64,000 bases of DNA from Spirochaetota bacterium (lineage in GTDB: Bacteria; Spirochaetota; UBA4802; UBA5550): contig JAGNKX010000016.1 of NCBI GenBank assembly GCA_017999915.1, positions 62,001 to 126,000 on the forward strand. The letters are read 5' to 3'. The position numbers and the translations under genes were made by a program. Shown here piece by piece: positions 1 through 64,000 of this stretch (positions are counted from its first letter, which is position 1; each line of letters starts with the position of its first letter). The notes under the pieces were generated by a model, which was given only the letters and a program-made list of their open reading frames with translations, searched no databases and had not been told where the DNA came from.

Positions 1-1143
1 CCCCGGGGCGCCGTTCCAGGCGCTCACCGACGAGGCGATCTTCTTCTCCAGCACCAGGGCCCGGTAGAGGCGGGACGATTTCCCACCGGTGAGCATCTCG
101 CCGATGACCTCGCAGGCCAGGTCGTCGGTCGACGGGAACGCGGGCTTGTGCCAGCCGATGATGAGATAGGGGTTCGCCTCGAAGGCCATGGTGAAGCGCC
201 GCTCACCGGTCTGCCTCGGCTCCTTCACGGTCACCGGGGCCGGGGCGGGGCGCTCCTCAATGGCGCCGAAATATTTTTCCAGCACCTCGACGGTGCGCGC
301 CGTGTCCTGCATCCCCACGATGGTGATGGTCATGCGGGACGGGACGTAGTTGTCGCGGTAAAATTTCCGCACATCCTCGATCGACAGAAAGGGAATATTG
401 GACCGCCATCCGATGATGGGGTGCCGGTACGGATGGGCGACGAGCGCCGTGGCCATGAATCTTTCATAGATAAGACCGGTGCCGATGGAGTCGTAATGCA
501 TGAGCCGCTCCTGGAGCACGTTGTTTCGCTCCAGGTAGAATTCCCGCAGCACCGGGCTGATGAGGCGCTCCGATTCCATCTTCGCCCACATCTCCAGCTT
601 CGACGCCGGCAGCTGGATATAATAACCGGTCTTGTCCTTGGAGGTCGAGGCGTTGAATCCGACTCCGCCGTTCTCCGCGTAGATGGCGTCGTAGGGCGTG
701 CTCACGACCAGCGCCGCCTGTTCCTTCTGGAGGCGCTTCAGCTCGGATTCCAGGGCCGGCAGGCGCGCGTTCTTCGGGTCGGTGAGCTTCAGGCGGTCGA
801 TGGTCTCCCCAACGGCCTCCATCCTTCCCTGGATGGCCCGCTCCCTGCCCCAGTCCCTGGTGCCGATGGTCTCGGTCCCCTTGAAGAGCATGTGCTCCAG
901 CAGGTGGGCGGCGCCCATGGTGCGGTAGCTTTCCTCCACCGATCCGACGCGAAAGGAAATCTCGAAAGCCAGTACCGGCGCATACCCGCGGTTGAGGAGA
1001 ATCACGGTGATGCCGTTTGAGAGCTTTTTCGTCACCACGTTCTTTTTCAGGTATTCGCCGGCGTCCCGGATGGCGCCGTGGCCCGGGTCAGCGGCAATCA
1101 TTGCGGCAAGTATGAACGCCGGTATCAGCATGGTCCTTTTCAT
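1..1143 (-). CDS. M16 family zinc peptidase, exported (C-terminus beyond window)
   Basis: A pitrilysin/insulinase-type metallopeptidase, read from ATG at 1143 and still open at base 1, so only 381 residues of the N-terminal part are present. Residues 1-24 form a signal peptide (MKRTMLIPAFILAAMIAADP). The inverted zinc motif HLLEH lies at residues 80-84 within GAAHLLEHMLFKG, which is diagnostic of an active M16 catalytic domain. The last visible residues, SSVSAWNGAPG, match the second half of that domain. Such proteins degrade peptides in the periplasm and often form pairs with an inactive M16 partner; the partner, if any, would lie to the left of the window. Long open frames on the plus strand here are shadows. 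Confidence 0.9.
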   Translation of the reverse strand, partial: MKRTMLIPAFILAAMIAADPGHGAIRDAGEYLKKNVVTKKLSNGITVILLNRGYAPVLAFEISFRVGSVEESYRTMGAAHLLEHMLFKGTETIGTRDWGRERAIQGRMEAVGETIDRLKLTDPKNARLPALESELKRLQKEQAALVVSTPYDAIYAENGGVGFNASTSKDKTGYYIQLPASKLEMWAKMESERLISPVLREFYLERNNVLQERLMHYDSIGTGLIYERFMATALVAHPYRHPIIGWRSNIPFLSIEDVRKFYRDNYVPSRMTITIVGMQDTARTVEVLEKYFGAIEERPAPAPVTVKEPRQTGERRFTMAFEANPYLIIGWHKPAFPSTDDLACEVIGEMLTGGKSSRLYRALVLEKKIASSVSAWNGAPG

Positions 1144-1241
1144 GAAATACTCCTGGAGGGTATGATGAAACGAGTTCAATGGTGGCGGGATAGGGGAAGT
1201 TAAATCAAGAATAATTTTTCAGGGGATTGGATTGTAAAGCC

Positions 1242-1478
1242 GGATAGTTATCGGTGATCTGAGGGTGTCAGAGTAACGTCCAGGCCGGGCATCTCGGGGT
1301 CAGAGTAACGGCTAAACCTTATTTTCGGGGTCAGAGCAGTTTCAACGCCGATAGTTATCGGTAAACAAATGTTCAGATTTTCATGGGTCAGAGTAAATGA
1401 TAACTGGATAGTTATCGGTAATATCGGGGGCTGGGCCTCCAATACGATAGTTATCGGTTCTTTAGGGTGTCGGAGCAA
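1242..1478. repeat. Cluster of dispersed palindromes and GTCAGAG motifs
   Basis: Intergenic stretch (418 bp between the genes at 1143 and 1562) containing four copies of the near-palindrome GATAGTTATCGGT (about 1242-1255, 1348-1362, 1406-1419, 1444-1458; the second is the full CCGATAGTTATCGG form). Interleaved are five copies of a second motif, GGGGTCAGAGTAA or a variant (1263-1276, 1296-1308, 1327-1338, 1385-1396, 1465-1478). Both motifs recur at 33.7 kb and 40.1 kb. Spacing is irregular, so this is not a CRISPR array. No promoter or small gene could be picked out with confidence. Confidence 0.85.
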
Positions 1479-1561
1479 AATGCAGCACCCTCGTTCAGGG
1501 GTTTTCACTCTCTGCGATAAAATACTGGACAGGTTCAGCATAATCAATTATACGCGGAAAC

Positions 1562-3265
1562 ATGAAAACACGACATTCAACAACACGATATGCATCCATC
1601 TCTCTCTCCATCTTACTGCTGGTGATCGCGGGGAGCGGTGCCGTGCGGTCGAACGAAAAGAACGTGATACTGAAGCAATTTCCCACGAAGTACCACGTGA
1701 AAATGACCCTGAAGCTCGACAAAAACGCCTATGATTTCTCCGGGGCCGGGGACTTCAGGCTCTACCTGCTCAGCCCCGTGCCGACCACGAACCAGTACCA
1801 CGACGTGGGACTGGTGTCATTCAACAAGGGGAAGCTCATTCCCTTCGACAACGATAACCAGCGCATACTGGTAAACCAGGGAGTAAACAGCCTCCCCGAC
1901 GACATCCAGCTTGAATACGACATCACGGTGTACAGCGTCCATGTAGACTTCAATTCCATCGGCGAAATCTATCCCTACGATAAGACTACCGATGAATACA
2001 GGAAAAACACCCGCGATTACGGCTCCATTGAGATCAACCATCCGAAAATCAAGGAGATGGGGAATTCCCTGCGCAAGACATCGAAGAACGACCTGGAGTA
2101 CGCGCGGAACGCCTTTCAGGCTTTGCAGAAGGCCCTGAAATGGAAAACCACGGGTAAGTACGGGAACCTCACCGACATATTCAACAACCGGGGCGGAGAT
2201 TGCTGGGCCCTCTCCACCGTGTATATCTCCCTGCTGCGCCACCATGGCATCCCGGCCCGGTATGTCACCGGCGGATCGAAAAATGACAAAGCTGAGTTCA
2301 GCGGTCACGTGTGGCCCGAATTCTACCTGGAGCGCTACGGATGGATACCGGTGGACGTGTCCATGACTTCCGCGGTCCCCTATTTCGGCTACTTCAGCGG
2401 AACCCTGATCGGCTTCTACCGCGGCAACGATTTTCTCTACACCCTCGACGGGGTCCAGAGAAAAACCGACGAGGTCCAGACCTGGGGACGTGAGTTCAGG
2501 TGCGGCGGCCGCTGTCCCACGGGAACATATTCCTATAACGCCCGCTTCGATATTACGACTCTGAAGCAATCGAACATAGGGGATGAATACAACAGCGACG
2601 GAAACCGCCGCCGGAGAGCCGCCGCCCTGATGCAGATGGTGAACGCGGAAAGGCGCGGCAGGGGCCTCAAGGAATTCACCAGATCCGAGAACCTGGACAG
2701 TGCGTTAAAGCAGTATATAATCGAAAAAAACGTAAACGGAAGAGAGCCGGACATTTGGAAGGAAATGGCAAAGCAGCACTATGCCACACAGGGGCTATAC
2801 TACCGGTGGAATGCATTATTTGACGCTGACCTTAACCTGGAGCCCTATATACTTAAGGATGTGAAGGATATAAAAGGCCTCTTTGATCCGGCGTTTACCG
2901 AGATAGGCATAGGCTACTTCTACGATCAAAATAAGGGCCTTCATAATTACATGGTTGCACTGACCATTCCCAAGGAACCCTGCGCGATTTCCGCGAAGGA
3001 CCTGGGGGCCGCCCCTGGAGAAACCCTGACTTACGATTGTCCGGCAGGGTGCCGGGGCGGGTCCCTCTGGGGCACCGACACCTACACCGCGGACTCCTCG
3101 ATCTGCGCCGCCGCGCGCCACAGCGGCGTCATCGGCGACAGGGGCGGCCGCGTCAGGATCAAGATCGTCCCCGGCCTGGAATCGTACAGCGGGAGCGAAC
3201 GCAACGGCGTGAGGAGCGAAAGCTGGAAGGCCTTTGAAAAAAGCTTCACCGTGGAAAAGGACTGA
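1562..3265 (+). CDS. Secreted transglutaminase-like / CAP-domain fusion protein
   Basis: A 567-residue exported protein with an N-terminal signal sequence (hydrophobic stretch about 12-28, no lipobox Cys). The central part is a transglutaminase-like cysteine peptidase domain: Cys214 in GGDCWALS, His249 in GHVWPEFY and Asp265 in WIPVDVSM form the expected triad. Residues about 350-470 resemble a CAP/SCP domain (MVNAERRGRGLKEFTRSENL near its start, then FTEIGIGYFYD). The tail (about 475-567) has four cysteines and no family I recognise. Substrate unknown; a role on envelope peptides or proteins is inferred. The gene stands alone behind a repeat cluster and ends 23 bp before a convergent gene. 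There is no clear ribosome site before ATG 1562. Confidence 0.75.
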   Translation: MKTRHSTTRYASISLSILLLVIAGSGAVRSNEKNVILKQFPTKYHVKMTLKLDKNAYDFSGAGDFRLYLLSPVPTTNQYHDVGLVSFNKGKLIPFDNDNQRILVNQGVNSLPDDIQLEYDITVYSVHVDFNSIGEIYPYDKTTDEYRKNTRDYGSIEINHPKIKEMGNSLRKTSKNDLEYARNAFQALQKALKWKTTGKYGNLTDIFNNRGGDCWALSTVYISLLRHHGIPARYVTGGSKNDKAEFSGHVWPEFYLERYGWIPVDVSMTSAVPYFGYFSGTLIGFYRGNDFLYTLDGVQRKTDEVQTWGREFRCGGRCPTGTYSYNARFDITTLKQSNIGDEYNSDGNRRRRAAALMQMVNAERRGRGLKEFTRSENLDSALKQYIIEKNVNGREPDIWKEMAKQHYATQGLYYRWNALFDADLNLEPYILKDVKDIKGLFDPAFTEIGIGYFYDQNKGLHNYMVALTIPKEPCAISAKDLGAAPGETLTYDCPAGCRGGSLWGTDTYTADSSICAAARHSGVIGDRGGRVRIKIVPGLESYSGSERNGVRSESWKAFEKSFTVEKD

Positions 3266-3288
3266 TATCGTCCCGCTCCGGTAAAAGC

Positions 3289-4521
3289 CTACAGAACCTT
3301 CGCCATCGCCCTGCGGACGCGTAATTCGATTTCCGCGATGCCGTCTATATCGATCGTCAGCGAGGGCCTGAACACCACGCTGTTCGCGGCCACCTCGCCC
3401 TGGACCGCCAGGAGACCGATTTTGCGGGCTTCGCGGCAGAACCGCGCCGCCGTGGCATCATCCCTAAACAGGAGCGCCTGCAGCAGGCCTATGCCGCTGA
3501 CGGAAACCTTCCCGTGAGTTCCGGCGGCTATACCGGACAGGGCTGCGTGTAGCTTTTCGCCCATCAGGACCGCGCTCTCCCAGGGCTTCGTCTCCTCGTA
3601 CAGGTCCAGGGCCTTCATGGCGACCCGGCACCCGATGTCGTGCCCGCCGAAGGTGCACATGTGAATCAGGGGGTGCGCGTCAAAAAACTTCCTGGTCTTG
3701 ATGGTAAACATGAGGGCCGTCATGGGGAACACGCCGCCGCTCATGGCTTCACCAAGGATAAGGATGTCCGGCACGATATCGTAATGCTCGTAGGCGAACT
3801 TTTTTCCCGTCCTTCCGAAACCGGTCTGGGTCTCGTCGAATATCAGGAACGCTCCCTTTCTATCGCAGATCCTGCGCAGCTCACGGTAATATTCCGCGCC
3901 GGCCCGGCGGCAGCCATTCTCCGCCTGTACAGGCTCCATGATGACCGCCGCGGTCTTCCGCGAAACGGCCCTCTTCATGGCGCCAATGTCACCGAAGGGG
4001 ACCGTCGCCACCGCGGGAATAAGCGCCCCGAACATTCCCTTACCGGTCCGCTCAGACAGGGTTACCGCGAAGCCGGTCTGCCCGTACCATCCTCCGTCGA
4101 CCGTTACAAGCTCCGGCCGGCCGGTGTGTCCCCGGGCAAGCTTGCAGGCGGCATCGACCGGCTCGCCGCGCACCACCGTGTACAGGACCGACTCCAGGTT
4201 CCCGGGAACAAACCGGGCAAGTTTCTGACCGAGAAGCGCCTTCTCCTCGGAAAGCATGATGAAATTGCCCTGGTCGACCTTCCGGACCGAGGCCTCCAAC
4301 TCCGAGCGCAGCTCTTCGTTATTGCGCCCCAGGTTGTAGATCCCGGCCGAGGTGTAGCAATCGATATAGCTCTTCCCGTCGGTATCGCACAGGATGACGC
4401 CCGCCCTTTCTCCTTCAAGTACATCAAGGCCTTTTTCGGCAAGGGCCGCCACCAGGCCCTTCGAGAAAACCTGCTCGGCCGTTCTCATCAGTGATTGTTT
4501 ATTAACACGTTTCACATTCAT
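3289..4521 (-). CDS. Class III aminotransferase-like protein lacking the PLP lysine
   Basis: A 410-residue fold-type I aminotransferase class III homologue. The start chosen is ATG 4521 (NVKRVNKQSLMRTAEQ), behind AGGAG; the open frame extends further upstream but without support. FDETQTGFGRTGK retains the pyridine-binding Asp. In the segment that should carry the Schiff-base lysine, the sequence reads ILGEAMSGGVFP: codon GAA gives Glu258 where the neighbouring paralogue has Lys266 (VAKSIGGGVYP). The phosphate-binding loop is also altered (VVRGEPVDA against AGSGADAIE) and YHGHS is WYGQT. It is therefore likely to be catalytically dead or repurposed. It lies 14 bp downstream of the intact paralogue in one operon, suggesting a heteromeric partner or regulatory subunit (inference). 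Confidence 0.85.
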   Translation of the reverse strand: MNVKRVNKQSLMRTAEQVFSKGLVAALAEKGLDVLEGERAGVILCDTDGKSYIDCYTSAGIYNLGRNNEELRSELEASVRKVDQGNFIMLSEEKALLGQKLARFVPGNLESVLYTVVRGEPVDAACKLARGHTGRPELVTVDGGWYGQTGFAVTLSERTGKGMFGALIPAVATVPFGDIGAMKRAVSRKTAAVIMEPVQAENGCRRAGAEYYRELRRICDRKGAFLIFDETQTGFGRTGKKFAYEHYDIVPDILILGEAMSGGVFPMTALMFTIKTRKFFDAHPLIHMCTFGGHDIGCRVAMKALDLYEETKPWESAVLMGEKLHAALSGIAAGTHGKVSVSGIGLLQALLFRDDATAARFCREARKIGLLAVQGEVAANSVVFRPSLTIDIDGIAEIELRVRRAMAKVL

Positions 4522-4535
4522 TGCATGGCTCCTTT

Positions 4536-5921
4536 TTATGAGAATAACTCTTCGAGATCCCTCAGGAAATTGAACGCCTTTATCTGAACATGCATGTTGT
4601 CGAGCATCATCCTGATGAACGGGATTCTCGCCATGGGGAAAAAGATCACCAGGTACGGTTTCATCCTCCTCACCGCCTTGCGTATCCGCACCAGGAGGTC
4701 CTCGATCTCCTCCATGGTGACCATGATCGGGATCTGAAAGCGCATGACCTGGGGGGCGTTCCCGGAAAAGACCGCCCATACCCCTTCCCGCGCGAGGCAG
4801 TCCGCCATGAGAGCGCCGATAAATTCGTACTGATATTCAACGCCGATCATCAGGCCCTGGCCGCGGACCTCCTTCACGATCCTGGGGTTCTCGCTGGTGA
4901 TCTCGTTCAGTCCATCCTTGAACCGCTTGCCGGCCCGCGCCGCGTTTTCCCAAACTTTGTTTTCTACCAGGTAATCGATGACCTTCGAGGATACGCGGCA
5001 CCCGAGGTCCGTGCCCCCGCCCGAGGACACGTGGAAAAACGGGTTCTTGTTCACAAAACCGGTCAGGAGCGGGATATCGCGGTAGACAAGCGCGGCGTTC
5101 GGGTATACGCCGCCGCCTATCGACTTGGCCACCATCATGATGTCGGGCACGACGCCGGAGTGCTCGGAGCCCCAGAACTTCCCGGTACGGCAGAACCCGG
5201 TCTGCACCTCGTCGAAGAGCAGCATGATCCCGAGATCATCGCAGAGCCCACGCAGTCCCCTGAGATATTCGGCGGTCGCCACGTGGATCCCCCCCTCCCC
5301 CTGCACCGGCTCGAGAATGATCGCGGCCGTGTTCCGCGACGCTACCTTCTTCACCTCGCCGAGGTCGCCATGATGGACAAACCTGAAATCGGGCATGAGG
5401 GGCCGGAACATTTCCTTGTAATAGTCCTTGCCGTTCGCCGAAAGGGTAAAGCCGGAATGGCCGTGATAGGCCTTATCCATCGAGATGATCTCTTTCCGTC
5501 CGGTGGCGCCAAGGGCGAGCTTGAGGGCGCCCTCTATGGCGTCGGCCCCGCTGCCGGCATAGAGCATTTTATTCAGGTCGCCCGGGCAGATCGAAACCAG
5601 CTTTTTGGCGAATTCTATCTTCTCGGGGGAGAGCAGGAGCGCGCTCCCCATGTCATACTCCCTGGCGGCGCCGGCGAGCTCTTCGATGACATACGGGTTT
5701 CCCCTGCCGACGTTAAAGCATCCGGCGGAGGAAAACGCGTCGATGATCGGCCTTCCGGTCTCTTTTTCGATGAATTTGATCCCCGACCTGCGGTCCTCGT
5801 GCATGTCAAGGTGCGCGCATCTCAGATAGCGGACCTGTCCGTGCGAGATGTGCCTGCCGAACAGCTTCAGCTTTGCTTCCTTTTCAGCCCTGTTCTTCTT
5901 TTTGTATTCACGAAGGCTCAT
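4536..5921 (-). CDS. Class III PLP-dependent aminotransferase
   Basis: A 461-residue class III aminotransferase (ornithine/acetylornithine/GABA transaminase superfamily); the substrate cannot be assigned. Visible motifs: AGSGADAIEGALKLA, the Tyr-His-Gly-His motif, EPVQGEGG, FDEVQTGFCRTGK (pyridine-binding Asp) and MMVAKSIGGGVYPN with PLP lysine Lys266. I start at ATG 5921 (SLREYKKKNRAEKE), placed correctly behind GAGGAGG; ATGs 9 and 15 bp upstream lie within or before that ribosome site. The C-terminal 45 residues (MKPYLVIFFPMARIPFIRM onward) exceed the usual family end. It leads the operon with the lysine-less paralogue at 3289-4521, and has its own promoter and TetR-type operator at 6023-6070. 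Confidence 0.88.
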   Translation of the reverse strand: MSLREYKKKNRAEKEAKLKLFGRHISHGQVRYLRCAHLDMHEDRRSGIKFIEKETGRPIIDAFSSAGCFNVGRGNPYVIEELAGAAREYDMGSALLLSPEKIEFAKKLVSICPGDLNKMLYAGSGADAIEGALKLALGATGRKEIISMDKAYHGHSGFTLSANGKDYYKEMFRPLMPDFRFVHHGDLGEVKKVASRNTAAIILEPVQGEGGIHVATAEYLRGLRGLCDDLGIMLLFDEVQTGFCRTGKFWGSEHSGVVPDIMMVAKSIGGGVYPNAALVYRDIPLLTGFVNKNPFFHVSSGGGTDLGCRVSSKVIDYLVENKVWENAARAGKRFKDGLNEITSENPRIVKEVRGQGLMIGVEYQYEFIGALMADCLAREGVWAVFSGNAPQVMRFQIPIMVTMEEIEDLLVRIRKAVRRMKPYLVIFFPMARIPFIRMMLDNMHVQIKAFNFLRDLEELFS

Positions 5922-6022
5922 CGGCATCCTCCTCATTATGATGATTTAAATACGGCTTCTGCGGTGTTCGAGATAGATCGCGGCGCCGGACCCGTCCGGA
6001 ATGCGGGCCGGCAAGATATTTT

Positions 6023-6042
6023 TTAGTTAGTCATCCAACTAA
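6023..6042. promoter_or_regulatory. TetR-type operator, aminotransferase side
   Basis: TTAGTTAGTCATCCAACTAA, an inverted repeat with TTAGTT/AACTAA arms. It matches 19 of 20 bases with the reverse complement of 6868-6887 on the other side of tetR. It lies directly downstream of the minus-strand -10 box, over the expected transcription start, where a bound repressor would block the aminotransferase operon. Confidence 0.8.
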
Positions 6043-6070
6043 TTTATAGCAGGACATCGCCGGAGGTCAA
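6043..6070 (-). promoter_or_regulatory. Sigma70-type promoter of the aminotransferase operon
   Basis: On the minus strand, TTGACC (6070-6065) and TATAAA (6048-6043) are separated by 16 bp, a near-consensus promoter reading into the aminotransferase genes. The operator begins on the base following the -10 box. Confidence 0.65.
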
Positions 6071-6230
6071 TATCTTTTTCTATCTTCCCGGTTTTTTTCA
6101 TTTGCTTTTCTTTATTTTTATTCTTTTCTTGACTATTTGTTTGCGATACGCGACAGAATGGATATATTAATAGCACAGAACCGCCGCCCGGAACACACCA
6201 TCGCTGGCGCGGCGGAACAAGGTGACGGCC

Positions 6231-6830
6231 ATGCCCCGGAAAAGCGTTCAGGAAGAGAGGCGGATACAGATTTACAAGGCGCTCACGAGATGCCTTCTTA
6301 AAAAATCATTCAGCGAAACATCCATCAAGGATATAGCGAAGACGGCCGGCGTCAACCACGGGGTCCTCCACTATTACTTCAAGAACAAGGAAGACATCTT
6401 GCTGAACTATATCGATTGGGTCGTGGTGCACTATCACGACATGTACCAGGAGTGGGTTGATTCGCACAGCAGGCGGAAGATCGACAAGAAGGCGTATTTG
6501 CGGGACTTCGCCGAGTTCATGATGGACCGCCTCTCCCTCGACGACACCCTGTCGCGCGTGTTCGTCGAGATATGGGAGATCGCCATGTACAATAAAAAGG
6601 TGCGCCTCAAGCTCCAGAACCTCTACCGGGAATGGTTCCGAACAATCAAGCAGGTGATCGACCATTCTTTTCCCCGTTCCGCCGAGGCCAAAAAAATCAG
6701 CCTTCTGCTCGTGCCTTTCAGCGAAGGCATGTCGCTCTTCTCGGTTCTGATGCCCAAGGACGAGATCAACCCGAAGGAACTCATGATGTGGATGCTCAAT
6801 CTCATTATTGGCGTGATGAACAAGGAATGA
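6231..6830 (+). CDS. TetR family transcriptional regulator
   Basis: A 199-residue TetR repressor. The helix-turn-helix lies at residues about 20-55: FSETSIKDIAKTAGVNHGVL followed by HYYFKNKEDILLNY, typical for the family. The remaining helical part is the ligand/dimer domain (BetI/AcrR-like); the ligand is unknown. Start ATG 6231 follows AAGGTGA; an in-frame GTG at 6222 is less likely. It is divergent from the aminotransferase operon and upstream of the transhydrogenase operon; an almost identical 20-bp palindrome sits at each flank, so it probably controls both neighbours. A possible promoter for tetR itself is TTGCGA (6141) and TATATT (6163). Confidence 0.92.
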   Translation: MPRKSVQEERRIQIYKALTRCLLKKSFSETSIKDIAKTAGVNHGVLHYYFKNKEDILLNYIDWVVVHYHDMYQEWVDSHSRRKIDKKAYLRDFAEFMMDRLSLDDTLSRVFVEIWEIAMYNKKVRLKLQNLYREWFRTIKQVIDHSFPRSAEAKKISLLLVPFSEGMSLFSVLMPKDEINPKELMMWMLNLIIGVMNKE

Positions 6831-6845
6831 ATGCATAAAAATGTA

Positions 6846-6894
6846 TTGACAAACCGGACCATATAGTTTAGTTGGTTGACTAACTAAACTATAT
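6846..6894 (+). promoter_or_regulatory. Promoter and TetR-type operator of the transhydrogenase operon
   Basis: A large palindrome at 6861-6894 with perfect 13-bp arms (ATATAGTTTAGTT / AACTAAACTATAT) around an 8-bp centre. Its core, TTAGTTGGTTGACTAACTAA (6868-6887), is the reverse complement of the operator at 6023-6042 with one mismatch. A consensus -35 box TTGACA (6846-6851) stands 16 bp before TTAGTT, so the operator would cover the -10 region. Location between tetR and pntAA implies control of the latter. Confidence 0.78.
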
Positions 6895-6946
6895 GGAACC
6901 GCGCCGTTCGTTTCCAAGCGTCGATTCTCAAGCAAGGAGCGTGCGT

Positions 6947-8125
6947 ATGAACTTTAAAGGCCTGATCGTAGGGATACCAAAAGAGATCATGGAACATGAA
7001 TTCAGGGTGGCGGCCATCCCCGACACCGTGAAAAAGCTCGTCGCCCAGGACGCCCGGGTGGTGATCGAGTCGGGGGCCGGCGCCGGCGCTCACTTCTCCG
7101 ACGATGAATACCGGTCGGCTGGCGCGGAGATAGAGCCCGATTGCGAAAAAATCTATGCCGCGGCGGACATCATACTGAAAGTCAAGGAGCCCGTCTTCAA
7201 CGAGGCCAGGGGCCGGCACGAGGTCTCCATGATGAGGAAGGGCCAGGTCCTCATCAGCTTTCTCCACCCCGCGTCGCCGGTCAACCACCGGATGATCCGC
7301 GACCTCGCAAAGCAGGGCGTCACCGGGCTCACCCTCGACGGCATACCGCGGATAACGCGCGCCCAGGCCATGGACGCGCTCACCTCCATGAGCACCGTGG
7401 CGGGATATAAGAGCATCATCATGGCCGCCGGGGTCTTTACCCGGTTCCTCCCCATGATCGGCACCGCGGTCGGCGTGATACAGCCGGCCCAGGTCTTCGT
7501 GATCGGCGCCGGCGTTGCCGGTCTCCAGGCCATCGCCACCGCCAAGCGGCTCGGCGCCGTCGTTACCGCCGCGGACGTGCGGCCCGACGCCATCGAGCAG
7601 GCGAGGAGCCTGGGCGTGAAGGTGGTCGAAACCGGTGTTCCCCCCGAGGTCGCCATCGGCCGCGGCGGCTACGCCCAGCACCTGTCCGACGAATGGATCT
7701 CGAAGGAGCGGCAGGCGATCCGCGAGGCGGTGGCCGCATCCGATATCCTCATCCTCACCGCCCTCGTGCCGGGAAGGATCGCGCCCATGCTGGTGACAGG
7801 GGACATGGTAAAATCCATGCGTCCCGGCTCCGTGATTGTCGACATCTCCATCGACCAGGGAGGCAACTGCGAGCTGACGAAGTTCGGCGAGACCGCGGTG
7901 GAGCACGGCGTCACCATCTTCGGCACAAAGAACATCCCGGGCTCCGTGCCGACGAGCTCCACCTGGATGTTCGCGAACAACATACTCAATTTCGTGCAGT
8001 ACGTCGTAAAAGACGGCGCCATCAGCCTCGACCGCTCGGACGAGATCATCGCGTCGTCTCTCACAGCCATCGACGGGGAGATCGTGCACGCGGGCGCCCT
8101 CGAGGCGATGGCCGAAGTAAAGTAA
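6947..8125 (+). CDS. pntAA: NAD(P) transhydrogenase subunit alpha part 1 (dI, NAD-binding)
   Basis: A 392-residue soluble domain I of proton-translocating transhydrogenase, which binds NAD(H) and transfers hydride to NADP+ bound by PntB. The N-terminus GLIVGIPKEIMEHEFRVAAI and the Rossmann segment VFVIGAGVAGLQAIATAKRL are diagnostic of the AlaDH/PntA family. The length is that of split PntAA forms rather than fused PntA. Start ATG 6947 (NFKGLIVGIP) follows AAGGAG; an upstream in-frame ATG at 6893 lies inside the operator palindrome and is rejected. First gene of pntAA-pntAB-pntB, with the TetR operator just upstream. The operon would set NADPH/NADH balance at the inner membrane. Confidence 0.95.
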   Translation: MNFKGLIVGIPKEIMEHEFRVAAIPDTVKKLVAQDARVVIESGAGAGAHFSDDEYRSAGAEIEPDCEKIYAAADIILKVKEPVFNEARGRHEVSMMRKGQVLISFLHPASPVNHRMIRDLAKQGVTGLTLDGIPRITRAQAMDALTSMSTVAGYKSIIMAAGVFTRFLPMIGTAVGVIQPAQVFVIGAGVAGLQAIATAKRLGAVVTAADVRPDAIEQARSLGVKVVETGVPPEVAIGRGGYAQHLSDEWISKERQAIREAVAASDILILTALVPGRIAPMLVTGDMVKSMRPGSVIVDISIDQGGNCELTKFGETAVEHGVTIFGTKNIPGSVPTSSTWMFANNILNFVQYVVKDGAISLDRSDEIIASSLTAIDGEIVHAGALEAMAEVK

Positions 8126-8179
8126 CGCGGAAATGCCGGAACGGTTCCGCGTGAAAACCATACGACCGGAGGAAGTCCC

Positions 8180-8458
8180 ATGACAGAACTGCTGATTATG
8201 ATGTCCGTGCTCGCTTTCTCGTTCATCGTCGGGTACCTGTTCATATCCCGGGTCCCGCCCCTTCTCCACACGCCCCTCATGTCCATGACCAACGCCATTT
8301 CCGCCGTCACGATACTGGGAGGGCTCATACTCTTCTCGGTGGAGACGACCGCCGCGGAGAAAGCGGTGGCCGCCGTGGCCCTCGCCATGGCGGCCTTCAA
8401 CCTGGTGGGCGGCTTCGTGATCACGGCACGCATGACGGCCATGTTCAGGAAAAAATAA
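8180..8458 (+). CDS. pntAB: NAD(P) transhydrogenase subunit alpha part 2 (membrane)
   Basis: A 92-residue membrane subunit carrying the first membrane helices of domain II. It has three hydrophobic segments (about 3-25, 36-56, 62-84), and the pattern GYLFISRVPPLLHTPLMSMT is conserved in PntAB and the C-terminus of fused PntA. The ribosome site GGAGG lies at the normal distance from ATG 8180. It starts 54 bp after pntAA and is followed, after 104 bp, by pntB. The three-gene split is the form common outside enterobacteria. Confidence 0.95.
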   Translation: MTELLIMMSVLAFSFIVGYLFISRVPPLLHTPLMSMTNAISAVTILGGLILFSVETTAAEKAVAAVALAMAAFNLVGGFVITARMTAMFRKK

Positions 8459-8562
8459 AATACACCGCGGCACGGCTCCGGGGTTTGCGCGCGCTGCGAA
8501 CGAACCGGACGCCCGATAACGGCGGGCCCGCCCGGTAGAGGCAGTATCACAAGGAGGACAGG

Positions 8563-9960
8563 ATGACCGAACCGACCACCATCGCAAGCGATCTCATGAT
8601 AATCGTGCTGCTCTTCGCCGGCATATACCAGTTCAGGTTTCCCCGGGCGGCGCGCTTCGGCAACCTGACGGCCGCCGTCGCCCTGGGGTGCGCCGCGGGC
8701 CTGGTGCTGTACCGGAACGGCGTGGAGGACCCGGCGATCGTGGCGGCAGCCGTGGCAGCCGGCTCGGCCGCGGGATGGATCGTGGCCGCGAAGGTCACCA
8801 TGATACAGATACCGGCCATGGTCGCGTTCCAGCACGGGGCCGGCGGCGTCGCCGCCTTACTCATCTCGTACATCGAGCTCACGCGCGCCGGCGCTGCGGT
8901 CAGCTCCGTGGGGCAGGTGTCGGGCCTCCTGGGCATGGCCATCGGCGCGGCCACCTTCAGCGGCAGCATGGTGGCCGGCGGCAAGCTCGCCAATAAGATA
9001 AAGCAGACCCCCGTGGTGTTTCCGGCGCACAACCTGATGCTGGCGGGCCTGGCCCTCGCCGTCGCAGGCGCGGGATTCGGCGTTCATTACACCACCGATC
9101 CGCCCGCCCCCTTCGCCGTGGCCATGATCGCCCTTTCTATCGCCTTCGGAATCGTGTTCGCGGTGCGCATCGGCGGCGCCGACATGCCGGTCCTCATTTC
9201 GTTCCTCAACGCCGCTGCCGGGCTCGCTGCCGCCTTCTGCGGCGTCATCATGCAAAACAGGCTCCTGGTGGTCTGCGGCGCCACCGTGGCCGCTTCTGGC
9301 TCCATCCTTACCCAGGTCATGTGCCGGGCCATGAACCGGAGCCTCGGCAACATCTTTATCGGCATCCGCAATCAGGCGGCGGCAGCGCAGAGCGCCACCC
9401 CGGCTCCCCCGCCGAAAGCGCCCGCGGAGCAGGGCAATCGCGAAGACGCCATGGCAGGGGCAATCGGCGCCCTGGCTGAGGCGAAGAGCGTCATCATCAT
9501 ACCGGGCTACGGGATGGCCCTTGCGCAGGCGCAGCAGAAGGTAAAGGAGCTCTATGACCTGCTGGAAAGGCGGGGCGCCGAAGTGAAGTTCGCCATCCAT
9601 CCGGTGGCGGGAAGAATGCCGGGGCACATGAATGTGCTGCTGGCCGAGGTGGACATTCCCTACGATCATCTCTGCGAGATGGAAGCGATCAATCCCGAAT
9701 TCTCCGCGGCCGATGCGGTCCTGGTGGTGGGCGCCTGCGACGTGGTGAATCCGGCAGCCATTACCGCCGAAGGGACCCCCATCTATGGCATGCCGATCCT
9801 CAGGGCCGACGAGGCCCGGACCGTGATCGTGTGCAACCTCGATACCAGGCCCGGCTATTCAGGCGTTGAGAATACCCTTTACTCCAGGCCGAATGTAAAC
9901 TTTCTGGCCGGCAATGCCGCCGAAACGATAGCCCGCATCATCGAGGGACTGAGGCAGTGA
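8563..9960 (+). CDS. pntB: NAD(P) transhydrogenase subunit beta
   Basis: A 465-residue PntB. Residues 1-270 hold about eight or nine membrane helices of the proton channel, including VAFQHGAGGVAALLISY and GIRIGGADMPVLISFLN-like segments (here FAVRIGGADMPVLISFLNA). After a linker of Ala/Pro residues (about 280-295), the soluble NADP(H)-binding domain III runs to the end: SVIIIPGYGMALAQAQQKV, IHPVAGRMPGHMNVLLAE, VLVVGACDVVNPAA. All expected motifs are intact. Start ATG 8563 has AAGGAGG upstream. Last gene of the operon; its stop lies 12 bp from a convergent gene. Confidence 0.95.
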   Translation: MTEPTTIASDLMIIVLLFAGIYQFRFPRAARFGNLTAAVALGCAAGLVLYRNGVEDPAIVAAAVAAGSAAGWIVAAKVTMIQIPAMVAFQHGAGGVAALLISYIELTRAGAAVSSVGQVSGLLGMAIGAATFSGSMVAGGKLANKIKQTPVVFPAHNLMLAGLALAVAGAGFGVHYTTDPPAPFAVAMIALSIAFGIVFAVRIGGADMPVLISFLNAAAGLAAAFCGVIMQNRLLVVCGATVAASGSILTQVMCRAMNRSLGNIFIGIRNQAAAAQSATPAPPPKAPAEQGNREDAMAGAIGALAEAKSVIIIPGYGMALAQAQQKVKELYDLLERRGAEVKFAIHPVAGRMPGHMNVLLAEVDIPYDHLCEMEAINPEFSAADAVLVVGACDVVNPAAITAEGTPIYGMPILRADEARTVIVCNLDTRPGYSGVENTLYSRPNVNFLAGNAAETIARIIEGLRQ

Positions 9961-9972
9961 TCGTGGAAGTAT

Positions 9973-10455
9973 TCACTCCCGGCCGGGATTGAGGACGCAG
10001 TCATAATTGACGCAATTGGGACACCCGGTAATCCTGAGATGAAAAAACCAGTATGACACGAAGATCATCCCGTAGATGATTCCCCATGGCCATAGTTGAT
10101 ACTGGACAATTATGACCCAGGGCACGGCTATGCGGAGCATGTATGCGGCCGAAGCCCAGGCGAGCTGCATCATGCCAAAGGGCTTATCGGCGCGATTAAA
10201 GAACCTGTGCACCATCCCTCCTTCCAGGACGACCGGGCAGGGTTTGCCGTAATTGGCGCAGTAGCGGCAGGTGCCGGCGAATATGACCGGGTAAGATACA
10301 ATCCAGAGCGCCAGGTATGCGCCGATGAGCCATGTTTCATAGGGATATATGACCGCAATGCCACCGGCGAAGAGCGCCATTAACAACAATGTCGAGACAA
10401 GCTTCCGCCGCAGGGGAAACTCGCCGAGATGATTTTTTCTTTTTGGCTTAACCAT
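9973..10455 (-). CDS. Small membrane protein with paired cysteine motifs
   Basis: A 160-residue integral membrane protein of no family I recognise. After a basic N-terminus (VKPKRKNHLGEFPLRRK) there are about four hydrophobic segments. Two cysteine clusters face the loops: GTCRYCANYGKPCPVV and ITGCPNCVNYDCVLN, each CxxC followed by a further Cys, which suggests metal or Fe-S binding or disulfides. Start ATG 10455 follows AAAGGA; the longer open frame upstream has no support. Divergent from the gene at 10593 and convergent with pntB. A respiratory or redox role is only a guess from the cysteines. Confidence 0.65.
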   Translation of the reverse strand: MVKPKRKNHLGEFPLRRKLVSTLLLMALFAGGIAVIYPYETWLIGAYLALWIVSYPVIFAGTCRYCANYGKPCPVVLEGGMVHRFFNRADKPFGMMQLAWASAAYMLRIAVPWVIIVQYQLWPWGIIYGMIFVSYWFFHLRITGCPNCVNYDCVLNPGRE

Positions 10456-10592
10456 GATTATTCCTTTAATATTTTGCGACTGACCATTGTTGCCTGCCGG
10501 GCATATTGTACTCGACAGCCCCTTTCGACTCAATATAAAATGGTATCCGGCCGGCATCCACAACCGGATGTAACATCGGAGGTGAAATTTCA

Positions 10593-11225
10593 ATGATACG
10601 ACAATGGAGCGCCAATACTTTTTTTCTTTCAAGCATAATAACGGCATTACTGCTCCTTTTCACGCCGTCAGCACTCCCCACGGCAGGCTGGGGGACCTCG
10701 CAGATTCCCGCCGGAGGCCGGCACTGCGGAGATGCCATGGCGGCGACGGACCGCAGCGGCGGCAGTCTCAGGGTGGAGCTTGCCTTCACCAGGGGGGAAA
10801 CCAGCAAGGACGGCCATCAGCACGTCTACTCGTGCCGGATATCCGGAGGCCGTGTGACCTATTACGGCCCGTACGGTAAATGCGAGCGCGGGGAATGCCC
10901 CCACAGGAAAACCGAGTTTGTCCTTACAGCCGACCAGGAAGCCGCGTTGATCAAGGGCGCTGAATCATGGGGGCTATTTAAAAATTATAATGAGACCCGA
11001 CCCCGCAACAACATCGGCACATGGTTCAAGGTCTCCCTTTCCATTGCGGCGAAGGAGCGCGCAGGGGAGATACGCATCGAGGGTATGGATAATAACTGGA
11101 ACATGAGCGGCATCAAATCTGCCGAAATCAGCGGCCCGGCAAAGGAGAAACTGGCGGCCGTGGACCGCCTCCGGAGGGCCATCATGGATATAGCCGTGAA
11201 ACATTACCCGAGATATCATAGCTAG
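10593..11225 (+). CDS. Exported protein of unknown function
   Basis: A 210-residue protein with a signal peptide (hydrophobic about 9-28). The mature part has cysteines in HCGDAM, YSCRIS and GKCERGECPHRK and is otherwise soluble, mixed alpha/beta by composition. No family recognised. The ATG follows GGAGG with slightly long spacing. It shares a 137-bp divergent promoter region with the membrane protein at 9973-10455, which also has cysteine clusters; a joint role is possible but unsupported. A GCCGGA/TCCGGC hairpin (11225-11243) overlaps the stop region. Confidence 0.6.
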   Translation: MIRQWSANTFFLSSIITALLLLFTPSALPTAGWGTSQIPAGGRHCGDAMAATDRSGGSLRVELAFTRGETSKDGHQHVYSCRISGGRVTYYGPYGKCERGECPHRKTEFVLTADQEAALIKGAESWGLFKNYNETRPRNNIGTWFKVSLSIAAKERAGEIRIEGMDNNWNMSGIKSAEISGPAKEKLAAVDRLRRAIMDIAVKHYPRYHS

Positions 11226-11294
11226 CCGGATATTTCCTCCGGCCCGCAGGCACCCTTAAGAATTGCAACCGAACGTTGTGGCGACTAAAGGGAT

Positions 11295-11606
11295 CTACTT
11301 ATTGAACTTCCCCTTCCCCTTGCCTGTTCCGGGTCCCTTGCCGGCGCAGAGCTCATCCATCGTGAGGTATCCATCGTTGTTTTTATCCTTTGCCTTGAAA
11401 ACTTCCTTGGTATTGCCGTGGGGATGCTTCACCTTTTTGAATTCATCGAAAGTGACCTTTCCATCCTTGTTCACGTCCATGGCCTTGAATCGCTCCTGGC
11501 ATTTCATATGGGGTCTATCCTTCTTTTGAGCAAAGGAAGAATCAATGCCAAAGAACATCACAAGAGCCACTACGACAGAGAAAACGATCTTGAACATTTT
11601 CATCAT
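11295..11606 (-). CDS. Exported EF-hand calcium-binding protein
   Basis: A 103-residue protein with a signal peptide ending near SSFAQ and two EF-hand loops: DVNKDGKVTFDE and DKNNDGYLTMDE, each with Asp at positions 1, 3 and 5 and Glu at 12. Bacterial exported EF-hand proteins of this size usually act as periplasmic calcium binders. The tail is Gly/Lys-rich. The ribosome site GGAGG precedes two adjacent ATGs (11606 and 11603); either could start. It is monocistronic, and the region between it and the convergent gene at 11225 holds nothing notable. Confidence 0.85.
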   Translation of the reverse strand: MMKMFKIVFSVVVALVMFFGIDSSFAQKKDRPHMKCQERFKAMDVNKDGKVTFDEFKKVKHPHGNTKEVFKAKDKNNDGYLTMDELCAGKGPGTGKGKGKFNK

Positions 11607-11725
11607 GGAACCTCCATTTTTTTTCAGTACGACTTAACGGCAACAGCCAGGGCTGATCAGGGAACAATGTAATAATGTTTTGAGTGGATTTCAATATATT
11701 CCCCATGATGTTTTGAAAAAAATCA

Positions 11726-12718
11726 CTAATTGCAGGCCCTGTACCTTCCGGGAGACACCTCCCGTATTCTCCCGTCATCGGCGAGGCTGCGCAGGGACAG
11801 GTCGACCCAGCCGTCGGCCATGTAGCGCTTCATCATTCCCTCACCGCGGTAGATGGCGCGCAGCACATCATCCTTGGAGATGCCAGCGCCGCCGCCCTTC
11901 CTGACCGCCTCAAGGACATGGTCAAGGCGTTGCCTGCGCCATTGGATGATCTCATCGATGCGCTCCCGGGGATTGTCCACGGCGCTCCCGTGGGAGCCCA
12001 GGATGACGCTGAGGCGCGGCAGGTCCCGTATCGTCTCCAGGGTGCGGATGTAGTCGTCCAGGTCGGATTTTGGCGGGCCGAGCCAGGTGGTGACGCTCCT
12101 GAGCACGTTGTCGCCGCCCAGGAGAATACCCGACCCTTCGTCGTAAAGGGAGATGTGGTCCGGAGAATGTCCCGGCGACGCTTTGACGCGCCAGCTCCTG
12201 CCGCCGATGTCCAGCGCGGCGCCCTCGCCGACGATCTCATCGGGATCGGCTATGAACCGGGTCCCGTACAGGGCCTCGTAAAAACGCGACACCACGGGGC
12301 CGATGACGCGCTCGACGGCGATGCGAGCCAGGGCGTTGCGCCGCTCCTTATCGACCCGGTACGATTCCCGGTACATCTCCCGTGACCCGATGGTGTCCGT
12401 CATCATCCTCGTGAGCAGTATCTTCAGGCCGAGCTCGTACCTGAGGGCGCAGAGGCCGGAGAAATGGTCCGGGTGGGCATGGCTCGGCAGGACCCTGGTG
12501 ATGGAGCAGGCCTCTCCCCGTCCACGACAGAGCTCCTCGATGCTCCGGATCTCACGGACGAGATATCGTACCGACCCGCCGGTGCCGTAACCGGCGTCGT
12601 AGACCAGGCCCTGTTCGCCGGTCAGGATATAGATATTCATTGGAGGCCGCATGGGCCCCCACCCGCCCCGTTCCGTGACCAGGAATATGCCGGGATACAG
12701 TTCCTTCATGGCGGCCAT
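11726..12718 (-). CDS. Metallo-beta-lactamase fold hydrolase
   Basis: About 330 residues. The metal-binding signature SHAHPDHFSG (HxHxDH), followed by SPGHSPDHISLYD and GSHGSA, identifies an MBL-fold hydrolase of the glyoxalase II/thioesterase-like group. The C-terminal ~90 residues (RERIDEIIQWRRQRLDHVLE and on) are a winged-helix-like tail found in MBL proteins of the LACTB2/RNase Z-related type. The start is uncertain: ATG 12718 or ATG 12709, with TTG 12745 possible; none has a good ribosome site. Substrate unknown. Transcribed alone, 52 bp after the start region of the lipoprotein gene's 3' end. Confidence 0.8.
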   Translation of the reverse strand: MAAMKELYPGIFLVTERGGWGPMRPPMNIYILTGEQGLVYDAGYGTGGSVRYLVREIRSIEELCRGRGEACSITRVLPSHAHPDHFSGLCALRYELGLKILLTRMMTDTIGSREMYRESYRVDKERRNALARIAVERVIGPVVSRFYEALYGTRFIADPDEIVGEGAALDIGGRSWRVKASPGHSPDHISLYDEGSGILLGGDNVLRSVTTWLGPPKSDLDDYIRTLETIRDLPRLSVILGSHGSAVDNPRERIDEIIQWRRQRLDHVLEAVRKGGGAGISKDDVLRAIYRGEGMMKRYMADGWVDLSLRSLADDGRIREVSPGRYRACN

Positions 12719-12797
12719 GAGACGATATCGCTTTGATGCTGGCAAGTAAAATGCGCCTCTTCGATCCGGTGATCCGGTTGCAGCGCCCTTCCATGCC

Positions 12798-15143
12798 TCA
12801 CTTGTAGTATATCACGATATCATCCACCAGAAGCGGCGAGCTCGTTATGTTCATATCGGTATACACGATGGTGACGCTGTTGATAGTCCCCGGCTCCCCG
12901 AAATAAATCAAGTAACGGAGGAGCCACGACCCGCCAGGCTGGGTCTGGTTGAAAAACCTGATCCAGCCGGTGTCATCGGATGGATTGGTGTTATTGATAT
13001 AAACACGCACCTCGCCGCCGCTCGCAATTTGCCGGTAGAACCGGAGGCTGACGCTGACATAGGACGCGGCAGTTGCAAAGTTCTTTGTCATAATGACCTG
13101 GTTGCCGAATCCGCATCCGGAGGGACATGTGGGCTCTGTCACCGACAGACCCCAGGTGCCTCCGTAACCGGAGCCGTTGACCACCGCGTAGGTTGTCGTA
13201 CCGGCGCCTGTCACGGAAGTCCAGTCAGTGGAATAGGCTCCTGTTTCAAAATTATCGGTAAGAACATTGGTGGCGCCGGCGTACCCAATGTTCGCCTTGC
13301 TCAAGGGGCTCGTGATGGGGCCGTTCTTGGCGACCACTTTGTAATAATATATCGTGTCAGTGGTTACGCTGCTGTCCCGGTATCCGGTCCCGGTGATGGT
13401 GACGGCATTGACCGCCGTATAGGCCCCCGTCAGGGTGGCCGACCGCAACACGTCATATCCGGTGGCGTTGGTCACCGGGTCCCAGGTGACATCTATATAG
13501 AAGGGATCGACCCCTTTCGTGGCGTACACGTTCTGGGGAGAATTCAAAAAGCCGTTTTCGGCAATGATGCTCTGGATCTCGGCCTGGGAGAGCTCCCGTC
13601 CATACACTCGAACGTCGTCCAGGACACCTTCGAAATAGGTCACCGAGAGAGGATGCTTGAAGAAGTACATATCGTTCCCCGCGGTGGTGGTCGCCAGGGT
13701 TGCAAAGGTTCCTTCGCCGTCCTTGAAGCCGTCAACATACAGCGTGATCGTATTTCCGTTATTGGTGACCGCCACGTGGTACCACCGGCTGGCCTGCAGG
13801 TACGTGGTCCCTATGACATATTCGCTTCCCTCGCTGAAGATAAGCGTCTTTGTGAATTGTTCTACTAAGAGCATATATGCATTAAAAGCGGCGGCGTCAC
13901 CGTACCCGAACAGGTATTCATTGGCGGCGTGATGGGCGTTGATATAAATCCATCCCATGATGGTCCTGTTGGCGCTCCCCGTGGGGAATCCGCCGGTGTT
14001 CGCCTGCACATAACTCGTTGCGTTTGCATTCTGGATGGCACCGGTCGGGTTAGCCGGGGTAAGCCTATCCACTGAATAGGATATGCCGGCGCCGTTGATG
14101 GATCCGCCATTACCACCCGGTCCAGAATCGACGGTATTGCCGTTGAATTCCCAACGGCTGATGAGGCCGATAGTCTGGGTATAAATCCTGAACCCCCCTG
14201 CCAATGTCGCGGACCCGGTATCGCTGTTTGTCACCGTCACCGACCAGTTACCAGCCGCATAGCCGGTGAGGTCAAAATAAGCGTCGATGGCAGTGCTGTT
14301 GATATAATTCACCGATGCCGCGGTGATGGTCGTCGAGCCGTCAAACAAGGTCACGACCGGCGCCGAGGGAGAGTTCTTGAAATTCGTCCCGGTGATGGAT
14401 ATTCTGTAAAAGCTGTCCGTATCGGGCCCGCTGTTGGGATTGACGTATCCGATCGTCGGCGCCAGCACATACTGTGCGGAGGCTTCCGCGGAGTCGTACA
14501 GGGGCGCCAGGTAGGCGTAGGCGCGGACCAGCATCGTATCAGGAACGGAAATGACGGTATCATTGGGCGTATCGGTTCCGAAAAACACGGGGTCCGATCC
14601 GTCGGTGGTGTAGCGGATTGTGGCGCCGGCCGTATCGGTATGTAGCGTCACCGATTGTGGCGTCGTGTAATGACCGCCGATGGGACTGAAGGAAGGCGCC
14701 GCCACCTGGTCATAATCAACGGTGGTGAAGCTCCACAGGAAAGGGGATGCCAGCGTTTTTCCGTTCGAATCAGTCACCCCATCCGTAAGGGTCACTGTGT
14801 AAGCGGCAAGATTGATCAGGGGCACGTCTGGCCTGAAGGTCACGCTGTTGGTCCCGAAGCTGAAATAGCCGCCCATGGCCGCGCCATTGACGAGAAATGT
14901 GGAGTCGTTAATCGAGAGAGGATCGATATTCTTGTTGAAGGTGACCGTGATGGTTGTGGATATGGAAATGCCGGTGCTGCCGTCATCCGGTGATACGCCG
15001 GTTACGGCCAGGGGTATTAAAGCATCCACCCCAACATAGGAAAGGGGAGTTGTCGAGGAGGTTTGTATCCCGTTGCCACAGTTTATTAACAAAACCGCGA
15101 TCGCCGAAACCAGCAGTGATGCGCTTTTCATCAGTGTACTCAT
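12798..15143 (-). CDS. Large multidomain surface lipoprotein (Ig-like, LamG, Fn3)
   Basis: A 781-residue predicted lipoprotein: signal peptide with lipobox LLINC near residue 22. Domains in order: bacterial Ig-like Big_5 (about 45-145, VSPDDGSTGISISTTITVTF); chitobiase C-terminal-like repeat (about 150-225, ATIRYTTDGSDP); IPT/TIG-like (about 230-325, NPNSGP...ITGTNF); LamG/concanavalin-like (about 330-530, LISRWEFNGNTVDSGPGG; VYGRELSQAEIQ); fibronectin III (about 540-625, VTWDPVTNATGYDVLRS); and a C-terminal jelly-roll-like part ending LLVDDIVIYYK. This layout suits a surface adhesin or glycan-binding protein. It starts at ATG 15143 behind AGGAG and has an AT-rich leader (15144-15413) with no motif I recognise. 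Confidence 0.8.
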   Translation of the reverse strand: MSTLMKSASLLVSAIAVLLINCGNGIQTSSTTPLSYVGVDALIPLAVTGVSPDDGSTGISISTTITVTFNKNIDPLSINDSTFLVNGAAMGGYFSFGTNSVTFRPDVPLINLAAYTVTLTDGVTDSNGKTLASPFLWSFTTVDYDQVAAPSFSPIGGHYTTPQSVTLHTDTAGATIRYTTDGSDPVFFGTDTPNDTVISVPDTMLVRAYAYLAPLYDSAEASAQYVLAPTIGYVNPNSGPDTDSFYRISITGTNFKNSPSAPVVTLFDGSTTITAASVNYINSTAIDAYFDLTGYAAGNWSVTVTNSDTGSATLAGGFRIYTQTIGLISRWEFNGNTVDSGPGGNGGSINGAGISYSVDRLTPANPTGAIQNANATSYVQANTGGFPTGSANRTIMGWIYINAHHAANEYLFGYGDAAAFNAYMLLVEQFTKTLIFSEGSEYVIGTTYLQASRWYHVAVTNNGNTITLYVDGFKDGEGTFATLATTTAGNDMYFFKHPLSVTYFEGVLDDVRVYGRELSQAEIQSIIAENGFLNSPQNVYATKGVDPFYIDVTWDPVTNATGYDVLRSATLTGAYTAVNAVTITGTGYRDSSVTTDTIYYYKVVAKNGPITSPLSKANIGYAGATNVLTDNFETGAYSTDWTSVTGAGTTTYAVVNGSGYGGTWGLSVTEPTCPSGCGFGNQVIMTKNFATAASYVSVSLRFYRQIASGGEVRVYINNTNPSDDTGWIRFFNQTQPGGSWLLRYLIYFGEPGTINSVTIVYTDMNITSSPLLVDDIVIYYK

Positions 15144-15413
15144 AGAAACTCCTTAATCAGCTCCAAAAAAAGGTATAGGATTGCCGGGTTGCTATTATAA
15201 CTGTATTAACCTGAGCCAATTAAGGAATAATTAATTATTAAGCTTCATCAGCCTGATTCATCTTCCTCCTTTAATCTAATAATACTAAAATTGTACACAA
15301 AAGACAATAAATATTCTGTTAAATTACCAGCATGAGTTTTTTATTGATATTAACGCTAAAATAACTATTTTATTTTTATTATCGATTATCTAATACCGGC
15401 ATGAATGACATAA

Positions 15414-16961
15414 TTACCACGTCGACCGGAGCAGCTCCTTTTTCCCTGGGGTGATGGGGCCCTTGTCCCGCCATGCGCCGCCGGTAAAAATTTCAATGCC
15501 GGTTATGCGGGCCTCCACGCAGAGGTTGTCACGCATGACCTGGAAATGAAGATGCGGAAAATCCACGTACCGCCCCGACGAGCCCACCAGGGCGATCTGC
15601 TGCCCCTTTCTCACGGTGTCGCCCTTCTTGACGACGGACGATCCCTTCCTCAGATGGGCGTAATAGGACAGCTCGCCGTCGGGATGGCGGATCATGATCC
15701 TGTTGACCTCAAAGGGACCGTTCTTGCCCGGCTCCGTGTCGGGACTCCCGTCATAGACGCTGTCCACAATCCCATCCCGGGCCGCGTAAACCGGCTGGCC
15801 GAAGACAAGATGGTCCTCCTTCTTTTCCCAGGTTTTCCCGTAGGAATTGTCATCCCTGACCAGAACGAAATCCCAGGCGTACCCGGCGTCGATGCCCAGG
15901 TGCGTAATGGCCTCCATGTTCCCCTGGTGGATCATGATCCTCCCGGACTTGAGCGGCATCTGGTACGTCCCCAGGGCCTTCAGCTTTTCCTTCGGCACCA
16001 GGGTCAGAGCCTCCCGGGAGAGGCTTTCCCATTTTTTATGGTCCCGGCGGAAATAGGTCAGGGCCAAGGACTGAAGTATGAAGGGGTCACCGGGAAGCTC
16101 AGCCCTTGCCCGGGACAGAAGTGCCCGCGCCTTTTCCTCTTCGTTGTTGTCCGTGAGCCGGGCAGCCCACTCAACGCAGGTCCACCGTAAGTTTTCCGTA
16201 AAGTAGCGGTTCCCGGGAAATGATTTTTTTCCTTCGATGAAAAGCCGCATCGCCCCGTCAAAGTCCTTCTTTTCCCGCAGGGCGATGCCATGCCAGAGAA
16301 GCGCCCCCTCGTTGGCAGGATCAACGCCATGGGCCTTTGCGAACAGGTCCAGGGCCCTGTCCGCCTCTTTCTCTTCCCGGGCTCGCTGGCCCCATTCGAT
16401 GTAGGTCCAGGCGAGGTTCGGTCTAAAATAGGCGCTGTAGGGATAGGCGGCCATCCCTTCTTTCAAAACACGCTCGGCCCCGGCGAACTCCCGGTTATGC
16501 CTGAGGCTGATGCCCAGCCAGAGCATGGTCCCCTCGGCTGGATGGAGGTTGTATCCCTCCCTGGCCAGTGGCAGGGGGTCCCTTGACAGTTTATTCTCGA
16601 TGATATGGCCGGCGCAGATCGTCAGCGCCCATGCCAGGTTTTCCCGTATGCCCTTTGAATCGGGCCACTGCTTCATCGCCTTTCTGCCAAGGGCAATGGC
16701 CTCGTCAAACTGTTTCAACTCCCGGAGGCTCCAGATCGCGTACACGGTAAATCCTTCCTCATCGGGATATTCCCCCATGGCGCTCCGCGCGACGCCCAGG
16801 GCGGACTTGAAGTTCTTTTCTTCAGTCGATTTTTTTAATTTGCCATAATAGCCATCTTTGCTGTCCGGATAGGCGGGGAACCATGGCAGCAACTGAAAAA
16901 AAATTAAGACGCTTACAAGAAGATATTTCCACGATGGTAATGAAGTGGATTCGATTCTCAT
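15414..16961 (-). CDS. TPR-repeat protein with C-terminal M23 peptidase domain
   Basis: A 515-residue exported protein. After a signal anchor (about 10-30) come five or more TPR-like repeats (about 35-320; the pattern of A-x8-P at each end is visible, e.g. ALDLFAKAHGVDPANEGALL). The C-terminus (about 350-490) is a LytM/M23 domain: HLGIDAGYAWDF supplies the first His and Asp, YYAHLRKGSSVVKKGD the next, and DFPHLHFQVM the HxH motif. Probably a cell-wall hydrolase or a peptidoglycan-bound scaffold with TPR partners. Start ATG 16961 follows GGGAGA. The gene is monocistronic and divergent from the hybrid kinase. Confidence 0.85.
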   Translation of the reverse strand: MRIESTSLPSWKYLLVSVLIFFQLLPWFPAYPDSKDGYYGKLKKSTEEKNFKSALGVARSAMGEYPDEEGFTVYAIWSLRELKQFDEAIALGRKAMKQWPDSKGIRENLAWALTICAGHIIENKLSRDPLPLAREGYNLHPAEGTMLWLGISLRHNREFAGAERVLKEGMAAYPYSAYFRPNLAWTYIEWGQRAREEKEADRALDLFAKAHGVDPANEGALLWHGIALREKKDFDGAMRLFIEGKKSFPGNRYFTENLRWTCVEWAARLTDNNEEEKARALLSRARAELPGDPFILQSLALTYFRRDHKKWESLSREALTLVPKEKLKALGTYQMPLKSGRIMIHQGNMEAITHLGIDAGYAWDFVLVRDDNSYGKTWEKKEDHLVFGQPVYAARDGIVDSVYDGSPDTEPGKNGPFEVNRIMIRHPDGELSYYAHLRKGSSVVKKGDTVRKGQQIALVGSSGRYVDFPHLHFQVMRDNLCVEARITGIEIFTGGAWRDKGPITPGKKELLRSTW

Positions 16962-17192
16962 GTCTTATCTCCCTTTCATTGGAAATAAGCCGTTCCCCCG
17001 GTCGCGTGTTTCGCCGGTCATGGAGGGGCTTCTATAATAATACCGTCATTTTCGGCTATAATCGATTTTTTCTTTCTCACACCATAAAGAAATGACCGCC
17101 ATAGAATCTTCATCCGATAATGAAAATGGAGCGGATTTCATGGCATTTTCCGGCACAAAACGCCCAATGACAGGCAATCGCGCATAGAACCT

Positions 17193-19316
17193 ATGGTCAG
17201 GTCCCTATTTAACTATTTCATGGCTCCCTATCGGGACAAGGATTTTCTCCTTCAGCAGAAGGCGCTGAATCTTTTGATCCTTACCCTGGCGACCCTGATA
17301 CTTATTCCGATCGTTATTATCTATTCCGTCGTTTTATCCGGCAACCGGACACCGGAGCTCCTCATTCCTTCGGTGTTCGCCTTCTTTTTCAATCTATTCT
17401 CGCTTATCATTTTCCGCAAAGGCCATTTTTTCCTGTTTGCCCATTCCATCGTCACCATGCTTAACGTCCTGCTCTGGATCATCGTCTTTCTTGACAAGTC
17501 GGAACCCCTGGCGCGGGGCGATTCCATCATTTATATTTACATCCTCCTCACCTTCACGCCCCTCATCGTGCTGACCAGGCGCCGCATGATCTTCTTCTAT
17601 TACGCCGCGAACATAGCGGTGTTCCTGATTTTTGTTTTCTTCTCGGATTTCAGGACCACGGTGTCTGCATCCGCCTTCAATGACTATGTATCAGACATAA
17701 CCGTCGGCATGTTCTTTTCCTATTTCATATCGTTCCAGATCTTCAACATCCATAAAAAGGCCGTGTCCAAAGCAAACGAGGCGGCGGCAAAGAACCGCGA
17801 GACCAATATCATCCTGGAAAAGACCGTTTCAATGCTCTCGTCCATCATTGAAAGCCCACCCAATATCGCGATCTATTCCATTGATCACCATTACAACCTG
17901 ACCGCCTTCAATAACAACTTCAAAAATCTGGTCCACCGGCTTTATGGCACCGAGGCCGGCATCAACAAAAACCTGCGGGACCTGATCGGCGCCGACGTGT
18001 TCTCCCGGGCCAGGGAGCACATTGAAATAGCAATGGAGGGAAAACAGCTGACCATAGTCCAGGAAATACGCAGAAATGACACCGTCCATTTCTATGAATT
18101 CATGCTCAATCCCATCATCGACAGCAACCGGTCGATCGCGGGCCTGACGGTCTTCATGATGGAGATCACGGAGCGGAAGAAATCGGAAGAGGCCCTGCTC
18201 AAGGCGAGCAAGATCGAATCCCTGGGGATCTTCGCGGGGGGCATCGCCCACGATTTCAACAACCTCCTCATGGCCATCATGGGCGGCATTTCCCTTGCCA
18301 AGTACGATCTCGATCCCGGCAGCCCCGGTTTCTCCATACTCACGGACGCGGAAAATGCCTCGCTGCGTGCGAGGGAACTGACCCAGCAGCTCCTGACTTT
18401 CTCCAGGGGGGGCGATCCGATCAAGAAGGTGGCGTCGATATCGGAGCTCATCCGCTCCACGTCGAAATTCGTCCTCCACGGCTCCAACGTGAAATGCACC
18501 TACCGGATAGCCGATGACCTTCGCAACGCCTATGTCGACGCCGGCCAGATCGGCCAGGTCATTCAGAATGTCGTGATCAACGCGCGGCAGGCCATGCCCG
18601 GCGGGGGAGAACTGACTATCCTGGCGGAAAACTGCCGGGAAATACCGGGAGAGAGCCGGGAACGGTCCGACGGGTATATCCGCATCTCTGTCATCGACCA
18701 GGGACCGGGCATTCCCGAAGACACCATCGGAAAAATCTTCGATCCCTTTTTCACGACAAAAACCGACGGCAACGGGCTGGGCCTGGCCGTTTCCTATTCC
18801 ATCGTGGAGAAACACGGCGGAAGGATAAAGGCCGGCCGCGGATCCACCGGCGGCACCAGCATAGACATATATCTCCCGGCCACCGGCGAGGAAATCGACG
18901 ACATCAGCCCCAAGAAAAGAGCTCCGTCCACATTCAAAGGCCTGGTTCTCCTGATGGATGACGACGACATAGTGAGGGAAACGGCCATGAACATGCTGCT
19001 GCGCCTGGGCCTGGATGTTCTTGTCGCCAAAGAAGGGGGCGAGACCCTGGAGATTTACGGCCGCCACATGAACAGCGCCGCGCCGGTCAACCTGGTCATA
19101 CTGGACCTTACCGTCCCCGGCGGAATGAACGGCATCGAGACGATCGTACGCCTCCGGGAGATGGACCCCGGCGTCAGGGCACTTGTCTCCAGCGGCTATT
19201 CCAACGACCAGATCATGGCGAACTATTCCGAGTACGGATTCATCGACATCATCACCAAGCCGTACCGGATGAAGGACATCCAGGAGGTCCTCAGGAAATA
19301 CCTGGCAAGCTCCTGA
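17193..19316 (+). CDS. Membrane hybrid sensor histidine kinase
   Basis: A 707-residue kinase with about six membrane helices (residues 25-190), a PAS domain (about 215-325), HisKA ([18 protein letters not shown], phospho-acceptor His353), HATPase ([18 protein letters not shown] box; [24 protein letters not shown]) and a C-terminal receiver ([15 protein letters not shown]; Asp638 in [10 protein letters not shown]; Lys in IITKPYR). All catalytic residues are present. A C-terminal receiver without an HPt or output domain implies a separate phosphorelay partner, which is not nearby. The start ATG 17193 lacks a clear ribosome site; ATG 17220 is an alternative. Signal unknown. Confidence 0.9.
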
Positions 19317-19380
19317 AAGGATTTTTAGAATGGCGGATCGAGAAGATTTTCACTTTTTTTCCGCGGATATTCGCGCTTCG

Positions 19381-19866
19381 TTACTTTTCCCGCCGCACCG
19401 ATACGCGCCCGGTCAGGAACCTTTTAATCGCCCCAAGCCTCATCGTGCTTATGCTGCGGGCTCTTCCATCCTTAAGCTTCAACTTCAGGCCGAAAAAGAA
19501 ACCGGTTGAATAGGACGCCACATCATCCCACGGAATATTCAGGCTTTTCGCATTGAGCGATCCGCGGCCGGTCACTGTTCGCTCGAACTCCTCGATGGAT
19601 GGTGATATAGATGCGTAATAGATGATTTCTTTTTTGCGCCTGCCGTATTCGCCGATGGCTTTGATATCCCTTTTGATCTTGCTGATCGAATCTTTAAGGG
19701 AGACAAGGCCGTCGCCATATTCGGACACCGGATCCACGGTCTGTATGACGTTCAGCATGATCCTGCCGGCGGTGACGACGAGGCAGCCGCTCTGCTGGAT
19801 AGAGCCCTCATCGAAGTAGTAGGCGTTTTTCGACAGTATGAAATCCCGCGATTCAGTCAGCGGCAT
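19381..19866 (-). CDS. Conserved hypothetical protein, possibly PH-like
   Basis: A 161-residue soluble protein. The start ATG 19866 (PLTESRDFILSKNAYYFDEG) overlaps the end of the upstream gene by 14 bp, so the two are translationally coupled. The beta-rich N-terminus (SGCLVVTAGRIMLNVIQTV) and the central amphipathic helix (SLKDSISKIKRDIKAIGEYG) are visible; I recall pleckstrin-homology-like proteins with this pattern but cannot confirm the family. No signal peptide. The function is unknown and best inferred from its coupled partner. Confidence 0.6.
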   Translation of the reverse strand: MPLTESRDFILSKNAYYFDEGSIQQSGCLVVTAGRIMLNVIQTVDPVSEYGDGLVSLKDSISKIKRDIKAIGEYGRRKKEIIYYASISPSIEEFERTVTGRGSLNAKSLNIPWDDVASYSTGFFFGLKLKLKDGRARSISTMRLGAIKRFLTGRVSVRREK

Positions 19867-20233
19867 TGGGCCCCTTTTCCCCGGCCGTTTCGTTTCTTCG
19901 AAGGATCTCTTCAGCAAGGATCTTGAGCTTGGGGGACACTTTCAGGGGGGGGAGCTCGACTTTCTGCTTTGGAGGCTCCTTGCCCATGAGCTTGCCGAAG
20001 GCGAAGATCATGCGCTCGAAGATCTCGTTCACCTTGTCCTGGCGGTTGACCATGCGGTAATACTTGAGCGCCAGAAGGGGCTGTCTCTGGTCATAGAAGA
20101 GGTAATCGGCTATCCTGGTAATGCCGTCGCGGTACCCGGTCTTCACGAATATGGCCGCGGCCTTCGACATATCGCCGTTGTTGAATAACTCGTTCCCGCG
20201 GCGAATGAGCTCAACCCGTTCCTTGCTGTCCAT
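19853..20233 (-). CDS. Hypothetical helical-repeat (TPR-like) protein
   Basis: A 126-residue soluble protein starting at ATG 20233 (DSKERVELIRRGNELFNNGD). The first 90 residues read as two or three TPR-like helical hairpins (ELFNNGDMSKAAAIFVKTGY; LLALKYYRMVNRQDKVNEIF). The C-terminus is polar, with a proline-rich turn (EPPKQKVELPPLKVSPK). No catalytic motif. It overlaps the downstream gene by 14 bp. A scaffold role in a small spirochaetal complex is possible; no specific function is claimed. Confidence 0.65.
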   Translation of the reverse strand: MDSKERVELIRRGNELFNNGDMSKAAAIFVKTGYRDGITRIADYLFYDQRQPLLALKYYRMVNRQDKVNEIFERMIFAFGKLMGKEPPKQKVELPPLKVSPKLKILAEEILRRNETAGEKGPNAAD

Positions 20234-20324
20234 GACTCGGTGGTTCCTCTCTTCGTCTCTTAGTATACTACAGGTATCGGCATAAAACAACAAAAATATC
20301 GCACCTTATTCTCTCACCAGTTTG

Positions 20325-20469
20325 GTTGCGACCCCTCACCCGCCCCTCCGGTGCACCCTCTCCCATTAAACTCGGAAAAAAGGAGAGGGTTTCTGTGGGA
20401 AAAAGTTTAGGGACAGGCTCCCCTCTCCTTTCATCAATTCTTAATGGGAGAGGGGCCGGGGGTGAGGGT
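20325..20469. repeat. 145-bp nested inverted-repeat element, copy 1
   Basis: Starts GTTGCGACCCCTCACCC and ends GGGTGAGGG. Outer arms CCCTCACCC/GGGTGAGGG and CTCTCCCATTAA/TTAATGGGAGAG enclose an inner pair AAGGAGAGGG/CCCTCTCCTT, so the whole can fold as a nested hairpin. A homologous copy lies at 31991-32136. A 15-bp direct repeat AAATATCGCACCTTA lies on both sides (20294-20308, 20472-20486). It sits in the divergent promoter region before lgt. No coding capacity: MITE-like. Confidence 0.85.
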
Positions 20470-20565
20470 ATAAATATCGCACCTTAAAATATCTTGACAA
20501 ATATCTTCGACTTCATGTTACATTGCGGGTACCATTAACGATATTTTTTCCAAAGGCGGACATCA

Positions 20566-21321
20566 ATGTATCCCATACTGTTCAACTATAAATTCATAAA
20601 CATCGGCTCCTACGGCCTGATGCTCGGCCTGGCCTTCTACCTTGCCTTTCTTCTCACCGAGCGCGAGCTCGTAATCCGGGGAAAGGACCCGGAGCTGGCC
20701 TACAAGCTCCTCCTGGTAATCATCCCCAGCGCCATTGTCGGCGCCAAGATATTCCACATATTCGAAAACATGGGCGAATTCCTCCGCGATCCGAAGGGAA
20801 TGATCTTCTCGGGAGCGGGCCTTTCCGTTTACGGCGGCTTCATCCTGGCCTTTCTCCTCTCCATGATCCTGATACGGAAAAGCAAGGAAGGCATCCTGGA
20901 AATATTCGATATAACGGTCCCGGCCATGACCCTGGCCTACGGCGTCGGCAGGCTGGGCTGCCACGTATCGGGCGACGGCTGCTACGGCATCGCCACCTCG
21001 ACGTTCCTGGGCACGCCATACCCCAACGGCATCGTGCCGGTCACGGCCGCGGTCTTTCCCACGCCCCTGTTCGAGTCCTTCTTCTCCTTCATGCTGTTCA
21101 TTCTTTTCATGAAGCTGCGCAAGCGCGATCTCCCGGCGGGGTTCATATTCTTCCTGTACCTCATCCTGAACGGGACAGCGCGGTTCCTGGTGGAGTTCAT
21201 CAGGCTCAACCCGAAGGTCTTTCTGGAAATGACCCAGGGACAGGTAATCGGCATTCTTTACGTCATCACAGGCGCCCTGGGACTGTTCCTGGTGCGGAAG
21301 CAGGCCGCGAAAACGGCGTAA
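20566..21321 (+). CDS. lgt: Prolipoprotein diacylglyceryl transferase
   Basis: A 251-residue polytopic membrane enzyme that transfers diacylglycerol from phosphatidylglycerol to the lipobox Cys of prolipoproteins. It has seven hydrophobic segments and the Lgt signature region YGVGRLGCHVSGDGCYG (canonical GRxGCxxxGxxxG form), followed by AVFPTPLFESFFSF and NGTARFLVEFIR, which match the family. It is somewhat shorter than typical Lgt and belongs to the group with Cys/His variants in the signature. It is needed by the many lipoproteins here (e.g. 12798, 37512, 41551, 59958). Monocistronic, with a strong hairpin 29 bp after the stop. Confidence 0.88.
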   Translation: MYPILFNYKFINIGSYGLMLGLAFYLAFLLTERELVIRGKDPELAYKLLLVIIPSAIVGAKIFHIFENMGEFLRDPKGMIFSGAGLSVYGGFILAFLLSMILIRKSKEGILEIFDITVPAMTLAYGVGRLGCHVSGDGCYGIATSTFLGTPYPNGIVPVTAAVFPTPLFESFFSFMLFILFMKLRKRDLPAGFIFFLYLILNGTARFLVEFIRLNPKVFLEMTQGQVIGILYVITGALGLFLVRKQAAKTA

Positions 21322-21349
21322 GGCCAGCATCGGCACACGCAACAGCAGC

Positions 21350-21381
21350 ACATGCCCCCCTGTCCCCCCGAGGGGGCATGT
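21350..21381. terminator. Hairpin after lgt
   Basis: Perfect 10-bp inverted repeat ACATGCCCCC (21350-21359) / GGGGGCATGT (21372-21381) with a C-rich 12-nt loop. No T tract follows, so it may protect or stall rather than terminate. Confidence 0.5.
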
Positions 21382-21607
21382 GGTCAAGTATTGATCTGCA
21401 TGCAAATCAAATCAACGAGTCACATCCCTTCCTGGACGAGGAGAAATTTAGATCATACCCCATGAATCCTTTACTGAGCGTTCAGAAGAAATCCAAATAA
21501 TATTGTTATTTTAATAATAAACCGCTTCTTCTCACACGCCCCCTACGGGGGTCGGGGGGTCATAAGAAACGCTCATAATCCAGGGAGCCGGAGGGTGAGG
21601 GGCAATT

Positions 21608-21790
21608 TCAGGAATATCTCTGGTTCTCGAGGAAATTAGAAAGCATCCGGGGCTTGAGATACCCCATCTCAACGAGGATGATTCCGAGCAGCCCCCCTTT
21701 CGACGACTGCACGGCCAGGGCTTCATTGAGCTGGTCATGGGTGATGATGCCCTTTTCCATGAGGATCTCGCCAAGTCTTTTAGATGCCAT
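21608..21790 (-). CDS. Stand-alone GspE/PilB N-terminal (MshEN-like) domain protein
   Basis: Only 60 residues: ASKRLGEILMEKGIITHDQL then NEALAVQSSKGGLLGIILVE and MGYLKPRMLSNFLENQRYS. This is the two-helix pattern of the type II secretion/type IV pilus ATPase N-terminal domain (LGEILVEKGLITEEQL...Q...GKRLGEILVELGYI), which in some proteins binds c-di-GMP. Here it stands with no ATPase attached. The ATG at 21790 follows a GGAA-type ribosome site. No pilus gene is nearby. It may bind a nucleotide or act as an adaptor (inference). Confidence 0.7.
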   Translation of the reverse strand: MASKRLGEILMEKGIITHDQLNEALAVQSSKGGLLGIILVEMGYLKPRMLSNFLENQRYS

Positions 21791-22070
21791 AGCAGATGTT
21801 CCTTCCCGGTCAGTGTTATTATAATATCGACATCACGGCGCCGTTCGTTTCAATCATTTATTCCATGGATATTAGACTTGTTGCGAAACTGCGTCTCCCG
21901 CTCGCAGGAGAGCCCCACTTCGACTTCGCTCAGTGCGGCGCCGCGGGGGGCTTATAAGGGGCTTCGCCCCTTAACCCCGATTAAAAGATTCAGATTTGCA
22001 AAAACCCTATTATAAATAAAAAACGACCGCCGCGGTGCGAGCCGCGCCGCCCTCTATACCGCATTAAGCA
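21791..22070. other. Non-coding stretch with hairpins
   Basis: The stretch between the 60-residue gene and the rpmE terminator contains a GC-rich block (about 21876-21975) with ACTTCGACTTCGCTCAGT and a tight hairpin AAGGGGC-TTC-GCCCCTT (21956-21972), then AT-rich DNA. No open frame with a ribosome site was seen. The block resembles dispersed intergenic repeats but has no second copy in this window. Confidence 0.4.
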
Positions 22071-22098
22071 AAGAGACCGGTCCATTGGCCGGTCTCTT
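22071..22098 (-). terminator. Terminator of rho-rpmE
   Basis: Stem AAGAGACCGG (22071-22080) / CCGGTCTCTT (22089-22098) with an 8-nt loop, 32 bp beyond the rpmE stop. On the minus strand it is followed by TT-rich sequence, although the T tract is short. Confidence 0.7.
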
Positions 22099-22129
22099 CA
22101 TTATTATCAATGATATATCACGATTCTGA

Positions 22130-22330
22130 TTACTTGATATTATATTTTTTCTTGAACTTCTCGACCCGGCCGGCGGTATCGACGATATTCTGTTTCCCCG
22201 TGTAAAATGGATGACAGTTGGAGCAGATTTCGACGTGGAGATCCTTCGACGTCGATTTCGTCTTGATCTCGTTGCCGCAGGCGCACTTGATGACTGTCTC
22301 TTTGTATTCCGGATGTATATTCGGTTTCAT
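22130..22330 (-). CDS. rpmE: 50S ribosomal protein L31, zinc-binding form
   Basis: A 66-residue L31 of the C+ type: cysteines in IKCACGNEI and [14 protein letters not shown] coordinate zinc, and the segment [20 protein letters not shown] is the family signature. Its 16-bp spacing from the rho stop indicates co-transcription with rho, a linkage common in bacteria. It assembles at the central protuberance of the 50S subunit. Confidence 0.97.
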
Positions 22331-22346
22331 GATACGTTCCTTATAT

Positions 22347-23744
22347 TTAAGAATTCATGGCCTTGAAGAAAGCCTTGTTGTTTTTCGTCGCCTTCATCTT
22401 CTCGACAAGGAGCTCCATCGCCTCCGTGGCGCTCATTGAGGATAGGGCCTTCCTGAGAACCCATAGTTTATTTAGCTCTTCCGTGTCAAGCAATAATTCT
22501 TCCTTGCGGGTGCCGGACCTGCTCATGTCGATGGCCGGGAAGATTCGCCGGTCCACCAGCTTGCGGTCCAGGTGCAGCTCGCTGTTGCCGGTTCCCTTGA
22601 ATTCCTCGAAGATGACCTCGTCCATGCGGCTTCCGGTATCGATGAGGGCCGTCGCCAGGATGGTGAGGCTCCCTCCCTCCTCGATGTTCCGGGCGGCGCC
22701 GAAGAAGCGCTTGGGCCGGTGCAGGGCGTTGGAGTCGACCCCGCCGGAGAGGATCTTGCCGCTGGTCGGCACCACCTGGTTGTAGGCCCGGGCGAGCCTG
22801 GTGATGGAGTCGAGGAGTATCACCACGTCCATCTTGTGCTCCACCAGGCGCTTGGCCTTTTCTAGCACCATCTCGGTGACCTGGACGTGGCGGCTTGCCG
22901 GCTCGTCGAAGGTGGAGGATATGACCTCGCCCTTGACCGTGCGCTGCATGTCCGTCACCTCCTCAGGACGCTCGTCGATGAGGAGCACGATGAGGTAGAT
23001 CTCCGGGTGGTTGGTGGTTATGGAATTGGCTATTTTCTGCAGCAGTATGGTTTTACCGGTGCGGGGAGGAGCCACGATGAGGGCCCGCTGCCCTTTGCCT
23101 ATGGGCGTTATCAGGTTGACGATGCGCATATCCACGTTTTCGGTTTCGGTCTCGAGGTTGATGCGCTCCTGCGGATAGAGAGGCGTCAGGTTGTCGAAAA
23201 GGACCCGCTTCTGCAGCTGTTCCGGGTTCTCGAAGTTTACCGCCTCGATCCTGAGGAGGGCGTAAAATCGCTCGTTGTCCTTCGGCGGCCGGATCTGGCC
23301 CGCGATGGTGTCGCCGGTCTTCAGGCCGAAGAGGCGTATCTGCGACGGCGACACGTAGATGTCGTCCGGGCCGGGCAGGTAGTTGTAGTTGGTCGACCTC
23401 AGGAATCCGTACCCGTCGGCCAGGATCTCCAGGACGCCGCTCGAGAAAATAAGCCCTTTCTGCTCGGTCTGGGACTTGAGGATCTCCAGGATGAGGTCCT
23501 GCTTTTTCATCCCATAAATCCGCTCGATGCCCATCTCCTTGGCGATGTTGACCAGGTCGGTTATCTTTTTTGTCTTCAGCTCGGCCAGGTCAAGCCAGGT
23601 TTCCGAAGAGTGCTTGCCGTTGCCTGATCCGGCGGCAGGGGCCTCTGTTTCCTGTATTGCGGCCGCATCGACGGCTTCAGTCCCGTTAGACGGTTGATTT
23701 TCGGTCTTGTTCCTGGACTTCGCGGATTCCGTAGTTCGTGCCAT
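22347..23744 (-). CDS. rho: Transcription termination factor Rho
   Basis: A 465-residue Rho helicase. An N-terminal low-complexity extension (about 1-50, rich in Glu/Ala/Ser) precedes Rho_N ([19 protein letters not shown]), the RNA-binding cold-shock domain ([20 protein letters not shown]) and the ATPase core with Walker A APPRTGKT and Walker [16 protein letters not shown]- and R-loop motifs are intact, so it should be active. The extension is longer than in E. coli, as in many spirochaetes and actinobacteria. First gene of rho-rpmE. A 491-bp AT-rich region lies upstream. Confidence 0.97.
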
Positions 23745-24235
23745 AGAATTTCCTTCTAAATTGTTGATTTAAATTGATTTCAATTATAATGCCTCATTTC
23801 AGAACGATGAAATGGGCTATGGATCTCTTATTACTGGTTATCCCGCTAAAACAATTGTTGAATTGATAGATAAATGAATTTAAAATAGCGCGTTATTATT
23901 ATTTGTTATTATGCAGGATTATATTATGCAACGTTATGTAATTATGCCCTTAACAAAAATATAGGGAAAATACCTAAATGATAGTTCGGAGGTGCCCACT
24001 TATTAACGACAAGGACAATGTACGGGTCAGTGGCTTTACGTCAACTATAATATCATCTTTTACGTTACAGAATATAATAAAATAATTATGTCCTTTCAAG
24101 TATTTTTTTCAGTTATGACAGAAATAAATTGGTCTTCCCCATGCAATGCCGTTATCACTCCGCCTCCGGCGGGATGAAGATACGATTTTATGAGTAATAC
24201 ATTTTTCATGGGTATAATAAGAATAACTTGGGGAA
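23745..24235. other. AT-rich non-coding region upstream of rho
   Basis: About 490 bp, far richer in A+T than the flanking genes, between the divergent-facing rho start and the stop of the regulator at 24236. It contains runs such as AATAATAATT-like segments but I see no strong promoter, hairpin or open frame. It probably holds the rho promoter and possibly an autoregulatory leader; Rho leaders are often long. Confidence 0.4.
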
Positions 24236-25186
24236 TTACGCTTCTTTTTTCCAGTTGATCCCATGCTTTTTGATCTTATGCGCCAGGGATTTCTGGGTGA
24301 TTTTCAGGGACTTGGCCACGGCGGCAAGGTCGTTTCTGTCTTTCAGCAGGTCCACCAGGACCAGGCGCTCCACGGCGTCCGAGATATGATCAAGGGACTT
24401 TGACTTGATATCGACGCTGGGTATGGGAGATGAGGCCTTGTTATCGCCATCGGGCGTGCAATACAATAAAAAGCCCACCTTCTTGCGCTTGCTCATCAGG
24501 GATATCTTCTCATAATGAATCTTGAGGTCGCGGTTGAAGAACATCAGGTCGTCGTTTTTTTTGCCTGAAACAAGCTCGTTTTTATCGCCGTCCGCGATGG
24601 ATTGCTCGACGAACTCCACGTCGACGTCCTTCCTGAAATGCCTGCGGTACTGGTCCTCGAAATGGCTGTTGTAAAATATGGTCTTTCCGTTAATGTTGAC
24701 CGCGTAGAGGGGGCGCGGGATATGCTCCAGGATGAGGTAGATCATCCACTCGAGGATCTGCTCTTCCTTCTGGATGTCCGATTCCCTGTCGGCGGCGGCC
24801 CCGGACCGCTCCGGCGTCTCGGAGGCGGTGAAGAGCTGGAGCCGCGACCACCGCCCCTGCACCTCGCCGAAGATATTGATGACGATGAATTCCTTGATCG
24901 AGCCGTAGGGAAGGAGCTCGTCGAGGGTGAGCTTTTTCGCGAGGCCGGTGACGATCTCGTCGATCTTCTGCCGTTGAACGCGCTCGAGGTCGGAAAGCTC
25001 GGAAACGAGGTCGTCCTTTTTCAGCACGCCGATCAGTATGCCCCGCTTGGACACGACCGGGAGGATCGGCACGTCATGGGTGTAGAAGAGCCTCGCGATG
25101 TCCTCCGGCCGCCTGTTCTCCGGGTTAAAGGGATTCTCCTCGAAGACCTGCTTTCCGTCGGGCGTTGTTTCATTGTTGCCGGACAT
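24236..25186 (-). CDS. CBS-PAS regulator with Fis-type HTH
   Basis: A 316-residue soluble protein: CBS-like N-terminus (about 25-70, THDVPILPVVSKRGILIGVL), central PAS-like fold (about 150-245, HIPRPLYAVNINGKTIFYNS) and a C-terminal Fis-type helix-turn-helix (about 275-316, LKDRNDLAAVAKSLKITQKS). It lacks the sigma54 AAA domain that usually accompanies a Fis HTH. Its start overlaps the dapB stop (TAATG), so it is coupled to diaminopimelate synthesis. It probably senses a nucleotide or small ligand; the target is unknown. Last gene of the operon that starts at 27275. Confidence 0.78.
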   Translation of the reverse strand: MSGNNETTPDGKQVFEENPFNPENRRPEDIARLFYTHDVPILPVVSKRGILIGVLKKDDLVSELSDLERVQRQKIDEIVTGLAKKLTLDELLPYGSIKEFIVINIFGEVQGRWSRLQLFTASETPERSGAAADRESDIQKEEQILEWMIYLILEHIPRPLYAVNINGKTIFYNSHFEDQYRRHFRKDVDVEFVEQSIADGDKNELVSGKKNDDLMFFNRDLKIHYEKISLMSKRKKVGFLLYCTPDGDNKASSPIPSVDIKSKSLDHISDAVERLVLVDLLKDRNDLAAVAKSLKITQKSLAHKIKKHGINWKKEA

Positions 25187-25980
25187 TAAAACCCCAGTAC
25201 GTCATACATGGTATAGAGGCCGGCGGGCTTCCCCGCCAGGAATTCCATTGCCGCCACCGCGCCCGCAGCCAGGGTCTCCCTGCTGGTGAGCCGGTGGGTA
25301 AGCTCGATGCGCTCGCCGATGGCGGTGAAGTACACCGTGTGCTCGCCGACGATATCGCCACCCCTCATGGCCAGGATGCCTATCTCGTTTTTCGAGCGCT
25401 CCCCCACGATGCCGTCACGGCCGGGAACCTCGCGGGCCCCCTTCAGGTCCCGCATGTTCTCCTTCACGATCTCGAGGAGTTTCCGCGCGGTGCCCGAGGG
25501 CGCGTCCTTCTTGAAGCGGTGGTGCGCCTCGAAAATCTCCACGTCATAGTCGGTCGAAAGGGCCCGCGCCGCGGTCTCGGTAAGCTTGAAGAGGAGATTT
25601 ACCCCCAGGGACATGTTCGGCGAAAAAATCACCGGGATCTGCGCCGCGGCCTTTTTTATGGCGTCCCGCTCATCGTTGGAAAAGCCGGTCGTGCCGATCA
25701 CCAGCGGCTTGCGGTTCGCGCGGGCCTCCTCCAGGAGCAGCATCGACGCCGCGGGGGAGGAAAAGTCGATTATGCCGTCGGTCTTGCTGATGTCATCCTG
25801 ATTGATCCGCGACACCGTGACGTTCATCCGCTCGACGTTCACGAGGGCCCCGGCGTCGCGGCCGTAGAGGGGCGCGCCCTCGTGGTCGAAGGCCGCGGCC
25901 AGGGTATGCCTCCGCTCCAGCAGTATCTTCAGGACCGATACGCCCATCCTTCCGCAGATGCCGCAAATGCCCATTCTCAT
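25186..25980 (-). CDS. dapB: 4-hydroxy-tetrahydrodipicolinate reductase
   Basis: A 264-residue DapB, the NAD(P)H-dependent second step from aspartate semialdehyde to diaminopimelate and lysine. N-terminal nucleotide site GICGICGRMG; catalytic/substrate motif EAHHRFKKDAPSGTA with the His pair and Lys; ending GLYTMYDVLGF as in the family. The start overlaps the dapA stop by 4 bp (ATGA), and the stop overlaps the next start by 1 bp. Needed for the spirochaete's peptidoglycan diamino acid. Confidence 0.96.
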   Translation of the reverse strand: MRMGICGICGRMGVSVLKILLERRHTLAAAFDHEGAPLYGRDAGALVNVERMNVTVSRINQDDISKTDGIIDFSSPAASMLLLEEARANRKPLVIGTTGFSNDERDAIKKAAAQIPVIFSPNMSLGVNLLFKLTETAARALSTDYDVEIFEAHHRFKKDAPSGTARKLLEIVKENMRDLKGAREVPGRDGIVGERSKNEIGILAMRGGDIVGEHTVYFTAIGERIELTHRLTSRETLAAGAVAAMEFLAGKPAGLYTMYDVLGF

Positions 25981-26870
25981 TTCAGCGTCACCCCGTAGTC
26001 GAGAAGGGCCTTCCTGAGCCTGGCCCTGTTGTCGTCCGACAGCGGCACCAGAGGGAGCCGCAGTTCCTCAGTGCAGTATCCGGCCATTGCCATCGCCGCC
26101 TTGACCGGGATGGGATTCGTCTCGAGGAACATGGCCCGGCAGAGCGGAAGGAGCCGGTAAAACTGCTTCCGCGCCTCGTCGATCTTCCCCTCGTTAAAGA
26201 AGGTTATCACCTTCTTCACATCGACCGGAAGAAGGTTCGAGAGCACGCTTATGACTCCCTTGCCGCCGATCGAGAGGAACGGCAGCAGGATATTGTCGTC
26301 GCCGGAGAGCAGGGTCAGCCGGTCACCGCACAGCTCGTATAGTTCCATCATCTGGTTGATGTCGCCGGAGGCCTCCTTCATGGCGACCACGTTGGAAGCG
26401 CGATCGCAGAGATCCTTCACGCCGGCAGGGAGAAAATTGACACCGGTGCGTCCCGGTATATTGTACAGCACAACAGGAATCTTTATCGATTTGGCGACGC
26501 TCTCAAAATGGGCCACGAGTCCCCGCTGGGTCGGCTTATTATAGTAGGGATTGACCTGGAGCACGCCGTCAACGCCGGCCTCTTCCGCTTCCCGGGAGAG
26601 GCAGATGGCCTCCTCGGTGGAATTGGCGCCGGTTCCGGCAATGACCTTTACCTTACCGCCCACCAGCTTTACCACGCGGCGGATGAACTCCTTGTGCTCG
26701 TCGAACGATACGGTCGGAGACTCCCCGGTGGTCCCCATCGGGACGATGCCATCGACCCCTTTCGCTATCTGCATCGCCACGATGTTTTCCAGGGCTTCGT
26801 AATCAATGGTGCCGTTCCTGAACGGCGTAATCAACGCGGTATACACACCTTCGAACATAGCCTTGTCCAT
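25977..26870 (-). CDS. dapA: 4-hydroxy-tetrahydrodipicolinate synthase
   Basis: A 297-residue TIM-barrel enzyme condensing pyruvate and aspartate semialdehyde. The Schiff-base lysine is in VVAMKEASGDINQM, the catalytic Tyr in VLYNIPGRTGVNF, and the phosphate-site-like GTTGESPTVSFDEH is present. Length and motifs are standard. It lies 3 bp after the upstream lipoprotein gene and overlaps dapB by 4 bp, forming a tight operon. Confidence 0.97.
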   Translation of the reverse strand: MDKAMFEGVYTALITPFRNGTIDYEALENIVAMQIAKGVDGIVPMGTTGESPTVSFDEHKEFIRRVVKLVGGKVKVIAGTGANSTEEAICLSREAEEAGVDGVLQVNPYYNKPTQRGLVAHFESVAKSIKIPVVLYNIPGRTGVNFLPAGVKDLCDRASNVVAMKEASGDINQMMELYELCGDRLTLLSGDDNILLPFLSIGGKGVISVLSNLLPVDVKKVITFFNEGKIDEARKQFYRLLPLCRAMFLETNPIPVKAAMAMAGYCTEELRLPLVPLSDDNRARLRKALLDYGVTLK

Positions 26871-26873
26871 ATA

Positions 26874-27275
26874 TTATTTTTTCTTCTTTTTTTCAGCTTT
26901 TTCAATTGCCGAAACATCGCCTCGGGCTGCGGCCACGGCACTCAGCTGTTCATTGAAAAAATCAATGTTAAACTTCTTGTTTTGAAAATCATCGTCGAAA
27001 AGATAGAGCAACAGCACGCGGTCCGCCTTCAGCTCGTTCTCACGGGCCGGAAAGGCGTGGACCTTTACCCATTCCTTGCCGGCTGAAACCACGATTCTGA
27101 CTTCCTCGCCCTTTTTCAGCTTTTTCCCTTCAACATCCATGTCTTTCCTCAGGACATAGACCTTCTTTTCATAGGCCTTCAGCGCGTCCACGCTCCCCTT
27201 CTCGATGAAAAAGGAGTCGCAGGACACGAACACAAACAATACCGCCATAAAAGGCATAAACAGTCGTTTCAGCAC
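26874..27275 (-). CDS. Small lipoprotein preceding dapA
   Basis: About 133 residues. Signal peptide with lipobox-like VFVSC (LKRLFMPFMAVLFVFVSC). The mature part is charged, with KVYVLRKDMDVEGKKLKKGE and VRIVVSAGKEWVKVHAFPA, an SH3-like pattern, and ends in a lysine-rich tail. GTG 27275 is favoured because GGAG sits 6 bp upstream; ATG 27290 is the alternative. Position at the head of the dap operon suggests a link to envelope or peptidoglycan, but the function is unknown. Confidence 0.7.
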   Translation of the reverse strand: MLKRLFMPFMAVLFVFVSCDSFFIEKGSVDALKAYEKKVYVLRKDMDVEGKKLKKGEEVRIVVSAGKEWVKVHAFPARENELKADRVLLLYLFDDDFQNKKFNIDFFNEQLSAVAAARGDVSAIEKAEKKKKK

Positions 27276-27363
27276 GTTATTCTCCGCCATGTATAGTTCA
27301 GCACCAGTATAATTATACCGGGAAGGCCATTGTCAACAATTTATTGCTATCCCCGCCGAGGCG

Positions 27364-27777
27364 TCATTTATGATACGCGGTGCCGATCCCGGTGGCGATC
27401 AGCTTGTCTTTGGCGCCCCGGACCTGAATGCTCCATACGGATACCTTGCGGCCGACATTGACCGGGGTCGCCTCGGCGAATATCTTCTCGCCGTCGACGG
27501 CCGAGGAGAGGTAGTTGATATTGAAATTCACCGCAATGGCCATGACACCGGTGCTGTTGCAAGCCACGGCAAAGGCCTGGTCCGCCAGGGCATGAATGAA
27601 GGCCCCGTGGGCGCGCTCCACGGCGTTCATGTATTCCGGCCTGACCGTGATGCCGACGCGGCCGTAGCCTTCCCTCACCTCCTCAACCTCGATGCCGAGG
27701 TAAGTCGCGAAGGGATCGCGTCCCACGACATCACGGGCATATTCTATTGGGTTGTCGACAGTTTGCGGTTTCGTCAT
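27364..27777 (-). CDS. PaaI-type hotdog thioesterase
   Basis: A 137-residue hotdog-fold protein starting at ATG 27777 behind GAGGA. The PaaI/4HBT signature is visible: EYMNAVERAHGAFIHALADQAFAVACNS, where the Asp/Gln on the long helix act in acyl-CoA thioester hydrolysis, followed by AVNFNINYLSSA. It most likely hydrolyses an aryl- or acyl-CoA. It lies 87 bp downstream of the gene above it; no pathway neighbours reveal its substrate. Confidence 0.85.
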   Translation of the reverse strand: MTKPQTVDNPIEYARDVVGRDPFATYLGIEVEEVREGYGRVGITVRPEYMNAVERAHGAFIHALADQAFAVACNSTGVMAIAVNFNINYLSSAVDGEKIFAEATPVNVGRKVSVWSIQVRGAKDKLIATGIGTAYHK

Positions 27778-27826
27778 GAGGATTCCTCGTCGTATCAAGT
27801 TGGTGCACGGCATGCCGTGCCCCTAT

Positions 27827-28441
27827 CTATAATGTGTACAGTTCCCGGATATCGGTGTCCTTCGTCACCGGTTGGCCTCCCGCCCCGATAACCTGGTTGC
27901 GGTATTTCACCACCGATATCACTTCCTGCGTCTCGATATGATGGATGGTCTTCAATTGCTTCATCTCGTTCAGGAGCTTCCGGTACTCGTCATAGTCGCT
28001 GACTATCACTTCGATGGTGAACGAATTTTCCCCCTGCACGTGGAGAACGGAATACACGATTGGACTCTTCGTAAGGAGCTTCAGCAGGGCATCATCATGG
28101 TGGGGGTTGTCGATCTTGACGAAAAAGTGATACCGCTGGTCCAGGGCGAGATAATCCCCCAGGGAATAATCGTCTTTCTTTTTATGCACATCGATGATCC
28201 GCTGCGTCTGCATGGATATGATCGCCGGGGTCCCCGATGCCAGCTTGATCGATTTCATCCGGTTCACCCAGCCGGAGAGCTGTTCCTTGCTGTCAAAATT
28301 CGCATCGATGAGGTAGCTGTATCGTCCCATGATATGGTATATGGACACGATATGCCTGTCGCTTTCAAGGGTCGCAACGATATCGCCGCTCTCTCCCCAG
28401 TTCTGTATAAGGACAAGCGCGTGAATGATGGAATCAGTCAT
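27827..28441 (-). CDS. Tandem Lrp/AsnC ligand-binding domain protein without HTH
   Basis: A 204-residue protein made of two ACT-like RAM domains (about 5-90 and 100-190). The repeats are HALVLIQNWGESGDIVATLE...TPAIISMQTQRII and YHFFVKIDNPHHDDALLKLL...HHIETQEVISVVK. Neither is preceded by the usual Lrp DNA-binding helix-turn-helix. The start ATG 28441 follows GGGGAGGGGAG. It may sense an amino acid and act through a partner, or modulate an Lrp protein by co-oligomerising (inference). Confidence 0.7.
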   Translation of the reverse strand: MTDSIIHALVLIQNWGESGDIVATLESDRHIVSIYHIMGRYSYLIDANFDSKEQLSGWVNRMKSIKLASGTPAIISMQTQRIIDVHKKKDDYSLGDYLALDQRYHFFVKIDNPHHDDALLKLLTKSPIVYSVLHVQGENSFTIEVIVSDYDEYRKLLNEMKQLKTIHHIETQEVISVVKYRNQVIGAGGQPVTKDTDIRELYTL

Positions 28442-28713
28442 GGCTCCCCTCCCCTGGTTCATTAATATTTTAAAACATACAAATAGCTGTTTCTTCATTT
28501 TTAGTCAAGATTATTTCTGTTTCAACAATTAAAATAAGGTAACCTCGGAAAATCAAATTCGGATATTCCTGTCAATTGCGGCATGCGGGACATTCTGTCC
28601 CTCTGGCGCCATTCTCCTGTTGTCAGAGCGACTAAAAATAAAAAAATCCTTGTATTTTTATTGAAAAGTGCCTCCTGATATTCATATTGTCCATAATCGC
28701 ACCAGGTGAAGTT

Positions 28714-31700
28714 TTGAGACCCAACTTTGTTATCATTTTGCTGATATGCCTCGGAACATGGACGGCCGGATGTTTTGACCGGGTCCCCCGCAACGGGGCC
28801 GCCCCGGCGCAGCAGGGCGTCATGGACCTCTCCAGCCTTGACTTCTGCAAAGGGGAAACGGTCAAACTAGACGGTCAGTGGGAATTCTACTGGCACAGGC
28901 TCCTCGCCGCCGCAGACCTTCAGAAGACGCCCCCTCCTGAAAGGGACGGTTTTATCAACCTCCCCTCTGCCTGGAACGACTACGCCATCAAGGGGAAAAA
29001 ACCGGGAGGAGACGGCTTCGCCACCTACTGGTTGACCGTCATCCTGCCCCCCGATACCGGGCCGATCTCCTTCAGGCTCCTTGACATGCGCACGGCCTAT
29101 GCCCTCTTCGTCAATGGCGAGAGGATCGCCTCCAACGGGATCGTGGGAACTACACGGGGACAATCGAAACCGCAGTACCTCCCGGTCGTAGCGGATTACA
29201 CGCCGAAAACGGACCGCATGGATATCATCCTCCAGGTATCGAACTATCACCATGGGAGGGGCGGCGCCTTTCATTCGATAACAATCGGCAATAAAAAAAT
29301 GATTAACGCAGCGCGCGATGTGAGCCTGTCGTTCCAGATATTCATGCTTGGAAGCCTCCTCATCATGGCCTTTTACCATGTGGGATTGTACCTGCTCCGG
29401 AGGAAAGACCGGCTGCCCCTCTACCTGGGGCTTTTCTGCCTCCTCATCGGCATACGGCCCCTGGTGAACGGCGAGTTCTTCCTGATACAACTCGCGCCGG
29501 GTTTTCCCTGGGAGCTGATGCTGAAGATCGAGGTCCTGACCCTCTACCTGGGGCTCCCGCTGTTCAGCATGTTCATGAATTCACTGTTCCCCTTCGAATT
29601 CCCTGACAAGATACTGCGTCCCATACAGGTCATAGGCGCAATCTTCTCATTGGTGGTCATGGTTACGCCCGCGTACATTTACTCCAAGACCGTGGTGCCC
29701 TATGAAATCATCACCCTCATGGCCAGCATCTATTCCGTGTACGCAATCATGGTCGCGTTCAGCCGGAAGCGGGAGGGCTCGGGGATCTTCATCGCCGGCA
29801 TCCTGGTGCTCTTCGTGACCGTGGTGAACGAGATACTCTACGACAACATGATCGTCAACACCGGCAATTTCTTTCCCTTCGGCCTGTTTATATTCGTCCT
29901 CTCCCAGGCGCTCCTCCTGTCGATGCGCTTTTCAAAGGCCTTCGTATCAGTGGAGCGGCTGTCCAGGGAGCTGGAAACCAACAACATGCAGCTCGTCAAC
30001 ATGGACAAGCTGAAGGACGAATTCCTGGCCAACACGTCCCACGAGCTCCGCACGCCGCTGAACGGCATCATCGGCATAGCGGAATCGCTCCTTGACGGAG
30101 CAGCGGGGCAGCTCCCGGAAATGGTGAGCTCCAACCTGGCCATGGTCATATCGAGCGGTCGCCGCCTCAGCAACCTCATCAGCGATCTCCTGGACTTTTC
30201 CAAGCTCCGCAACAAGGACATCACCCTCAAGATGAAGGCCGTAGACATTAAGACGCTGGCGGACGTCGCCGTCGACCTGACGGGCCACCTGAAGGGCGAG
30301 AAGGACATCCGCGTCATCAACTCGATACCGGCGGACATTCCCCTCATGATGGCGGATGAGGACAGGATGCAGCAGATCCTGATAAACCTGATCGGCAACG
30401 CCATCAAGTTCACGGACACGGGGAGCGTGGAGATATCCGCGCAGGTGCTGGTGGGCGAGAACCCGGAATACTCCCTGATGGAGGTCTCGGTGACCGACAC
30501 CGGCATCGGCATTCCGGAGGACAAGTTACCGGTGATCTTCCAGCCCTTCGAGCAGGTCGACGGCTCCATCTCCCGGCTCTACAACGGGACCGGCATCGGC
30601 CTGTCCATCACCAAGGACCTCCTCAGGCTCCATGGCGGGTATATCGAGGTGGAATCCGAGCCCGGCAAGGGATCGTCCTTCATTTTCCGGATCCCGATCC
30701 GCAGGCCCCCCGAGACCCAGGAGCAGGTGCCGCAGTCGTCCGAGGCAAAGGCCCGGGTAAAGAAGAAAAACTGGAGGGAGAATATCCCGGCCGCCGCCGG
30801 CGCGCCCTTCGATCCCCTCGCCTTCGCGCCGATAATCGATCAGCCGACGATCCTTGTCGTGGACGACGATCCGGTGAACCTGCAGGTGCTGGAGAACCAG
30901 CTCTCGGTCCAGAGCTACACCGTGGTCAAATCGACCAGCGGCGCCGACGCCCTCGACAAGATCAACACCGGCCTGAACCCGGACCTGGTGATCCTCGACG
31001 TCATGATGCCGAAGATGTCAGGCCTGGACGTATCGCGCATCATCCGGGAGCGCTATTCGCTCCTGGACCTCCCCATCATGATGCTGACGGCGAAAAGCCG
31101 CGTATCCGACGTGACCACCGGCCTTGACGCCGGGGCCAATGACTACCTGTCAAAGCCCTTTGATAAGACCGAGCTCCTCGCCAGGGTTGAGACCCTGATA
31201 CGCCTGAAAAAGACCGTCGACGAGAACAAGAAGCTCGCGTCGATCAAGCAGGAGATAGAGCTGGCCAGGAAGATCCATTTCGCCACCATCCCGGAGGAGC
31301 TCCCGAAGGTCCCGGGCCTCGACATAGTCGTGAAATACATACCCATGCAGATCATAGGCGGCGATTTTTACGATTTTCACAGGATCGACGAGCACCGGAT
31401 CGGGGCCTTCATCTCAGATATTTCCGGCCACGGTATACCGGCCGCCATCATCGCGTCGATGGTCAAGATAGCCTTCTCCATGTTGAAGGATGTCGCGGAC
31501 CAGCCGGGCCAGCTCATGAAAGAGATCAACAGGATCCTCACCGGCAACATCGAAAACGGCTTCGTCACTGCGGGCTACGCCCTCATCGATAAAAGCGCGA
31601 TGAAGCTCTATTACATCAGGTCGGGCCACGAGCCCCTCATGATCTACCGAAAAAACAGCAATACCATCGAGGAGATAGCGCCGGCGGGGCGCCTCATAGG

Positions 31701-31968
31701 ATACGCATGGGCCGATAACTATGAAATGAGCGAGTCCGCCATCGAGCCGGGCGACCGGGTCATCCTGTACACTGACGGACTCCTCGAGGTATATAACAAG
31801 GAGCGGGAAATAATCAGCATGAATTTCCTTAAAAACGCCATCATCCGCGGCAGGGAACTCTCCGCCACGGACCTTACGGACAGCCTGGCGGGCCTGCTCC
31901 GGCGGTGGCGCGGCCTCGATGAAGAGCTCGAGGACGACATCACCATCGTGGTAATCGATATTTTGTAA
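28714..31968 (+). CDS. 7TMR-DISM histidine kinase-receiver-PP2C (SpoIIE-type) fusion
   Basis: A 1084-residue signalling protein. Start TTG 28714 behind AGGTGA; a signal sequence with a lipobox-like TAGC ends near residue 19. Domains: DISM extracellular sensor (about 40-195, LDGQWEFYWHRLL), seven membrane helices (about 215-420), HisKA (NTSHELRTPLNGIIG, His443), HATPase (LINLIGNAIKFTDTG; DTGIGIP; GTGIGLSI), receiver (Asp762 in VILDVMMPKMSG; Lys in LSKPFD) and a C-terminal PP2C/SpoIIE phosphatase (GGDFYDFHRIDEHRIG; ISDISGHGIPAA; LYTDGLLE; DDITIVVID). It probably senses a sugar-like ligand and controls an anti-sigma antagonist through the phosphatase, as in Leptospira-type systems (inference). 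Confidence 0.92.
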   Translation: MRPNFVIILLICLGTWTAGCFDRVPRNGAAPAQQGVMDLSSLDFCKGETVKLDGQWEFYWHRLLAAADLQKTPPPERDGFINLPSAWNDYAIKGKKPGGDGFATYWLTVILPPDTGPISFRLLDMRTAYALFVNGERIASNGIVGTTRGQSKPQYLPVVADYTPKTDRMDIILQVSNYHHGRGGAFHSITIGNKKMINAARDVSLSFQIFMLGSLLIMAFYHVGLYLLRRKDRLPLYLGLFCLLIGIRPLVNGEFFLIQLAPGFPWELMLKIEVLTLYLGLPLFSMFMNSLFPFEFPDKILRPIQVIGAIFSLVVMVTPAYIYSKTVVPYEIITLMASIYSVYAIMVAFSRKREGSGIFIAGILVLFVTVVNEILYDNMIVNTGNFFPFGLFIFVLSQALLLSMRFSKAFVSVERLSRELETNNMQLVNMDKLKDEFLANTSHELRTPLNGIIGIAESLLDGAAGQLPEMVSSNLAMVISSGRRLSNLISDLLDFSKLRNKDITLKMKAVDIKTLADVAVDLTGHLKGEKDIRVINSIPADIPLMMADEDRMQQILINLIGNAIKFTDTGSVEISAQVLVGENPEYSLMEVSVTDTGIGIPEDKLPVIFQPFEQVDGSISRLYNGTGIGLSITKDLLRLHGGYIEVESEPGKGSSFIFRIPIRRPPETQEQVPQSSEAKARVKKKNWRENIPAAAGAPFDPLAFAPIIDQPTILVVDDDPVNLQVLENQLSVQSYTVVKSTSGADALDKINTGLNPDLVILDVMMPKMSGLDVSRIIRERYSLLDLPIMMLTAKSRVSDVTTGLDAGANDYLSKPFDKTELLARVETLIRLKKTVDENKKLASIKQEIELARKIHFATIPEELPKVPGLDIVVKYIPMQIIGGDFYDFHRIDEHRIGAFISDISGHGIPAAIIASMVKIAFSMLKDVADQPGQLMKEINRILTGNIENGFVTAGYALIDKSAMKLYYIRSGHEPLMIYRKNSNTIEEIAPAGRLIGYAWADNYEMSESAIEPGDRVILYTDGLLEVYNKEREIISMNFLKNAIIRGRELSATDLTDSLAGLLRRWRGLDEELEDDITIVVIDIL

Positions 31969-31990
31969 TGCCGAATCACGGCGACCTCTC

Positions 31991-32136
31991 GTTGCAACCC
32001 CTAACCCGCGCTCCGCGCACCCTCTCCCATGTAGTTTGTAAAAAAGGAGAGGGTTTCCGTGGAATAAAGTTTATTCATAGCCCCCCCTCTCCTTTCTTCG
32101 GTTCTTAATGGGAGAGGGGGTAGGGGGGTGAGGGTT
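31991..32136. repeat. 145-bp nested inverted-repeat element, copy 2
   Basis: Starts GTTGCAACCCCTAACCC and ends GGGTGAGGG; homologous along its length to 20325-20469, with the same order of inner and outer arms (CTCTCCCAT, AAGGAGAGGG, CCCTCTCCTT, TTAATGGGAGAG). Here it lies between the convergent genes at 31968 and 32142 and may fold as a bidirectional terminator. Confidence 0.85.
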
Positions 32137-32141
32137 TAAAA

Positions 32142-33422
32142 TCAGCGCAACGGAGGATTATAATAGCCCAAACGCATCGACGGGTATTTTTCTTTCAAGT
32201 ATTCCACAAGCTTCCTCACTCCCACCGGCTCCGACTCGCGAAACCCGATCTGTTCGAAATAAAAATCCGGGTCCATGTTCAGGTTCCTGGTCTGGATCAT
32301 GGTCACCGGAAAACGCCCCAGGAACTTCTCCAGCGCCGCCACCTCCGCTTCCGAGTCGGTGAATCCGGGAAGGAAGAAGAGGTTGATGGACACGAAAATC
32401 CCGGCTTCCAGTGCAACGTCTAGGGAGCGCAAAACATCATCGTAAGAGTAGTTCACCGGCCGGTGGTAGCGGCTGTAGTATTCTTCTGTCGGGGAATTGA
32501 GGCTGATCCGAATGGAATCGAGGCCCGCGCCGATGAGCTCCCTCACACCGTCGGGCCGCGATCCGTTGGTGTTGAGGTTTATGGTGCCCGCTCCGGTCTT
32601 TTCGCGCACCAGCCGTACCGCCGCGGCCAGGTCTTCGCTCCGCAGAAGGGGCTCACCCTCACATCCCTGGCCGAAGCTGGCCACTCCGCCCCTCACACGC
32701 GAGAAATGGCGCAGCACGACCTCGGCTATCTCCCCCGGTTCCGGGCTGAAATCAAGGCGCGGTTGAGACGGCGGAAAGGGCGAACCTTCCCCCTGCAGCG
32801 AGAGGCATCCGGCGCAGCGGGCGTTGCAGGGGATGGTTGTGGGAAGCGGCGCCTCGTGGCGGCCCAGGAAGAAATTCCTGGCGCAGAGGCACCGGTACGC
32901 GGTGGAGCACTTCGCCAGCTGCTTCACGAGGCGGTTTTCGGGAAAGAGCCTCTTCGTTTCACCGATGGCTGTCTTCAGGTCATCGTCATTCTCATGGATG
33001 GCGGGATCGGACCGGGGGTCATCGTCGATCCGCATCGCCGGAACGTAAAACTCCCCGTCGATGACCGCGACCCCGGCATAGGCCCAGAGGGGAAGCACCG
33101 GGGCGTCATCCTTCCTGATGAACGCGGGAAGATAGGTCCTGAGATATGCCGAAGCCAGAAAGGCCGACGCGGCGATTATGTCATCCCCGTCGGGAGAAAC
33201 CGTCATGTGGCGGAAGTCGCCGGTTTTATGGCCGTAAAACACCGGAAAGCGCCCGGGCAGCGAGAAGAGATAGCTCCCGTAGGGGAGCGGTATCAGGTCA
33301 TCCCGGTCGGCCCGGACAAAGCGCCTCCCGGTGCGAAAGGCGGGCTCAATTCCGGGAAAGTCCCAGACATTGCCATCATTGTCCGTATAGGCCAGGCACA
33401 GGGCCTTACTCTTCTTTTTCAC
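32142..33422 (-). CDS. Radical SAM protein
   Basis: A 426-residue radical SAM enzyme. The 4Fe-4S/SAM motif is IPCNARCAGC (Cys199, Cys203, Cys206; CX3CX2C), followed by GCEGEPLLR and INLNTNGSRPDGVRELI (barrel strand and glycine motif). An N-terminal ~190-residue region without recognised fold precedes it, with additional cysteines (KCSTAYRCLCARN). C-terminal NLFFLPGFTDSEAEV fits the barrel. Substrate unknown. Starts within the end of the upstream small gene (17-bp overlap), so co-translated. Confidence 0.85.
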   Translation of the reverse strand: MKKKSKALCLAYTDNDGNVWDFPGIEPAFRTGRRFVRADRDDLIPLPYGSYLFSLPGRFPVFYGHKTGDFRHMTVSPDGDDIIAASAFLASAYLRTYLPAFIRKDDAPVLPLWAYAGVAVIDGEFYVPAMRIDDDPRSDPAIHENDDDLKTAIGETKRLFPENRLVKQLAKCSTAYRCLCARNFFLGRHEAPLPTTIPCNARCAGCLSLQGEGSPFPPSQPRLDFSPEPGEIAEVVLRHFSRVRGGVASFGQGCEGEPLLRSEDLAAAVRLVREKTGAGTINLNTNGSRPDGVRELIGAGLDSIRISLNSPTEEYYSRYHRPVNYSYDDVLRSLDVALEAGIFVSINLFFLPGFTDSEAEVAALEKFLGRFPVTMIQTRNLNMDPDFYFEQIGFRESEPVGVRKLVEYLKEKYPSMRLGYYNPPLR

Positions 33423-33642
33423 GGGACCTCTTCCTGTTCATGGTACGCTCAAGGTGATTGATACGGACGGAATATCCGTGCTGCAGCTTCTTTAAGTCGC
33501 GGTAGAGGCGATCATGGCGCACGGATTCAATGTCATGGCCCTGGGACACGAGCTCGGCTTTTCTCAGGAGCTTCTTTTCCCTGGCCTGCCGCCATTCTTC
33601 ACGGAGCGCAGTGATCGATTCATGGATTTCTTTTTTGTGCAT
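33406..33642 (-). CDS. Small coiled-coil protein, coupled to radical SAM gene
   Basis: A 78-residue, highly charged, all-helical protein with no signal peptide. Heptad-like spacing (ITALREEWRQAREKKLLRKA; LYRDLKKLQHGYSVRINHLE) suggests a coiled coil. The end overlaps the start of the radical SAM gene by 17 bp. Could be a partner or substrate precursor, but there is no evidence for a peptide-maturation core. Function not assigned. Confidence 0.6.
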   Translation of the reverse strand: MHKKEIHESITALREEWRQAREKKLLRKAELVSQGHDIESVRHDRLYRDLKKLQHGYSVRINHLERTMNRKRSREKEE

Positions 33643-33689
33643 AATGATAATTATGTATAGAAATTATGGGCCTCAACTTCTTCTGGAAC

Positions 33690-33892
33690 AGATAGTTATC
33701 GGTTCAGCGATACTTATCAGTTACTCTGACCCCTGAGGATATTCTATCTCCATCAATATCCGATAGTTATCGGATCTTTGCAGAAGAAGAGTTGCTCTGA
33801 CACCTGATTGGCACCGATAGTTATCGGTCAAATACAACAGATCAGATAACTCCTGGATCTTTCAGAGGTTATAATGTACCGATAACTATCGG
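33690..33892. repeat. Second cluster of palindromes and GTCAGAG motifs
   Basis: In the 267-bp gap between 33642 and 33910: GATAGTTATCGGT (33690-33703), a variant GCGATACTTATCAG (33707-33720), CCGATAGTTATCGG (33760-33773), ACCGATAGTTATCGGT (33813-33828) and ACCGATAACTATCGG (33878-33892). The second motif is here inverted: TTACTCTGACCCC (33721-33733) and TTGCTCTGACACC (33792-33804). Mirrors the cluster at 1.24-1.48 kb in opposite orientation. Confidence 0.88.
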
Positions 33893-33909
33893 CACATTCG
33901 CAATAAAGT

Positions 33910-34401
33910 CTATCTTGCCTCAACCCTTTTTTTCAACAAAGCATTCATCTCCCTGAAACCCTCCAGGGTCGAATCCAGGTTTATAAAAGGGACAAGGATC
34001 CCATTAAAGTCTTCTTTTTGAATGAACTTGGTTTTACCATTTTCTAACCTGACAAGGTGAAAGATATGCCTGCCGGTAAAAAGTCCCGGGATAAATAATT
34101 TCCCTTCCCATTGGACAGTGCTTTTTTCATCGTATCTTATTAGCGTAGGATTGAAGTCCACCGGTTTGTGCCCTTTGGGCTGGATGGTAATCTGAATTGA
34201 GCCGCCTGTTTTCATCTCACCGGAAACTTTTCTTATAAAAGGATTCCACCGGGGATATTCAGGAAAATCGGCAAATTCTTTCCATACCTTATCCACCGGG
34301 GCGTTGATGATTATATCCGTATAGAGACTCTTCTTCCCAATGACCAGGAGAACGATGATCACTAACATTACCGACACAATAACCAAAATGGCTTTTTTCA
34401 T
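33910..34401 (-). CDS. Membrane-anchored SRPBCC (START-like) protein
   Basis: A 163-residue protein: single N-terminal membrane helix (KKAILVIVSVMLVIIVLLVI) and an SRPBCC/polyketide cyclase-like domain (IIINAPVDKVWKEFADFPEY, then PRWNPFIRKVSG; FIQKEDFNGILVPF). This fold binds hydrophobic ligands. Start ATG 34401 behind GGGGAGGGG. The gene is bracketed by copies of the palindrome (33878-33892 and 34435-34449, both followed by CACAT), as though gene plus flanks form a cassette. Ligand unknown. Confidence 0.8.
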   Translation of the reverse strand: MKKAILVIVSVMLVIIVLLVIGKKSLYTDIIINAPVDKVWKEFADFPEYPRWNPFIRKVSGEMKTGGSIQITIQPKGHKPVDFNPTLIRYDEKSTVQWEGKLFIPGLFTGRHIFHLVRLENGKTKFIQKEDFNGILVPFINLDSTLEGFREMNALLKKRVEAR

Positions 34402-34434
34402 GACATACCCCTCCCCTTGAAAAAAATATATAAT

Positions 34435-34449
34435 ACCGATAACTATCGG
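34435..34449. repeat. Dispersed palindrome copy
   Basis: ACCGATAACTATCGG followed by CACAT; the same 20-nt context TACCGATAACTATCGGCACA occurs at 33877, on the other side of the SRPBCC gene. Confidence 0.85.
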
Positions 34450-34478
34450 CACATGAATCAACTATCCCATACTTCCTT

Positions 34479-35549
34479 TCATACCGGAACAGCGGCGATC
34501 GCACCCGCCATTGCCCGGCAGTTCTCTTCTATCTTATCATCAATATACAGATAAGATGCCGCCGCAATGGAATCCGCGCCCGCGGCAATTGCGCTGCCCG
34601 CGCCTTTCGGTGTGATGCCGCCGATGGCGACGATGGGAATGGATACCAATCCCCTGGCACGGGAGATCACTTCCACTCCGGCCCCCTTGAGCGTCATAGG
34701 TCCGGAGGCGGATTTGTACACGGTATCGTACACCGGCCCCACCGCGATATAGTCAGCGCCCTCTCCTTCGGCCCGCGCCGGATCTTCCGCCGTATAGGCA
34801 GTGATGCCGATGATCATGTCATGGGGGATGAGCTTCCTGGCATCATTAGCGCGAAGGTCGTTCAGGCCAAGGTGGACGCCGTCGGCGCCGGCGAGCATGG
34901 CGATATCCACATGGTCATTGACGATAAATAGCGCTTTCCCTTCCCTGCAGAGCGTCGCTATATCACGGGCCGCGGTAAGGATATCCCCCTTGCCGGACGT
35001 TTTCATGCGAAGCTGGATTACGGACGCACCGCCGCGGATCATCTTTGCGGCAGTATCATTGAAAGCGTCACGGTGCACATATGCCGAATCGAGAATGGCG
35101 TACAGGGAACGGTTTAGCCGCTCCATTTTCTCACCGCGCTTTATCAGCGGCGCCGCCGCCCCCTCGATGTCATAGAGGGTAAAACGTATCCCCTGGAAGG
35201 GATTGTCCGGCCGGTCCGGGAGAGCAAGCTTGCCGAACTCCTCAAGTGAGCGGACCGCCTCGGTGGCTCGGTGAAGGTTCGCCGAGAAAAGGTCAGCCAG
35301 GGAGCCCCTGGTCCCCTCAGCGCCAAGGTCGACGAACTTCTGTGCGTCTGCCTCGACATCCCGACCGTAAAGCGTCATGCCGGCGGGGAACCGCCACGAC
35401 GCCTCGACGATTCCATGCCTGACTTCCTTGAGACGCGTTGACAGGTCGGCCCGGCGCAGGCAAAAGCGCATAACATCCTCGCAGACGCGGACACCCTCCA
35501 GGGCGCGGTTCAGGTTCGCGTCGATGGCTGCATAGATGCGGCGTTCCAT
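34479..35549 (-). CDS. thiE: ThiD2-ThiE fusion (thiamine phosphate synthase)
   Basis: A 356-residue bifunctional thiamine-synthesis protein. Residues 1-145 match the ThiD2 domain (RRIYAAIDANLNRALEGVRV, then CEDVMRF), reported as an HMP-phosphate kinase in fused forms. Residues about 150-356 are the ThiE barrel: ASVIQLRMK, FIVNDHVDIAMLAGADGVHL, AVGPVYDTVYKSASGP, VAIGGITPKGAGSAIAAGA. It joins HMP-PP and thiazole phosphate to make thiamine phosphate. Start ATG 35549 (ERRIYAAID) is 4 bp after the rsmE stop; the longer frame overlaps rsmE. Third gene of lolA-like-rsmE-thiD2E. Confidence 0.9.
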   Translation of the reverse strand: MERRIYAAIDANLNRALEGVRVCEDVMRFCLRRADLSTRLKEVRHGIVEASWRFPAGMTLYGRDVEADAQKFVDLGAEGTRGSLADLFSANLHRATEAVRSLEEFGKLALPDRPDNPFQGIRFTLYDIEGAAAPLIKRGEKMERLNRSLYAILDSAYVHRDAFNDTAAKMIRGGASVIQLRMKTSGKGDILTAARDIATLCREGKALFIVNDHVDIAMLAGADGVHLGLNDLRANDARKLIPHDMIIGITAYTAEDPARAEGEGADYIAVGPVYDTVYKSASGPMTLKGAGVEVISRARGLVSIPIVAIGGITPKGAGSAIAAGADSIAAASYLYIDDKIEENCRAMAGAIAAVPV

Positions 35550-35553
35550 AGGC

Positions 35554-36270
35554 CTAGTCCCCCCACTCATACATGATGATGCCGCACAGGACCGGGGCTG
35601 CGGTCTCTGCCCGGAGCTGCGAAAACCCAAAACCGGCCGCGACCCAGCCGGCGGCGGCCGCCGCGTCCAGTTCAGCGGGACTGAACCCGCCCTCGGGGCC
35701 CACCAGGAGAGTCACGGCGCCCGGCTCGGTGCTGCGCAAGAACTCCTTCAGGGTCAGCGGGGAACCCGGATGGGCGATGATGCGCGCCCGATCGCGGTCC
35801 CCGGCAAGGACTTCATCGAAGGTGCGGATACCTTCGACCGGCGGCACGCGCTCCCGCAGCGACTGCTTGGCCGCCTCTTCGGCCTTCCTGTTCCACCGGC
35901 GCAACTTCGAATCGATATCCGACGGCCGGGGCACCGTGCGCTCCGACGCAACCGCTATGATCCTGGACACCCCCACCTCGACGGCCTTTTCCACCGCCAG
36001 GTCGAAGTTCCCTCCCTTGAGAAGGCACATGCACAGGGTGATATCAACGGGGCTATGGGGCGCGTCGCTTTCGCTGATAATCACCGCTGTCAGGCGGTCA
36101 GCGGTGATGCTCTCTATCCGCGCCGAGAGGGAAGCGCCCTTGTCATCGCGAAGCCTGATGGTGTCGCCGGTCCTGACACGGCGCACGCCGACGAGGTGAT
36201 GAAAATCATCGCCCCCTATGGTACAGCGGCCGTTGCTGATGCTCGATGATGTCACAAAGAATTGAGGCAT
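35554..36270 (-). CDS. rsmE: 16S rRNA (uracil(1498)-N3)-methyltransferase
   Basis: A 238-residue SPOUT methyltransferase. The N-terminal PUA-like part contains DDFHHLVGVRRVRTGD, and the knot region has AVEKAVEVGVSRIIAVASER, LLVGPEGGFSPAELD and FGFSQLRAETAAP, which binds SAM. It methylates U1498 in the decoding-site helix of 16S rRNA. Situated 13 bp downstream of the LolA-like gene and 4 bp upstream of thiD2E. Confidence 0.93.
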   Translation of the reverse strand: MPQFFVTSSSISNGRCTIGGDDFHHLVGVRRVRTGDTIRLRDDKGASLSARIESITADRLTAVIISESDAPHSPVDITLCMCLLKGGNFDLAVEKAVEVGVSRIIAVASERTVPRPSDIDSKLRRWNRKAEEAAKQSLRERVPPVEGIRTFDEVLAGDRDRARIIAHPGSPLTLKEFLRSTEPGAVTLLVGPEGGFSPAELDAAAAAGWVAAGFGFSQLRAETAAPVLCGIIMYEWGD

Positions 36271-36283
36271 GGGCCGTTCCCGG

Positions 36284-37051
36284 TTACTCGCCCAGTTTCT
36301 CCGACCTGAATATCTGCTTGTCGAAGGTGGCTCCCTCGTCGATATCGCTGAAGTATACGATGCTGACCGTCCCCTGCCGTATGTTCATCATGTCATAGCG
36401 GAGCGGGACGATGCGGTTGCCGTTTTCCTTAACCTTGACCAGCGTCATGAACTTGAAAATGGCCTTGTCACGGTCATGGTAATCGATGCGAATCGGAATA
36501 AATTTGTCCTTGCTCACGTAAAGGGTGAGCAGACCGTACTCTCCACCCTTGGTGATGGGCTTCAATGACAGCTTCCACACATCGACGCCCTTGACGAAAG
36601 CGTCCCCGTCGATGGTGGCGGTATAGTTGCTCTGGAAATCGGCATTGGACAGGTCCATGAAGGTAAAGTTCGTTGACAAGATCTCGTCATATTTATCGAT
36701 GGCCAGCTTGTGAAACAGCTTCAGGGCATGGATATTATAGACCCAGATATCCTCACCGCCCAGATTGTAGAGGACCTTGAGCTGGTCTCCGCGCTCCCTG
36801 CTGCTGAACGTAAAAAGAAAGTCCTCCTGGGAAACGCAGGCGGTGAAATTCAGGGTCGCGGCGGTGCCGTCCGGCTTGATGTGTTTCAGCATTCCCTTGA
36901 GCAATCCCCGGGGATACTCGAAAATCTTATCCACCCGCGCAAGGATACCCTGGGCGTTAAGTTCTATTTTTCTGTCTTCCTGCGGCGCCGTGGTTCCGTA
37001 CAGGGCAAACACCAGGGAGACGACACCAATGCCTGTAAAAATTTTTTTCAT
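36284..37051 (-). CDS. Outer-membrane lipoprotein-sorting (LolA-like) protein
   Basis: A 255-residue exported protein: signal peptide (KKIFTGIGVVSLVFALYG) and a LolA/LolB-like beta-barrel fold typical of proteins annotated outer-membrane lipoprotein-sorting protein: KVLYNLGGEDIWVYNIHALK, KGVDVWKLSLKPITKGGEYG, LYVSKDKFIPIRIDYHDRDK. It may carry a lipid or lipoprotein between membranes. It leads the operon with rsmE and thiD2E. The upstream 460 bp are AT-rich and divergent from the S15 hydrolase. Confidence 0.8.
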   Translation of the reverse strand: MKKIFTGIGVVSLVFALYGTTAPQEDRKIELNAQGILARVDKIFEYPRGLLKGMLKHIKPDGTAATLNFTACVSQEDFLFTFSSRERGDQLKVLYNLGGEDIWVYNIHALKLFHKLAIDKYDEILSTNFTFMDLSNADFQSNYTATIDGDAFVKGVDVWKLSLKPITKGGEYGLLTLYVSKDKFIPIRIDYHDRDKAIFKFMTLVKVKENGNRIVPLRYDMMNIRQGTVSIVYFSDIDEGATFDKQIFRSEKLGE

Positions 37052-37511
37052 TTGATATCGATGATGAAAGAAAAATTTTCAGATTTGTCTTTTTGTATTT
37101 TGATTATATCCTTTCTCGCCATCAAGACAGGAAGAAAAACCTTTTTTATATAGAGTCTTCTATAAAAGTAACAACTGATGAAAAAAAAGCAATATTGATA
37201 CAGGCATATACTTTTAGAGGTAAAAAAAATTCAATTTATTTTTATATGTTTCCTTCACCCGCCTTACTGTTATCCCTGCGGTATTACACATTTTTAGGCG
37301 ATAACAATCCCTAAATCTTGAGATCCATATTTAAAAGTAAACAAAAATATGAATTTAAATGTACTAAATTTTATATAATTTCGGATAATTATTTTCACTA
37401 TAAATTAACCGTCCGGTCAGATTTTATTATTGACATGTTTCATATTTATTATTAACAACAATAAAAAAATATACATACCACATTTTGAATAAAAAAAGAT
37501 AGGGAGGGATC
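37052..37511. promoter_or_regulatory. AT-rich leader of first S15 hydrolase with operator-like site
   Basis: A 460-bp non-coding region with GC far below that of the genes. A GC-rich island AACCGTCCGGTCAG (37407-37420) sits 9 bp before TTGACA (37430-37435); TTAACA at 37452 is a weak -10. Similar CCGGTC-bearing islands precede the two following hydrolase genes (40237, 41445). A regulator-binding site is likely; no nearby TetR matches it. The rest shows no open frame with a ribosome site. Confidence 0.5.
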
Positions 37512-40049
37512 ATGGGGTTATCAAAAATAACAATTTTTGTTATCGTAGCTTTTACTGTCTTCTCCAGCTTGAACTGTCAAAATGAAAAAAGCAAATCATC
37601 GATTCCCTTTTTAGGCTTTCTAGGGGGATCATCCGCCTCTGATACTCCGCCAACCACAACGAGCGCTGTCGTGGATGCCAAACACTACATCGAACCGGCC
37701 GGCGATGATTCCTGTTCCGGCTGCGAGGGACAGCTAACAGAAGCCACCGCGGCCAGCATAAAGAGCCAGCTCGCCTCCAATAACATACTCAATGCGAAGA
37801 TAGACCTGAACGTCAGGGTCACCGTGCCGAAATCGGAAAATCCATATAGTGATTCGGATTTGGATCTCTGGGCCACGGTCGTCAGGCCCGGCGGAAGCGA
37901 AAAGCTCCCCACTATCCTCATGGCGACGCCGTACCGCCGTGAATCCATGATCATGATGGTGGTTCCGCTCATCACGAGCCGCTATAACGTCATGGTCATC
38001 GACATACGTGGCACCGGTTCATCATCGGGCACATGGGAGTCCTTCGACCTGGTGGAGCAGTATGACATCAAGTACGTGGTCGACAGGTTCATACCGTCCC
38101 GCGTCTGGTCCGACGGCACGGTCGGCATGATGGGACAGTCCTACATGGGCATCATTCAGCTCCTTACCGCCGGACTCGTGGAAAAGGACCCCGCCACGGG
38201 AGAGCCGGTCCACCTGAAAGCGATCTACCCCGGCGTCCCCATGGCGGACACCTACCGCGACATCGTCATGCACGGCGGCACCTGCGACCTTCTCTTCATC
38301 CCGATGTGGCTCGGCATGGTCGATATCATGTCCATCATGCCGTCGCTCCTGAACCTCGGCGTTGACGGCACCTTCACCAAAGAGGATATGGCACAAGCGC
38401 AGGCCATGTGGCTCGAGCACTTGAACCAAATTCCCGCTACCGTTGGATGGATCATGGACGCGTCCCACATGAACAAGACCGACTTCTACGAGAAGAAATC
38501 GACGATGATCTACTGGCCCGTGAAGCCGAAAGCAGGGTGGAGCTTCCCCGAAGGCAATAATAATACCATTTCGAGCAAGCTCCCGGTGTTCGAGGTCGGC
38601 GGCTGGTTCGACATATTCACGCGGGGGACCTGCAACTACTACCAGTACGGCCTGAGCCGACACGCCGCCACGGACAAGAAGATGATCATCGGCGAATGGT
38701 ACCACCTGTCCGGCGCCATGGCCATGGGACTCAATTCCGTCGTCATGGGCAGCCTCCCGGCGCGCTGGTTCGACTGGAAGATCAAGAAGAAGAACGATCC
38801 CTTCATGGAAGAATACCCGGTCCTCCTCTATATCATGGGCGAGAACAAATGGAGGGCCGAAAAATCGTGGCCGCTGCCTGATAGCAGGCTCGACCACAGG
38901 ACCCTCTACCTGACCAAGCACGCGCCAACCCCCATCGACGGCGACTGGTACACCCAAGACACATACCAGATATACAAGAATAACAATTACGGCCTGAGCG
39001 AAGTCCAGGATTTTACCGGGGACAATCCCGTTCTGAAGCATGATGTCTTCTCCCTCACGCAGATGGCGCTGAACCTCCATGGCGGCAATTCCCGTTCCAG
39101 CACCCGGTGGCTCATGGGCATGGAGGCGATGATCTCTGACATGTCGAAGTTCTACCTTGGCCTTAACATAGATTCGTCTCAGTGGTTCGAGGACGAGCGC
39201 CACGACGAGAAGGAGTGCCTCACCTTCACCACCGAGCCGCTCGATGAAGACATGGAGATCACGGGCCCCCTGACCATCACCTTCTGGGCAAAGACCAAAT
39301 TCAGCGATCCCCTTCTCCAGTGGGTCGTAAATATCGCCACAACCCTTGTCAAGGAAAAGTACAATATCGACACCAACCTGGTCCTCGATACCATGAACAG
39401 GAAGGACGTGCAGTGGACAGCGGAGATGACCGATGTCTTCCCGTCTGGCAGGGCGCGGAACGTGGCGTCCGGCTGGCTCTCAGCCTGGCATCGTCAATAT
39501 GATCCCACGGGAAAAACATCCACAGTCGTGCTTGACGGCGACAGGGTGGCGCAGCATGGCCTTGACCCGGCCTACATCCCCTTCGATCCCTTCTATGATA
39601 ATCCGGATAAAAACCCGAAGGCGATCAATGAGGGCGAGCTCTACCAGTACTGCATCGAGCTGTGGCCGACATCCAACGTATTCAAGGCGGGACACCGTAT
39701 CCGGGTGAGCCTGTCCGGATCCGATTTCCCGCACCTCCTGCCTGTACTGCGGCCTTCCAACAACACCATCGTTATTGATGCTGACCATGAGGCCAGGGTT
39801 GACTTTACGGCGGTCAACGACGCCAATGAGGGCGCGACCTGGAAATGGATCGGCAGCAACGCGGACGCCGACAAGTACCTGATGGAAGGCGGTTCCTCTT
39901 CCGGATGCGGAACATCGGCCTCGGCAGCCTCCCAGAAGGGCACGGTTGCCGGCCTTATAGCGGAGATCATGGGCCTCCTGGGCATCATGGTGTTGCCGAT
40001 GTCCCTCATCATGATGCAGAGACACCTCCGGAAGAAAAATAAGCCATAA
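37512..40049 (+). CDS. S15/CocE-type hydrolase, lipoprotein with C-terminal anchor
   Basis: An 845-residue X-Pro dipeptidyl-peptidase/CocE-NonD family hydrolase. Signal peptide with lipobox SLNC (~residue 22), Ser/Thr-rich linker, then the alpha/beta core: nucleophile Ser210 in MMGQSYMG, acid Asp in GGWFDIF, His in GEWYHLSG. The PepX_C jelly-roll (EITGPLTITFWAKT; KAGHRIRVSLSGSDFPHL) follows. The C-terminus is unusual: Ser/Gly-rich segment with GCG, then a hydrophobic helix (AEIMGLLGIMVLPMSLIMM) and basic RHLRKKNKP, like a sorting signal. Substrate is an ester or amide; a peptide or polyester role cannot be told apart. Start ATG 37512 behind GGGAGG. Confidence 0.88.
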   Translation: MGLSKITIFVIVAFTVFSSLNCQNEKSKSSIPFLGFLGGSSASDTPPTTTSAVVDAKHYIEPAGDDSCSGCEGQLTEATAASIKSQLASNNILNAKIDLNVRVTVPKSENPYSDSDLDLWATVVRPGGSEKLPTILMATPYRRESMIMMVVPLITSRYNVMVIDIRGTGSSSGTWESFDLVEQYDIKYVVDRFIPSRVWSDGTVGMMGQSYMGIIQLLTAGLVEKDPATGEPVHLKAIYPGVPMADTYRDIVMHGGTCDLLFIPMWLGMVDIMSIMPSLLNLGVDGTFTKEDMAQAQAMWLEHLNQIPATVGWIMDASHMNKTDFYEKKSTMIYWPVKPKAGWSFPEGNNNTISSKLPVFEVGGWFDIFTRGTCNYYQYGLSRHAATDKKMIIGEWYHLSGAMAMGLNSVVMGSLPARWFDWKIKKKNDPFMEEYPVLLYIMGENKWRAEKSWPLPDSRLDHRTLYLTKHAPTPIDGDWYTQDTYQIYKNNNYGLSEVQDFTGDNPVLKHDVFSLTQMALNLHGGNSRSSTRWLMGMEAMISDMSKFYLGLNIDSSQWFEDERHDEKECLTFTTEPLDEDMEITGPLTITFWAKTKFSDPLLQWVVNIATTLVKEKYNIDTNLVLDTMNRKDVQWTAEMTDVFPSGRARNVASGWLSAWHRQYDPTGKTSTVVLDGDRVAQHGLDPAYIPFDPFYDNPDKNPKAINEGELYQYCIELWPTSNVFKAGHRIRVSLSGSDFPHLLPVLRPSNNTIVIDADHEARVDFTAVNDANEGATWKWIGSNADADKYLMEGGSSSGCGTSASAASQKGTVAGLIAEIMGLLGIMVLPMSLIMMQRHLRKKNKP

Positions 40050-40071
40050 AGATACGATAATGTGCAATTGA

Positions 40072-40087
40072 ACCGATAGTTATCGGT
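40072..40087. repeat. Dispersed palindrome copy
   Basis: Full 16-bp form ACCGATAGTTATCGGT, 23 bp after the stop of the first S15 hydrolase; the second S15 gene has the same sequence at the same distance (44204-44219). Confidence 0.9.
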
Positions 40088-40092
40088 AACTA

Positions 40093-40157
40093 AGAGCGCA
40101 TCCCAAAACCCTGGATGCGCTCTGAATAAAAAACGACGATCCATATCGTCGTTTTTT
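40093..40157 (+). terminator. Double hairpin terminator after first S15 gene
   Basis: First stem AGAGCGCATCC/GGATGCGCTCT (40093-40103, 40113-40123). Second stem AAACGACGAT/ATCGTCGTTT (40131-40140, 40145-40154) with a CCAT loop and T run, a classic rho-independent terminator. The second stem is nearly identical to that after the second S15 gene. Confidence 0.85.
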
Positions 40158-40160
40158 ATT

Positions 40161-40190
40161 GGTGTCAGAGTAAAAAAGGGGTCAGAGCAA
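40161..40190. repeat. Two GTCAGAG motifs
   Basis: GGTGTCAGAGTAA (40161-40173) and GGGGTCAGAGCAA (40178-40190) in direct orientation, as in the cluster at 1.26-1.48 kb. Confidence 0.8.
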
Positions 40191-40230
40191 ACTTTTTTTA
40201 CTGGATTAGTATCAAAAGTTGTTAATACCA

Positions 40231-40259
40231 TTGACAACCGGTCGGACGGTCCCTATTTC
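40231..40259 (+). promoter_or_regulatory. Promoter with operator-like spacer before alpha/beta hydrolase
   Basis: TTGACA (40231-40236) and TATTTC (40254-40259) are 17 bp apart. The spacer is almost wholly the GC-rich AACCGGTCGGACGGTCC, related to the islands at 37407 and 41445, a position suited to repression. Confidence 0.5.
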
Positions 40260-40282
40260 TGATTATGATTTCGGAGGAATCT

Positions 40283-41212
40283 ATGAGATATTTTAATCTA
40301 TTGATCATGTTCATTTTGCTAGCTGGATGCTCGTCAATTAAATACACCACTGACGATGTAAAAAAGGAGATCCAGCAGGAAAAAATCGGCACATCCCACT
40401 TCGTGAAAATCGGCGGCCAAACCCTTCATTACCTGGAAGACGGTCAGGGCGAGCCCATGATCCTGATCCACGGATGGCTCTGCTGGGGCGCCTACTGGAA
40501 AAAGATCATACCCCGGGTGAAGAGCACATATCACGTGTTCGCCCCCGATCTCCTGGGCCATGGTATTTCAGACAAGCCCCTTGACAAGACCTGCAGTTAC
40601 GGCACCGACGCCCAGGCAGAGAGGATTTTAGCCTTCATGGACGCCCTTTCCATAAAAAAGGCATATCTGGTGGGACACAGTATGGGAGGCGAAATAGCGG
40701 CATAAGTCACGCTCAAGGCCCCGGAAAGAGTTAAAGGGTTAGTGCTTATCTGCGCGGCAGGCATGGAGGAGACGCCCAAGCATCTCCCCGGCTTTATCAA
40801 ATTCGGCCGCGCCCTCGGCATTGAGGGCCTTGCCGCGGACATGATGGATGAGGCGATGATACGGCGCCATGTGCCGGCCCTCATGTTCTACAAGGAAAAC
40901 CCGATGCCCGATGAATTCGTCAAGGATATCATGATGAGCAACCTGAGAAACAAAGAGGACCGGAAAGCCATGGCCAAGGTTACCAGGGAAGGCCTGTTCC
41001 AGAATTTCCTCGACAAGCAATGCCCGGAGATCAAGACGCCGACCCTTGTCATATCTGCCAAGTACGATCGTGTGATACATCCCACCATGGGCGAAAGGTA
41101 TCATTCCCTGATCCCCAACTCCAAGTTTATCCTTATAGACCTGGCTGCTCACATGGCGCCCTGGGAAAAAGCTGAGGAGATTGCGGCAACTATTACCCAA
41201 TTTTGCCGGTAA
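40283..41212 (+). pseudogene. Alpha/beta hydrolase lipoprotein with in-frame TAA stop
   Basis: The same frame runs from ATG 40283 (RYFNLLIMFILLAGCSS, a lipobox) to 41212, interrupted only by TAA at 40703-40705 (codon 141). Before the stop: HGWLCWGAYWKK oxyanion region and nucleophile Ser133 in GHSMGGEIAA. After it, VTLKAPERVKGLVLICAAGM continues the fold without a gap, and the acid (SAKYDRVIHP) and His (LAAHMAPWEK) follow. A single base change from a Tyr codon explains it. Neither half is a complete hydrolase; activity would need readthrough. The gene lies between two S15 hydrolases with its own promoter and terminator. A sequencing error is possible. Confidence 0.85.
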
Positions 41213-41227
41213 TCCTCTCCCTCGAAA

Positions 41228-41243
41228 ACCGATAACTATCGCT
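41228..41243. repeat. Dispersed palindrome copy
   Basis: ACCGATAACTATCGCT, one changed arm base, 15 bp after the hydrolase stop. Confidence 0.8.
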
Positions 41244-41246
41244 GAT

Positions 41247-41316
41247 ATTCCTGGAAAATCCATCCCCTTGGATATTCCAGGAATCCATTGAATTCAGATT
41301 CATGAATCTGAATTTT
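41247..41316 (+). terminator. Tandem hairpins after hydrolase pseudogene
   Basis: First, arms 41247-41261 and 41270-41284 (ATTCCTGGAAAATCC / GGATATTCCAGGAAT, one mismatch). Second, a perfect 24-bp palindrome at 41291-41314 with arms AATTCAGATTCA/TGAATCTGAATT, followed by TT. Terminator-like. Confidence 0.75.
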
Positions 41317-41444
41317 GATTTAACAGCATATTTATAATTCCGGAAGATTAATAAAATCCCTTATGATATGTTTATAACCATAGTAATGACACTCCCATTA
41401 AAATTATATTGATATTTAGATGGGATTTTTATTATTTTTAAAAA

Positions 41445-41464
41445 AACTGACCGGCCAGTCGGTT
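41445..41464. promoter_or_regulatory. Operator-like quasi-palindrome before second S15 hydrolase
   Basis: AACTGACCGGCCAGTCGGTT in an otherwise AT-rich 338-bp leader (41213-41550); the two 10-bp arms match at 8 positions. TTGATT at 41466 may be a -35 box. Compare islands at 37407 and 40237. Confidence 0.55.
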
Positions 41465-41550
41465 TTTGATTGCATTTTAATTTTACATTTGTTTAAATGG
41501 TACAGGTAAACAACTACCGTAGTGATGTATTTTACAGTGGAGGAAGATGT

Positions 41551-44181
41551 ATGATTCGGTCCAGGATGCTAATGCTTTTCTTCATCGGTTTAACCCTCAC
41601 CTTTAGTCTCAATTGTCAGGACAAGAATGGAAAATCGTTTTTCCCCTTTTTAGGAGCATCAAGCAATTCAGGGATAACTGATAATTCCGGGAGTACGGAT
41701 GATTCCACTTCACAAGTCGATTCTGGTACAACCGGCAATTCAAGTAATGAAAATACATCAGGATCCACAACAACAGGAGGCGCTACCGATACGGACAGCT
41801 CCGCAGATGTTTGCAAGGAAACGACCGGTGATGATTCCTGCGCTGGGTGCAGCGGCCAGCTCACCGAAGCCGATAAAGAGACTATCTCCGACAAGCTTAC
41901 ATCAAGCAACATACTTGATGTTAAAATCGATTTGAACGTACGCGTAACCGTTCCGAAATCCGCCAATCCCCATAGCTCGGCCGATACCGAACTATGGGCC
42001 ACGGTGATAAAGCATGGTGACTGCAACAAGCTCCCCACGATCCTTGTCGTTACCCCCTATCGCCGGGAGATAATGATGATGCTCCACCTGCCCCTCATCG
42101 CGAGCGGCTACAATCTCATGGGAATCGACATCCGGGGAACCGGCTCGTCCGCCGGCGACTGGAGCTCCTTTGACCTGGTTGAACAATATGACATTAAATA
42201 CGTTGTTGATAATTTCATTCCTTCAAAATCATGGTCCGACGGAAAGGTCGGCATGATCGGAGGCTCCTATGAGGCGATCATCCAGCTCCTTACCGCCGGG
42301 CTGGTCGACAAGGACCCGGCAACGGGAGAACCGGTCCACCTGAAAGCGATATTTCCCATGGTCCCCATGGCCGACGCCTACCGCGACATCGTCATGCACG
42401 GCGGCAACTGTGACCTTCTTTTCATTCCCATGTGGCTCGGCATCGTGGACCTCCTGGGTGTCCTTCCCTCGATGGTCAATCTGGGAGTCGATGGATCATT
42501 CACGAAGGAAGACCTCGCCAATGCCCGGACAGTCTGGACCGAACATATGAGCCACATATCCACCACCATAGGCTGGATCATGGACGCATCCAACATGACC
42601 AAGGGCCCCTTCTACGAAAAGAAATCATCCATGATCTACTGGCCGGTGAAGCCGAAAAAAGGCTGGGGCTTTACCGAAGGCGACAACAACACCATATCAA
42701 GCAAACTGCCGGTCTTTGAAGTGGGAGGCTGGTACGATATATTCACCAGGGGAACCTGCAACTGGTATCAATACGGCCTGAGCCAGCATGCCACAACCGA
42801 TAAAAGAATGATCATCGGCCCCTACTACCACCTGGAAGGCGCCATGGGCATGGGCCTCAATTCCGTCATGAGCGGCAAGGTTGCGGCGAGGTGGTTTGAC
42901 TGGAAGATCAAGAAGAAGAGCGATCCCTTCATGGAGGAGTTCCCGGTCATGCTCTACATCATGGGCGAAGACAAGTGGCGGGCTGAGAAAGCCTGGCCCC
43001 TGCCGGAAAGCAGGGTCGACCACAAAACGCTCTACCTGACCAAGCACGCCCCGACCCCCATCGACGGCGACTGGTACACCGACGATCCGGACCCGTTGAA
43101 TTGGCATATCTACAAAAACAACAACTACGGCCTGAGCGAAACCAAGGACACCTCCGGCGACAACCCGGTGCTGAAGCATGATGTCTTCAATCTGATAGAG
43201 AGGCTGAACCTCCACGGCGGTAATTCCCGTTCCAGCGTGCGATGGTTGATGGGAATGGAGGCGCTGATCCCTGAAATGTCCAAGTTCTTCCTCGGCGTGA
43301 ACGTCGACGCGGAGCAATGGTATGAGGATGAGCGCCACGATGAGAAGCAATGTCTCACCTTTACCACGGAAGAGCTGGACGAAGACGTGGAGATCACAGG
43401 TCCCCTGACAGTAACCTTCTGGGCGAAGACAAAGTTCTCCGGCTCCCTTACACAGTCCACGATAGACCTGATATTCAGTGTAATCAAAAACAAATTCAAT
43501 ATCGACGCAAACCTGATGCTTGACAGCATGAACAAGCTCGATGTCCAGTGGATAGGCGAATTGAACGACGTGTTCCCGGACGGAAGGGCCCGCAACATAA
43601 CCTCCGGCTGGCTCTCCGCGTGGCACCGCCCCTACGATCCGACGGGCGCGACCAGCACCGGTCTCGTCGACGACGTGAAGGTGGTCCAGCACGCCCTTGA
43701 TCCGGCCTATGTTCCCTTTGATCCCTTCTACGACAATCCGGACAAGAACCCGAAGGCGATCAAGGAGGGCGAGCTCTACCAGTACTGCATCGAGCTGTGG
43801 CCGACCAGCAACATCTTCAAGAAGGGTCACCGAATACGGGTAAGCCTGTCCGCGTCCGATTTCCCGCACCTGCTGCCGATCATACAGCCTTCGAACAACA
43901 CGATCGTGATCGACGACGCCCATGAGGCGCGGGTAGATTTTACATCGCCCAACACCGGCAGCGAGGGAAGCGACTGGAAATGGATCGGCGACAACAAGGA
44001 TGCCGATGAATACCTGCTTTCCGGCGGCTCCACCGGCTGCGGGTCCACGGCAACCGCGGCATCTTCACAGGGAACGCCGGCCGGCATTGCGGCCGAGATC
44101 ATGGGCCTCCTGGGCATCATGATACTCCCGATGTCGGTCATCATGATGCAGCGTTACTTACGAAGGAGAAGAAGAGCATAA
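41551..44181 (+). CDS. S15/CocE-type hydrolase, second paralogue
   Basis: An 876-residue close paralogue of the protein at 37512, alike over nearly the whole length. Start ATG 41551 (IRSRMLMLFFIGLTLTFSLNC, lipobox) behind GGAGGAAG; ATG 41497 is less likely. The linker after the lipobox is longer and Ser/Thr-rich. Nucleophile Ser239 sits in MIGGSYEA, where the family's last Gly is Ala. Asp in GGWYDIF and His in GPYYHLEG are kept. PepX_C domain and the Cys-helix-basic tail (GCGSTATAAS; AEIMGLLGIMILPMSVIMM; RYLRRRRRA) follow. The pair probably arose by duplication, then diverged in specificity. Confidence 0.88.
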   Translation: MIRSRMLMLFFIGLTLTFSLNCQDKNGKSFFPFLGASSNSGITDNSGSTDDSTSQVDSGTTGNSSNENTSGSTTTGGATDTDSSADVCKETTGDDSCAGCSGQLTEADKETISDKLTSSNILDVKIDLNVRVTVPKSANPHSSADTELWATVIKHGDCNKLPTILVVTPYRREIMMMLHLPLIASGYNLMGIDIRGTGSSAGDWSSFDLVEQYDIKYVVDNFIPSKSWSDGKVGMIGGSYEAIIQLLTAGLVDKDPATGEPVHLKAIFPMVPMADAYRDIVMHGGNCDLLFIPMWLGIVDLLGVLPSMVNLGVDGSFTKEDLANARTVWTEHMSHISTTIGWIMDASNMTKGPFYEKKSSMIYWPVKPKKGWGFTEGDNNTISSKLPVFEVGGWYDIFTRGTCNWYQYGLSQHATTDKRMIIGPYYHLEGAMGMGLNSVMSGKVAARWFDWKIKKKSDPFMEEFPVMLYIMGEDKWRAEKAWPLPESRVDHKTLYLTKHAPTPIDGDWYTDDPDPLNWHIYKNNNYGLSETKDTSGDNPVLKHDVFNLIERLNLHGGNSRSSVRWLMGMEALIPEMSKFFLGVNVDAEQWYEDERHDEKQCLTFTTEELDEDVEITGPLTVTFWAKTKFSGSLTQSTIDLIFSVIKNKFNIDANLMLDSMNKLDVQWIGELNDVFPDGRARNITSGWLSAWHRPYDPTGATSTGLVDDVKVVQHALDPAYVPFDPFYDNPDKNPKAIKEGELYQYCIELWPTSNIFKKGHRIRVSLSASDFPHLLPIIQPSNNTIVIDDAHEARVDFTSPNTGSEGSDWKWIGDNKDADEYLLSGGSTGCGSTATAASSQGTPAGIAAEIMGLLGIMILPMSVIMMQRYLRRRRRA

Positions 44182-44203
44182 CCGGCAGATAGTATTCCAA
44201 ATA

Positions 44204-44219
44204 ACCGATAGTTATCGGT
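44204..44219. repeat. Dispersed palindrome copy
   Basis: ACCGATAGTTATCGGT, identical to 40072-40087 and at the same 23-bp distance from its gene's stop. Confidence 0.9.
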
Positions 44220-44228
44220 AGCAACTGC

Positions 44229-44261
44229 AAAACGACGATACATACATATCGTCGTTTTTTT
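44229..44261 (+). terminator. Rho-independent terminator after second S15 gene
   Basis: 12-bp stem AAAACGACGATA (44229-44240) / TATCGTCGTTTT (44247-44258), loop CATACA, then T run. The ACGACGAT stem is shared with the terminator at 40131. Confidence 0.9.
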
Positions 44262-44444
44262 GTCATGAAATAATAATGCCGAATACAAGCCGCTGCGGCT
44301 AATTCACGGCCAATTTTTTATTGACACCACATTCAGTTACATTGCACAAATAATAGGGGGACCATAAAGTCAAGATAGGATATGCCCATATCGTATCGAA
44401 CTATTTGACCCGGCGTAATACATTTTCCAGAGATTGCATCCATT

Positions 44445-45575
44445 ATGACAGATATGATCGTCGTCTTCCTTATCTTTTTCGGAGGGGCCATGTCCTGGAC
44501 CATGGCGCTGGGCCAGTTGATGGATAGGGACAAAAGCACCCTGACCTACATGCTGGCCGCGTTCCTCTTTTGCGCCGGTGCATGCATGATGTACAACGGC
44601 CTCAGGGTTTCAAGCCTCATCTACACGTATCCCCACTGTGCCTTCACGTATATCCCTTTTCTCTATTTTACCGGGCCCACGTTCTTCTTCTGTTTCAAGT
44701 CCCTTACCGGGGAACATTACCGGCTGCAGTGGAGGGATGCCCTCCACATAATTCCTCTCGCAATCATCATGATAGCGCTGATCCCCTATTACGCCCTGGA
44801 CGTAAACTCCAAGCTGGAAATCCTGAAAACGCCGGCCCGGTTCAATGTTAACAACCCGCAGCAGTCATTCTATGCGGTTATCGTATTTATTGTGGTGGCG
44901 GCCAATATCTCATACCTGGCAGTTTTTGTGAGAAACAGCTCCTTTCTGTGGGACATCAAATATCTAAAAATGAAGAAAATATCCTCGCTGTATGCGGTCA
45001 TCATGACACTGTCATATATGGTCGCGCTGATCTTCACCATCGGACTGATCATATATAATCTCTGGCTGACCGATCACTGGTTTTATCTCCTGATAATCAA
45101 GACCATGTCGGTCATGTCTTTTACCGTCATCCTGCTGATATACCTGGCGAGCAGGCGGGACCCGCATTTCTTCCAGTTCATGCAGCAGCAGGTCAAGAAG
45201 ATCCGCTACGAACGGTCCAAGATCGACAAGTTGAACCTCGAGCAGGTCTTGGAGCGCATGAATTACCTCATGAAAGAGGAGAAGATTTTCTTCGACGAGG
45301 ACCTCAATCTCAACAAGCTCGCGGGGGAACTGGCCATAGAGCCATATCAGCTTTCACAGATACTGAACGAGAAGATCGGAAAAAACTTCAATATGTACAT
45401 CAACGAGTTCCGCATCGAGGAAGCCAAAAGCCTGCTCCTGGAAGAGCCTGACAGATCGATCGTATCGGTTTCCTATGCCGTGGGCTTCAATTCACCCACT
45501 TCCTTTTACGACTGGTTCTTCAAAATGACAGGACTATCACCTTCGAAATTCCGCAAAAAACAACATCTTGAATAA
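44445..45575 (+). CDS. AraC family regulator with membrane-embedded N-terminus
   Basis: A 376-residue protein: seven hydrophobic segments (residues 1-235), then a linker and a C-terminal AraC/XylS domain (about 275-376). The two helix-turn-helices are LNLNKLAGELAIEPYQLSQI and RSIVSVSYAVGFNSPTSFYD, ending GLSPSKFRKKQ. Membrane-bound AraC regulators of this shape are common in Leptospira and Bacteroidetes. It lies after the S15 terminators and before an outer-membrane protein gene; either could be a target. The ribosome site before ATG 44445 is weak. Confidence 0.88.
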   Translation: MTDMIVVFLIFFGGAMSWTMALGQLMDRDKSTLTYMLAAFLFCAGACMMYNGLRVSSLIYTYPHCAFTYIPFLYFTGPTFFFCFKSLTGEHYRLQWRDALHIIPLAIIMIALIPYYALDVNSKLEILKTPARFNVNNPQQSFYAVIVFIVVAANISYLAVFVRNSSFLWDIKYLKMKKISSLYAVIMTLSYMVALIFTIGLIIYNLWLTDHWFYLLIIKTMSVMSFTVILLIYLASRRDPHFFQFMQQQVKKIRYERSKIDKLNLEQVLERMNYLMKEEKIFFDEDLNLNKLAGELAIEPYQLSQILNEKIGKNFNMYINEFRIEEAKSLLLEEPDRSIVSVSYAVGFNSPTSFYDWFFKMTGLSPSKFRKKQHLE

Positions 45576-45855
45576 TCTTGCAGGAACTCCCATGTTTAAC
45601 CTTAACCACACGTCCATACGTTAGCGATGATCATGGCGATGACAAGCACCGGTAATGCAAATTTAGTTTGACAATTGGGCCGGAATACATTTAAAAAGTA
45701 GTAAAATACAACAATCATGATGCGAAAAAGACTTGCCGGTCATATTATTTCGAAGAAACACGCTGCTGCAATGTTAAAACGGGCGCGATTATATTTTATT
45801 CCTATAATAATGGATATTAATGCCTTTCAGGCGTTAAATATTATCTCAGGAGGAA
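45576..45855. other. Intergenic region without recognised feature
   Basis: About 280 bp, AT-rich. An open frame from 45717 overlaps the next gene out of frame and looks like a shadow. A likely promoter for 45856 lies here but no clear boxes were found. Confidence 0.35.
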
Positions 45856-46632
45856 ATGATGCTGCAAAAAAACATACTGGCAATAGCATGGGTGGCGCTA
45901 ACGCTATTCACGGCATCAAGAGCAATGGCCTTCGGCATTGGCGCCTATGCCACTGTTGGCGGAGGAGGATCTACCTATAAAACAACCACAGAGGATTACC
46001 TGCCGAACATCACCGGCACCTCATCTGATCTGACCGCAGGAGCCGGATTGATACTGGATACCACCCTTGCCCAGGACAGCCTCTTCAACTACCGCCTCAA
46101 AATAGGCGGCGGCAGGAATTGGATCGACAGGGAAAAACATATTATATTAGCACGGCTGCAGATGAGCAATATTTTTGGCTTTGGTATAATTCGGACCGAT
46201 ATTATCCGGTGGTGGATTGGCCCCCAGTTAGGCGGGACCTACTCGTGGGGGGATCGGGGCAAAAGAAATTATGCGGGTATTGCCAAAGAATCATCGGAAT
46301 ACCAGGCATTGCGGTATGGCGTCTTTTCAATCAATGATATAAACCTGCTCGCCCCGTACCATGACACTATCAGAGAAATTAATTACGGTGGGCTCAACGT
46401 GGGTCTTTCCACCGGCCTCAACATTAACATCGGCAGTCTTTTTACAATATCACTTGAAACAGGCTTCAAATATAATCTGAACTGGGGCAATCAACAACGA
46501 AAAATTTACGAAACTTTGTGGCCGCTCTATGAAATAAATCACTTCACCGAAAACCTTTTTGTCCATGGCTGGGAGCTATACGGAGAAATTGCCTTCCTAT
46601 TCCGGATTCCCGGCGACAACTACAGGGGGTAG
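45856..46632 (+). CDS. Outer-membrane beta-barrel protein (predicted)
   Basis: A 258-residue exported protein. Signal peptide cleaves near SRAMAFG. The mature part alternates hydrophobic and polar residues with many Gly/Tyr/Trp (YATVGGGGSTYKTTTED; IGPQLGGTYSWGDRG; GLNVGLSTGLNINIGSLFTI) and ends YGEIAFLFRIPGDNYRG, consistent with a small outer-membrane barrel. AGGAGG precedes ATG 45856. No family recognised. Downstream of the membrane AraC regulator. Confidence 0.7.
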   Translation: MMLQKNILAIAWVALTLFTASRAMAFGIGAYATVGGGGSTYKTTTEDYLPNITGTSSDLTAGAGLILDTTLAQDSLFNYRLKIGGGRNWIDREKHIILARLQMSNIFGFGIIRTDIIRWWIGPQLGGTYSWGDRGKRNYAGIAKESSEYQALRYGVFSINDINLLAPYHDTIREINYGGLNVGLSTGLNINIGSLFTISLETGFKYNLNWGNQQRKIYETLWPLYEINHFTENLFVHGWELYGEIAFLFRIPGDNYRG

Positions 46633-46680
46633 CGAGGGAAGATCCGGGAACTGACTTTTATGCGTATCTGAGCTATCCGA

Positions 46681-47664
46681 CTACCAGATAAACATCAGCG
46701 GATCGATGTCCCAGCCGTGCTTCATGACCGTGAAATGCAGGTGCGGGCCCGTCGACCAGCCGGTGGATCCGACCCTGCCGATCATGTCCTTCTTCGTGAC
46801 CCATTCGCCGCATTTCACGTTGATGGAATCCAGATGCCCATAGAGAGTGGTATATCCCTCGTAGTGCTGGACCATGATGGTATTCCCGAAGCCGCCGCGC
46901 CAGCCGGTGAAGATAACGATCCCGTCCCGGGCCGGATGCACGGGAGTGCGCCAGCCCGAAATAATGTCTACGCCGTTATGGTAGCGCATCTCCCCGTCCT
47001 GCATGAACGGGTGGACCCTGTCGCCGAAAAGCGAGGTGAAATTTCCCCGCGCTATGGGCGATTGGAAAATATTCTTGATCCGGTATAATTTTTCCAGGGA
47101 GTTGTTCACGATCATGGGCTTCACGCCCTTGAAGAAGACAAGCCTGATATCGTCGGACGAGATTATTTTAAAGGGCGTGGGCAGGTAATCGCCCCGCACC
47201 TCTCCGCTGTATGCCAGGAGATTCCGCATGCGCCGCACGTCCAGAAGATCGTCAAAGGCAAGAAGGACGCCGTCTGATGCGGGCACCACCACCTCGATGC
47301 CGTCCTTCGGCACGAGGGACGTTATGAAGGGATTTGCCGCAATAAGGGTGTCGATGTTGACGTGATATTGATAGGCCACATCCCAGTATGACTCGCCTCC
47401 GGCGAGGCGGTGCGTTATGAGCCTGACGCCGGCGTTGTGGGGATAGCGCTTGACCATGCGTATATATTCTTTCGCGTCGATGAAGAGCGGAAAACCGTTC
47501 TTGAGCACATAGCTTCCCTTCTTGACCGTGACGTGATCGCACACCAGTGCTGCGATGATGTTCCCCAGGACAAGGACGGAAACGAGAACGATCCCCCCGA
47601 TCGTGGAATAGAATTTAATCTGACGTACCTGATACCTGCTGAAAGGCGGCCAGTGTAACATCAC
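46681..47664 (-). CDS. Membrane-anchored LysM-M23 peptidase
   Basis: A 327-residue protein: one N-terminal membrane helix (about 20-42), a LysM-like segment (about 85-125, HRLAGGESYWDVAYQYHVNI, then DTLIAANP) and a LytM/M23 domain (about 200-320). Zinc ligands are in YHNGVDIISG (His, Asp) and GPHLHFTVM (HxH), with YGHLDSI supplying the catalytic His. All residues are in place, so an active endopeptidase on cell-wall cross-links is expected. Overlaps the proC stop by 4 bp (ATGA) and ends the operon yggS-proC-m23. Confidence 0.9.
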   Translation of the reverse strand: MMLHWPPFSRYQVRQIKFYSTIGGIVLVSVLVLGNIIAALVCDHVTVKKGSYVLKNGFPLFIDAKEYIRMVKRYPHNAGVRLITHRLAGGESYWDVAYQYHVNIDTLIAANPFITSLVPKDGIEVVVPASDGVLLAFDDLLDVRRMRNLLAYSGEVRGDYLPTPFKIISSDDIRLVFFKGVKPMIVNNSLEKLYRIKNIFQSPIARGNFTSLFGDRVHPFMQDGEMRYHNGVDIISGWRTPVHPARDGIVIFTGWRGGFGNTIMVQHYEGYTTLYGHLDSINVKCGEWVTKKDMIGRVGSTGWSTGPHLHFTVMKHGWDIDPLMFIW

Positions 47665-48479
47665 TTTTCTCCTAATCGTTGAGATTTTTGGGCTGCTTTT
47701 TCAACGGCATCCATGACGATACCGGAAAAGCCGCTCCGCTCCAGGACGTGGATCCCCTCGATGGTGGTGCCGCCGGGCGAAGTCACCTTCCCCCGCAGCG
47801 CCATGGGATCTTCCCCGCTCTCCAGAAGGTACCTGGCTGAGCCCATCACCGTCTGCGCGGCAAGGACAAGGGCCTTGTCGCGGGGAATGCCGAGCTTTAC
47901 GCCGCCATCGGCCAGCGCCTGGATGAACGTGAACACATAGGCCGGGCCGCTGCCCGACAGGCCCGTTACCGCATCCATGAGCTTCTCCGGCAGGACCAGG
48001 ACCCTGCCAATCGCCGAAAATATTCGCTCCACTTCAATCAGCGAATTTTCATCCACGCTGTCGTTAGGCGACAGGACCGACATCCCCTCCCCCACCATGG
48101 CCGGCGTATTGGGCATCACCCTAACGATCTTACGCGACGGACCCACGATCTTTTCCATTGCCGTTATGGAAATGCCGGCGGCGATGGAAACGATAATACA
48201 ATCGGCAGCGATTGCGCCCTTTATGGCATCAAGTGACGCCGCGACCGTGTCGGGCTTCACCGCGATTATCAGTATCTCCGACGCACGGGCCAGTTCTTCC
48301 GGCGACTTCGCGGCGTTTATGCCGGTGCCATGCGCCAGGGCTTCAGCCTTGGCCGCTGCAATATCATAAACCGAAAGGGAGGATGGATCGCCTGCGGCGG
48401 CAAGGCGGGACAGGATCGCCCCGCCCATGTTGCCCGCTCCGATGCATCCAATCCTTCGTGTAGCTGTTGTCATTCTCAA
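47661..48479 (-). CDS. proC: Pyrroline-5-carboxylate reductase
   Basis: A 272-residue ProC, the last step of proline synthesis (NAD(P)H). Rossmann motif GCIGAGNMGGAILSRLA at the N-terminus; active site region GSGPAYVFTFIQALADGGVK and SPGGTTIEGIHVLE at the C-terminus are canonical. Start overlaps the yggS stop by 4 bp; stop overlaps the M23 start by 4 bp. Confidence 0.96.
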   Translation of the reverse strand: MRMTTATRRIGCIGAGNMGGAILSRLAAAGDPSSLSVYDIAAAKAEALAHGTGINAAKSPEELARASEILIIAVKPDTVAASLDAIKGAIAADCIIVSIAAGISITAMEKIVGPSRKIVRVMPNTPAMVGEGMSVLSPNDSVDENSLIEVERIFSAIGRVLVLPEKLMDAVTGLSGSGPAYVFTFIQALADGGVKLGIPRDKALVLAAQTVMGSARYLLESGEDPMALRGKVTSPGGTTIEGIHVLERSGFSGIVMDAVEKAAQKSQRLGEK

Positions 48480-49156
48480 TCCCTGTGTCCGAAAATTGCC
48501 GTTCCGATCCGCACCATCGTCGCTCCCTCTTCCACGGCAATGCGATAATCAGAGGACATTCCCATGGAAAGCTCTTCAAGGGAAATGTCGAGGGAGTCGT
48601 TGATGTCCTCCATGAGCTCCCGCGCAGCCTTGAAAGTTTCCCGGATGACGCCCTCATCGTCGGTGAAAGGCGCCATGGTCATCACTCCCCTCAGTTCGAG
48701 GTTCTTCATGTCCAGGATGCGCTTCACCAGGTCCGTCGCGTCAGCGGGACCTGTCCCGCTTTTGCTTTCCTCTCCGGAGGTGTTCACCTGGACCAGTACT
48801 TTCTGTATCTTGCCTGTCCTGGCCGCCTCCCGGTCCACTGCCGCCGCGGTATCGGCCTTGTCAATGGAATGGATCAGGTCAAAGAGCAAAACGGCGTCTC
48901 GGGCCTTGTTCGACTGGAGGTGCCCGATCATGTGAAATGCGAATTCGCCTTTCAGGTTCGGGATCTTCCGCTTGGCCTCCTGGATCTTATTTTCGCCGAA
49001 CACCCTGATCCCCGCGTTTATGGCCTCCTGCACGACCGATTCATCGAAAGTTTTACTAACGCATATTATGCGAGTTCCCCGGGGATCCCTTCCGGATGAC
49101 GCGGCAATATCCGCAATCTCCGCTTCAATCCTCTTATAGTTCTCGATAATACTCAT
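48476..49156 (-). CDS. yggS: YggS family PLP homeostasis protein
   Basis: A 226-residue fold-type III PLP-binding protein that buffers pyridoxal phosphate. The PLP lysine is in ICVSKTFDE; GENKIQEA, FHMIGHLQSNKA and SMGMSSDYRIAVEEGATMVR (ending VRIGTAIFGHRD) are signature motifs. Linked to proC, as in many bacteria. No ribosome site visible before ATG 49156; it begins the three-gene operon. Confidence 0.95.
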   Translation of the reverse strand: MSIIENYKRIEAEIADIAASSGRDPRGTRIICVSKTFDESVVQEAINAGIRVFGENKIQEAKRKIPNLKGEFAFHMIGHLQSNKARDAVLLFDLIHSIDKADTAAAVDREAARTGKIQKVLVQVNTSGEESKSGTGPADATDLVKRILDMKNLELRGVMTMAPFTDDEGVIRETFKAARELMEDINDSLDISLEELSMGMSSDYRIAVEEGATMVRIGTAIFGHRD

Positions 49157-49328
49157 TAATCTATATCATTCCGCTGCGCGGGTCCGCGCAGCCTTCAGGT
49201 TATCGCGGTCTGATATCCGCCCGACCGGGCGGATAAAAAATACACGACCACAATTATTAATCTTGTATACCATACATCAAACTAAAATGCAAGCCTTTTT
49301 ATTTCCTGTTCACACAGTGCCTATCATG

Positions 49329-50288
49329 CTACATCTTACCCAACAAATCCAGATCAAGGGGCTCTCCTTTCTCCGGATCCTTCCTCAGACGAATTCCATC
49401 CATGGCGCAGGAATCCTGACATACGCCACACCCCATGCAGAACTTATTATCCACAGCCACCCTGCCGGCGGATTCATCCATCGTGATGGCGTTGAAGGGG
49501 CATATGTCAACACAATTCCCGCAGGCGGTGCATCCCTCTTTCACTTCGGCGACATAGCCCGACGGTGCGAGAAACGGCACGGCTCCCTTCAGCTTATTCC
49601 ACATGACCATGCCCATGCAGCAGCAACTGCAACAGTTGCATATGGCTATGAGGCGGTTTCCCATTTCCTTTTTAAAATATGCCGTATGGACATCGCCCCT
49701 GGCATGGGCCTTTTCGAGCACCACCAGGGCTTCTTCCCTGGAGCATTTCCTGAAGCGCGGGTTGTTCGCCGCGATGAAGGACGCGAAGGGGTCACCCATT
49801 ATCAGGCACGCCTCCATTTCCGATTCCGGAACGCAGGGATTGGTCTGGTTTTGCCTGCATGCGCAGATGCCCACGGCCATGGCTCCGGGATTCTCAAGGA
49901 TGACATCGCGGGCGATCTTGAAGGGAACAACCCGCTCCGGCACGCGATAGCTCACCGGCACATCAAGCGAAACCAGCTTGCGAGCGTCCTCATGCTTTAC
50001 CACCTTCCCATGGTAAATGTTGGTCTCCCTGTCGGGAGCGAGCATCGCGATCTGCTTCACATAGGACCTGAGCATGGCGTCGACCGTTGGGCCGGGATGG
50101 TTTTTCGGCTCGGCCGTGGGGATGCCCAGGGTTTGCAGCACAGTGTATGCGAAATGATCCGTGTGCTTGAGGTACAAATAAGCAATGAAAAAATTCTGCT
50201 TATCCTCCGGGGAATAGAAATCGAACATATCATCAACAGTCTTATCCAGCATGGCAGTCTCCAGGTAATACGTATAGTTATCGTTCAT
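49329..50288 (-). CDS. Dicluster ferredoxin-like protein with cysteine-rich region
   Basis: A 319-residue protein. C-terminal 4Fe-4S dicluster (about 245-300): CTACGNCVDICPFNAI and CMGCGVCQDSCAMDGIRL. Upstream lies an unusual cysteine-rich region: GICACRQNQTNPC near 145 and AICNCCSCCCMGM near 220, which could bind another metal cluster. The N-terminal ~100 residues (YTYYLETAMLDKTVDDMFDF) have no fold I recognise. It resembles ferredoxin proteins seen with organohalide or corrinoid systems only loosely. Monocistronic; function unknown, electron transfer inferred. Confidence 0.75.
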   Translation of the reverse strand: MNDNYTYYLETAMLDKTVDDMFDFYSPEDKQNFFIAYLYLKHTDHFAYTVLQTLGIPTAEPKNHPGPTVDAMLRSYVKQIAMLAPDRETNIYHGKVVKHEDARKLVSLDVPVSYRVPERVVPFKIARDVILENPGAMAVGICACRQNQTNPCVPESEMEACLIMGDPFASFIAANNPRFRKCSREEALVVLEKAHARGDVHTAYFKKEMGNRLIAICNCCSCCCMGMVMWNKLKGAVPFLAPSGYVAEVKEGCTACGNCVDICPFNAITMDESAGRVAVDNKFCMGCGVCQDSCAMDGIRLRKDPEKGEPLDLDLLGKM

Positions 50289-50485
50289 GCTTTATGTATA
50301 TCTGCATGATGAACCCAAATATCCATCTTTTTGTTTTTTATTCAAGGACAATTCATTTAGTCGTTTCCAGCGGACCAGGGAAAGCATGGTGCAAATAATT
50401 GTAGTTGCGATATATGTATTGACGGATTATTATCGAATGATTTAACCTGTGATTCTGAAAACAATTGTCACATACAAGGATCTCC

Positions 50486-50875
50486 ATGCATCTGGGCATA
50501 CATTATCTGGCTGAATTCTTTGACTGTGATCGGAAAAAGATCGATGATGCGGCATTTGTTGAAAAGGTCATGATAGAAGCGACAAATCTCTCGAGCGCCA
50601 CGATCATCCGGCCCTTTTTCCATCAGTTCAGTCCACAGGGAGTAAGTGGCGTGATAGTTATCGCCGAATCCCATTTCGCGATTCACACCTGGCCGGAACA
50701 TGGCTATACGGCCGTCGATCTATTCAGCTGCTCTGATTTTGACTACAAGGCTGCATTAAATCATATCCGGATAACTATTGGGGCGAAACATTATACCGTG
50801 GGACAGGTCCGTCGGGGAATACTTGCCGATAGTGGTGTTGCTATGCCGGCGGAATGGGACGATATTGATTTGTAA
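50486..50875 (+). CDS. speD: S-adenosylmethionine decarboxylase proenzyme
   Basis: A 129-residue class 1 AdoMetDC. Autocleavage occurs at Glu-Ser: VIVIAESHFAIHTWPEHGYT, with Ser62 becoming the pyruvoyl group. GYTAVDLFSCSDFD is also typical. It makes decarboxylated SAM for spermidine. No speE is in view. Start ATG 50486 (HLGIHYLAEFFDC) behind AGGAT; a longer in-frame start at 50465 has poorer support. The following gene starts 93 bp after, across a palindrome copy. Confidence 0.93.
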   Translation: MHLGIHYLAEFFDCDRKKIDDAAFVEKVMIEATNLSSATIIRPFFHQFSPQGVSGVIVIAESHFAIHTWPEHGYTAVDLFSCSDFDYKAALNHIRITIGAKHYTVGQVRRGILADSGVAMPAEWDDIDL

Positions 50876-50931
50876 ATAAAGACTAAATATGGCTACCACA
50901 TAAGCTTGGTGAAATACTAATACGATAGTTA

Positions 50932-50946
50932 TCGGTTTAATGTTGA
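50932..50946. repeat. Dispersed palindrome copy
   Basis: ACGATAGTTATCGGT, 22 bp before the start of the next gene, so potentially able to block its transcription or translation. Confidence 0.8.
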
Positions 50947-50968
50947 GGTCTGTTCTAGGTGGTAAACA

Positions 50969-51754
50969 ATGTCATTAAAGTTAGCATTCCTTGGCACAGG
51001 AACCTGCAACTCCACACCGCGCAATCCATCGGCCCTGGCACTTTCAGACGGAAATGAGATTCTTCTGATTGACTGCGGCGGCGGGTGCTATCACCAGTTA
51101 GCCAGACTGAATGATAATCATTTCAGATATAATACTATCAGCACTATACTGCTCACGCATTTTCATATTGATCATGTATCGGGTCTTGCTGATATCCTGT
51201 GGGGTGAAATGTGGGATAAACGAAGCCAGAGAATCGAACCGATAACTATCGCAGGGCCACCGGGACTTGTCCGATTTATGAATAATCATATTCTTCCTTT
51301 AATTGGGAATTATTCAATACCCTTCAAGATTATTTCGATAGATCTTGAAGATGGAGCGATATTCAAAGGATCATATTTCTCTGCACAATCATTCAAGGTG
51401 GTGCATGGTGATGCTGCATGCGGTTATCTTATCGATACCGGTATCAAAAAACTCGCCATTACCGGCGATACTGGTTTTTGTGACAACCTGGTTAATCTCT
51501 TATCAGCTTCTGATATTGCTGTCATGGAATGGAGCATGGCAGATTATTGCGATCATCCTTCGCATATTTCCCGGACTGATATTGAACGACTTCTCAATCT
51601 TAAAATTTTTCCATCAAAAACTTATTTTACCCATATCTACCCCTCCCCTGGAACATCTTTCTATGAACAGGTTCGGTTCAATAGAAAAATTTTGAATGGA
51701 TATAAAAAATCATTCTTTTTCCCACAGGATTTGGAGACGACAATTATCGATTGA
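50969..51754 (+). CDS. RNase Z-like metallo-beta-lactamase protein
   Basis: A 261-residue MBL-fold protein of the RNase Z/Lactamase_B_2 group: LAFLGTGTCNSTPRNPSAL, then the HxHxDH motif in LLTHFHIDHVSG, HGDAACGYLID (metal His) and ITGDTGFCDNL (bridging Asp), ending YFTHIYPSP. tRNA 3' processing is not certain; closely related proteins act on small phosphodiesters. Inside the gene, codons for EPITIAG contain ACCGATAACTATCGC (51238-51252), a match to the dispersed palindrome. The stop abuts the convergent gene at 51755. Confidence 0.85.
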   Translation: MSLKLAFLGTGTCNSTPRNPSALALSDGNEILLIDCGGGCYHQLARLNDNHFRYNTISTILLTHFHIDHVSGLADILWGEMWDKRSQRIEPITIAGPPGLVRFMNNHILPLIGNYSIPFKIISIDLEDGAIFKGSYFSAQSFKVVHGDAACGYLIDTGIKKLAITGDTGFCDNLVNLLSASDIAVMEWSMADYCDHPSHISRTDIERLLNLKIFPSKTYFTHIYPSPGTSFYEQVRFNRKILNGYKKSFFFPQDLETTIID

Positions 51755-52246
51755 TCAACTGCCGCGCAATGGAACGTTATTATTTACAGGCAACAGCAAA
51801 CCAGAAATCGCATGCGAACCTCGTGGCATACCCCAATATTGTGCCCAGCAAATAACCCCACCCATCTCAAATCTTGAAAAGATATAACATGAAAATCGAT
51901 AGTTATCATTTTTCATGTTCTTAATATCTAGCAGTTTAACAATATATATCTCAACAGCATATGCAATAATCCCCGAAGCTGACAACTTATACACCTTTCT
52001 CATATCAAGAAGCAATTCATATTCCGCAGGGGAAAGTGTAACATGCACACGTTTCCACCTTTCTTTCCTGTCACGATCCTGATAGCGAACCCTTGAAAAG
52101 GGTACGGCAGAGATCAAATCTGCTCCGGCCATTTTACAAATCAACCATGATATAATTTCACGCCTGGATAAACAGGTTTTCCGGGATATATCAGCTATCT
52201 TTCTCAAGGTATTAACATGGATATAGATGGTTGTATCAATAAACAT
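51755..52246 (-). CDS. Probable ribbon-helix-helix-like protein with repeat in coding sequence
   Basis: About 163 residues from ATG 52246 (FIDTTIYIHVNTLRKIADIS). A short strand then two helices (TCLSRREIISWLICKMAGAD) and a second similar block (RVHVTLSPAEYELLLDMRKV, YKLSASGIIAYAVEIYIVKL) suggest two ribbon-helix-helix-like or CopG-like units. The last ~50 residues (after KNMKNDNYRF) contain a copy of the palindrome within a long hairpin (51886-51919) and look like an added tail. AT-rich composition unlike the neighbours suggests transfer. It could bind the dispersed palindrome (speculation). The start is uncertain. Confidence 0.5.
   Translation of the reverse strand: MFIDTTIYIHVNTLRKIADISRKTCLSRREIISWLICKMAGADLISAVPFSRVRYQDRDRKERWKRVHVTLSPAEYELLLDMRKVYKLSASGIIAYAVEIYIVKLLDIKNMKNDNYRFSCYIFSRFEMGGVICWAQYWGMPRGSHAISGLLLPVNNNVPLRGS
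51886..51919. repeat. Palindrome copy in a long hairpin, within coding sequence
   Basis: Arms AACATGAAAA (51886-51895) / TTTTCATGTT (51910-51919) enclose TCGATAGTTATCA, a palindrome variant. It lies inside the gene at 51755-52246, where it could act as an internal terminator. Confidence 0.7.
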
Positions 52247-52329
52247 ATGCACTCTCGAAAATATCGATATATATCCAGGTATACGATTATCCTGAAAGAT
52301 TATTAAAATTTTTTTCATTATATTCAGCC

Positions 52330-52341
52330 CCGATAACTATC
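52330..52341. repeat. Partial palindrome copy upstream of adk
   Basis: CCGATAACTATC, lacking the last arm bases, in the gap between the helix-rich protein and adk. Confidence 0.55.
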
Positions 52342-52487
52342 AATGCATACCTGTCACCAATGATCTATATGATGCTATGAAATAATGGAGAAAATGACCC
52401 AATTAATTAAGAGAGATTTCCAAAACTTTCTTTACTTTTGAATAGCTACTTTTCATCCTGTAAAAAAATCTCTGGAGAGGTGTTTTT

Positions 52488-53180
52488 ATGAATATTCTCA
52501 TATTCGGGCCCAATGGAAGCGGTAAAGGTACGCAGGGCGCTGTAGTTCAAAAAAAGTATACTGTAACGCATATCGAATCTGGCGTGATTTTCCGGGAAAA
52601 CATAAAAGGCGGCACCGAGCTTGGTAAAAAAGCCAAAGCATATATCGACAAGGGTGACCTGGTTCCCGATGATATCACCATCCCCATGATACTGGACAGA
52701 CTTCAGAAAGACGACTGCAAAAAAGGCTGGCTCCTGGATGGATTTCCCCGCAATGACGAGCAGGCCAAAGCCCTTGATGAGGCATTGAAAAAAGCCGGCA
52801 TGAAACTGGACTGCGTTATCGAAATATTACTGGATAGGGATATAGCGAAAAACAGGATCATGGGACGCAGGCTGTGCGCCACCGACAACAACCACCCCAA
52901 CAATATCTTTATCGATGCAATCAAACCTGCCGAAAAAGGCGGCGAAATGGTATGCCGCGTATGCGGCGGCAAGCTCTCGGCCCGCTCCGACGACCAGGAT
53001 GAGACCGCCATCGGCAAGCGTCACGATATTTACTACAACAAAAATAACGGCACCCTCGCGGCGGTTGATTACTTCAAAAAGCTGTCCAAGGCCAACGGCG
53101 GCGTTCCGCGGATCATTGAGCTGGATGGCAAACCGGGTGTCAAAGAAGTAAGCGAAGATCTGATGAAAAAACTAGGATAG
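52488..53180 (+). CDS. adk: Adenylate kinase
   Basis: A 230-residue Adk (ATP + AMP to 2 ADP). P-loop FGPNGSGKGTQG, AMP site GWLLDGFPRNDEQ, and LID entry ILLDRDIAKNRIMGRR. The LID is enlarged (about 127-185), with cysteines in RRLCATDNN and MVCRVCGGKLSAR, possibly a zinc site. A ribosome site GGAGAGG precedes ATG 52488. A longer LID is known in some spirochaetes. Monocistronic. Confidence 0.94.
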   Translation: MNILIFGPNGSGKGTQGAVVQKKYTVTHIESGVIFRENIKGGTELGKKAKAYIDKGDLVPDDITIPMILDRLQKDDCKKGWLLDGFPRNDEQAKALDEALKKAGMKLDCVIEILLDRDIAKNRIMGRRLCATDNNHPNNIFIDAIKPAEKGGEMVCRVCGGKLSARSDDQDETAIGKRHDIYYNKNNGTLAAVDYFKKLSKANGGVPRIIELDGKPGVKEVSEDLMKKLG

Positions 53181-53448
53181 AAAGACCTGCGCACTTATGC
53201 ACAAATAGTCTTGACATAACACCAGAATCATGCAACGCTGGTGTTGTTCTAGTAGCCAGGAGTGCCCGGTATGGAATCCGCAACGTTCTAGTACCGAACA
53301 TCTAAGCTGCCGTGCAAGGAAAGAGTATAGCAACAAAGGGGAGGAGGAATGTCGGAAAAACCGCCTATCCTCCTCCTTCATACATGGCAGGCTATAACGT
53401 TCGCGGCGTATACATTCAATAATTCTATAACTAATGTACAGAGTGTAA

Positions 53449-53868
53449 ATGAAAAAGCTATTTATCAAAGCAGTCATTCTGATATGTTTACCAATCATAC
53501 TCAACGTTGGGATTACGGTTTATTGCTTCTATAACAAGAGCCTGCCCGAATTTAAAGGCTACTTCCTTGGGACAATACTGAGCATGTTTTTCTCGGTGGT
53601 ATGGATATTCATCGCGCGAAAAGCGATCACCTCCAATATCATGGTCATGTTTACCGTGACACTGGCCTCATTCCCGATCAAGATCGTACTTCTCGCTGTC
53701 ATCGCCCTGGGAGGATTATTCCTGCTGGATATGAACCATATCTTCTTCGGTGCGTCCTTCCTCCTTGGCACCGTCCTCAGTCTCTTTGTGGAAGTATGGT
53801 TCCTGATCACCGCAAACAAACTCCAGAGAATGCTGAGAGCCGAATCAAAATCCGCAGGCGCAAAATAA
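53449..53868 (+). CDS. Small four-helix membrane protein
   Basis: A 139-residue protein with four hydrophobic segments (KKLFIKAVILICLPIILNVG; LGTILSMFFSVVWIFIARKA; MFTVTLASFPIKIVLLAVIA; FGASFLLGTVLSLFVEVWFL) and a short basic tail. It faintly resembles ATP synthase protein I (AtpI) but is not convincing. It precedes the kinase-like gene by 23 bp and may be part of the MoxR/VWA operon. Confidence 0.7.
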   Translation: MKKLFIKAVILICLPIILNVGITVYCFYNKSLPEFKGYFLGTILSMFFSVVWIFIARKAITSNIMVMFTVTLASFPIKIVLLAVIALGGLFLLDMNHIFFGASFLLGTVLSLFVEVWFLITANKLQRMLRAESKSAGAK

Positions 53869-53891
53869 GAGGGGCTGATCAATAATCGCCA

Positions 53892-55517
53892 ATGGATCTA
53901 AAGAACCTGAACAACCGTTCCAAAGAAGAACTTATTCAGATGATCACAGATATTCAGGGCAAGTACCAGATCGGTACCGGTGAGAACGATGCCCAGAAGT
54001 TCCGGATCGACTATCATTCACTTGTCGAAGCTTCATCAGACCTCATCTTCGTCCTCGACAAGGAAGGTAATCTCATATACATCAACTCATCATGGAAGAA
54101 CTTTTACAATCCGACGGCTGAAAAGCCGAGCAGCGGCCATTATTCAAAGAGCATCCCTTCCATCGAACATGACCGTGCCGCTTTCGTGTTCGACGAAATC
54201 ATCAACAAGGGCAAGACCTTTGAAAACGAGATGATAAAGACATACAACCAGAAGGGACAAAAAGTTTACCTTACCGCAAGCCTGTCCCCCATCAAATCCG
54301 AAGACGGCGAGATCGTCGGCCTTGTCGGCATTATGAAGAACATCACCGAGAAACACCTGGCCGAAAAGAAGGCCAAGGAATACAGCCGCATCCTCGAGAT
54401 CAAGGTCAAGGAACAGCTGAAGCAGCAGCAGGAACTCAAGAACCTGCGCGACTTCAATGAAGACATCATCAACCACGCCCCCATCGGCATCTTCGTCATG
54501 GACCCGTCAGGCATCGTCCTTTCCGAGAATCCGGCCCTGAAGCAAATCATGAGCCACGGCACCGGCGACACCATGGTTGGCGTCAACATACTCAACGAGC
54601 CGCTTTTCTCAGAAAGCGAATTCGGGAAACTCTACGAAGACTGCCGGGCTGAGAAGAAGACCGGCCAGGCATTCAACATTCCCTATCGCGCCATAACCAG
54701 CGGCCGCGACCTCATCATAAACGCCACCGTAGTGCCGGTATTGGATTCAAACAACAACATCGAGCGCATCATATTCATGGTGGAAGACCATACGCAGCAG
54801 TCAATCATCACCAACCGCGTGTACGAGGCCGAAAAGCTATCAGCCCTCGGAATACTCGCCTCGGGCGTCGCATCGGAGCTCAAGGCCTGCCTCAACAAGA
54901 TGGTGATGGACCTCAATTTCGTGGACAACAACCTGGACGAGGGGAGCCCGGTTGCAGGATATATCGGATCGCTGCACCATGAAGTGGGAAGGATAAAGAA
55001 CATCACCTCGCAGTTGGTGAGTCTCTCCACGGCCGACGAGGAAGACAAGGACATCTGCGACCTGAACAAGATACTTTCAGGCCACCAGGTGGACATGATG
55101 CTGAAGCGCCTCCGCAGCGAGGGTTTTGATGTTACCGTGGAACTGTCGCCGAAGGCCGTCCTGATCAGGGCGAACCAGAACCAGCTCCAGCAGCTCCTCA
55201 TGCAATTCATTGAAAACGCCGAAGAGGCCATGCCGGAAAAGGGCTCGCTCACCATCACGGTTGAAACGGTAGAGGCCGCTAACGGCAAATACGCGAAAAT
55301 GACGATAACCGATACCGGCATCGGGATTCCGGAAGAAAATCTCCAGAAGATATTCCAGCCGTTCTTCACGACCAAAGGCAAGCAGGCTACGGGCCTGGGC
55401 CTCATGATAACGTCATCGATAGTCCAGAACCTCGGCGGAAGCATAGGGCTGAAGAGCACTCCCGGGGTGGGAACTTCATTCCGGATCGTCCTGCCACTCG
55501 TGGAAAAAATATCCTGA
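53892..55517 (+). CDS. PAS-PAS histidine kinase homologue lacking the phospho-acceptor His
   Basis: A 541-residue soluble kinase-like protein. Two PAS domains (about 35-150 and 190-305; VEASSDLIFVLDKEGNLIYI; APIGIFVMDPSGIVLSENPA), a HisKA-like region and an HATPase. In the H-box the sequence is GILASGVASELKACLNKM: codon TCG gives Ser328 where GVAHE is expected. The HATPase looks intact (FIENAEEAMPEKG; DTGIGIPEENL; ATGLGLMITSSIV). It can probably bind ATP but not autophosphorylate on His. It is 11 bp upstream of the MoxR gene, so likely regulates or scaffolds that pair. Confidence 0.87.
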   Translation: MDLKNLNNRSKEELIQMITDIQGKYQIGTGENDAQKFRIDYHSLVEASSDLIFVLDKEGNLIYINSSWKNFYNPTAEKPSSGHYSKSIPSIEHDRAAFVFDEIINKGKTFENEMIKTYNQKGQKVYLTASLSPIKSEDGEIVGLVGIMKNITEKHLAEKKAKEYSRILEIKVKEQLKQQQELKNLRDFNEDIINHAPIGIFVMDPSGIVLSENPALKQIMSHGTGDTMVGVNILNEPLFSESEFGKLYEDCRAEKKTGQAFNIPYRAITSGRDLIINATVVPVLDSNNNIERIIFMVEDHTQQSIITNRVYEAEKLSALGILASGVASELKACLNKMVMDLNFVDNNLDEGSPVAGYIGSLHHEVGRIKNITSQLVSLSTADEEDKDICDLNKILSGHQVDMMLKRLRSEGFDVTVELSPKAVLIRANQNQLQQLLMQFIENAEEAMPEKGSLTITVETVEAANGKYAKMTITDTGIGIPEENLQKIFQPFFTTKGKQATGLGLMITSSIVQNLGGSIGLKSTPGVGTSFRIVLPLVEKIS

Positions 55518-55528
55518 AAGGTAGCGGC

Positions 55529-57022
55529 ATGAACAAAGAAAAAGATATACACAAGATCCTGGAAGACGACGGCTTCGGCATCGTCAACAGAACAGTGCTC
55601 CCCGACAAGCCCCAGGAGCAGGTAATTCTCCAGGAGTCTGACCGCGCGAAGGATTACCTTAACTTTCTCAAGAAAAAGAGCGACCGCGACAAATTCGTAA
55701 CACCTGTTATCCCCGTTGAAAAAATCCCGGATCAGAAGAGCGAGCTCGCGTCGATAAAGTCCGATGAATTCGACATACCCACCATCGTGGGGAACCTCAA
55801 CTGGCACATGAACCGTATCAGCGAGAACGTCATCGGGCGCTCTGAAATCATACGCCAGGCCATCTTCGCCATCCTCACCGGCGAGCACATGCTGCTCCTC
55901 TCCAGGACCGGTATGGCCAAATCATACCTGGCGCAGTACATCTTCAACACCTTCGAGGGGGCGCGCATCTTTTCCTCCCAGGCCAGCAAGGACCAGACGC
56001 CGGATAACTACTTCGGCCCCTATAACATTGAGGAATTCAAAAAGGGCCGCATTCGCCACAACATCATGGGTTCCATCATAGAGGCGAACCTGGTGTTCCT
56101 CGACGAGTTCTTCGACGCCAGTGACGTAGTGCTCCGCTCCCTGCTGACGGTTCTGAACGAGCGGAAATTCATCAACGGCTCGGAGCAGATCGACACCGCC
56201 GTACACACGGCCATCGCCACGGCCAACTACATGCGCATGAACGAGGTGACAGAGGCCGTTCTCGACCGGTTCACCTACAAGTCCATCATTCCGGAAAACA
56301 CAAACGTGTACCACCAGCTGCTCATCGACCACACCTACTCCATGAGCGGCGGCAAGCCCGTTGACCCGGAACAGAAGATATTCTTCAACCAGATACTGTA
56401 TCTTTACGACATCATCAAGAACAAGAACCGCACCATCAGGATCGAGACGCCCGACTTCATCTATTTCATGAAGAACGTTCTCATCGACAAGTTCATGAGC
56501 GAGATGCGAAAGAGCGACTACAACTACTTCCTGTCGCCGCGGAAGATTGCCAAGCAGGGCGATTTCCTGCGCGCATCGGCGCTGCTCAACAACCGGTTCC
56601 AGGTAAACACTGACGACCTGAAGGAGATGTACCACTGCCTTACGACCCTGAACAGCTACATCTCCGTGAAGGCAAAGGACAAATCCGAGGTTGACCTTTA
56701 CCTCGACGTCTACAACCAGACCATGGCGCACTACCGCGCGACCGGCGCGTTCCAGCAGATCGAGCTCCTCCTGGGCATTCGCCAGGTCTTTCAGGAGATA
56801 CGGCAGAACCCGGAGCGGAAGGACGCCATACTGGCGCGCAAGGGCGTTCTGCAGAGCCTGATGGATTTCCTGAGAAAGATCTTCCCTACCCGGAAGGTCG
56901 AGGACGAACAGAAGCTCACCATCGAATCCCTCAAGAAAAACATCCTTGATCTCACCCCGGCCGTTGAGGAGGTGCAGGAATTGAAGAACGGCATCATGCA
57001 GGATTACCGTGAACTCTACTAA
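55529..57022 (+). CDS. MoxR/RavA-type AAA+ ATPase
   Basis: A 497-residue AAA+ ATPase of the MoxR family. N-terminal ~90 residues form a charged extension. Walker A LSRTGMAKS (residues 125-132 hold SRTGMAKS), Walker B VFLDEFFDA (Asp192) and sensor region IATANYMRMNEV are present; the arginine finger candidate is in EAVLDRFTYKSI. The C-terminal part resembles the lid plus a helical extension. MoxR ATPases act with VWA-domain proteins as chaperones or metal-insertion machines; here the VWA gene is 12 bp downstream, in a RavA-ViaA-like pair. No metal-cofactor enzyme is encoded nearby. Confidence 0.92.
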   Translation: MNKEKDIHKILEDDGFGIVNRTVLPDKPQEQVILQESDRAKDYLNFLKKKSDRDKFVTPVIPVEKIPDQKSELASIKSDEFDIPTIVGNLNWHMNRISENVIGRSEIIRQAIFAILTGEHMLLLSRTGMAKSYLAQYIFNTFEGARIFSSQASKDQTPDNYFGPYNIEEFKKGRIRHNIMGSIIEANLVFLDEFFDASDVVLRSLLTVLNERKFINGSEQIDTAVHTAIATANYMRMNEVTEAVLDRFTYKSIIPENTNVYHQLLIDHTYSMSGGKPVDPEQKIFFNQILYLYDIIKNKNRTIRIETPDFIYFMKNVLIDKFMSEMRKSDYNYFLSPRKIAKQGDFLRASALLNNRFQVNTDDLKEMYHCLTTLNSYISVKAKDKSEVDLYLDVYNQTMAHYRATGAFQQIELLLGIRQVFQEIRQNPERKDAILARKGVLQSLMDFLRKIFPTRKVEDEQKLTIESLKKNILDLTPAVEEVQELKNGIMQDYRELY

Positions 57023-57034
57023 GCGAGGCCGGCC

Positions 57035-58744
57035 GTGACTGTCGATACGGCTCAACATAGAAGGGCTGACGCCGAGGATATTGACTTTTTCGAATACTGG
57101 GATTCCCTCGGCTTTTTCGAGTTTTCCCGTACCATTCTCCCACCGCAGTTTTTCGCCCTTTTCGAAATCGCCCGCGTTATTTTTTCCGACGAACGCCTCG
57201 ACGACGCCTTCAGCGCCATCGACGAGATATCCCGGGAGGACCGCGAGTACAAGCCTGACCGAAAGGAAAGCATTCAGGTCAACCGTCTCGAAAAGATATC
57301 TCCCCTCTCCGACCGGATGGAGATAGACCGCTACCGTTACATCATCGACATGAAGAAAGCGCTCCCCCGGGAGCTGGCGCAGGAACAGGAAATCTTCGAC
57401 ATAAAGCTCTACACCAAAACACTGCTGGTGCAGCGGCACTACGAGACCGAGGCCGACCGGTTCAAGCCCGTTTCAACGTCGCGCGACAAGAAGGGAAAGG
57501 AAGCTAACCGCTACGAGCAGAAATTCTTCATCCTCCTCGACCGGTCAAAGTCGATGGAAGCGAAGATGCGCACCTTTTACTCGAAATGCATCATAGCCGA
57601 ATTTCTCCGAAGAAAGTACAACACCCGGGCCAAGATCTTTTACCGCCCCTTCGACTCCAAGGCCGGTAACCTCATGAAGGTCGAAAAGCAGCAGGATTTT
57701 CCGCGCCTCATCGAGGAGATCCTGTACACGACCACCGGCGGAAGAAGCACCAACATCCACGAAGCGATATTGCAGGCCATCAGCGACATCAACTTCGACA
57801 AGGAGATGGCCAAATCGGAAATTCTGGTCGTCACCGACGGCATCAGTAAAATCGAAAAGCACGAGCTCCGCATCAAGCTGGGGGACATCAAGCTGAACGT
57901 GCTGAAAATCGGCGACGAGATCGCCAAGCCGGACCTTATGGAGATGGAAGGCCACCTGAAGAGCCAGAACGTGCAGGTCTACGGCGACACCATGGACATC
58001 CGCACCATCAAAAAGAAGATGGACGAGTACAGGGCCACGGGCAACGATTCCGGCCTCACCTTCGCCGAGAAGACGGCGTTCCGGCGGATCATGGATTCAT
58101 CCGACAAGATGTTCAACGACCTCAAGGAAGTGGCGAACAAGTACATCCAGATCAACGACCTTAACCCCGAGCTCCTCTATAACGTGGGACCGGATCAGCT
58201 GGAATTCATCCAGTTCACCCTGGAGCGCTTTTCAATCATCGATATCAAGGAGCTCACCCTCCTCGACAAGAAAAAGCTGTTCCGCCAGATCCAGTTCTTC
58301 TACCAGTACATCCAGATGCTCATGGAGAACGGGAATGCCGAGAACCCGGCCCTCCAGGAGGCGCTGGAAAACCTCGTCCGCATCAAGCGGCGCATGCTCA
58401 AGAACCCGGACATGGTATTCATGTTCACGGAGCGAAAGGAGCTCACCGACGACAAGGATACGATGAAGCTCGCCAAGGCCCAGGCGAAGCAGATGCTGAA
58501 GCAGATGAAGCTCGACGACCGGAAACTCAGCATCGCGGAGATGAAAAAAGCCCAGCTCATTTTCACGTCGGAAACCGGCAAGGGCAGCCGGGGCCAGCTC
58601 CTGACGCTCCTCCTGGTGAAGCTGTGGGTATTCCTGAAGAAATTGTTGACGAAAGAAGGCCGGGAAGCCACCCGCGCGGAGAAAAAAAAGCGTGCCGAGG
58701 AAAAGGATCGGGATATCCACGGTCTGGACGAGAACGCCATCTGA
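57035..58744 (+). CDS. VWA-domain partner of MoxR ATPase
   Basis: A 569-residue protein with a VWA domain (about 160-330). MIDAS residues Asp169, Ser171 and Ser173 in LLDRSKSMEAK; Thr in YTTTGGRSTNIHEA; Asp in VVTDGIS, all present. The N-terminal 150 residues and the C-terminal helical region (about 335-569), with many charged heptads and a lysine-rich tail, match ViaA-like proteins only loosely. It probably binds the MoxR ATPase and a client via Mg. Last gene of the kinase-moxR-vwa operon, followed by a strong terminator. Confidence 0.9.
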   Translation: MTVDTAQHRRADAEDIDFFEYWDSLGFFEFSRTILPPQFFALFEIARVIFSDERLDDAFSAIDEISREDREYKPDRKESIQVNRLEKISPLSDRMEIDRYRYIIDMKKALPRELAQEQEIFDIKLYTKTLLVQRHYETEADRFKPVSTSRDKKGKEANRYEQKFFILLDRSKSMEAKMRTFYSKCIIAEFLRRKYNTRAKIFYRPFDSKAGNLMKVEKQQDFPRLIEEILYTTTGGRSTNIHEAILQAISDINFDKEMAKSEILVVTDGISKIEKHELRIKLGDIKLNVLKIGDEIAKPDLMEMEGHLKSQNVQVYGDTMDIRTIKKKMDEYRATGNDSGLTFAEKTAFRRIMDSSDKMFNDLKEVANKYIQINDLNPELLYNVGPDQLEFIQFTLERFSIIDIKELTLLDKKKLFRQIQFFYQYIQMLMENGNAENPALQEALENLVRIKRRMLKNPDMVFMFTERKELTDDKDTMKLAKAQAKQMLKQMKLDDRKLSIAEMKKAQLIFTSETGKGSRGQLLTLLLVKLWVFLKKLLTKEGREATRAEKKKRAEEKDRDIHGLDENAI

Positions 58745-58748
58745 CCAC

Positions 58749-58782
58749 AAAAAAGGCGATGATACCGATCATCGCCTTTTTT
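58749..58782 (+). terminator. Rho-independent terminator of MoxR/VWA operon
   Basis: 15-bp stem AAAAAAGGCGATGAT (58749-58763) / ATCATCGCCTTTTTT (58768-58782), loop ACCG. It works in both directions and also serves the convergent SDR gene. Confidence 0.95.
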
Positions 58783-58810
58783 ACAGTCCCCCGGAGGGGA
58801 ATAGTATATC

Positions 58811-59782
58811 CTACAGCTTCTCTTCCTTATACCACTCTATCGTTTCAAGGATGATATCCACGTTGCCGTACTTCGGCTGCCACGCCAGCTCATGCTTCGC
58901 CAGGGTGCAGTCCAGGATGAGGTCTGTGAGAAGATACATCACGTGGCCCTTGTTAAGATAGTCTATCTTGAAGGGCTTCAGGAAAAAGGACCGGAATTTC
59001 GCCTTTGACGTCGAGAGGTGCATGATGGTCGCATCGAGATTCGCCCGCTTCTTCACCTCTTCTATCTGCTGCATCTGTGTCGGCACGTCTTCCGAGCCCA
59101 GGTTGTATATCTTTCCATAGGCGTTTCCCCTGTGGGCGGTTAACAGGGCCGCGGCCGCGTCTTCGGGATGAAGGAGCTGAAAGCGGTTCTCGCCGTGGCC
59201 GGCGACGTAAAGACGGTTCGCCTCTTCCATGGCCATGGCCATGAGGAGCGTTATCAGCACGATGGGATTATGGGTCCCGGCGCCTATGATGGGAGCCGGC
59301 CGGAACATGGAGATGGCCATCTTCTTCAATTTTATCTGCTCCTGGCAGAGCTTCTCCGCCTTGAGCTTGTCCTTGCCGTAGCGGGTAACCGGCTTGAGCA
59401 CTTTCAGGTCGCTCTCGCCGATGGGAAGGTTTTTGACCTGGCCGTACACCTCGTAGGTCGAGAGAAAGACGAATTTCTTCACGGCTGCGGCCTGGGCGGC
59501 CTTGAGGAGCATCCCTGTCCCCTTGACGTTGACCCTTCTCATAAAGCCCCTGCCGTGGTGCTTGGGGCTCTTCACGTCCATCAGGTGGAACACGGTATTA
59601 ATGCCGGCGCAGGCTTTCCCGAGGAGCAGGGCGTCAAGGTTGTCGCCCTCGACGAATTCAACGCCTGACGGCAAGTCCCGGGGCTTTTCCAGATCGAGAC
59701 ACCTCACCTGTTCGCCGCTCTCAAGAAGCTTCTTCACCAGCTTTGTGCCCAGCAGACTGTTGCTGCCCGTAACCAGAACCAT
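58811..59782 (-). CDS. NAD(P)-dependent SDR/epimerase (3-beta-HSD-like)
   Basis: A 323-residue extended SDR. Dinucleotide site VLVTGSNSLLGTKLVKKL, catalytic Ser/Thr in VFLSTYEVYGQ and Tyr-x3-Lys in TRYGKDKLKAEKL. The C-terminal part (RFQLLHPEDAAAALLTAH) fits the epimerase/3-beta-hydroxysteroid dehydrogenase group. Substrate (nucleotide sugar or isoprenoid) not resolved. Monocistronic, sharing the terminator with the VWA gene. Confidence 0.88.
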   Translation of the reverse strand: MVLVTGSNSLLGTKLVKKLLESGEQVRCLDLEKPRDLPSGVEFVEGDNLDALLLGKACAGINTVFHLMDVKSPKHHGRGFMRRVNVKGTGMLLKAAQAAAVKKFVFLSTYEVYGQVKNLPIGESDLKVLKPVTRYGKDKLKAEKLCQEQIKLKKMAISMFRPAPIIGAGTHNPIVLITLLMAMAMEEANRLYVAGHGENRFQLLHPEDAAAALLTAHRGNAYGKIYNLGSEDVPTQMQQIEEVKKRANLDATIMHLSTSKAKFRSFFLKPFKIDYLNKGHVMYLLTDLILDCTLAKHELAWQPKYGNVDIILETIEWYKEEKL

Positions 59783-59957
59783 ATCTTACCCCCGGAACAA
59801 ATTGTGCCACCCCCGGCGGGATGGACGATAAGGGTGAACCTCCGCGCGGCAGCGTTGACCACACCCTTCTATAGAAAGGAATCCATCACGCTACCCGCAA
59901 CCCGTATATATCAAGATTTATTCGATTTGCGTTTTTCGTCAAGAACAATACACGGCC

Positions 59958-62060
59958 TCAGGGCGCATCGGTTGAAATGTTTTTCTCCACCATGGCGTCA
60001 AAGGGAAGCTTCTTCGGTACGGCGGCCCTGATCTCCGGCGGCACCGGTCCCTCGCCCTCTCCGCGGTACTTGCGGAGTCCCCGTATAAGGATCGTGTATT
60101 CGGAAAGGTCGTTCCAGAAAATATAATCCTTCACACCACTGTTCTTCAGGCCGTCAAGCTCCCAGCCGATGTAATCCACGCAGTATTTGTCCGCGTTGTC
60201 CTTGTAGTAGAAAGCCTGGATGTAGGGACGGAGCAGCGCGCCCCCGGCCAGCTCCCGCGCGCGCTTACAGCTCAGGTAGATGGTATAGTAGATGCGGCGG
60301 TCGCCGTAGCCCGCTGCGTACCCTCCCGTGTAATGGGACGGGTAGAACATGGGGCTGATTGCGTCGACGTGCCGCGAAAGCTCGCTCACGTCATGGCCGA
60401 TCCACTCGCCCCACTGGTAGATGGCGTTGTAGCCGAAGAGGTCGATGGACGTGGGAACCGAAAGGGCCGCACGCGCCTTGACCAGGAACGAGGCCAGGGC
60501 CTCCCGCATGGTCTGGTGCTCCTTCCTGAAATCGAACCTCCGGTTGTCGGCCTCGCCCCGCACGTCGGGAAAGCGGATGTAATCGAACTGGACCTCGTCA
60601 ACGCCGGCCTTCTCGAGCTCCCGGGCCACGGCGATATTGTAGTCCCACACGAACTCGCTGAACCCGTCGACCCATTTCTCCGGGCCCTTGTGAAAGGGGA
60701 AGCCCCCCGGGTTCTTGACGGCATACTTGTTGTTCTGATACCGGTACACCTTCTCGTCCTTGAAGCAGACCTGCCGCGCGATGACATAGATGCCGTCGGA
60801 CCTGAGCCGCTTGATGGTCTTCACCACGTTCTTATATGGATTTACCGAGCCCGGCACCTGCTTGATGGTGGGATCCGTTACGGGCACCCGGATAGAGCCG
60901 TAATCGTCCTTCAGGTTGATGACCACGGCGTTGAACTTGAGATATTTCAGGAGTTTCAGGAGCTTATCGTAGTTCTCCCCCTGGGTGAAGGAGTAGCTGA
61001 TATACATGGCGTGCTTCCCCACTGCGCGCCTGTCCGGCTCAAAGGCGCGGCCTGGCTGGTAGTCTTTCTGGAAGGAGAGGTTTCTCCCGCCGGTCCGGGC
61101 GGAGATGACTGATTCATCCTTGAGAAAAAGTTCGCGGACCTGTTCATTCAGTCCGGCACCCCGCGCCGGGCCCTCCTTCGCTATCTTCCGCCAGCTCCGG
61201 TTCGTGCCGATGAGAAGCTCTCCGTCCGTCCAGTTCACCGAGGTGACACGGAAAAAATCGCCGTCAGGATAGGTAAAGAGCGAAGGCATGTCGATCTTTT
61301 CCATCATCCCCCGCGACATGCTGCCCCGGTACACGCCGCCGCCATTGCCCATACCAGCAAAGAAGGTGTCGCCGTCGCCGCCGAAGCAGAGGGACCGGAT
61401 CTCCTCGAGAAAGTTGGGGGTCCGCGTCGGCTCTCCGGGTACTCCGCCCCGCATCAGCCGGGCCGTGGCGCCTCCGTCCACCGAGTAGTATACGCCGTTG
61501 GACGATGTGCCGATAAGAATCGGGCCCTCCCTGTCCGGATGTACTGCCACGGAGAGGAACTCCGTGTATCGCTTCACCCCTGCCAGGGGAAGCCGCGCGA
61601 AGGTGCGGCCCCCGTCCCGGGACATATACACATCGCTGGGAACGACCAGGGCCACGCGCCTGCCGTCAGCCGACACTGAATGGCTGAAAACCGGCTTGGT
61701 GACGCCTTTTTTCTTGAAGGGATAGATCACTTCCGGGGGAAGGCCGTGGTCAATCCGCTTGCATGATTTCCCGAGGCCGGAGATTTTATACAGGCCGTGC
61801 TTTCTCGTAATGGTCACCAGGTTCTCCGGGCCTGTTGGGAACACTCCGACGATCTCCAGGGGCTCGTCGGTTTTAACATCCTTGAGCACCCTGATGGAAT
61901 GAAAGCCTGGCTTGCCGCCATTGCCGAAAGAGGCGTAGCTTATCACGGCGCCGTCAGCCTTGAAGATAGTGTTGCCGTTGAGATCGATTTTATCTTTGCC
62001 GCAGGCGGATATTAATATGACGATTATTGTTAATAGCAAAAGTGCGGATCTGCTGCGCAT
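59958..62060 (-). CDS. Lipoprotein with propeller-like region and DUF4015 (GHL) barrel
   Basis: A 700-residue lipoprotein. Signal peptide with lipobox ISAC (RSRSALLLLTIIVILISAC). Residues about 30-330 contain repeats of the Asp-box/BNR type (MSRDGGRTFARL; YYSVDGGATARL), indicating a beta-propeller. Residues about 335-690 form a glycoside-hydrolase-like barrel of the DUF4015 type (AVVINLKDDYGSIRV; EVQFDYIRFPD; AISPMFYPSHYTGGY). Probably acts on envelope polysaccharide. Start ATG 62060 behind GAGGAG; the longer start is less likely. The 175-bp gap to the SDR gene is empty. Confidence 0.85.
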   Translation of the reverse strand: MRSRSALLLLTIIVILISACGKDKIDLNGNTIFKADGAVISYASFGNGGKPGFHSIRVLKDVKTDEPLEIVGVFPTGPENLVTITRKHGLYKISGLGKSCKRIDHGLPPEVIYPFKKKGVTKPVFSHSVSADGRRVALVVPSDVYMSRDGGRTFARLPLAGVKRYTEFLSVAVHPDREGPILIGTSSNGVYYSVDGGATARLMRGGVPGEPTRTPNFLEEIRSLCFGGDGDTFFAGMGNGGGVYRGSMSRGMMEKIDMPSLFTYPDGDFFRVTSVNWTDGELLIGTNRSWRKIAKEGPARGAGLNEQVRELFLKDESVISARTGGRNLSFQKDYQPGRAFEPDRRAVGKHAMYISYSFTQGENYDKLLKLLKYLKFNAVVINLKDDYGSIRVPVTDPTIKQVPGSVNPYKNVVKTIKRLRSDGIYVIARQVCFKDEKVYRYQNNKYAVKNPGGFPFHKGPEKWVDGFSEFVWDYNIAVARELEKAGVDEVQFDYIRFPDVRGEADNRRFDFRKEHQTMREALASFLVKARAALSVPTSIDLFGYNAIYQWGEWIGHDVSELSRHVDAISPMFYPSHYTGGYAAGYGDRRIYYTIYLSCKRARELAGGALLRPYIQAFYYKDNADKYCVDYIGWELDGLKNSGVKDYIFWNDLSEYTILIRGLRKYRGEGEGPVPPEIRAAVPKKLPFDAMVEKNISTDAP

Positions 62061-62197
62061 CGGTTTCTCCTCTGATTGGTCCAAGTATTTGTGTCATTTC
62101 ATGATAGGTCAGCGGAGGGAGGGGGCTTTGTCAAGATTAATGCGAAGATGTTAATTCGTGATATTGATAATAATATCATGGGAACGGACGGCCATGA

Positions 62198-62234
62198 GAT
62201 TCATAACCCCGGGGTTAAACCGGGGTTATGAATC
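62198..62234. terminator. Hairpin overlapping the cyclase stop
   Basis: 14-bp perfect stem GATTCATAACCCCG (62198-62211) / CGGGGTTATGAATC (62221-62234), 9-nt loop. It covers the stop codon; no T tract, so processing or pausing is as likely as termination. Confidence 0.6.
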
Positions 62235-64000
62235 ACTTGAAATCGAGATCACGGGTTGGCTCCCAGCCATCACCGGGAGGATTGTCCATATAGCCGGTGC
62301 ACCGGTCAAGGTACATCCGCGAAATATAGTCATCCGGGACCACGGCAAGCACCTTCTGGAAATATCCGGCCCCGGTCTGCCAATTGCCGATCTTGTACAT
62401 GCTGAGCCCCTTGTTGTATTCCTGCATCAGATCATCCGTGAAAATGTTTTTACGCGCCTCCTCAAGCTTGTAAATGGTTGTAGGGATATCCTTTCCTTTC
62501 ACGCGGACACTGTCGATCTCACGGAAGAGGATAAGCTCTCTGAGCTTATCCTGAACGCTCTGTGATACGATTATATGGCTCTGGTAGTGCTTCGTTAAAC
62601 CCTCGAGGCGGGAGGCGAGGTTGACGGTATCGCCGATGACCGTGTAGTCGAATTTCTCCCGCGATCCAATATTGCCCACGATCACATCGCCCTCGTGAAT
62701 GCCGATGCCGATATCCAGGCCCTTGGGGGGAAGCCACATATTGCCGGGATTTACCGCGGGCAGGGACATGAGCATCTTGAAGGCGGAGCGCACGGCGCGT
62801 TCCGCATTGTTCTCATAACTCTGGGGCGCGCCGAAAATCGCCAGGATCGCGTCACCGATGAACTTATCGATGATGCCGCCATGCTGGTTTATGATAGCCC
62901 CCATGGTGTCGAAGTAGCGGTTCAGGAAGGCGACAACATCTTCCGGAGTGTTGTTTTCGGCGATCGCGGTGAAGGAACGGATGTCGGAGAAGAGGATGGC
63001 GACGTTCCTCTTCTCTCCGCTCAGCATGGAGGACGTGGAACCCCTTTCCACCATGTCGTCTATGACCTCGGCGGGAACAAATTTAGAGAAAACATTGCGT
63101 ATGGATGTTTCCATTTCATTCGTGTGATTAAGCAACAGGGCATTTTCAATGATCGTTGCCGCTGACCGGGTAAAAGCGTCCATATTGCAACAGATCGCGT
63201 CGGAATAATAGTTGTTCATGAAATTGCCCAGATGGAGAGTGCCGATCCCGGGCAGATCAAAACACGTGTAGGATTGGATCTTCTTTTTATCGATCCTGAT
63301 CTTCTGATAGTCGGTCCGGCTCTCAATTCCCACCGTGCGCTTCTCCGGTTTCCTCATGGTCGCCCCTGGATAACGGCCGTGAAAATCGTCCAGGCAGATG
63401 CGGTAAAAATCCTCGGCATCGCTTTCGAAAACCTCGGCTGCAGGGAATATAAAAACACGGACCTTCTTATTGTAAAAAAGATTAATGACGGCCACATGGT
63501 ACTGGCAGACCCTGTTTATCAGCTCGCAAATCCGCGAGATGGTTGTGTCGAGAGAAGATATGCTCCCGGCCACCTCGGTGAGTTCATTCTGGAGCGTCGA
63601 CTGGAAAAGCTGCTGATCTACGATGGAGCCCAGGATTTCAAGAATATAGGCGGGGGACATGATTGCAGCGTCCTCCGCTATCCATTCGGTGTGAAAAGGT
63701 GGGTGATTCCCAAGCTCTTCCAGTGTGCTGCGGAGCGGCTCAAGATTGTCGAAGTCCTTGGTGATGAAAGCGTTTGCGCCGGATGAACGGGCCCAGTATT
63801 CATCCCGGTCCTCTGAAAGGGATGTGTGCATTATAATGGGGATGTCCTGCACGCCCCGCCGCGCCTTGAGGAGCCGGCTTGCCTGGTAACCCTGAAGGGC
63901 CGGCATCTCCACATCCATTATGATAACATCCGGGATTTCCCGGTAAGCCGCCAGTATTCCCTCGACGCCGTTAACGGCGCGAATCACCTGATGGCCGGCC
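62233..64000 (-). CDS. Receiver-GAF-like-adenylate cyclase (N-terminus beyond window)
   Basis: At least 588 residues, open through base 64000 (reading AGHQVIRAVNGVEG), so its start is missing. Receiver domain first (VIIMDVEMPALQGYQASRLL with phospho-Asp; ITKDFD in place of KP). A GAF-like segment (about 120-290) follows, then a class III cyclase: VAILFSDIRSFTAI and IGDAILAIFGAP give the two metal Asp residues, GIGIHEGDVIVGNIGS the next loop and VIGDTVNLASRLEGL the end. A TPR-like tail closes it. Makes cAMP in response to phosphorylation from an unseen kinase. The KP-to-KD change is unusual. Confidence 0.9.
   Translation of the reverse strand, partial: AGHQVIRAVNGVEGILAAYREIPDVIIMDVEMPALQGYQASRLLKARRGVQDIPIIMHTSLSEDRDEYWARSSGANAFITKDFDNLEPLRSTLEELGNHPPFHTEWIAEDAAIMSPAYILEILGSIVDQQLFQSTLQNELTEVAGSISSLDTTISRICELINRVCQYHVAVINLFYNKKVRVFIFPAAEVFESDAEDFYRICLDDFHGRYPGATMRKPEKRTVGIESRTDYQKIRIDKKKIQSYTCFDLPGIGTLHLGNFMNNYYSDAICCNMDAFTRSAATIIENALLLNHTNEMETSIRNVFSKFVPAEVIDDMVERGSTSSMLSGEKRNVAILFSDIRSFTAIAENNTPEDVVAFLNRYFDTMGAIINQHGGIIDKFIGDAILAIFGAPQSYENNAERAVRSAFKMLMSLPAVNPGNMWLPPKGLDIGIGIHEGDVIVGNIGSREKFDYTVIGDTVNLASRLEGLTKHYQSHIIVSQSVQDKLRELILFREIDSVRVKGKDIPTTIYKLEEARKNIFTDDLMQEYNKGLSMYKIGNWQTGAGYFQKVLAVVPDDYISRMYLDRCTGYMDNPPGDGWEPTRDLDFK

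Follow-up and report, generated by a model that had tools for sequence, protein, structure and literature searches.

A 14-letter near-palindrome recurs at scattered places in a spirochaete genome, and we put at about even odds (a probability of roughly 0.5) that it is the binding site of a putative sequence-specific DNA-binding protein, more a docking site kept in place than an ordinary mobile repeat, the protein possibly having a chromosome-organizing role. Copy counts, the asymmetry of the word, its positions, its copies inside genes, its conservation in a sister species and its absence from the origin contig are the sequence evidence that suggests selection as the cause, protein binding and an organizing role. 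Among the three options raised in the initial annotation (a regulator or nucleoid-protein site, a mobile element, an RNA-processing hairpin), the first is the best supported, with a word that appears to be selected in place and that also lies inside genes.

The word had been reported at 16 places in the window (the whole 64,000-nt stretch analyzed), and all of them hold it with 0 to 3 changes: seven copies are exact, one change is found in six, two changes in two and three changes in one, at 51896, while the copy placed at 50932 in fact spans 50922-50935 (Table 1). The judgment that it is too frequent for chance is borne out, as the window contains 26 matches at ≤3 mismatches against a mean of 9.89 in 100 dinucleotide-preserving shuffles (sd 3.07, largest 18), although many of the 3-mismatch matches are probably chance. 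In the whole genome (5,455,362 bases) the exact CCGATARYTATCGG occurs 130 times, far above expectation, and the same pattern read backwards not once; the central AC or GT that had been noticed is present in 129 of the 130 copies (57 + 72). The gap described across the dap, rho, moxR and pnt regions is likewise real, the sole match between 1458 and 29274 being one at 25694 with 3 changes. A single recent duplication is ruled out as the source, since contigs C1-C14 by themselves hold at least 51 distinct clusters and copies also sit at corresponding positions in the sister species.

Table 1. Copies of the word and of the second repeat in the window.
Feature	Position	Strand	Remarks
Word copy, 1 change	1241..1254	+	CGGATAGTTATCGG
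Word copy, exact	1348..1361	+	second dyad TAAACNNNNGTTCA comes next (composite subfamily)
Word copy, 2 changes	1405..1418	+	core GATAGTTATCGGT intact
Word copy, 1 change	1444..1457	+	
Word copy, 1 change	33689..33702	+	
Word copy, exact	33760..33773	+	
Word copy, exact	33814..33827	+	
Word copy, exact	33879..33892	-	one-change copy at aligned place in sister species (G003)
Word copy, exact	34436..34449	-	
Word copy, exact	40073..40086	+	24 bases past stop of Peptidase_S15 gene
Word copy, 1 change	41229..41242	-	just past predicted gene end 41212
Word copy, exact	44205..44218	+	24 bases past stop of second Peptidase_S15 gene; aligned G003 spacer also holds a copy
Word copy, 1 change	50922..50935	+	
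Word copy, 1 change	51239..51252	-	inside ORF 50969-51754 (metallo-beta-lactamase fold)
Weak word copy, 3 changes	51896..51909	+	core GATAGTTATC kept
Word copy, 2 changes	52330..52343	-	core GATAGTTATCGG intact
Five copies of or near second repeat GGGGTCAGAGYAA	1264..1478	+	at 1264, 1296, 1327, 1384, 1466, among word copies
Two GGGGTCAGAGYAA tag copies	33721..33804	-	33721-33733, 33792-33804
Two GGGGTCAGAGYAA tag copies	40161..40190	+	40161-40173, 40178-40190

The copies at 40073 and 44205, which follow tandem peptidase paralogues, may have one common origin; by eye, each is followed by a terminator-like hairpin separate from the word. Elsewhere in the window, the ORF at 33910-34461 (Polyketide_cyc2) is bracketed by the direct copies at 33879 and 34436 and is missing from the G003 spacer. 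An integron-like system based on this 557-bp "cassette" was considered and dropped as a single case.

Sequence conservation is uneven along the word. Across 153 copies with 0-1 change, G7 and T9 are invariant (153/153 each) and G13 and G14 nearly so (152/153 each), with lower values for C1 (137/153), C2 (142/153) and A6 (142/153), and a T follows the word at +1 in 128 of the 153. Both orientations occur, and the word, asymmetric in this way (NNGATAGTTATCGGT), is unlike a plain hairpin. That the word acts as an RNA hairpin at transcript ends, in processing, stability or termination, seems to us very improbable, the weakest of the three options first raised. Its sites do hug gene ends, but the copies at 40073 and 44205 have their separate terminator-like hairpins, the arms are unequally conserved, Rfam returned no match in the window, and the flanks of the genome's own copies pair at only 0.43 (position 1) and 0.20 (position 2), compared with 0.95 and 0.94 in a Bacteroidota palindrome discussed below; in the set used for this comparison the GT/AC centre is present in 100 of 101 copies.

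The word lies mostly between genes, with a preference for their ends. The claim that nearly all copies are intergenic is true of the window; genome-wide, genes contain 12 of the 59 clusters examined, the other 47 being intergenic. Spacers with the word are tandem, divergent and convergent in 29, 9 and 7 cases, matching a background of 100, 35 and 23. Within 30 bp of the word lie 19 of 41 gene 3' ends (null 9.8 on average and at most 17 in 2000 draws), some copies even supplying the stop codon, and 3 of the 47 gene 5' ends that adjoin word-bearing spacers (null 5.6). These figures speak against the operator of a large classical repressor or activator regulon, which we regard as unlikely: the share of convergent spacers is like that of the background, and proteins beside or bearing the word have no common theme (Pfam names for 18 of 20 scanned). 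In favor of a regulon, the 16-copy array opens next to a promoter-like stretch of the TTGACC type and stops 32 bases short of a namZ-like gene, and a TetR-family gene contains one of the gene copies. Spacer types that match the background and neighbors without a common theme both count in favor of the binding-site reading.

The copies inside genes far exceed expectation: when synonymous codons were shuffled in 300 replicates of 463 kb, the word arose 5 times, which scales to ~0.17 events in 4.7 Mb of coding DNA, against the 12 clusters observed. Six of the 12 were compared with relatives, five of them having a solved relative and one having none. In KARI, thiolase, RimO and MurF the word aligns to the solved relatives without a gap, in the cores of old enzymes, and these four copies therefore arose by substitution rather than insertion; the fifth, in a ceramidase, coincides with a 4-residue gap in the alignment. 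Moreover, 6 of the 12 gene copies are exact in G003, whereas 9.0% of 39,536 aligned 14-mers are identical (P = 0.0003). A word that enters genes by substitution and also occupies spacers recalls the DUS/USS of competent bacteria, and the word could be an uptake-type sequence whose carriers are favored when DNA is imported or repaired. This reading, which shares with DUS/USS a non-random word on both strands and is in keeping with the codon-level gene copies, the sister conservation and the species-specific copy number, nevertheless has a rather low probability in our view, as the word has only ~130 copies, against hundreds to thousands in an excerpt of PMC2346458, and forms long tandem arrays, with none of its clusters on the origin contig.

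Comparison with the sister species indicates that positions are often retained. Of the 38 exact clusters in G003, 19 have the word at the orthologous place in our genome (G000); a readable counterpart exists for 22, of which three lack the word, and the other 16 of 38 could not be judged. Orthologous word positions are kept at 73-90% identity. Five of the six genomes examined in this genus of Spirochaetes are rich in the word; within the genus the copy number of the 15-mer ranges from 1 (G002) to 111 (G000), and the 15-mer is absent from 13 of 14 genomes of the family's other genera. The count of 20 in G029 is not taken as enrichment because the fetched copies all sit in one repeated coding sequence, and some copies in G021, G025, G035 and G037 also look coding, so that true enrichment outside the genus is smaller than raw counts suggest. 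In the open-licence PMC literature we found neither CCGATAGCTATCGG, CCGATAGTTATCGG nor CCGATAACTATCGG, nor, among the matches listed, a spirochaete paper on such a repeat, and a search of viral contigs with the pair pattern gave 0 matches.

The main rival is a REP-like or MITE-like mobile repeat, in which a RAYT (Y1 HuH transposase) would spread units whose palindromic portion is the word and whose conserved tag is GGGGTCAGAG instead of GTAG; we hold this to be a minority possibility, though a serious one. The tag occurs in 24 of 41 spacers with the word and in 7 of 117 without it, two loci (L085, L102) have 43-bp tandem units that alternate word and tag, and the tag is found at least twice in 18 of 30 RAYT-type (Y1) loci of relatives, compared with 3 of 300 random 3.3-kb pieces of the genome itself. 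Some word copies ride in mosaics of GGGGTCAGAG, a repeat that flanks RAYT transposase genes, and GGGGTCAGAG is a RAYT tag common to an order and neither GTAG nor CGTC. According to excerpts of PMC3733652 and PMC6006769, REPs of the GTAG/CGTC families are dispersed palindromes that crowd just after gene ends (the former source), sometimes supply stops and sometimes form arrays; the word resembles them in post-stop placement, word-supplied stop codons, arrays and patchy occurrence. The mobile-element option first raised is to this extent supported for the tag, but not for the word itself: its exact form is absent from all 36 Y1-transposase loci (6 in the genome itself and 30 in relatives), and 4 of the relatives' loci hold a copy that departs from it by 1-2 changes. 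The word also lacks a GTAG or CGTC foot in the flanking counts of 153 copies, many arrays and single copies have no tag, orthologous positions are often kept, and the copies in gap-free protein cores are not makeable by insertion. A RAYT gene beside the word was sought with a profile of 12 RAYTs over the fetched loci and set aside, the word-bearing loci giving only weak matches (L130, L053 and L098, E 3e-11 to 1e-6). By eye, no target-site duplication was seen around single copies. If the word is mobile, it appears in genes without insertion, and no REP model explains such copies.

Arrangement along the chromosome bears on the organizing role. The 965-kb contig C1, which carries dnaA-dnaN-recF-gyrB-gyrA and a GC-skew switch, has 0 of the 51 clusters on C1-C14 (11.5 expected, P = 2e-6), with the caveat that lack of repeats favors long contigs. 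The clusters are unevenly spread over the remaining contigs as well (13 of 20,000 simulations). Any confinement to a region is to be read on contigs that are unordered and on which the terminus was not located. C1 is likewise poor in the GGGGTCAGAG tag (1 of 30, 6.8 expected), and the avoidance is therefore not special to the word. Tandem arrays reach 16 copies, and same-strand neighbors in G000 are spaced in phase with 10.5 bp, and this holds for spacings beyond 45 bp as well (n = 17; 8 of 4000 random sets matched it or did better); the other genomes did not reproduce the phasing at these longer spacings (n = 16; 2163 of 4000). A longer sequence with a TRAAC dyad is common to 16 of the 207 core copies and suggests that longer units were copied, and the composite TRAACNNNNGTTYA dyad resembles the SOS box of Gram-positives.

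For the docking-site reading, we propose that a putative sequence-specific protein would recognize double-stranded DNA with the core 5'-GATAGTTATCGGT-3', usually preceded by CC. Selection would keep the sites, whether single or clustered, across most of the chromosome, also inside genes, where existing codons would spell the word; a distance of some two helical turns, or a multiple of that, between neighboring copies could seat proteins side by side on one face, and local slippage may have stretched certain clusters into arrays of as many as 16, some copies also being carried in mosaics of the RAYT-linked GGGGTCAGAG tag. Promoter independence, post-stop placement and absence from the origin contig would fit an organizing or address role better than a regulon. 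Against a binding site stand the 1-111 copies within the genus, the REP-like post-stop placement, the tandem arrays and the lack of a candidate binder. More tentatively, and with clearly less than even confidence, the word may represent a chromosome-address system new to spirochaetes: ~70+ clusters of an asymmetric 13-15-bp site, clear of about a megabase around oriC, bound side by side by a putative protein with a MatP/matS- or Noc-like job and sometimes carried by the RAYT tag. If the word is a protein site at fixed places, it offers a handle to pull out the binder with a single bait oligonucleotide, and it would be, to our knowledge, the first dispersed chromosome-address motif in spirochaetes.

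Other dispersed palindromes resemble the word in part. The Bacteroidota palindrome TCCCGATAGCTATCGGGA, repeated in many genomes, has the same CCGATA/TATCGG arms, but its centre is GC in 230 of 295 copies and its flanks pair (95% and 94%) although their letters vary, for which reason it is a hairpin selected for its structure; both the GC centre and the pairing flanks are missing from the spirochaete word, and the two are probably unrelated. Noc, which acts in nucleoid occlusion in B. subtilis, binds ~70 discrete palindromes distributed around most of the chromosome (PMC4331003, in excerpt); these are absent from the terminus region, whereas the word is absent from the origin contig. Six ParB_N-like matches, among them a ParB of 289 aa, occur in the spirochaete genome, and none is linked to the word. 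In the Ter macrodomain of E. coli, the 13-bp matS has 23 copies in 800 kb (PMC3330122, in excerpt). The spirochaete word differs from matS/MatP in its ~130 copies, tandem arrays and very patchy occurrence within the genus; like matS, it is a short near-palindromic word at scattered chromosomal sites that are not tied to promoters, here perhaps over a limited part of the chromosome, with none on the origin contig.

The 14-bp near-palindrome with an AC or GT centre (hereafter the word) was considered in the initial annotation to be too frequent for chance, and the genome-wide count bears this out, with 130 exact copies (129 of them with an AC or GT centre) against 0 for a reversed control. The assembly comprises 29 contigs, of which C16 contains the window (C16:62001-126000). 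In the window, CCGATARYTATCGG has 26 matches at up to three changes, compared with a mean of 9.89 and a maximum of 18 in shuffles. Across the 107 exact and 46 one-change copies used for copy anatomy, read in GT orientation, the right half GTTATCGG is almost invariant, and the next base is T in 128 of 153 copies; variation falls on the first two Cs and on the sixth base. GTTATCGGT occurs 136 times in 337 kb of word loci, themselves selected for the word, vs. ~2.6 by chance. The unit is therefore the asymmetric NNGATAGTTATCGGT, not a hairpin. Copies are found singly, clustered or as arrays (8, 15, and 16 copies long), with a period of 21–22 bp and spacers that are similar within one array and different between arrays. 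In this genome the distances between same-strand neighbors are in phase with a 10.5-bp period (R 0.63, n = 45), a fit equalled by 0 of 4000 random sets, and the distances >45 bp are phased too (8 of 4000, n = 17). For the other genomes, all same-strand spacings together are phased (n = 35; 2 of 4000), and those >45 bp show no phasing (n = 16; 2163 of 4000).

Neighboring copies were grouped into clusters from 100 of the 129 listed copies plus the window, leaving aside about one fifth of copies (contigs after C15, except the window's), and genes were called with a codon-usage script, not a published gene finder, that misses some AT-rich ORFs. The 59 exact-copy clusters comprise 29 in tandem, nine in divergent and seven in convergent spacers, two at stretch edges and 12 in genes, with spacer types as in the background. 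Sites are concentrated at gene 3′ ends, which lie ≤30 bp from the word in 19 of 41 cases (null mean 9.8, maximum of 2000 = 17), and 5′ ends in three of 47 (null 5.6). Some genes terminate within the word, which offers TAA or TAG in one frame.

Synonymous-codon shuffling of 463 kb of the genome's own genes, a sample containing one real exact word, yielded five exact words over 300 replicates (0.017 each), or ~0.17 when scaled to 4.7 Mb, vs. 12 known gene copies. In protein, the word reads P-I-V/T-I-G or D-N/S-Y-R. Solved relatives were sought for six of the 12. The word stretch of KARI, thiolase, RimO, and MurF aligns without a gap to relatives that have different residues there, so the word arose within pre-existing codons; the ceramidase-like protein has a four-residue gap at the word, and no solved relative was found for a product that we take to be MoxR-like. 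A TetR-family regulator gene also carries the word in its own coding sequence, exact in the sister species too, and its product is a candidate binder, as a lead only.

In the sister species (G003), 47 exact copies with an AC/GT centre form 38 clusters. The word is present at the orthologous place here for 19 of the 38 and absent for three, with 16 unjudgeable from the loci used; 19/38 rather than 19/22 is the fair figure because our loci were selected for having the word. Six of the shared places are exact copies in genes (73–90% identity), and the remainder are spacers, where copy number and orientation are often unequal. As only 9.0% of 14-mers in aligned DNA of the two species are identical, conservation of six of 12 gene copies has P = 0.0003. 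A 16-copy array flanked by a promoter-like stretch and a NamZ-type muramidase gene corresponds to two copies with the same flanks in the sister species (G003:C91), and a 15-copy array to two there and to several, with copies of a second repeat (the tag), in G005 of the same genus; the place of the word is thus conserved while copy number drifts. The word was not found in the spacers matching the 16-copy array in G001 and G005. Locus L045 and G004:C24 carry identical word arrays. Insertion alone as the source of the word is a misfit with the gene copies and the kept places. In the window, two direct word copies bracket a Polyketide_cyc2 ORF (its likelier ATG is internal) that is missing from the sister-species spacer.

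The tag, GGGGTCAGAGYAA, has 45 exact copies in the genome. Two or more copies within one change occur at three of six own Y1 transposase loci and at 18 of 30 in relatives, vs. three of 300 random own pieces; the exact word occurs at 0 of these 36 loci. As GGGGTCAGAG(Y), with a foot that is neither GTAG nor CGTC, the tag borders RAYT-type Y1 transposase genes throughout the order, often as direct copies ~30–43 bp apart next to the gene. It is present in 24 of 41 word-bearing spacers vs. seven of 117 word-free ones (four of 56 among those >200 bp), and some relatives (L085, L102) have 43-bp tandem units of word and tag. A second dyad, TRAACNNNNGTTYA, continues from the word in 16 of 207 core copies; these 16 belong to this genome and its sister, and most have tags close by. 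Our reading is that host sites and a RAYT system have come together in shared spacers, with some joint copying.

The exact word is absent from C1, the 965-kb origin contig. Near 592 kb, where the GC skew of C1 changes sign from negative to positive, lie dnaA, dnaN, recF, gyrB, gyrA, mnmG, and rsmG. Of 51 clusters on C1–C14, 11.5 were expected on C1 and 0 found (P = 2e-6), with the caveat that long contigs favor DNA poor in repeats; clusters are also unevenly distributed among the other contigs. Neither exact nor one-change copies were present in 308 kb of C1, and 192 kb of randomly placed stretches elsewhere held 0 exact copies and one with a single change, so samples this small carry little information. 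A further caveat is that the tag is likewise rare on C1 (one of 30 vs. 6.8 expected).

Among genomes, the 15-mer CCGATAGTTATCGGT has 111 copies here and 25, 1, 39, 74, and 53 in G001 to G005 of the genus; 13 of 14 genomes from the family's other genera have 0 (the other, G015, has six), the genomes G020 and G035 have 13 and 10, and 17 of 46 genomes of the order have any. A core function alone is a misfit with 1 to 111 copies inside one genus. Among the copies fetched, those of genome G029 are a repeated gene, a multi-copy coding sequence located at contig ends in which the word occurs by coincidence.

A collection scan for close word pairs gave at least 119 stretches; those among the matches listed were from Bacteroidota (108), Spirochaetes (10), and Roizmanbacteria (1). 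In the many Bacteroidota palindromes, TCCCGATAGCTATCGGGA, the two outermost base pairs vary together (pairing in 95% and 94%), making this form a true hairpin kept by structure. The spirochaete word, in contrast, is asymmetric, and the two are probably different things. Some of the palindromes lie within tandem tRNA-Asn (and tRNA-Met-like) copies. No paper with the core of TCCCGATAGCTATCGGGA was found in open-licence PMC.

Coordinates of features in the window and in fetched loci (L) of this genome or its relatives
Feature	Sequence	Position
Tag	window	1264-1478, 33721-33804, 40161-40190
Tag beside RAYT-type genes	L018-L020, L163-L185	
Word continued by TRAACNNNNGTTYA (example)	window	1348
Direct word copies bracketing ORF	window	33879-34449
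Polyketide_cyc2 ORF, as listed	window	33910-34461
16-copy array	L025	5385-5724
TetR-family regulator gene	L036	2073-2717
TCCCGATAGCTATCGGGA palindromes, 108 loci among matches listed	L037-L155	
Palindromes in tandem tRNA copies	L077	4684-5431
Palindromes in tandem tRNA copies	L066, L067, L086, L087, L093	
Predicted 97-nt tRNA-Asn among these copies	L077	4813-4909
G029 contig ends	L326-L336	

Taken together, most of the data are accounted for by a putative protein site that selection maintains, overlaid by RAYT-linked copying, and we put the probability of this reading at about one half. Its bold part is an organiser role for the word, which draws on C1, on placement and on the absence of a regulon. 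Dispersed chromosomal addresses as such are already known; this sequence and lineage are new to the open-licence PMC papers searched.

What the first reader, a model, noticed from the sequence alone, without database searches (positions are those of the whole stretch)
3289..5921. Aminotransferase pair in which one member has Glu in place of the PLP lysine
The second gene (3289-4521) reads LGEAMSGGVFP where its upstream partner (4536-5921) has VAKSIGGGVYP; codon GAA replaces Lys. Other cofactor-binding motifs are altered too (VVRGEPVDA, WYGQT), while the pyridine-ring Asp is kept. The gene is not decayed: it has a full frame and its own ribosome site 14 bp after the partner. A dead class III subunit maintained beside an active one would be a heteromeric or regulatory arrangement I do not know for this family.
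Basis: partly seen in the sequence, partly recalled or inferred. Interest (0 to 1): 0.72.

Follow-up and report, generated by a model that had tools for sequence, protein, structure and literature searches.

The report
Aminotransferase with a dead partner subunit
Two neighbouring genes encode a normal-looking vitamin-B6 enzyme and a sister protein that has lost the cofactor-binding lysine; the same pair recurs across several bacterial phyla with complementary losses, which suggests that the two proteins together build one shared active site.

Summary
Gene B (3289-4521, -) is a full-length class III aminotransferase with Glu at the PLP-lysine position; gene A (4536-5921, -), just upstream, is intact. 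The A-B tandem recurs in about 50 loci of Spirochaetota, Desulfobacterota, Myxococcota, Hydrogenedentota and Actinomycetota. Lys is Glu in 47/47 alignable B proteins and Lys in 44/44 A proteins. B has also lost the phosphate-cup Gly (Arg, 47/47) and the substrate Arg (47/47). Conversely, the Thr that each class III subunit donates to its partner's PLP phosphate (E. coli PatA Thr332*) is kept in 47/47 B but is Thr in only 1/44 A. This reciprocal pattern is what an obligate A-B heterodimer with one composite active site predicts: A binds PLP, B supplies the trans residues. B is under purifying selection (dN/dS 0.09-0.16). A two-genome Syntrophomonadaceae lineage looks intermediate: its B carries the Arg but still the Lys. 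The analogue is serine palmitoyltransferase (LCB1/LCB2); I found no class III precedent, in an open-access library only. Alanine dehydrogenase is often adjacent, suggesting an amine:pyruvate transaminase; the substrate is unknown. Heterodimerisation itself is inferred, not shown.

The parts
4536..5921 (-). Gene A: class III aminotransferase, catalytic subunit (461 aa), with about 45 extra C-terminal residues
   Evidence: Pfam PF00202 269 bits; Lys, phosphate-cup Gly, Asp, Gln and substrate Arg all kept; AF2 pLDDT 78.3, pTM 0.82
3289..4521 (-). Gene B: class III aminotransferase pseudo-subunit (410 aa), Lys to Glu
   Evidence: Pfam PF00202 210 bits; Glu in 47/47 alignable orthologues; dN/dS 0.09-0.16 in relatives
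5124..5126 (-). Codon for Lys266 of A (PatA Lys300), the PLP Schiff-base lysine
   Evidence: Invariant in A
3748..3750 (-). GAA codon for Glu258 of B at the PatA Lys300 position
4168..4170 (-). Codon for Arg118 of B in place of the phosphate-cup Gly (PatA Gly150)
   Evidence: Arg in 47/47 B, Gly in 43/43 A
3652..3654 (-). Codon for Thr290 of B (PatA Thr332*), the residue given in trans to the partner's PLP phosphate
   Evidence: Thr in 47/47 B; trans role from PatA crystal structure (PMC4244111)
5022..5024 (-). Codon for Ser300 of A at the PatA Thr332* position (no longer Thr; next residue Gly instead of Phe)
   Evidence: in the genome's second A this position is Phe
4529..4533 (-). Ribosome-binding site (AGGAG) of gene B in the 14-bp A-B gap
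   Evidence: Sequence
6222..6830 (+). Divergent TetR-family regulator; a TetR gene flanks the pair in about 20 loci
   Evidence: PF00440 44.1 bits; neighbour cluster 1 in 19 other loci

Best explanation
A and B form an obligate heterodimer (or a dimer of heterodimers) with one working active site per A-B unit. A holds PLP on Lys266 with the usual cis residues. B, a homologous subunit that has lost its own site, folds as a class III subunit and supplies from across the interface the Thr-Phe-Gly-Gly segment that binds A's PLP phosphate and walls the substrate entrance. The mirror site is dead on both sides: B lacks Lys, phosphate-cup Gly and substrate Arg, and A no longer keeps the trans Thr-Phe. 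In B, Arg118 and Glu258 may neutralise each other in the empty pocket (inferred). The enzyme probably moves amino groups between an unknown amine and pyruvate/alanine, with alanine dehydrogenase releasing ammonia in many hosts (inferred from gene neighbours). Shown here: sequence pattern, synteny, co-occurrence, purifying selection. Inferred: heterodimer, single site, reaction.
For: Residue table, PatA numbering: position 300 Glu in 47/47 B, Lys in 44/44 A; 150 Arg in 47/47 B, Gly in 43/43 A; 426 Leu/Val/Ile/Met in 47/47 B, Arg in 44/44 A; 332 Thr in 47/47 B but in A His 17, Tyr 7, Ser 6, Ile 5, Phe 4, others, and Thr once (L094). Homodimer-type relatives keep both: groups C and D have Lys in 56/56 and Thr or Ser at 332 in 56/56. 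An unbiased scan of columns conserved in C and D gives Gly150, His181 and Lys300 among the 9 kept only in A, and Phe333 among the 3 kept only in B. PatA structure: Thr332* comes from the other subunit and binds PLP phosphate (PMC4244111). A precedes B on the same strand in 43/43 loci where both are scored. Co-occurrence: 15 A and 15 B copies in the same 14 of 393 Spirochaetota genomes; 13/13 A-bearing genomes of the Desulfoluna class have B. A and B distance matrices agree, r 0.91 over 42 pairs. A fused A-B chain of L062 folds with pLDDT 83.7, pTM 0.87.
Against: No physical evidence of an A-B complex. The window's own A has Ser at 332, which could still bind phosphate, and one A (L094) keeps Thr. 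A and B are each one clade, so the reciprocal losses may be single old events. The fused-chain AF2 confidence is not a test against A-A or B-B dimers, because any class III pair may dock this way. The A-B distance correlation is expected for any two linked genes.
Confidence: 0.8

Rival explanations
1. B is a regulatory subunit: it dimerises with A but its changed pocket (Arg118, Glu258) binds an effector that gates A, rather than mainly completing A's active site.
For: Arg, Gly, Glu of the RGE motif and Glu258 are invariant over deep divergence, more than an empty pocket seems to need.
Against: The trans segment (Thr, Phe, Gly, Gly) is invariant as well, and its loss in A points to a structural-catalytic role. 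The two readings are not exclusive.
Confidence: 0.12
2. B is a separate enzyme, a homodimer using PLP or PMP without the lysine or another cofactor, as in rare lysine-less fold-type I enzymes.
For: Asp271, Gln274 and Glu243 equivalents are kept in nearly all B. Lysine-less PLP enzymes exist (for example ColD with His; own knowledge).
Against: Gly to Arg in the phosphate cup, Val273 to Thr/Ser, a variable residue 180 and loss of Arg426 argue against ordinary PLP binding; strict linkage to A is unexplained.
Confidence: 0.06
3. B is a pseudogene or carries a sequencing error.
For: Loss of a catalytic residue.
Against: Full frame, own ribosome site, dN/dS 0.09-0.16 between relatives, Glu in 47/47 orthologues from several phyla.
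Confidence: 0.01

Closest known systems
Serine palmitoyltransferase hLCB1/hLCB2 (SPTLC1/SPTLC2)
   Same: Two homologous fold-type I PLP subunits; only one has the lysine; the other is proposed to complete a single active site (PMC3794620).
   Different: Alpha-oxoamine synthase family, eukaryotic and membrane-bound; here a class III aminotransferase family in bacteria, encoded as adjacent genes.
Putrescine aminotransferase PatA/YgjG (PDB 4UOX)
   Same: Closest solved relative of both subunits by sequence and fold.
   Different: One gene; every PatA subunit carries both Lys300 and Thr332, which here are divided between two proteins.
Taurine:pyruvate aminotransferase with alanine dehydrogenase (Bilophila)
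   Same: Class III transaminase working with an alanine dehydrogenase (own knowledge; the papers listed were not read).
   Different: To my knowledge a single-subunit enzyme; nothing here points to taurine.

Membership tests
Class III aminotransferase (PF00202) | Sequence match to the family profile | tested here: met
   A 269 bits, B 210 bits, cutoff 30.5
Class III aminotransferase (PF00202) | PLP Schiff-base lysine in A | tested here: met
   44/44 A
Class III aminotransferase (PF00202) | PLP Schiff-base lysine in B | tested here: not met
   Glu in 47/47 B; B is a homologous pseudo-subunit, not expected to be an aminotransferase on its own
SPT-like heterodimer (works like, not member of) | Two homologous subunits, one without the lysine | tested here: met
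SPT-like heterodimer (works like, not member of) | Physical heterodimer with one active site | not testable with these tools
   Only indirect: reciprocal residue loss, fused-chain model pTM 0.87
SPT-like heterodimer (works like, not member of) | Alpha-oxoamine synthase family | tested here: not met
   Both subunits are PF00202, and no other Pfam family matched
Amine:pyruvate transaminase | Pyruvate as amino acceptor | not testable with these tools
   Only neighbour evidence: alanine dehydrogenase in about 13 loci, not beside the window pair

The most novel reading that the evidence does not exclude
A previously undescribed family of obligately heterodimeric class III aminotransferases, spread over several phyla, in which catalysis is divided between a PLP subunit and a pseudo-subunit whose Arg/Glu pocket has been turned into an effector or substrate sensor controlling the enzyme.
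Probability: 0.15. Interest if true: 0.78.

Novelty: new variant of a known kind. Interest (0 to 1): 0.66.

Why it matters
Class III aminotransferases are much-used biocatalysts, normally homodimers. A natural heterodimer with one composite site, plus a lineage where the partner has lost the phosphate cup but not yet the lysine, would show step by step how a homodimer with two sites becomes an enzyme plus pseudoenzyme. It also bears on annotation: the second gene is likely to be called a functional aminotransferase by profile-based pipelines.

Tried and rejected
Pseudogene or base-call error: rejected. Defence system: no PADLOC match. Plasmid-borne copies: none at E 1e-60. First alignment of fused plus single rows put B rows on the A half, so it was not used. 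Literature searches for class III heterodimers gave nothing relevant, limited to open-access papers; several of these queries demanded many terms at once, so absence is weak evidence.

Full report
OBSERVATION. Gene B (3289-4521, minus strand) and gene A (4536-5921, minus) are complete frames 14 bp apart with A first. Both are class III aminotransferases by Pfam. B has Glu (GAA, 3750-3748) where A has the PLP lysine. NCBIfam cut-offs are not reached by either protein, so neither has a named activity.

RELATIVES. The window genome lies in Spirochaetota: the same-family genome G015 has a pair contig of the same length (20,248) and encoding the same proteins as JAFGJK010000086.1, titled Spirochaetes bacterium. 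The window's genome holds a second A-B pair (L038) and a lysine-bearing single relative, group C (L039). Tandem pairs turned up in 14 Spirochaetota genomes, all of the same order. A scan of GTDB genomes found them in Desulfobacterota (including Desulfoluna limicola and D. butyratoxydans), Hydrogenedentota, a Thermoleophilia MAG and others titled Myxococcota or Deltaproteobacteria.

RESIDUES. Aligned to E. coli PatA, the 48 B and 44 A rows split cleanly. Lys300 is Glu in all 47 alignable B and Lys in all A. Gly150 of the phosphate cup is Arg in 47/47 B. Val273, which stacks on the ring, is Thr/Ser in 48/48 B. Arg426 is lost in 47/47 B and kept in 44/44 A. Asp271 is kept everywhere. The PatA structure paper states that Thr332 of the other subunit binds the PLP phosphate and Phe327 of the other subunit lines the entrance (PMC4244111). 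Thr332 is kept in 47/47 B; in A it is His, Tyr, Ser, Ile, Phe, Leu, Cys or Val, with Thr in one case. The window's own A has Ser there, so the window pair alone would not have shown the pattern. Homodimer-type groups C and D keep the lysine and Thr/Ser together. A scan over every column conserved in C and D returned Gly150, His181 and Lys300 among nine columns kept only in A, and Phe333, Pro429 and Glu152 (Asp in A) as the three kept only in B.

LINKAGE. In 43 of 43 loci with both genes scored, A lies directly upstream of B on the same strand. The remaining B genes are at contig ends, or in L096 sit in an over-long frame that overlaps A. In 393 Spirochaetota genomes, 15 A and 15 B copies sit in the same 14 genomes. 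In 389 genomes of the Desulfoluna class, all 13 with A have B; two more have B with A cut by a contig end or 5'-damaged. B evolves faster than A but under purifying selection: dN/dS 0.09-0.16 against 0.04-0.13.

ORIGIN. In a tree built without the diagnostic columns, A, B and C are each one clade (SH-aLRT 99-100). A Syntrophomonadaceae pair joins A (82) and B (81) at the base; its B' is on a long branch, so its place is unsure. B' in both genomes found has Arg at 150 and Ala/Ser at 180 but still Lys300 and Arg426, and its A' still has Thr332. If the placement holds, loss of the phosphate cup came before loss of the lysine.

STRUCTURE. A natural in-frame pair (L062; the A stop read as Gln) was folded as one chain: pLDDT 83.7, pTM 0.87 over 874 residues. 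That is higher than I would expect for two independently placed halves, so it is consistent with an A-B dimer, but it is no control against homodimers. The closest solved fold is PatA. A alone gives pLDDT 34-50 for its first 40 residues against 52-81 in the fused chain; the proteins and alignments differ, so this is only suggestive. A's roughly 45-residue C-terminal extension is helical, with modest confidence.

FUNCTION. A TetR gene flanks the pair in 19 loci plus the window, and alanine dehydrogenase (TIGR00518 above cut-off in those tested) in 12 plus L038; amidohydrolases occur in a number of loci and aldehyde:ferredoxin oxidoreductase in a few. I infer an amine-degrading transaminase with pyruvate as acceptor. 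In the window itself the neighbour across the TetR gene is a transhydrogenase-like subunit pair, not alanine dehydrogenase. The substrate is unknown.

COMPARISON. It works like serine palmitoyltransferase, where hLCB1 lacks the lysine and the heterodimer is proposed to have a single active site (PMC3794620), but belongs to another PLP family. I found no class III case in the open-access papers searched.

Noticed in passing
L105, L109, L113, L114, L115, L117, L125, L127, L129, L132: Another tandem of two class III aminotransferases, both with lysine, mainly in Desulfobacterota; the second gene has NSFGG instead of STFGG at the trans segment. It may be a second heteromeric pair.
   Followed up: no
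L101:106-2798; L194-L195: Syntrophomonadaceae pair whose second protein has Arg in the phosphate cup but still the lysine: a candidate evolutionary intermediate.
   Followed up: partly
L039:8757-9986 and other group C genes: Single-gene relatives keep the lysine but replace Glu243 by Thr and Arg426 by Gln in 9/9, so probably do not use the usual 2-oxo-acid half-reaction.
   Followed up: no
window 1562-3265: Putative secreted protein joining a transglutaminase-like domain to an LCCL domain, to my knowledge an unusual domain in bacteria.
   Followed up: no
window 6893-9960: Transhydrogenase-like PntA/PntB pair next to the TetR gene; both score below NCBIfam cut-offs.
   Followed up: partly
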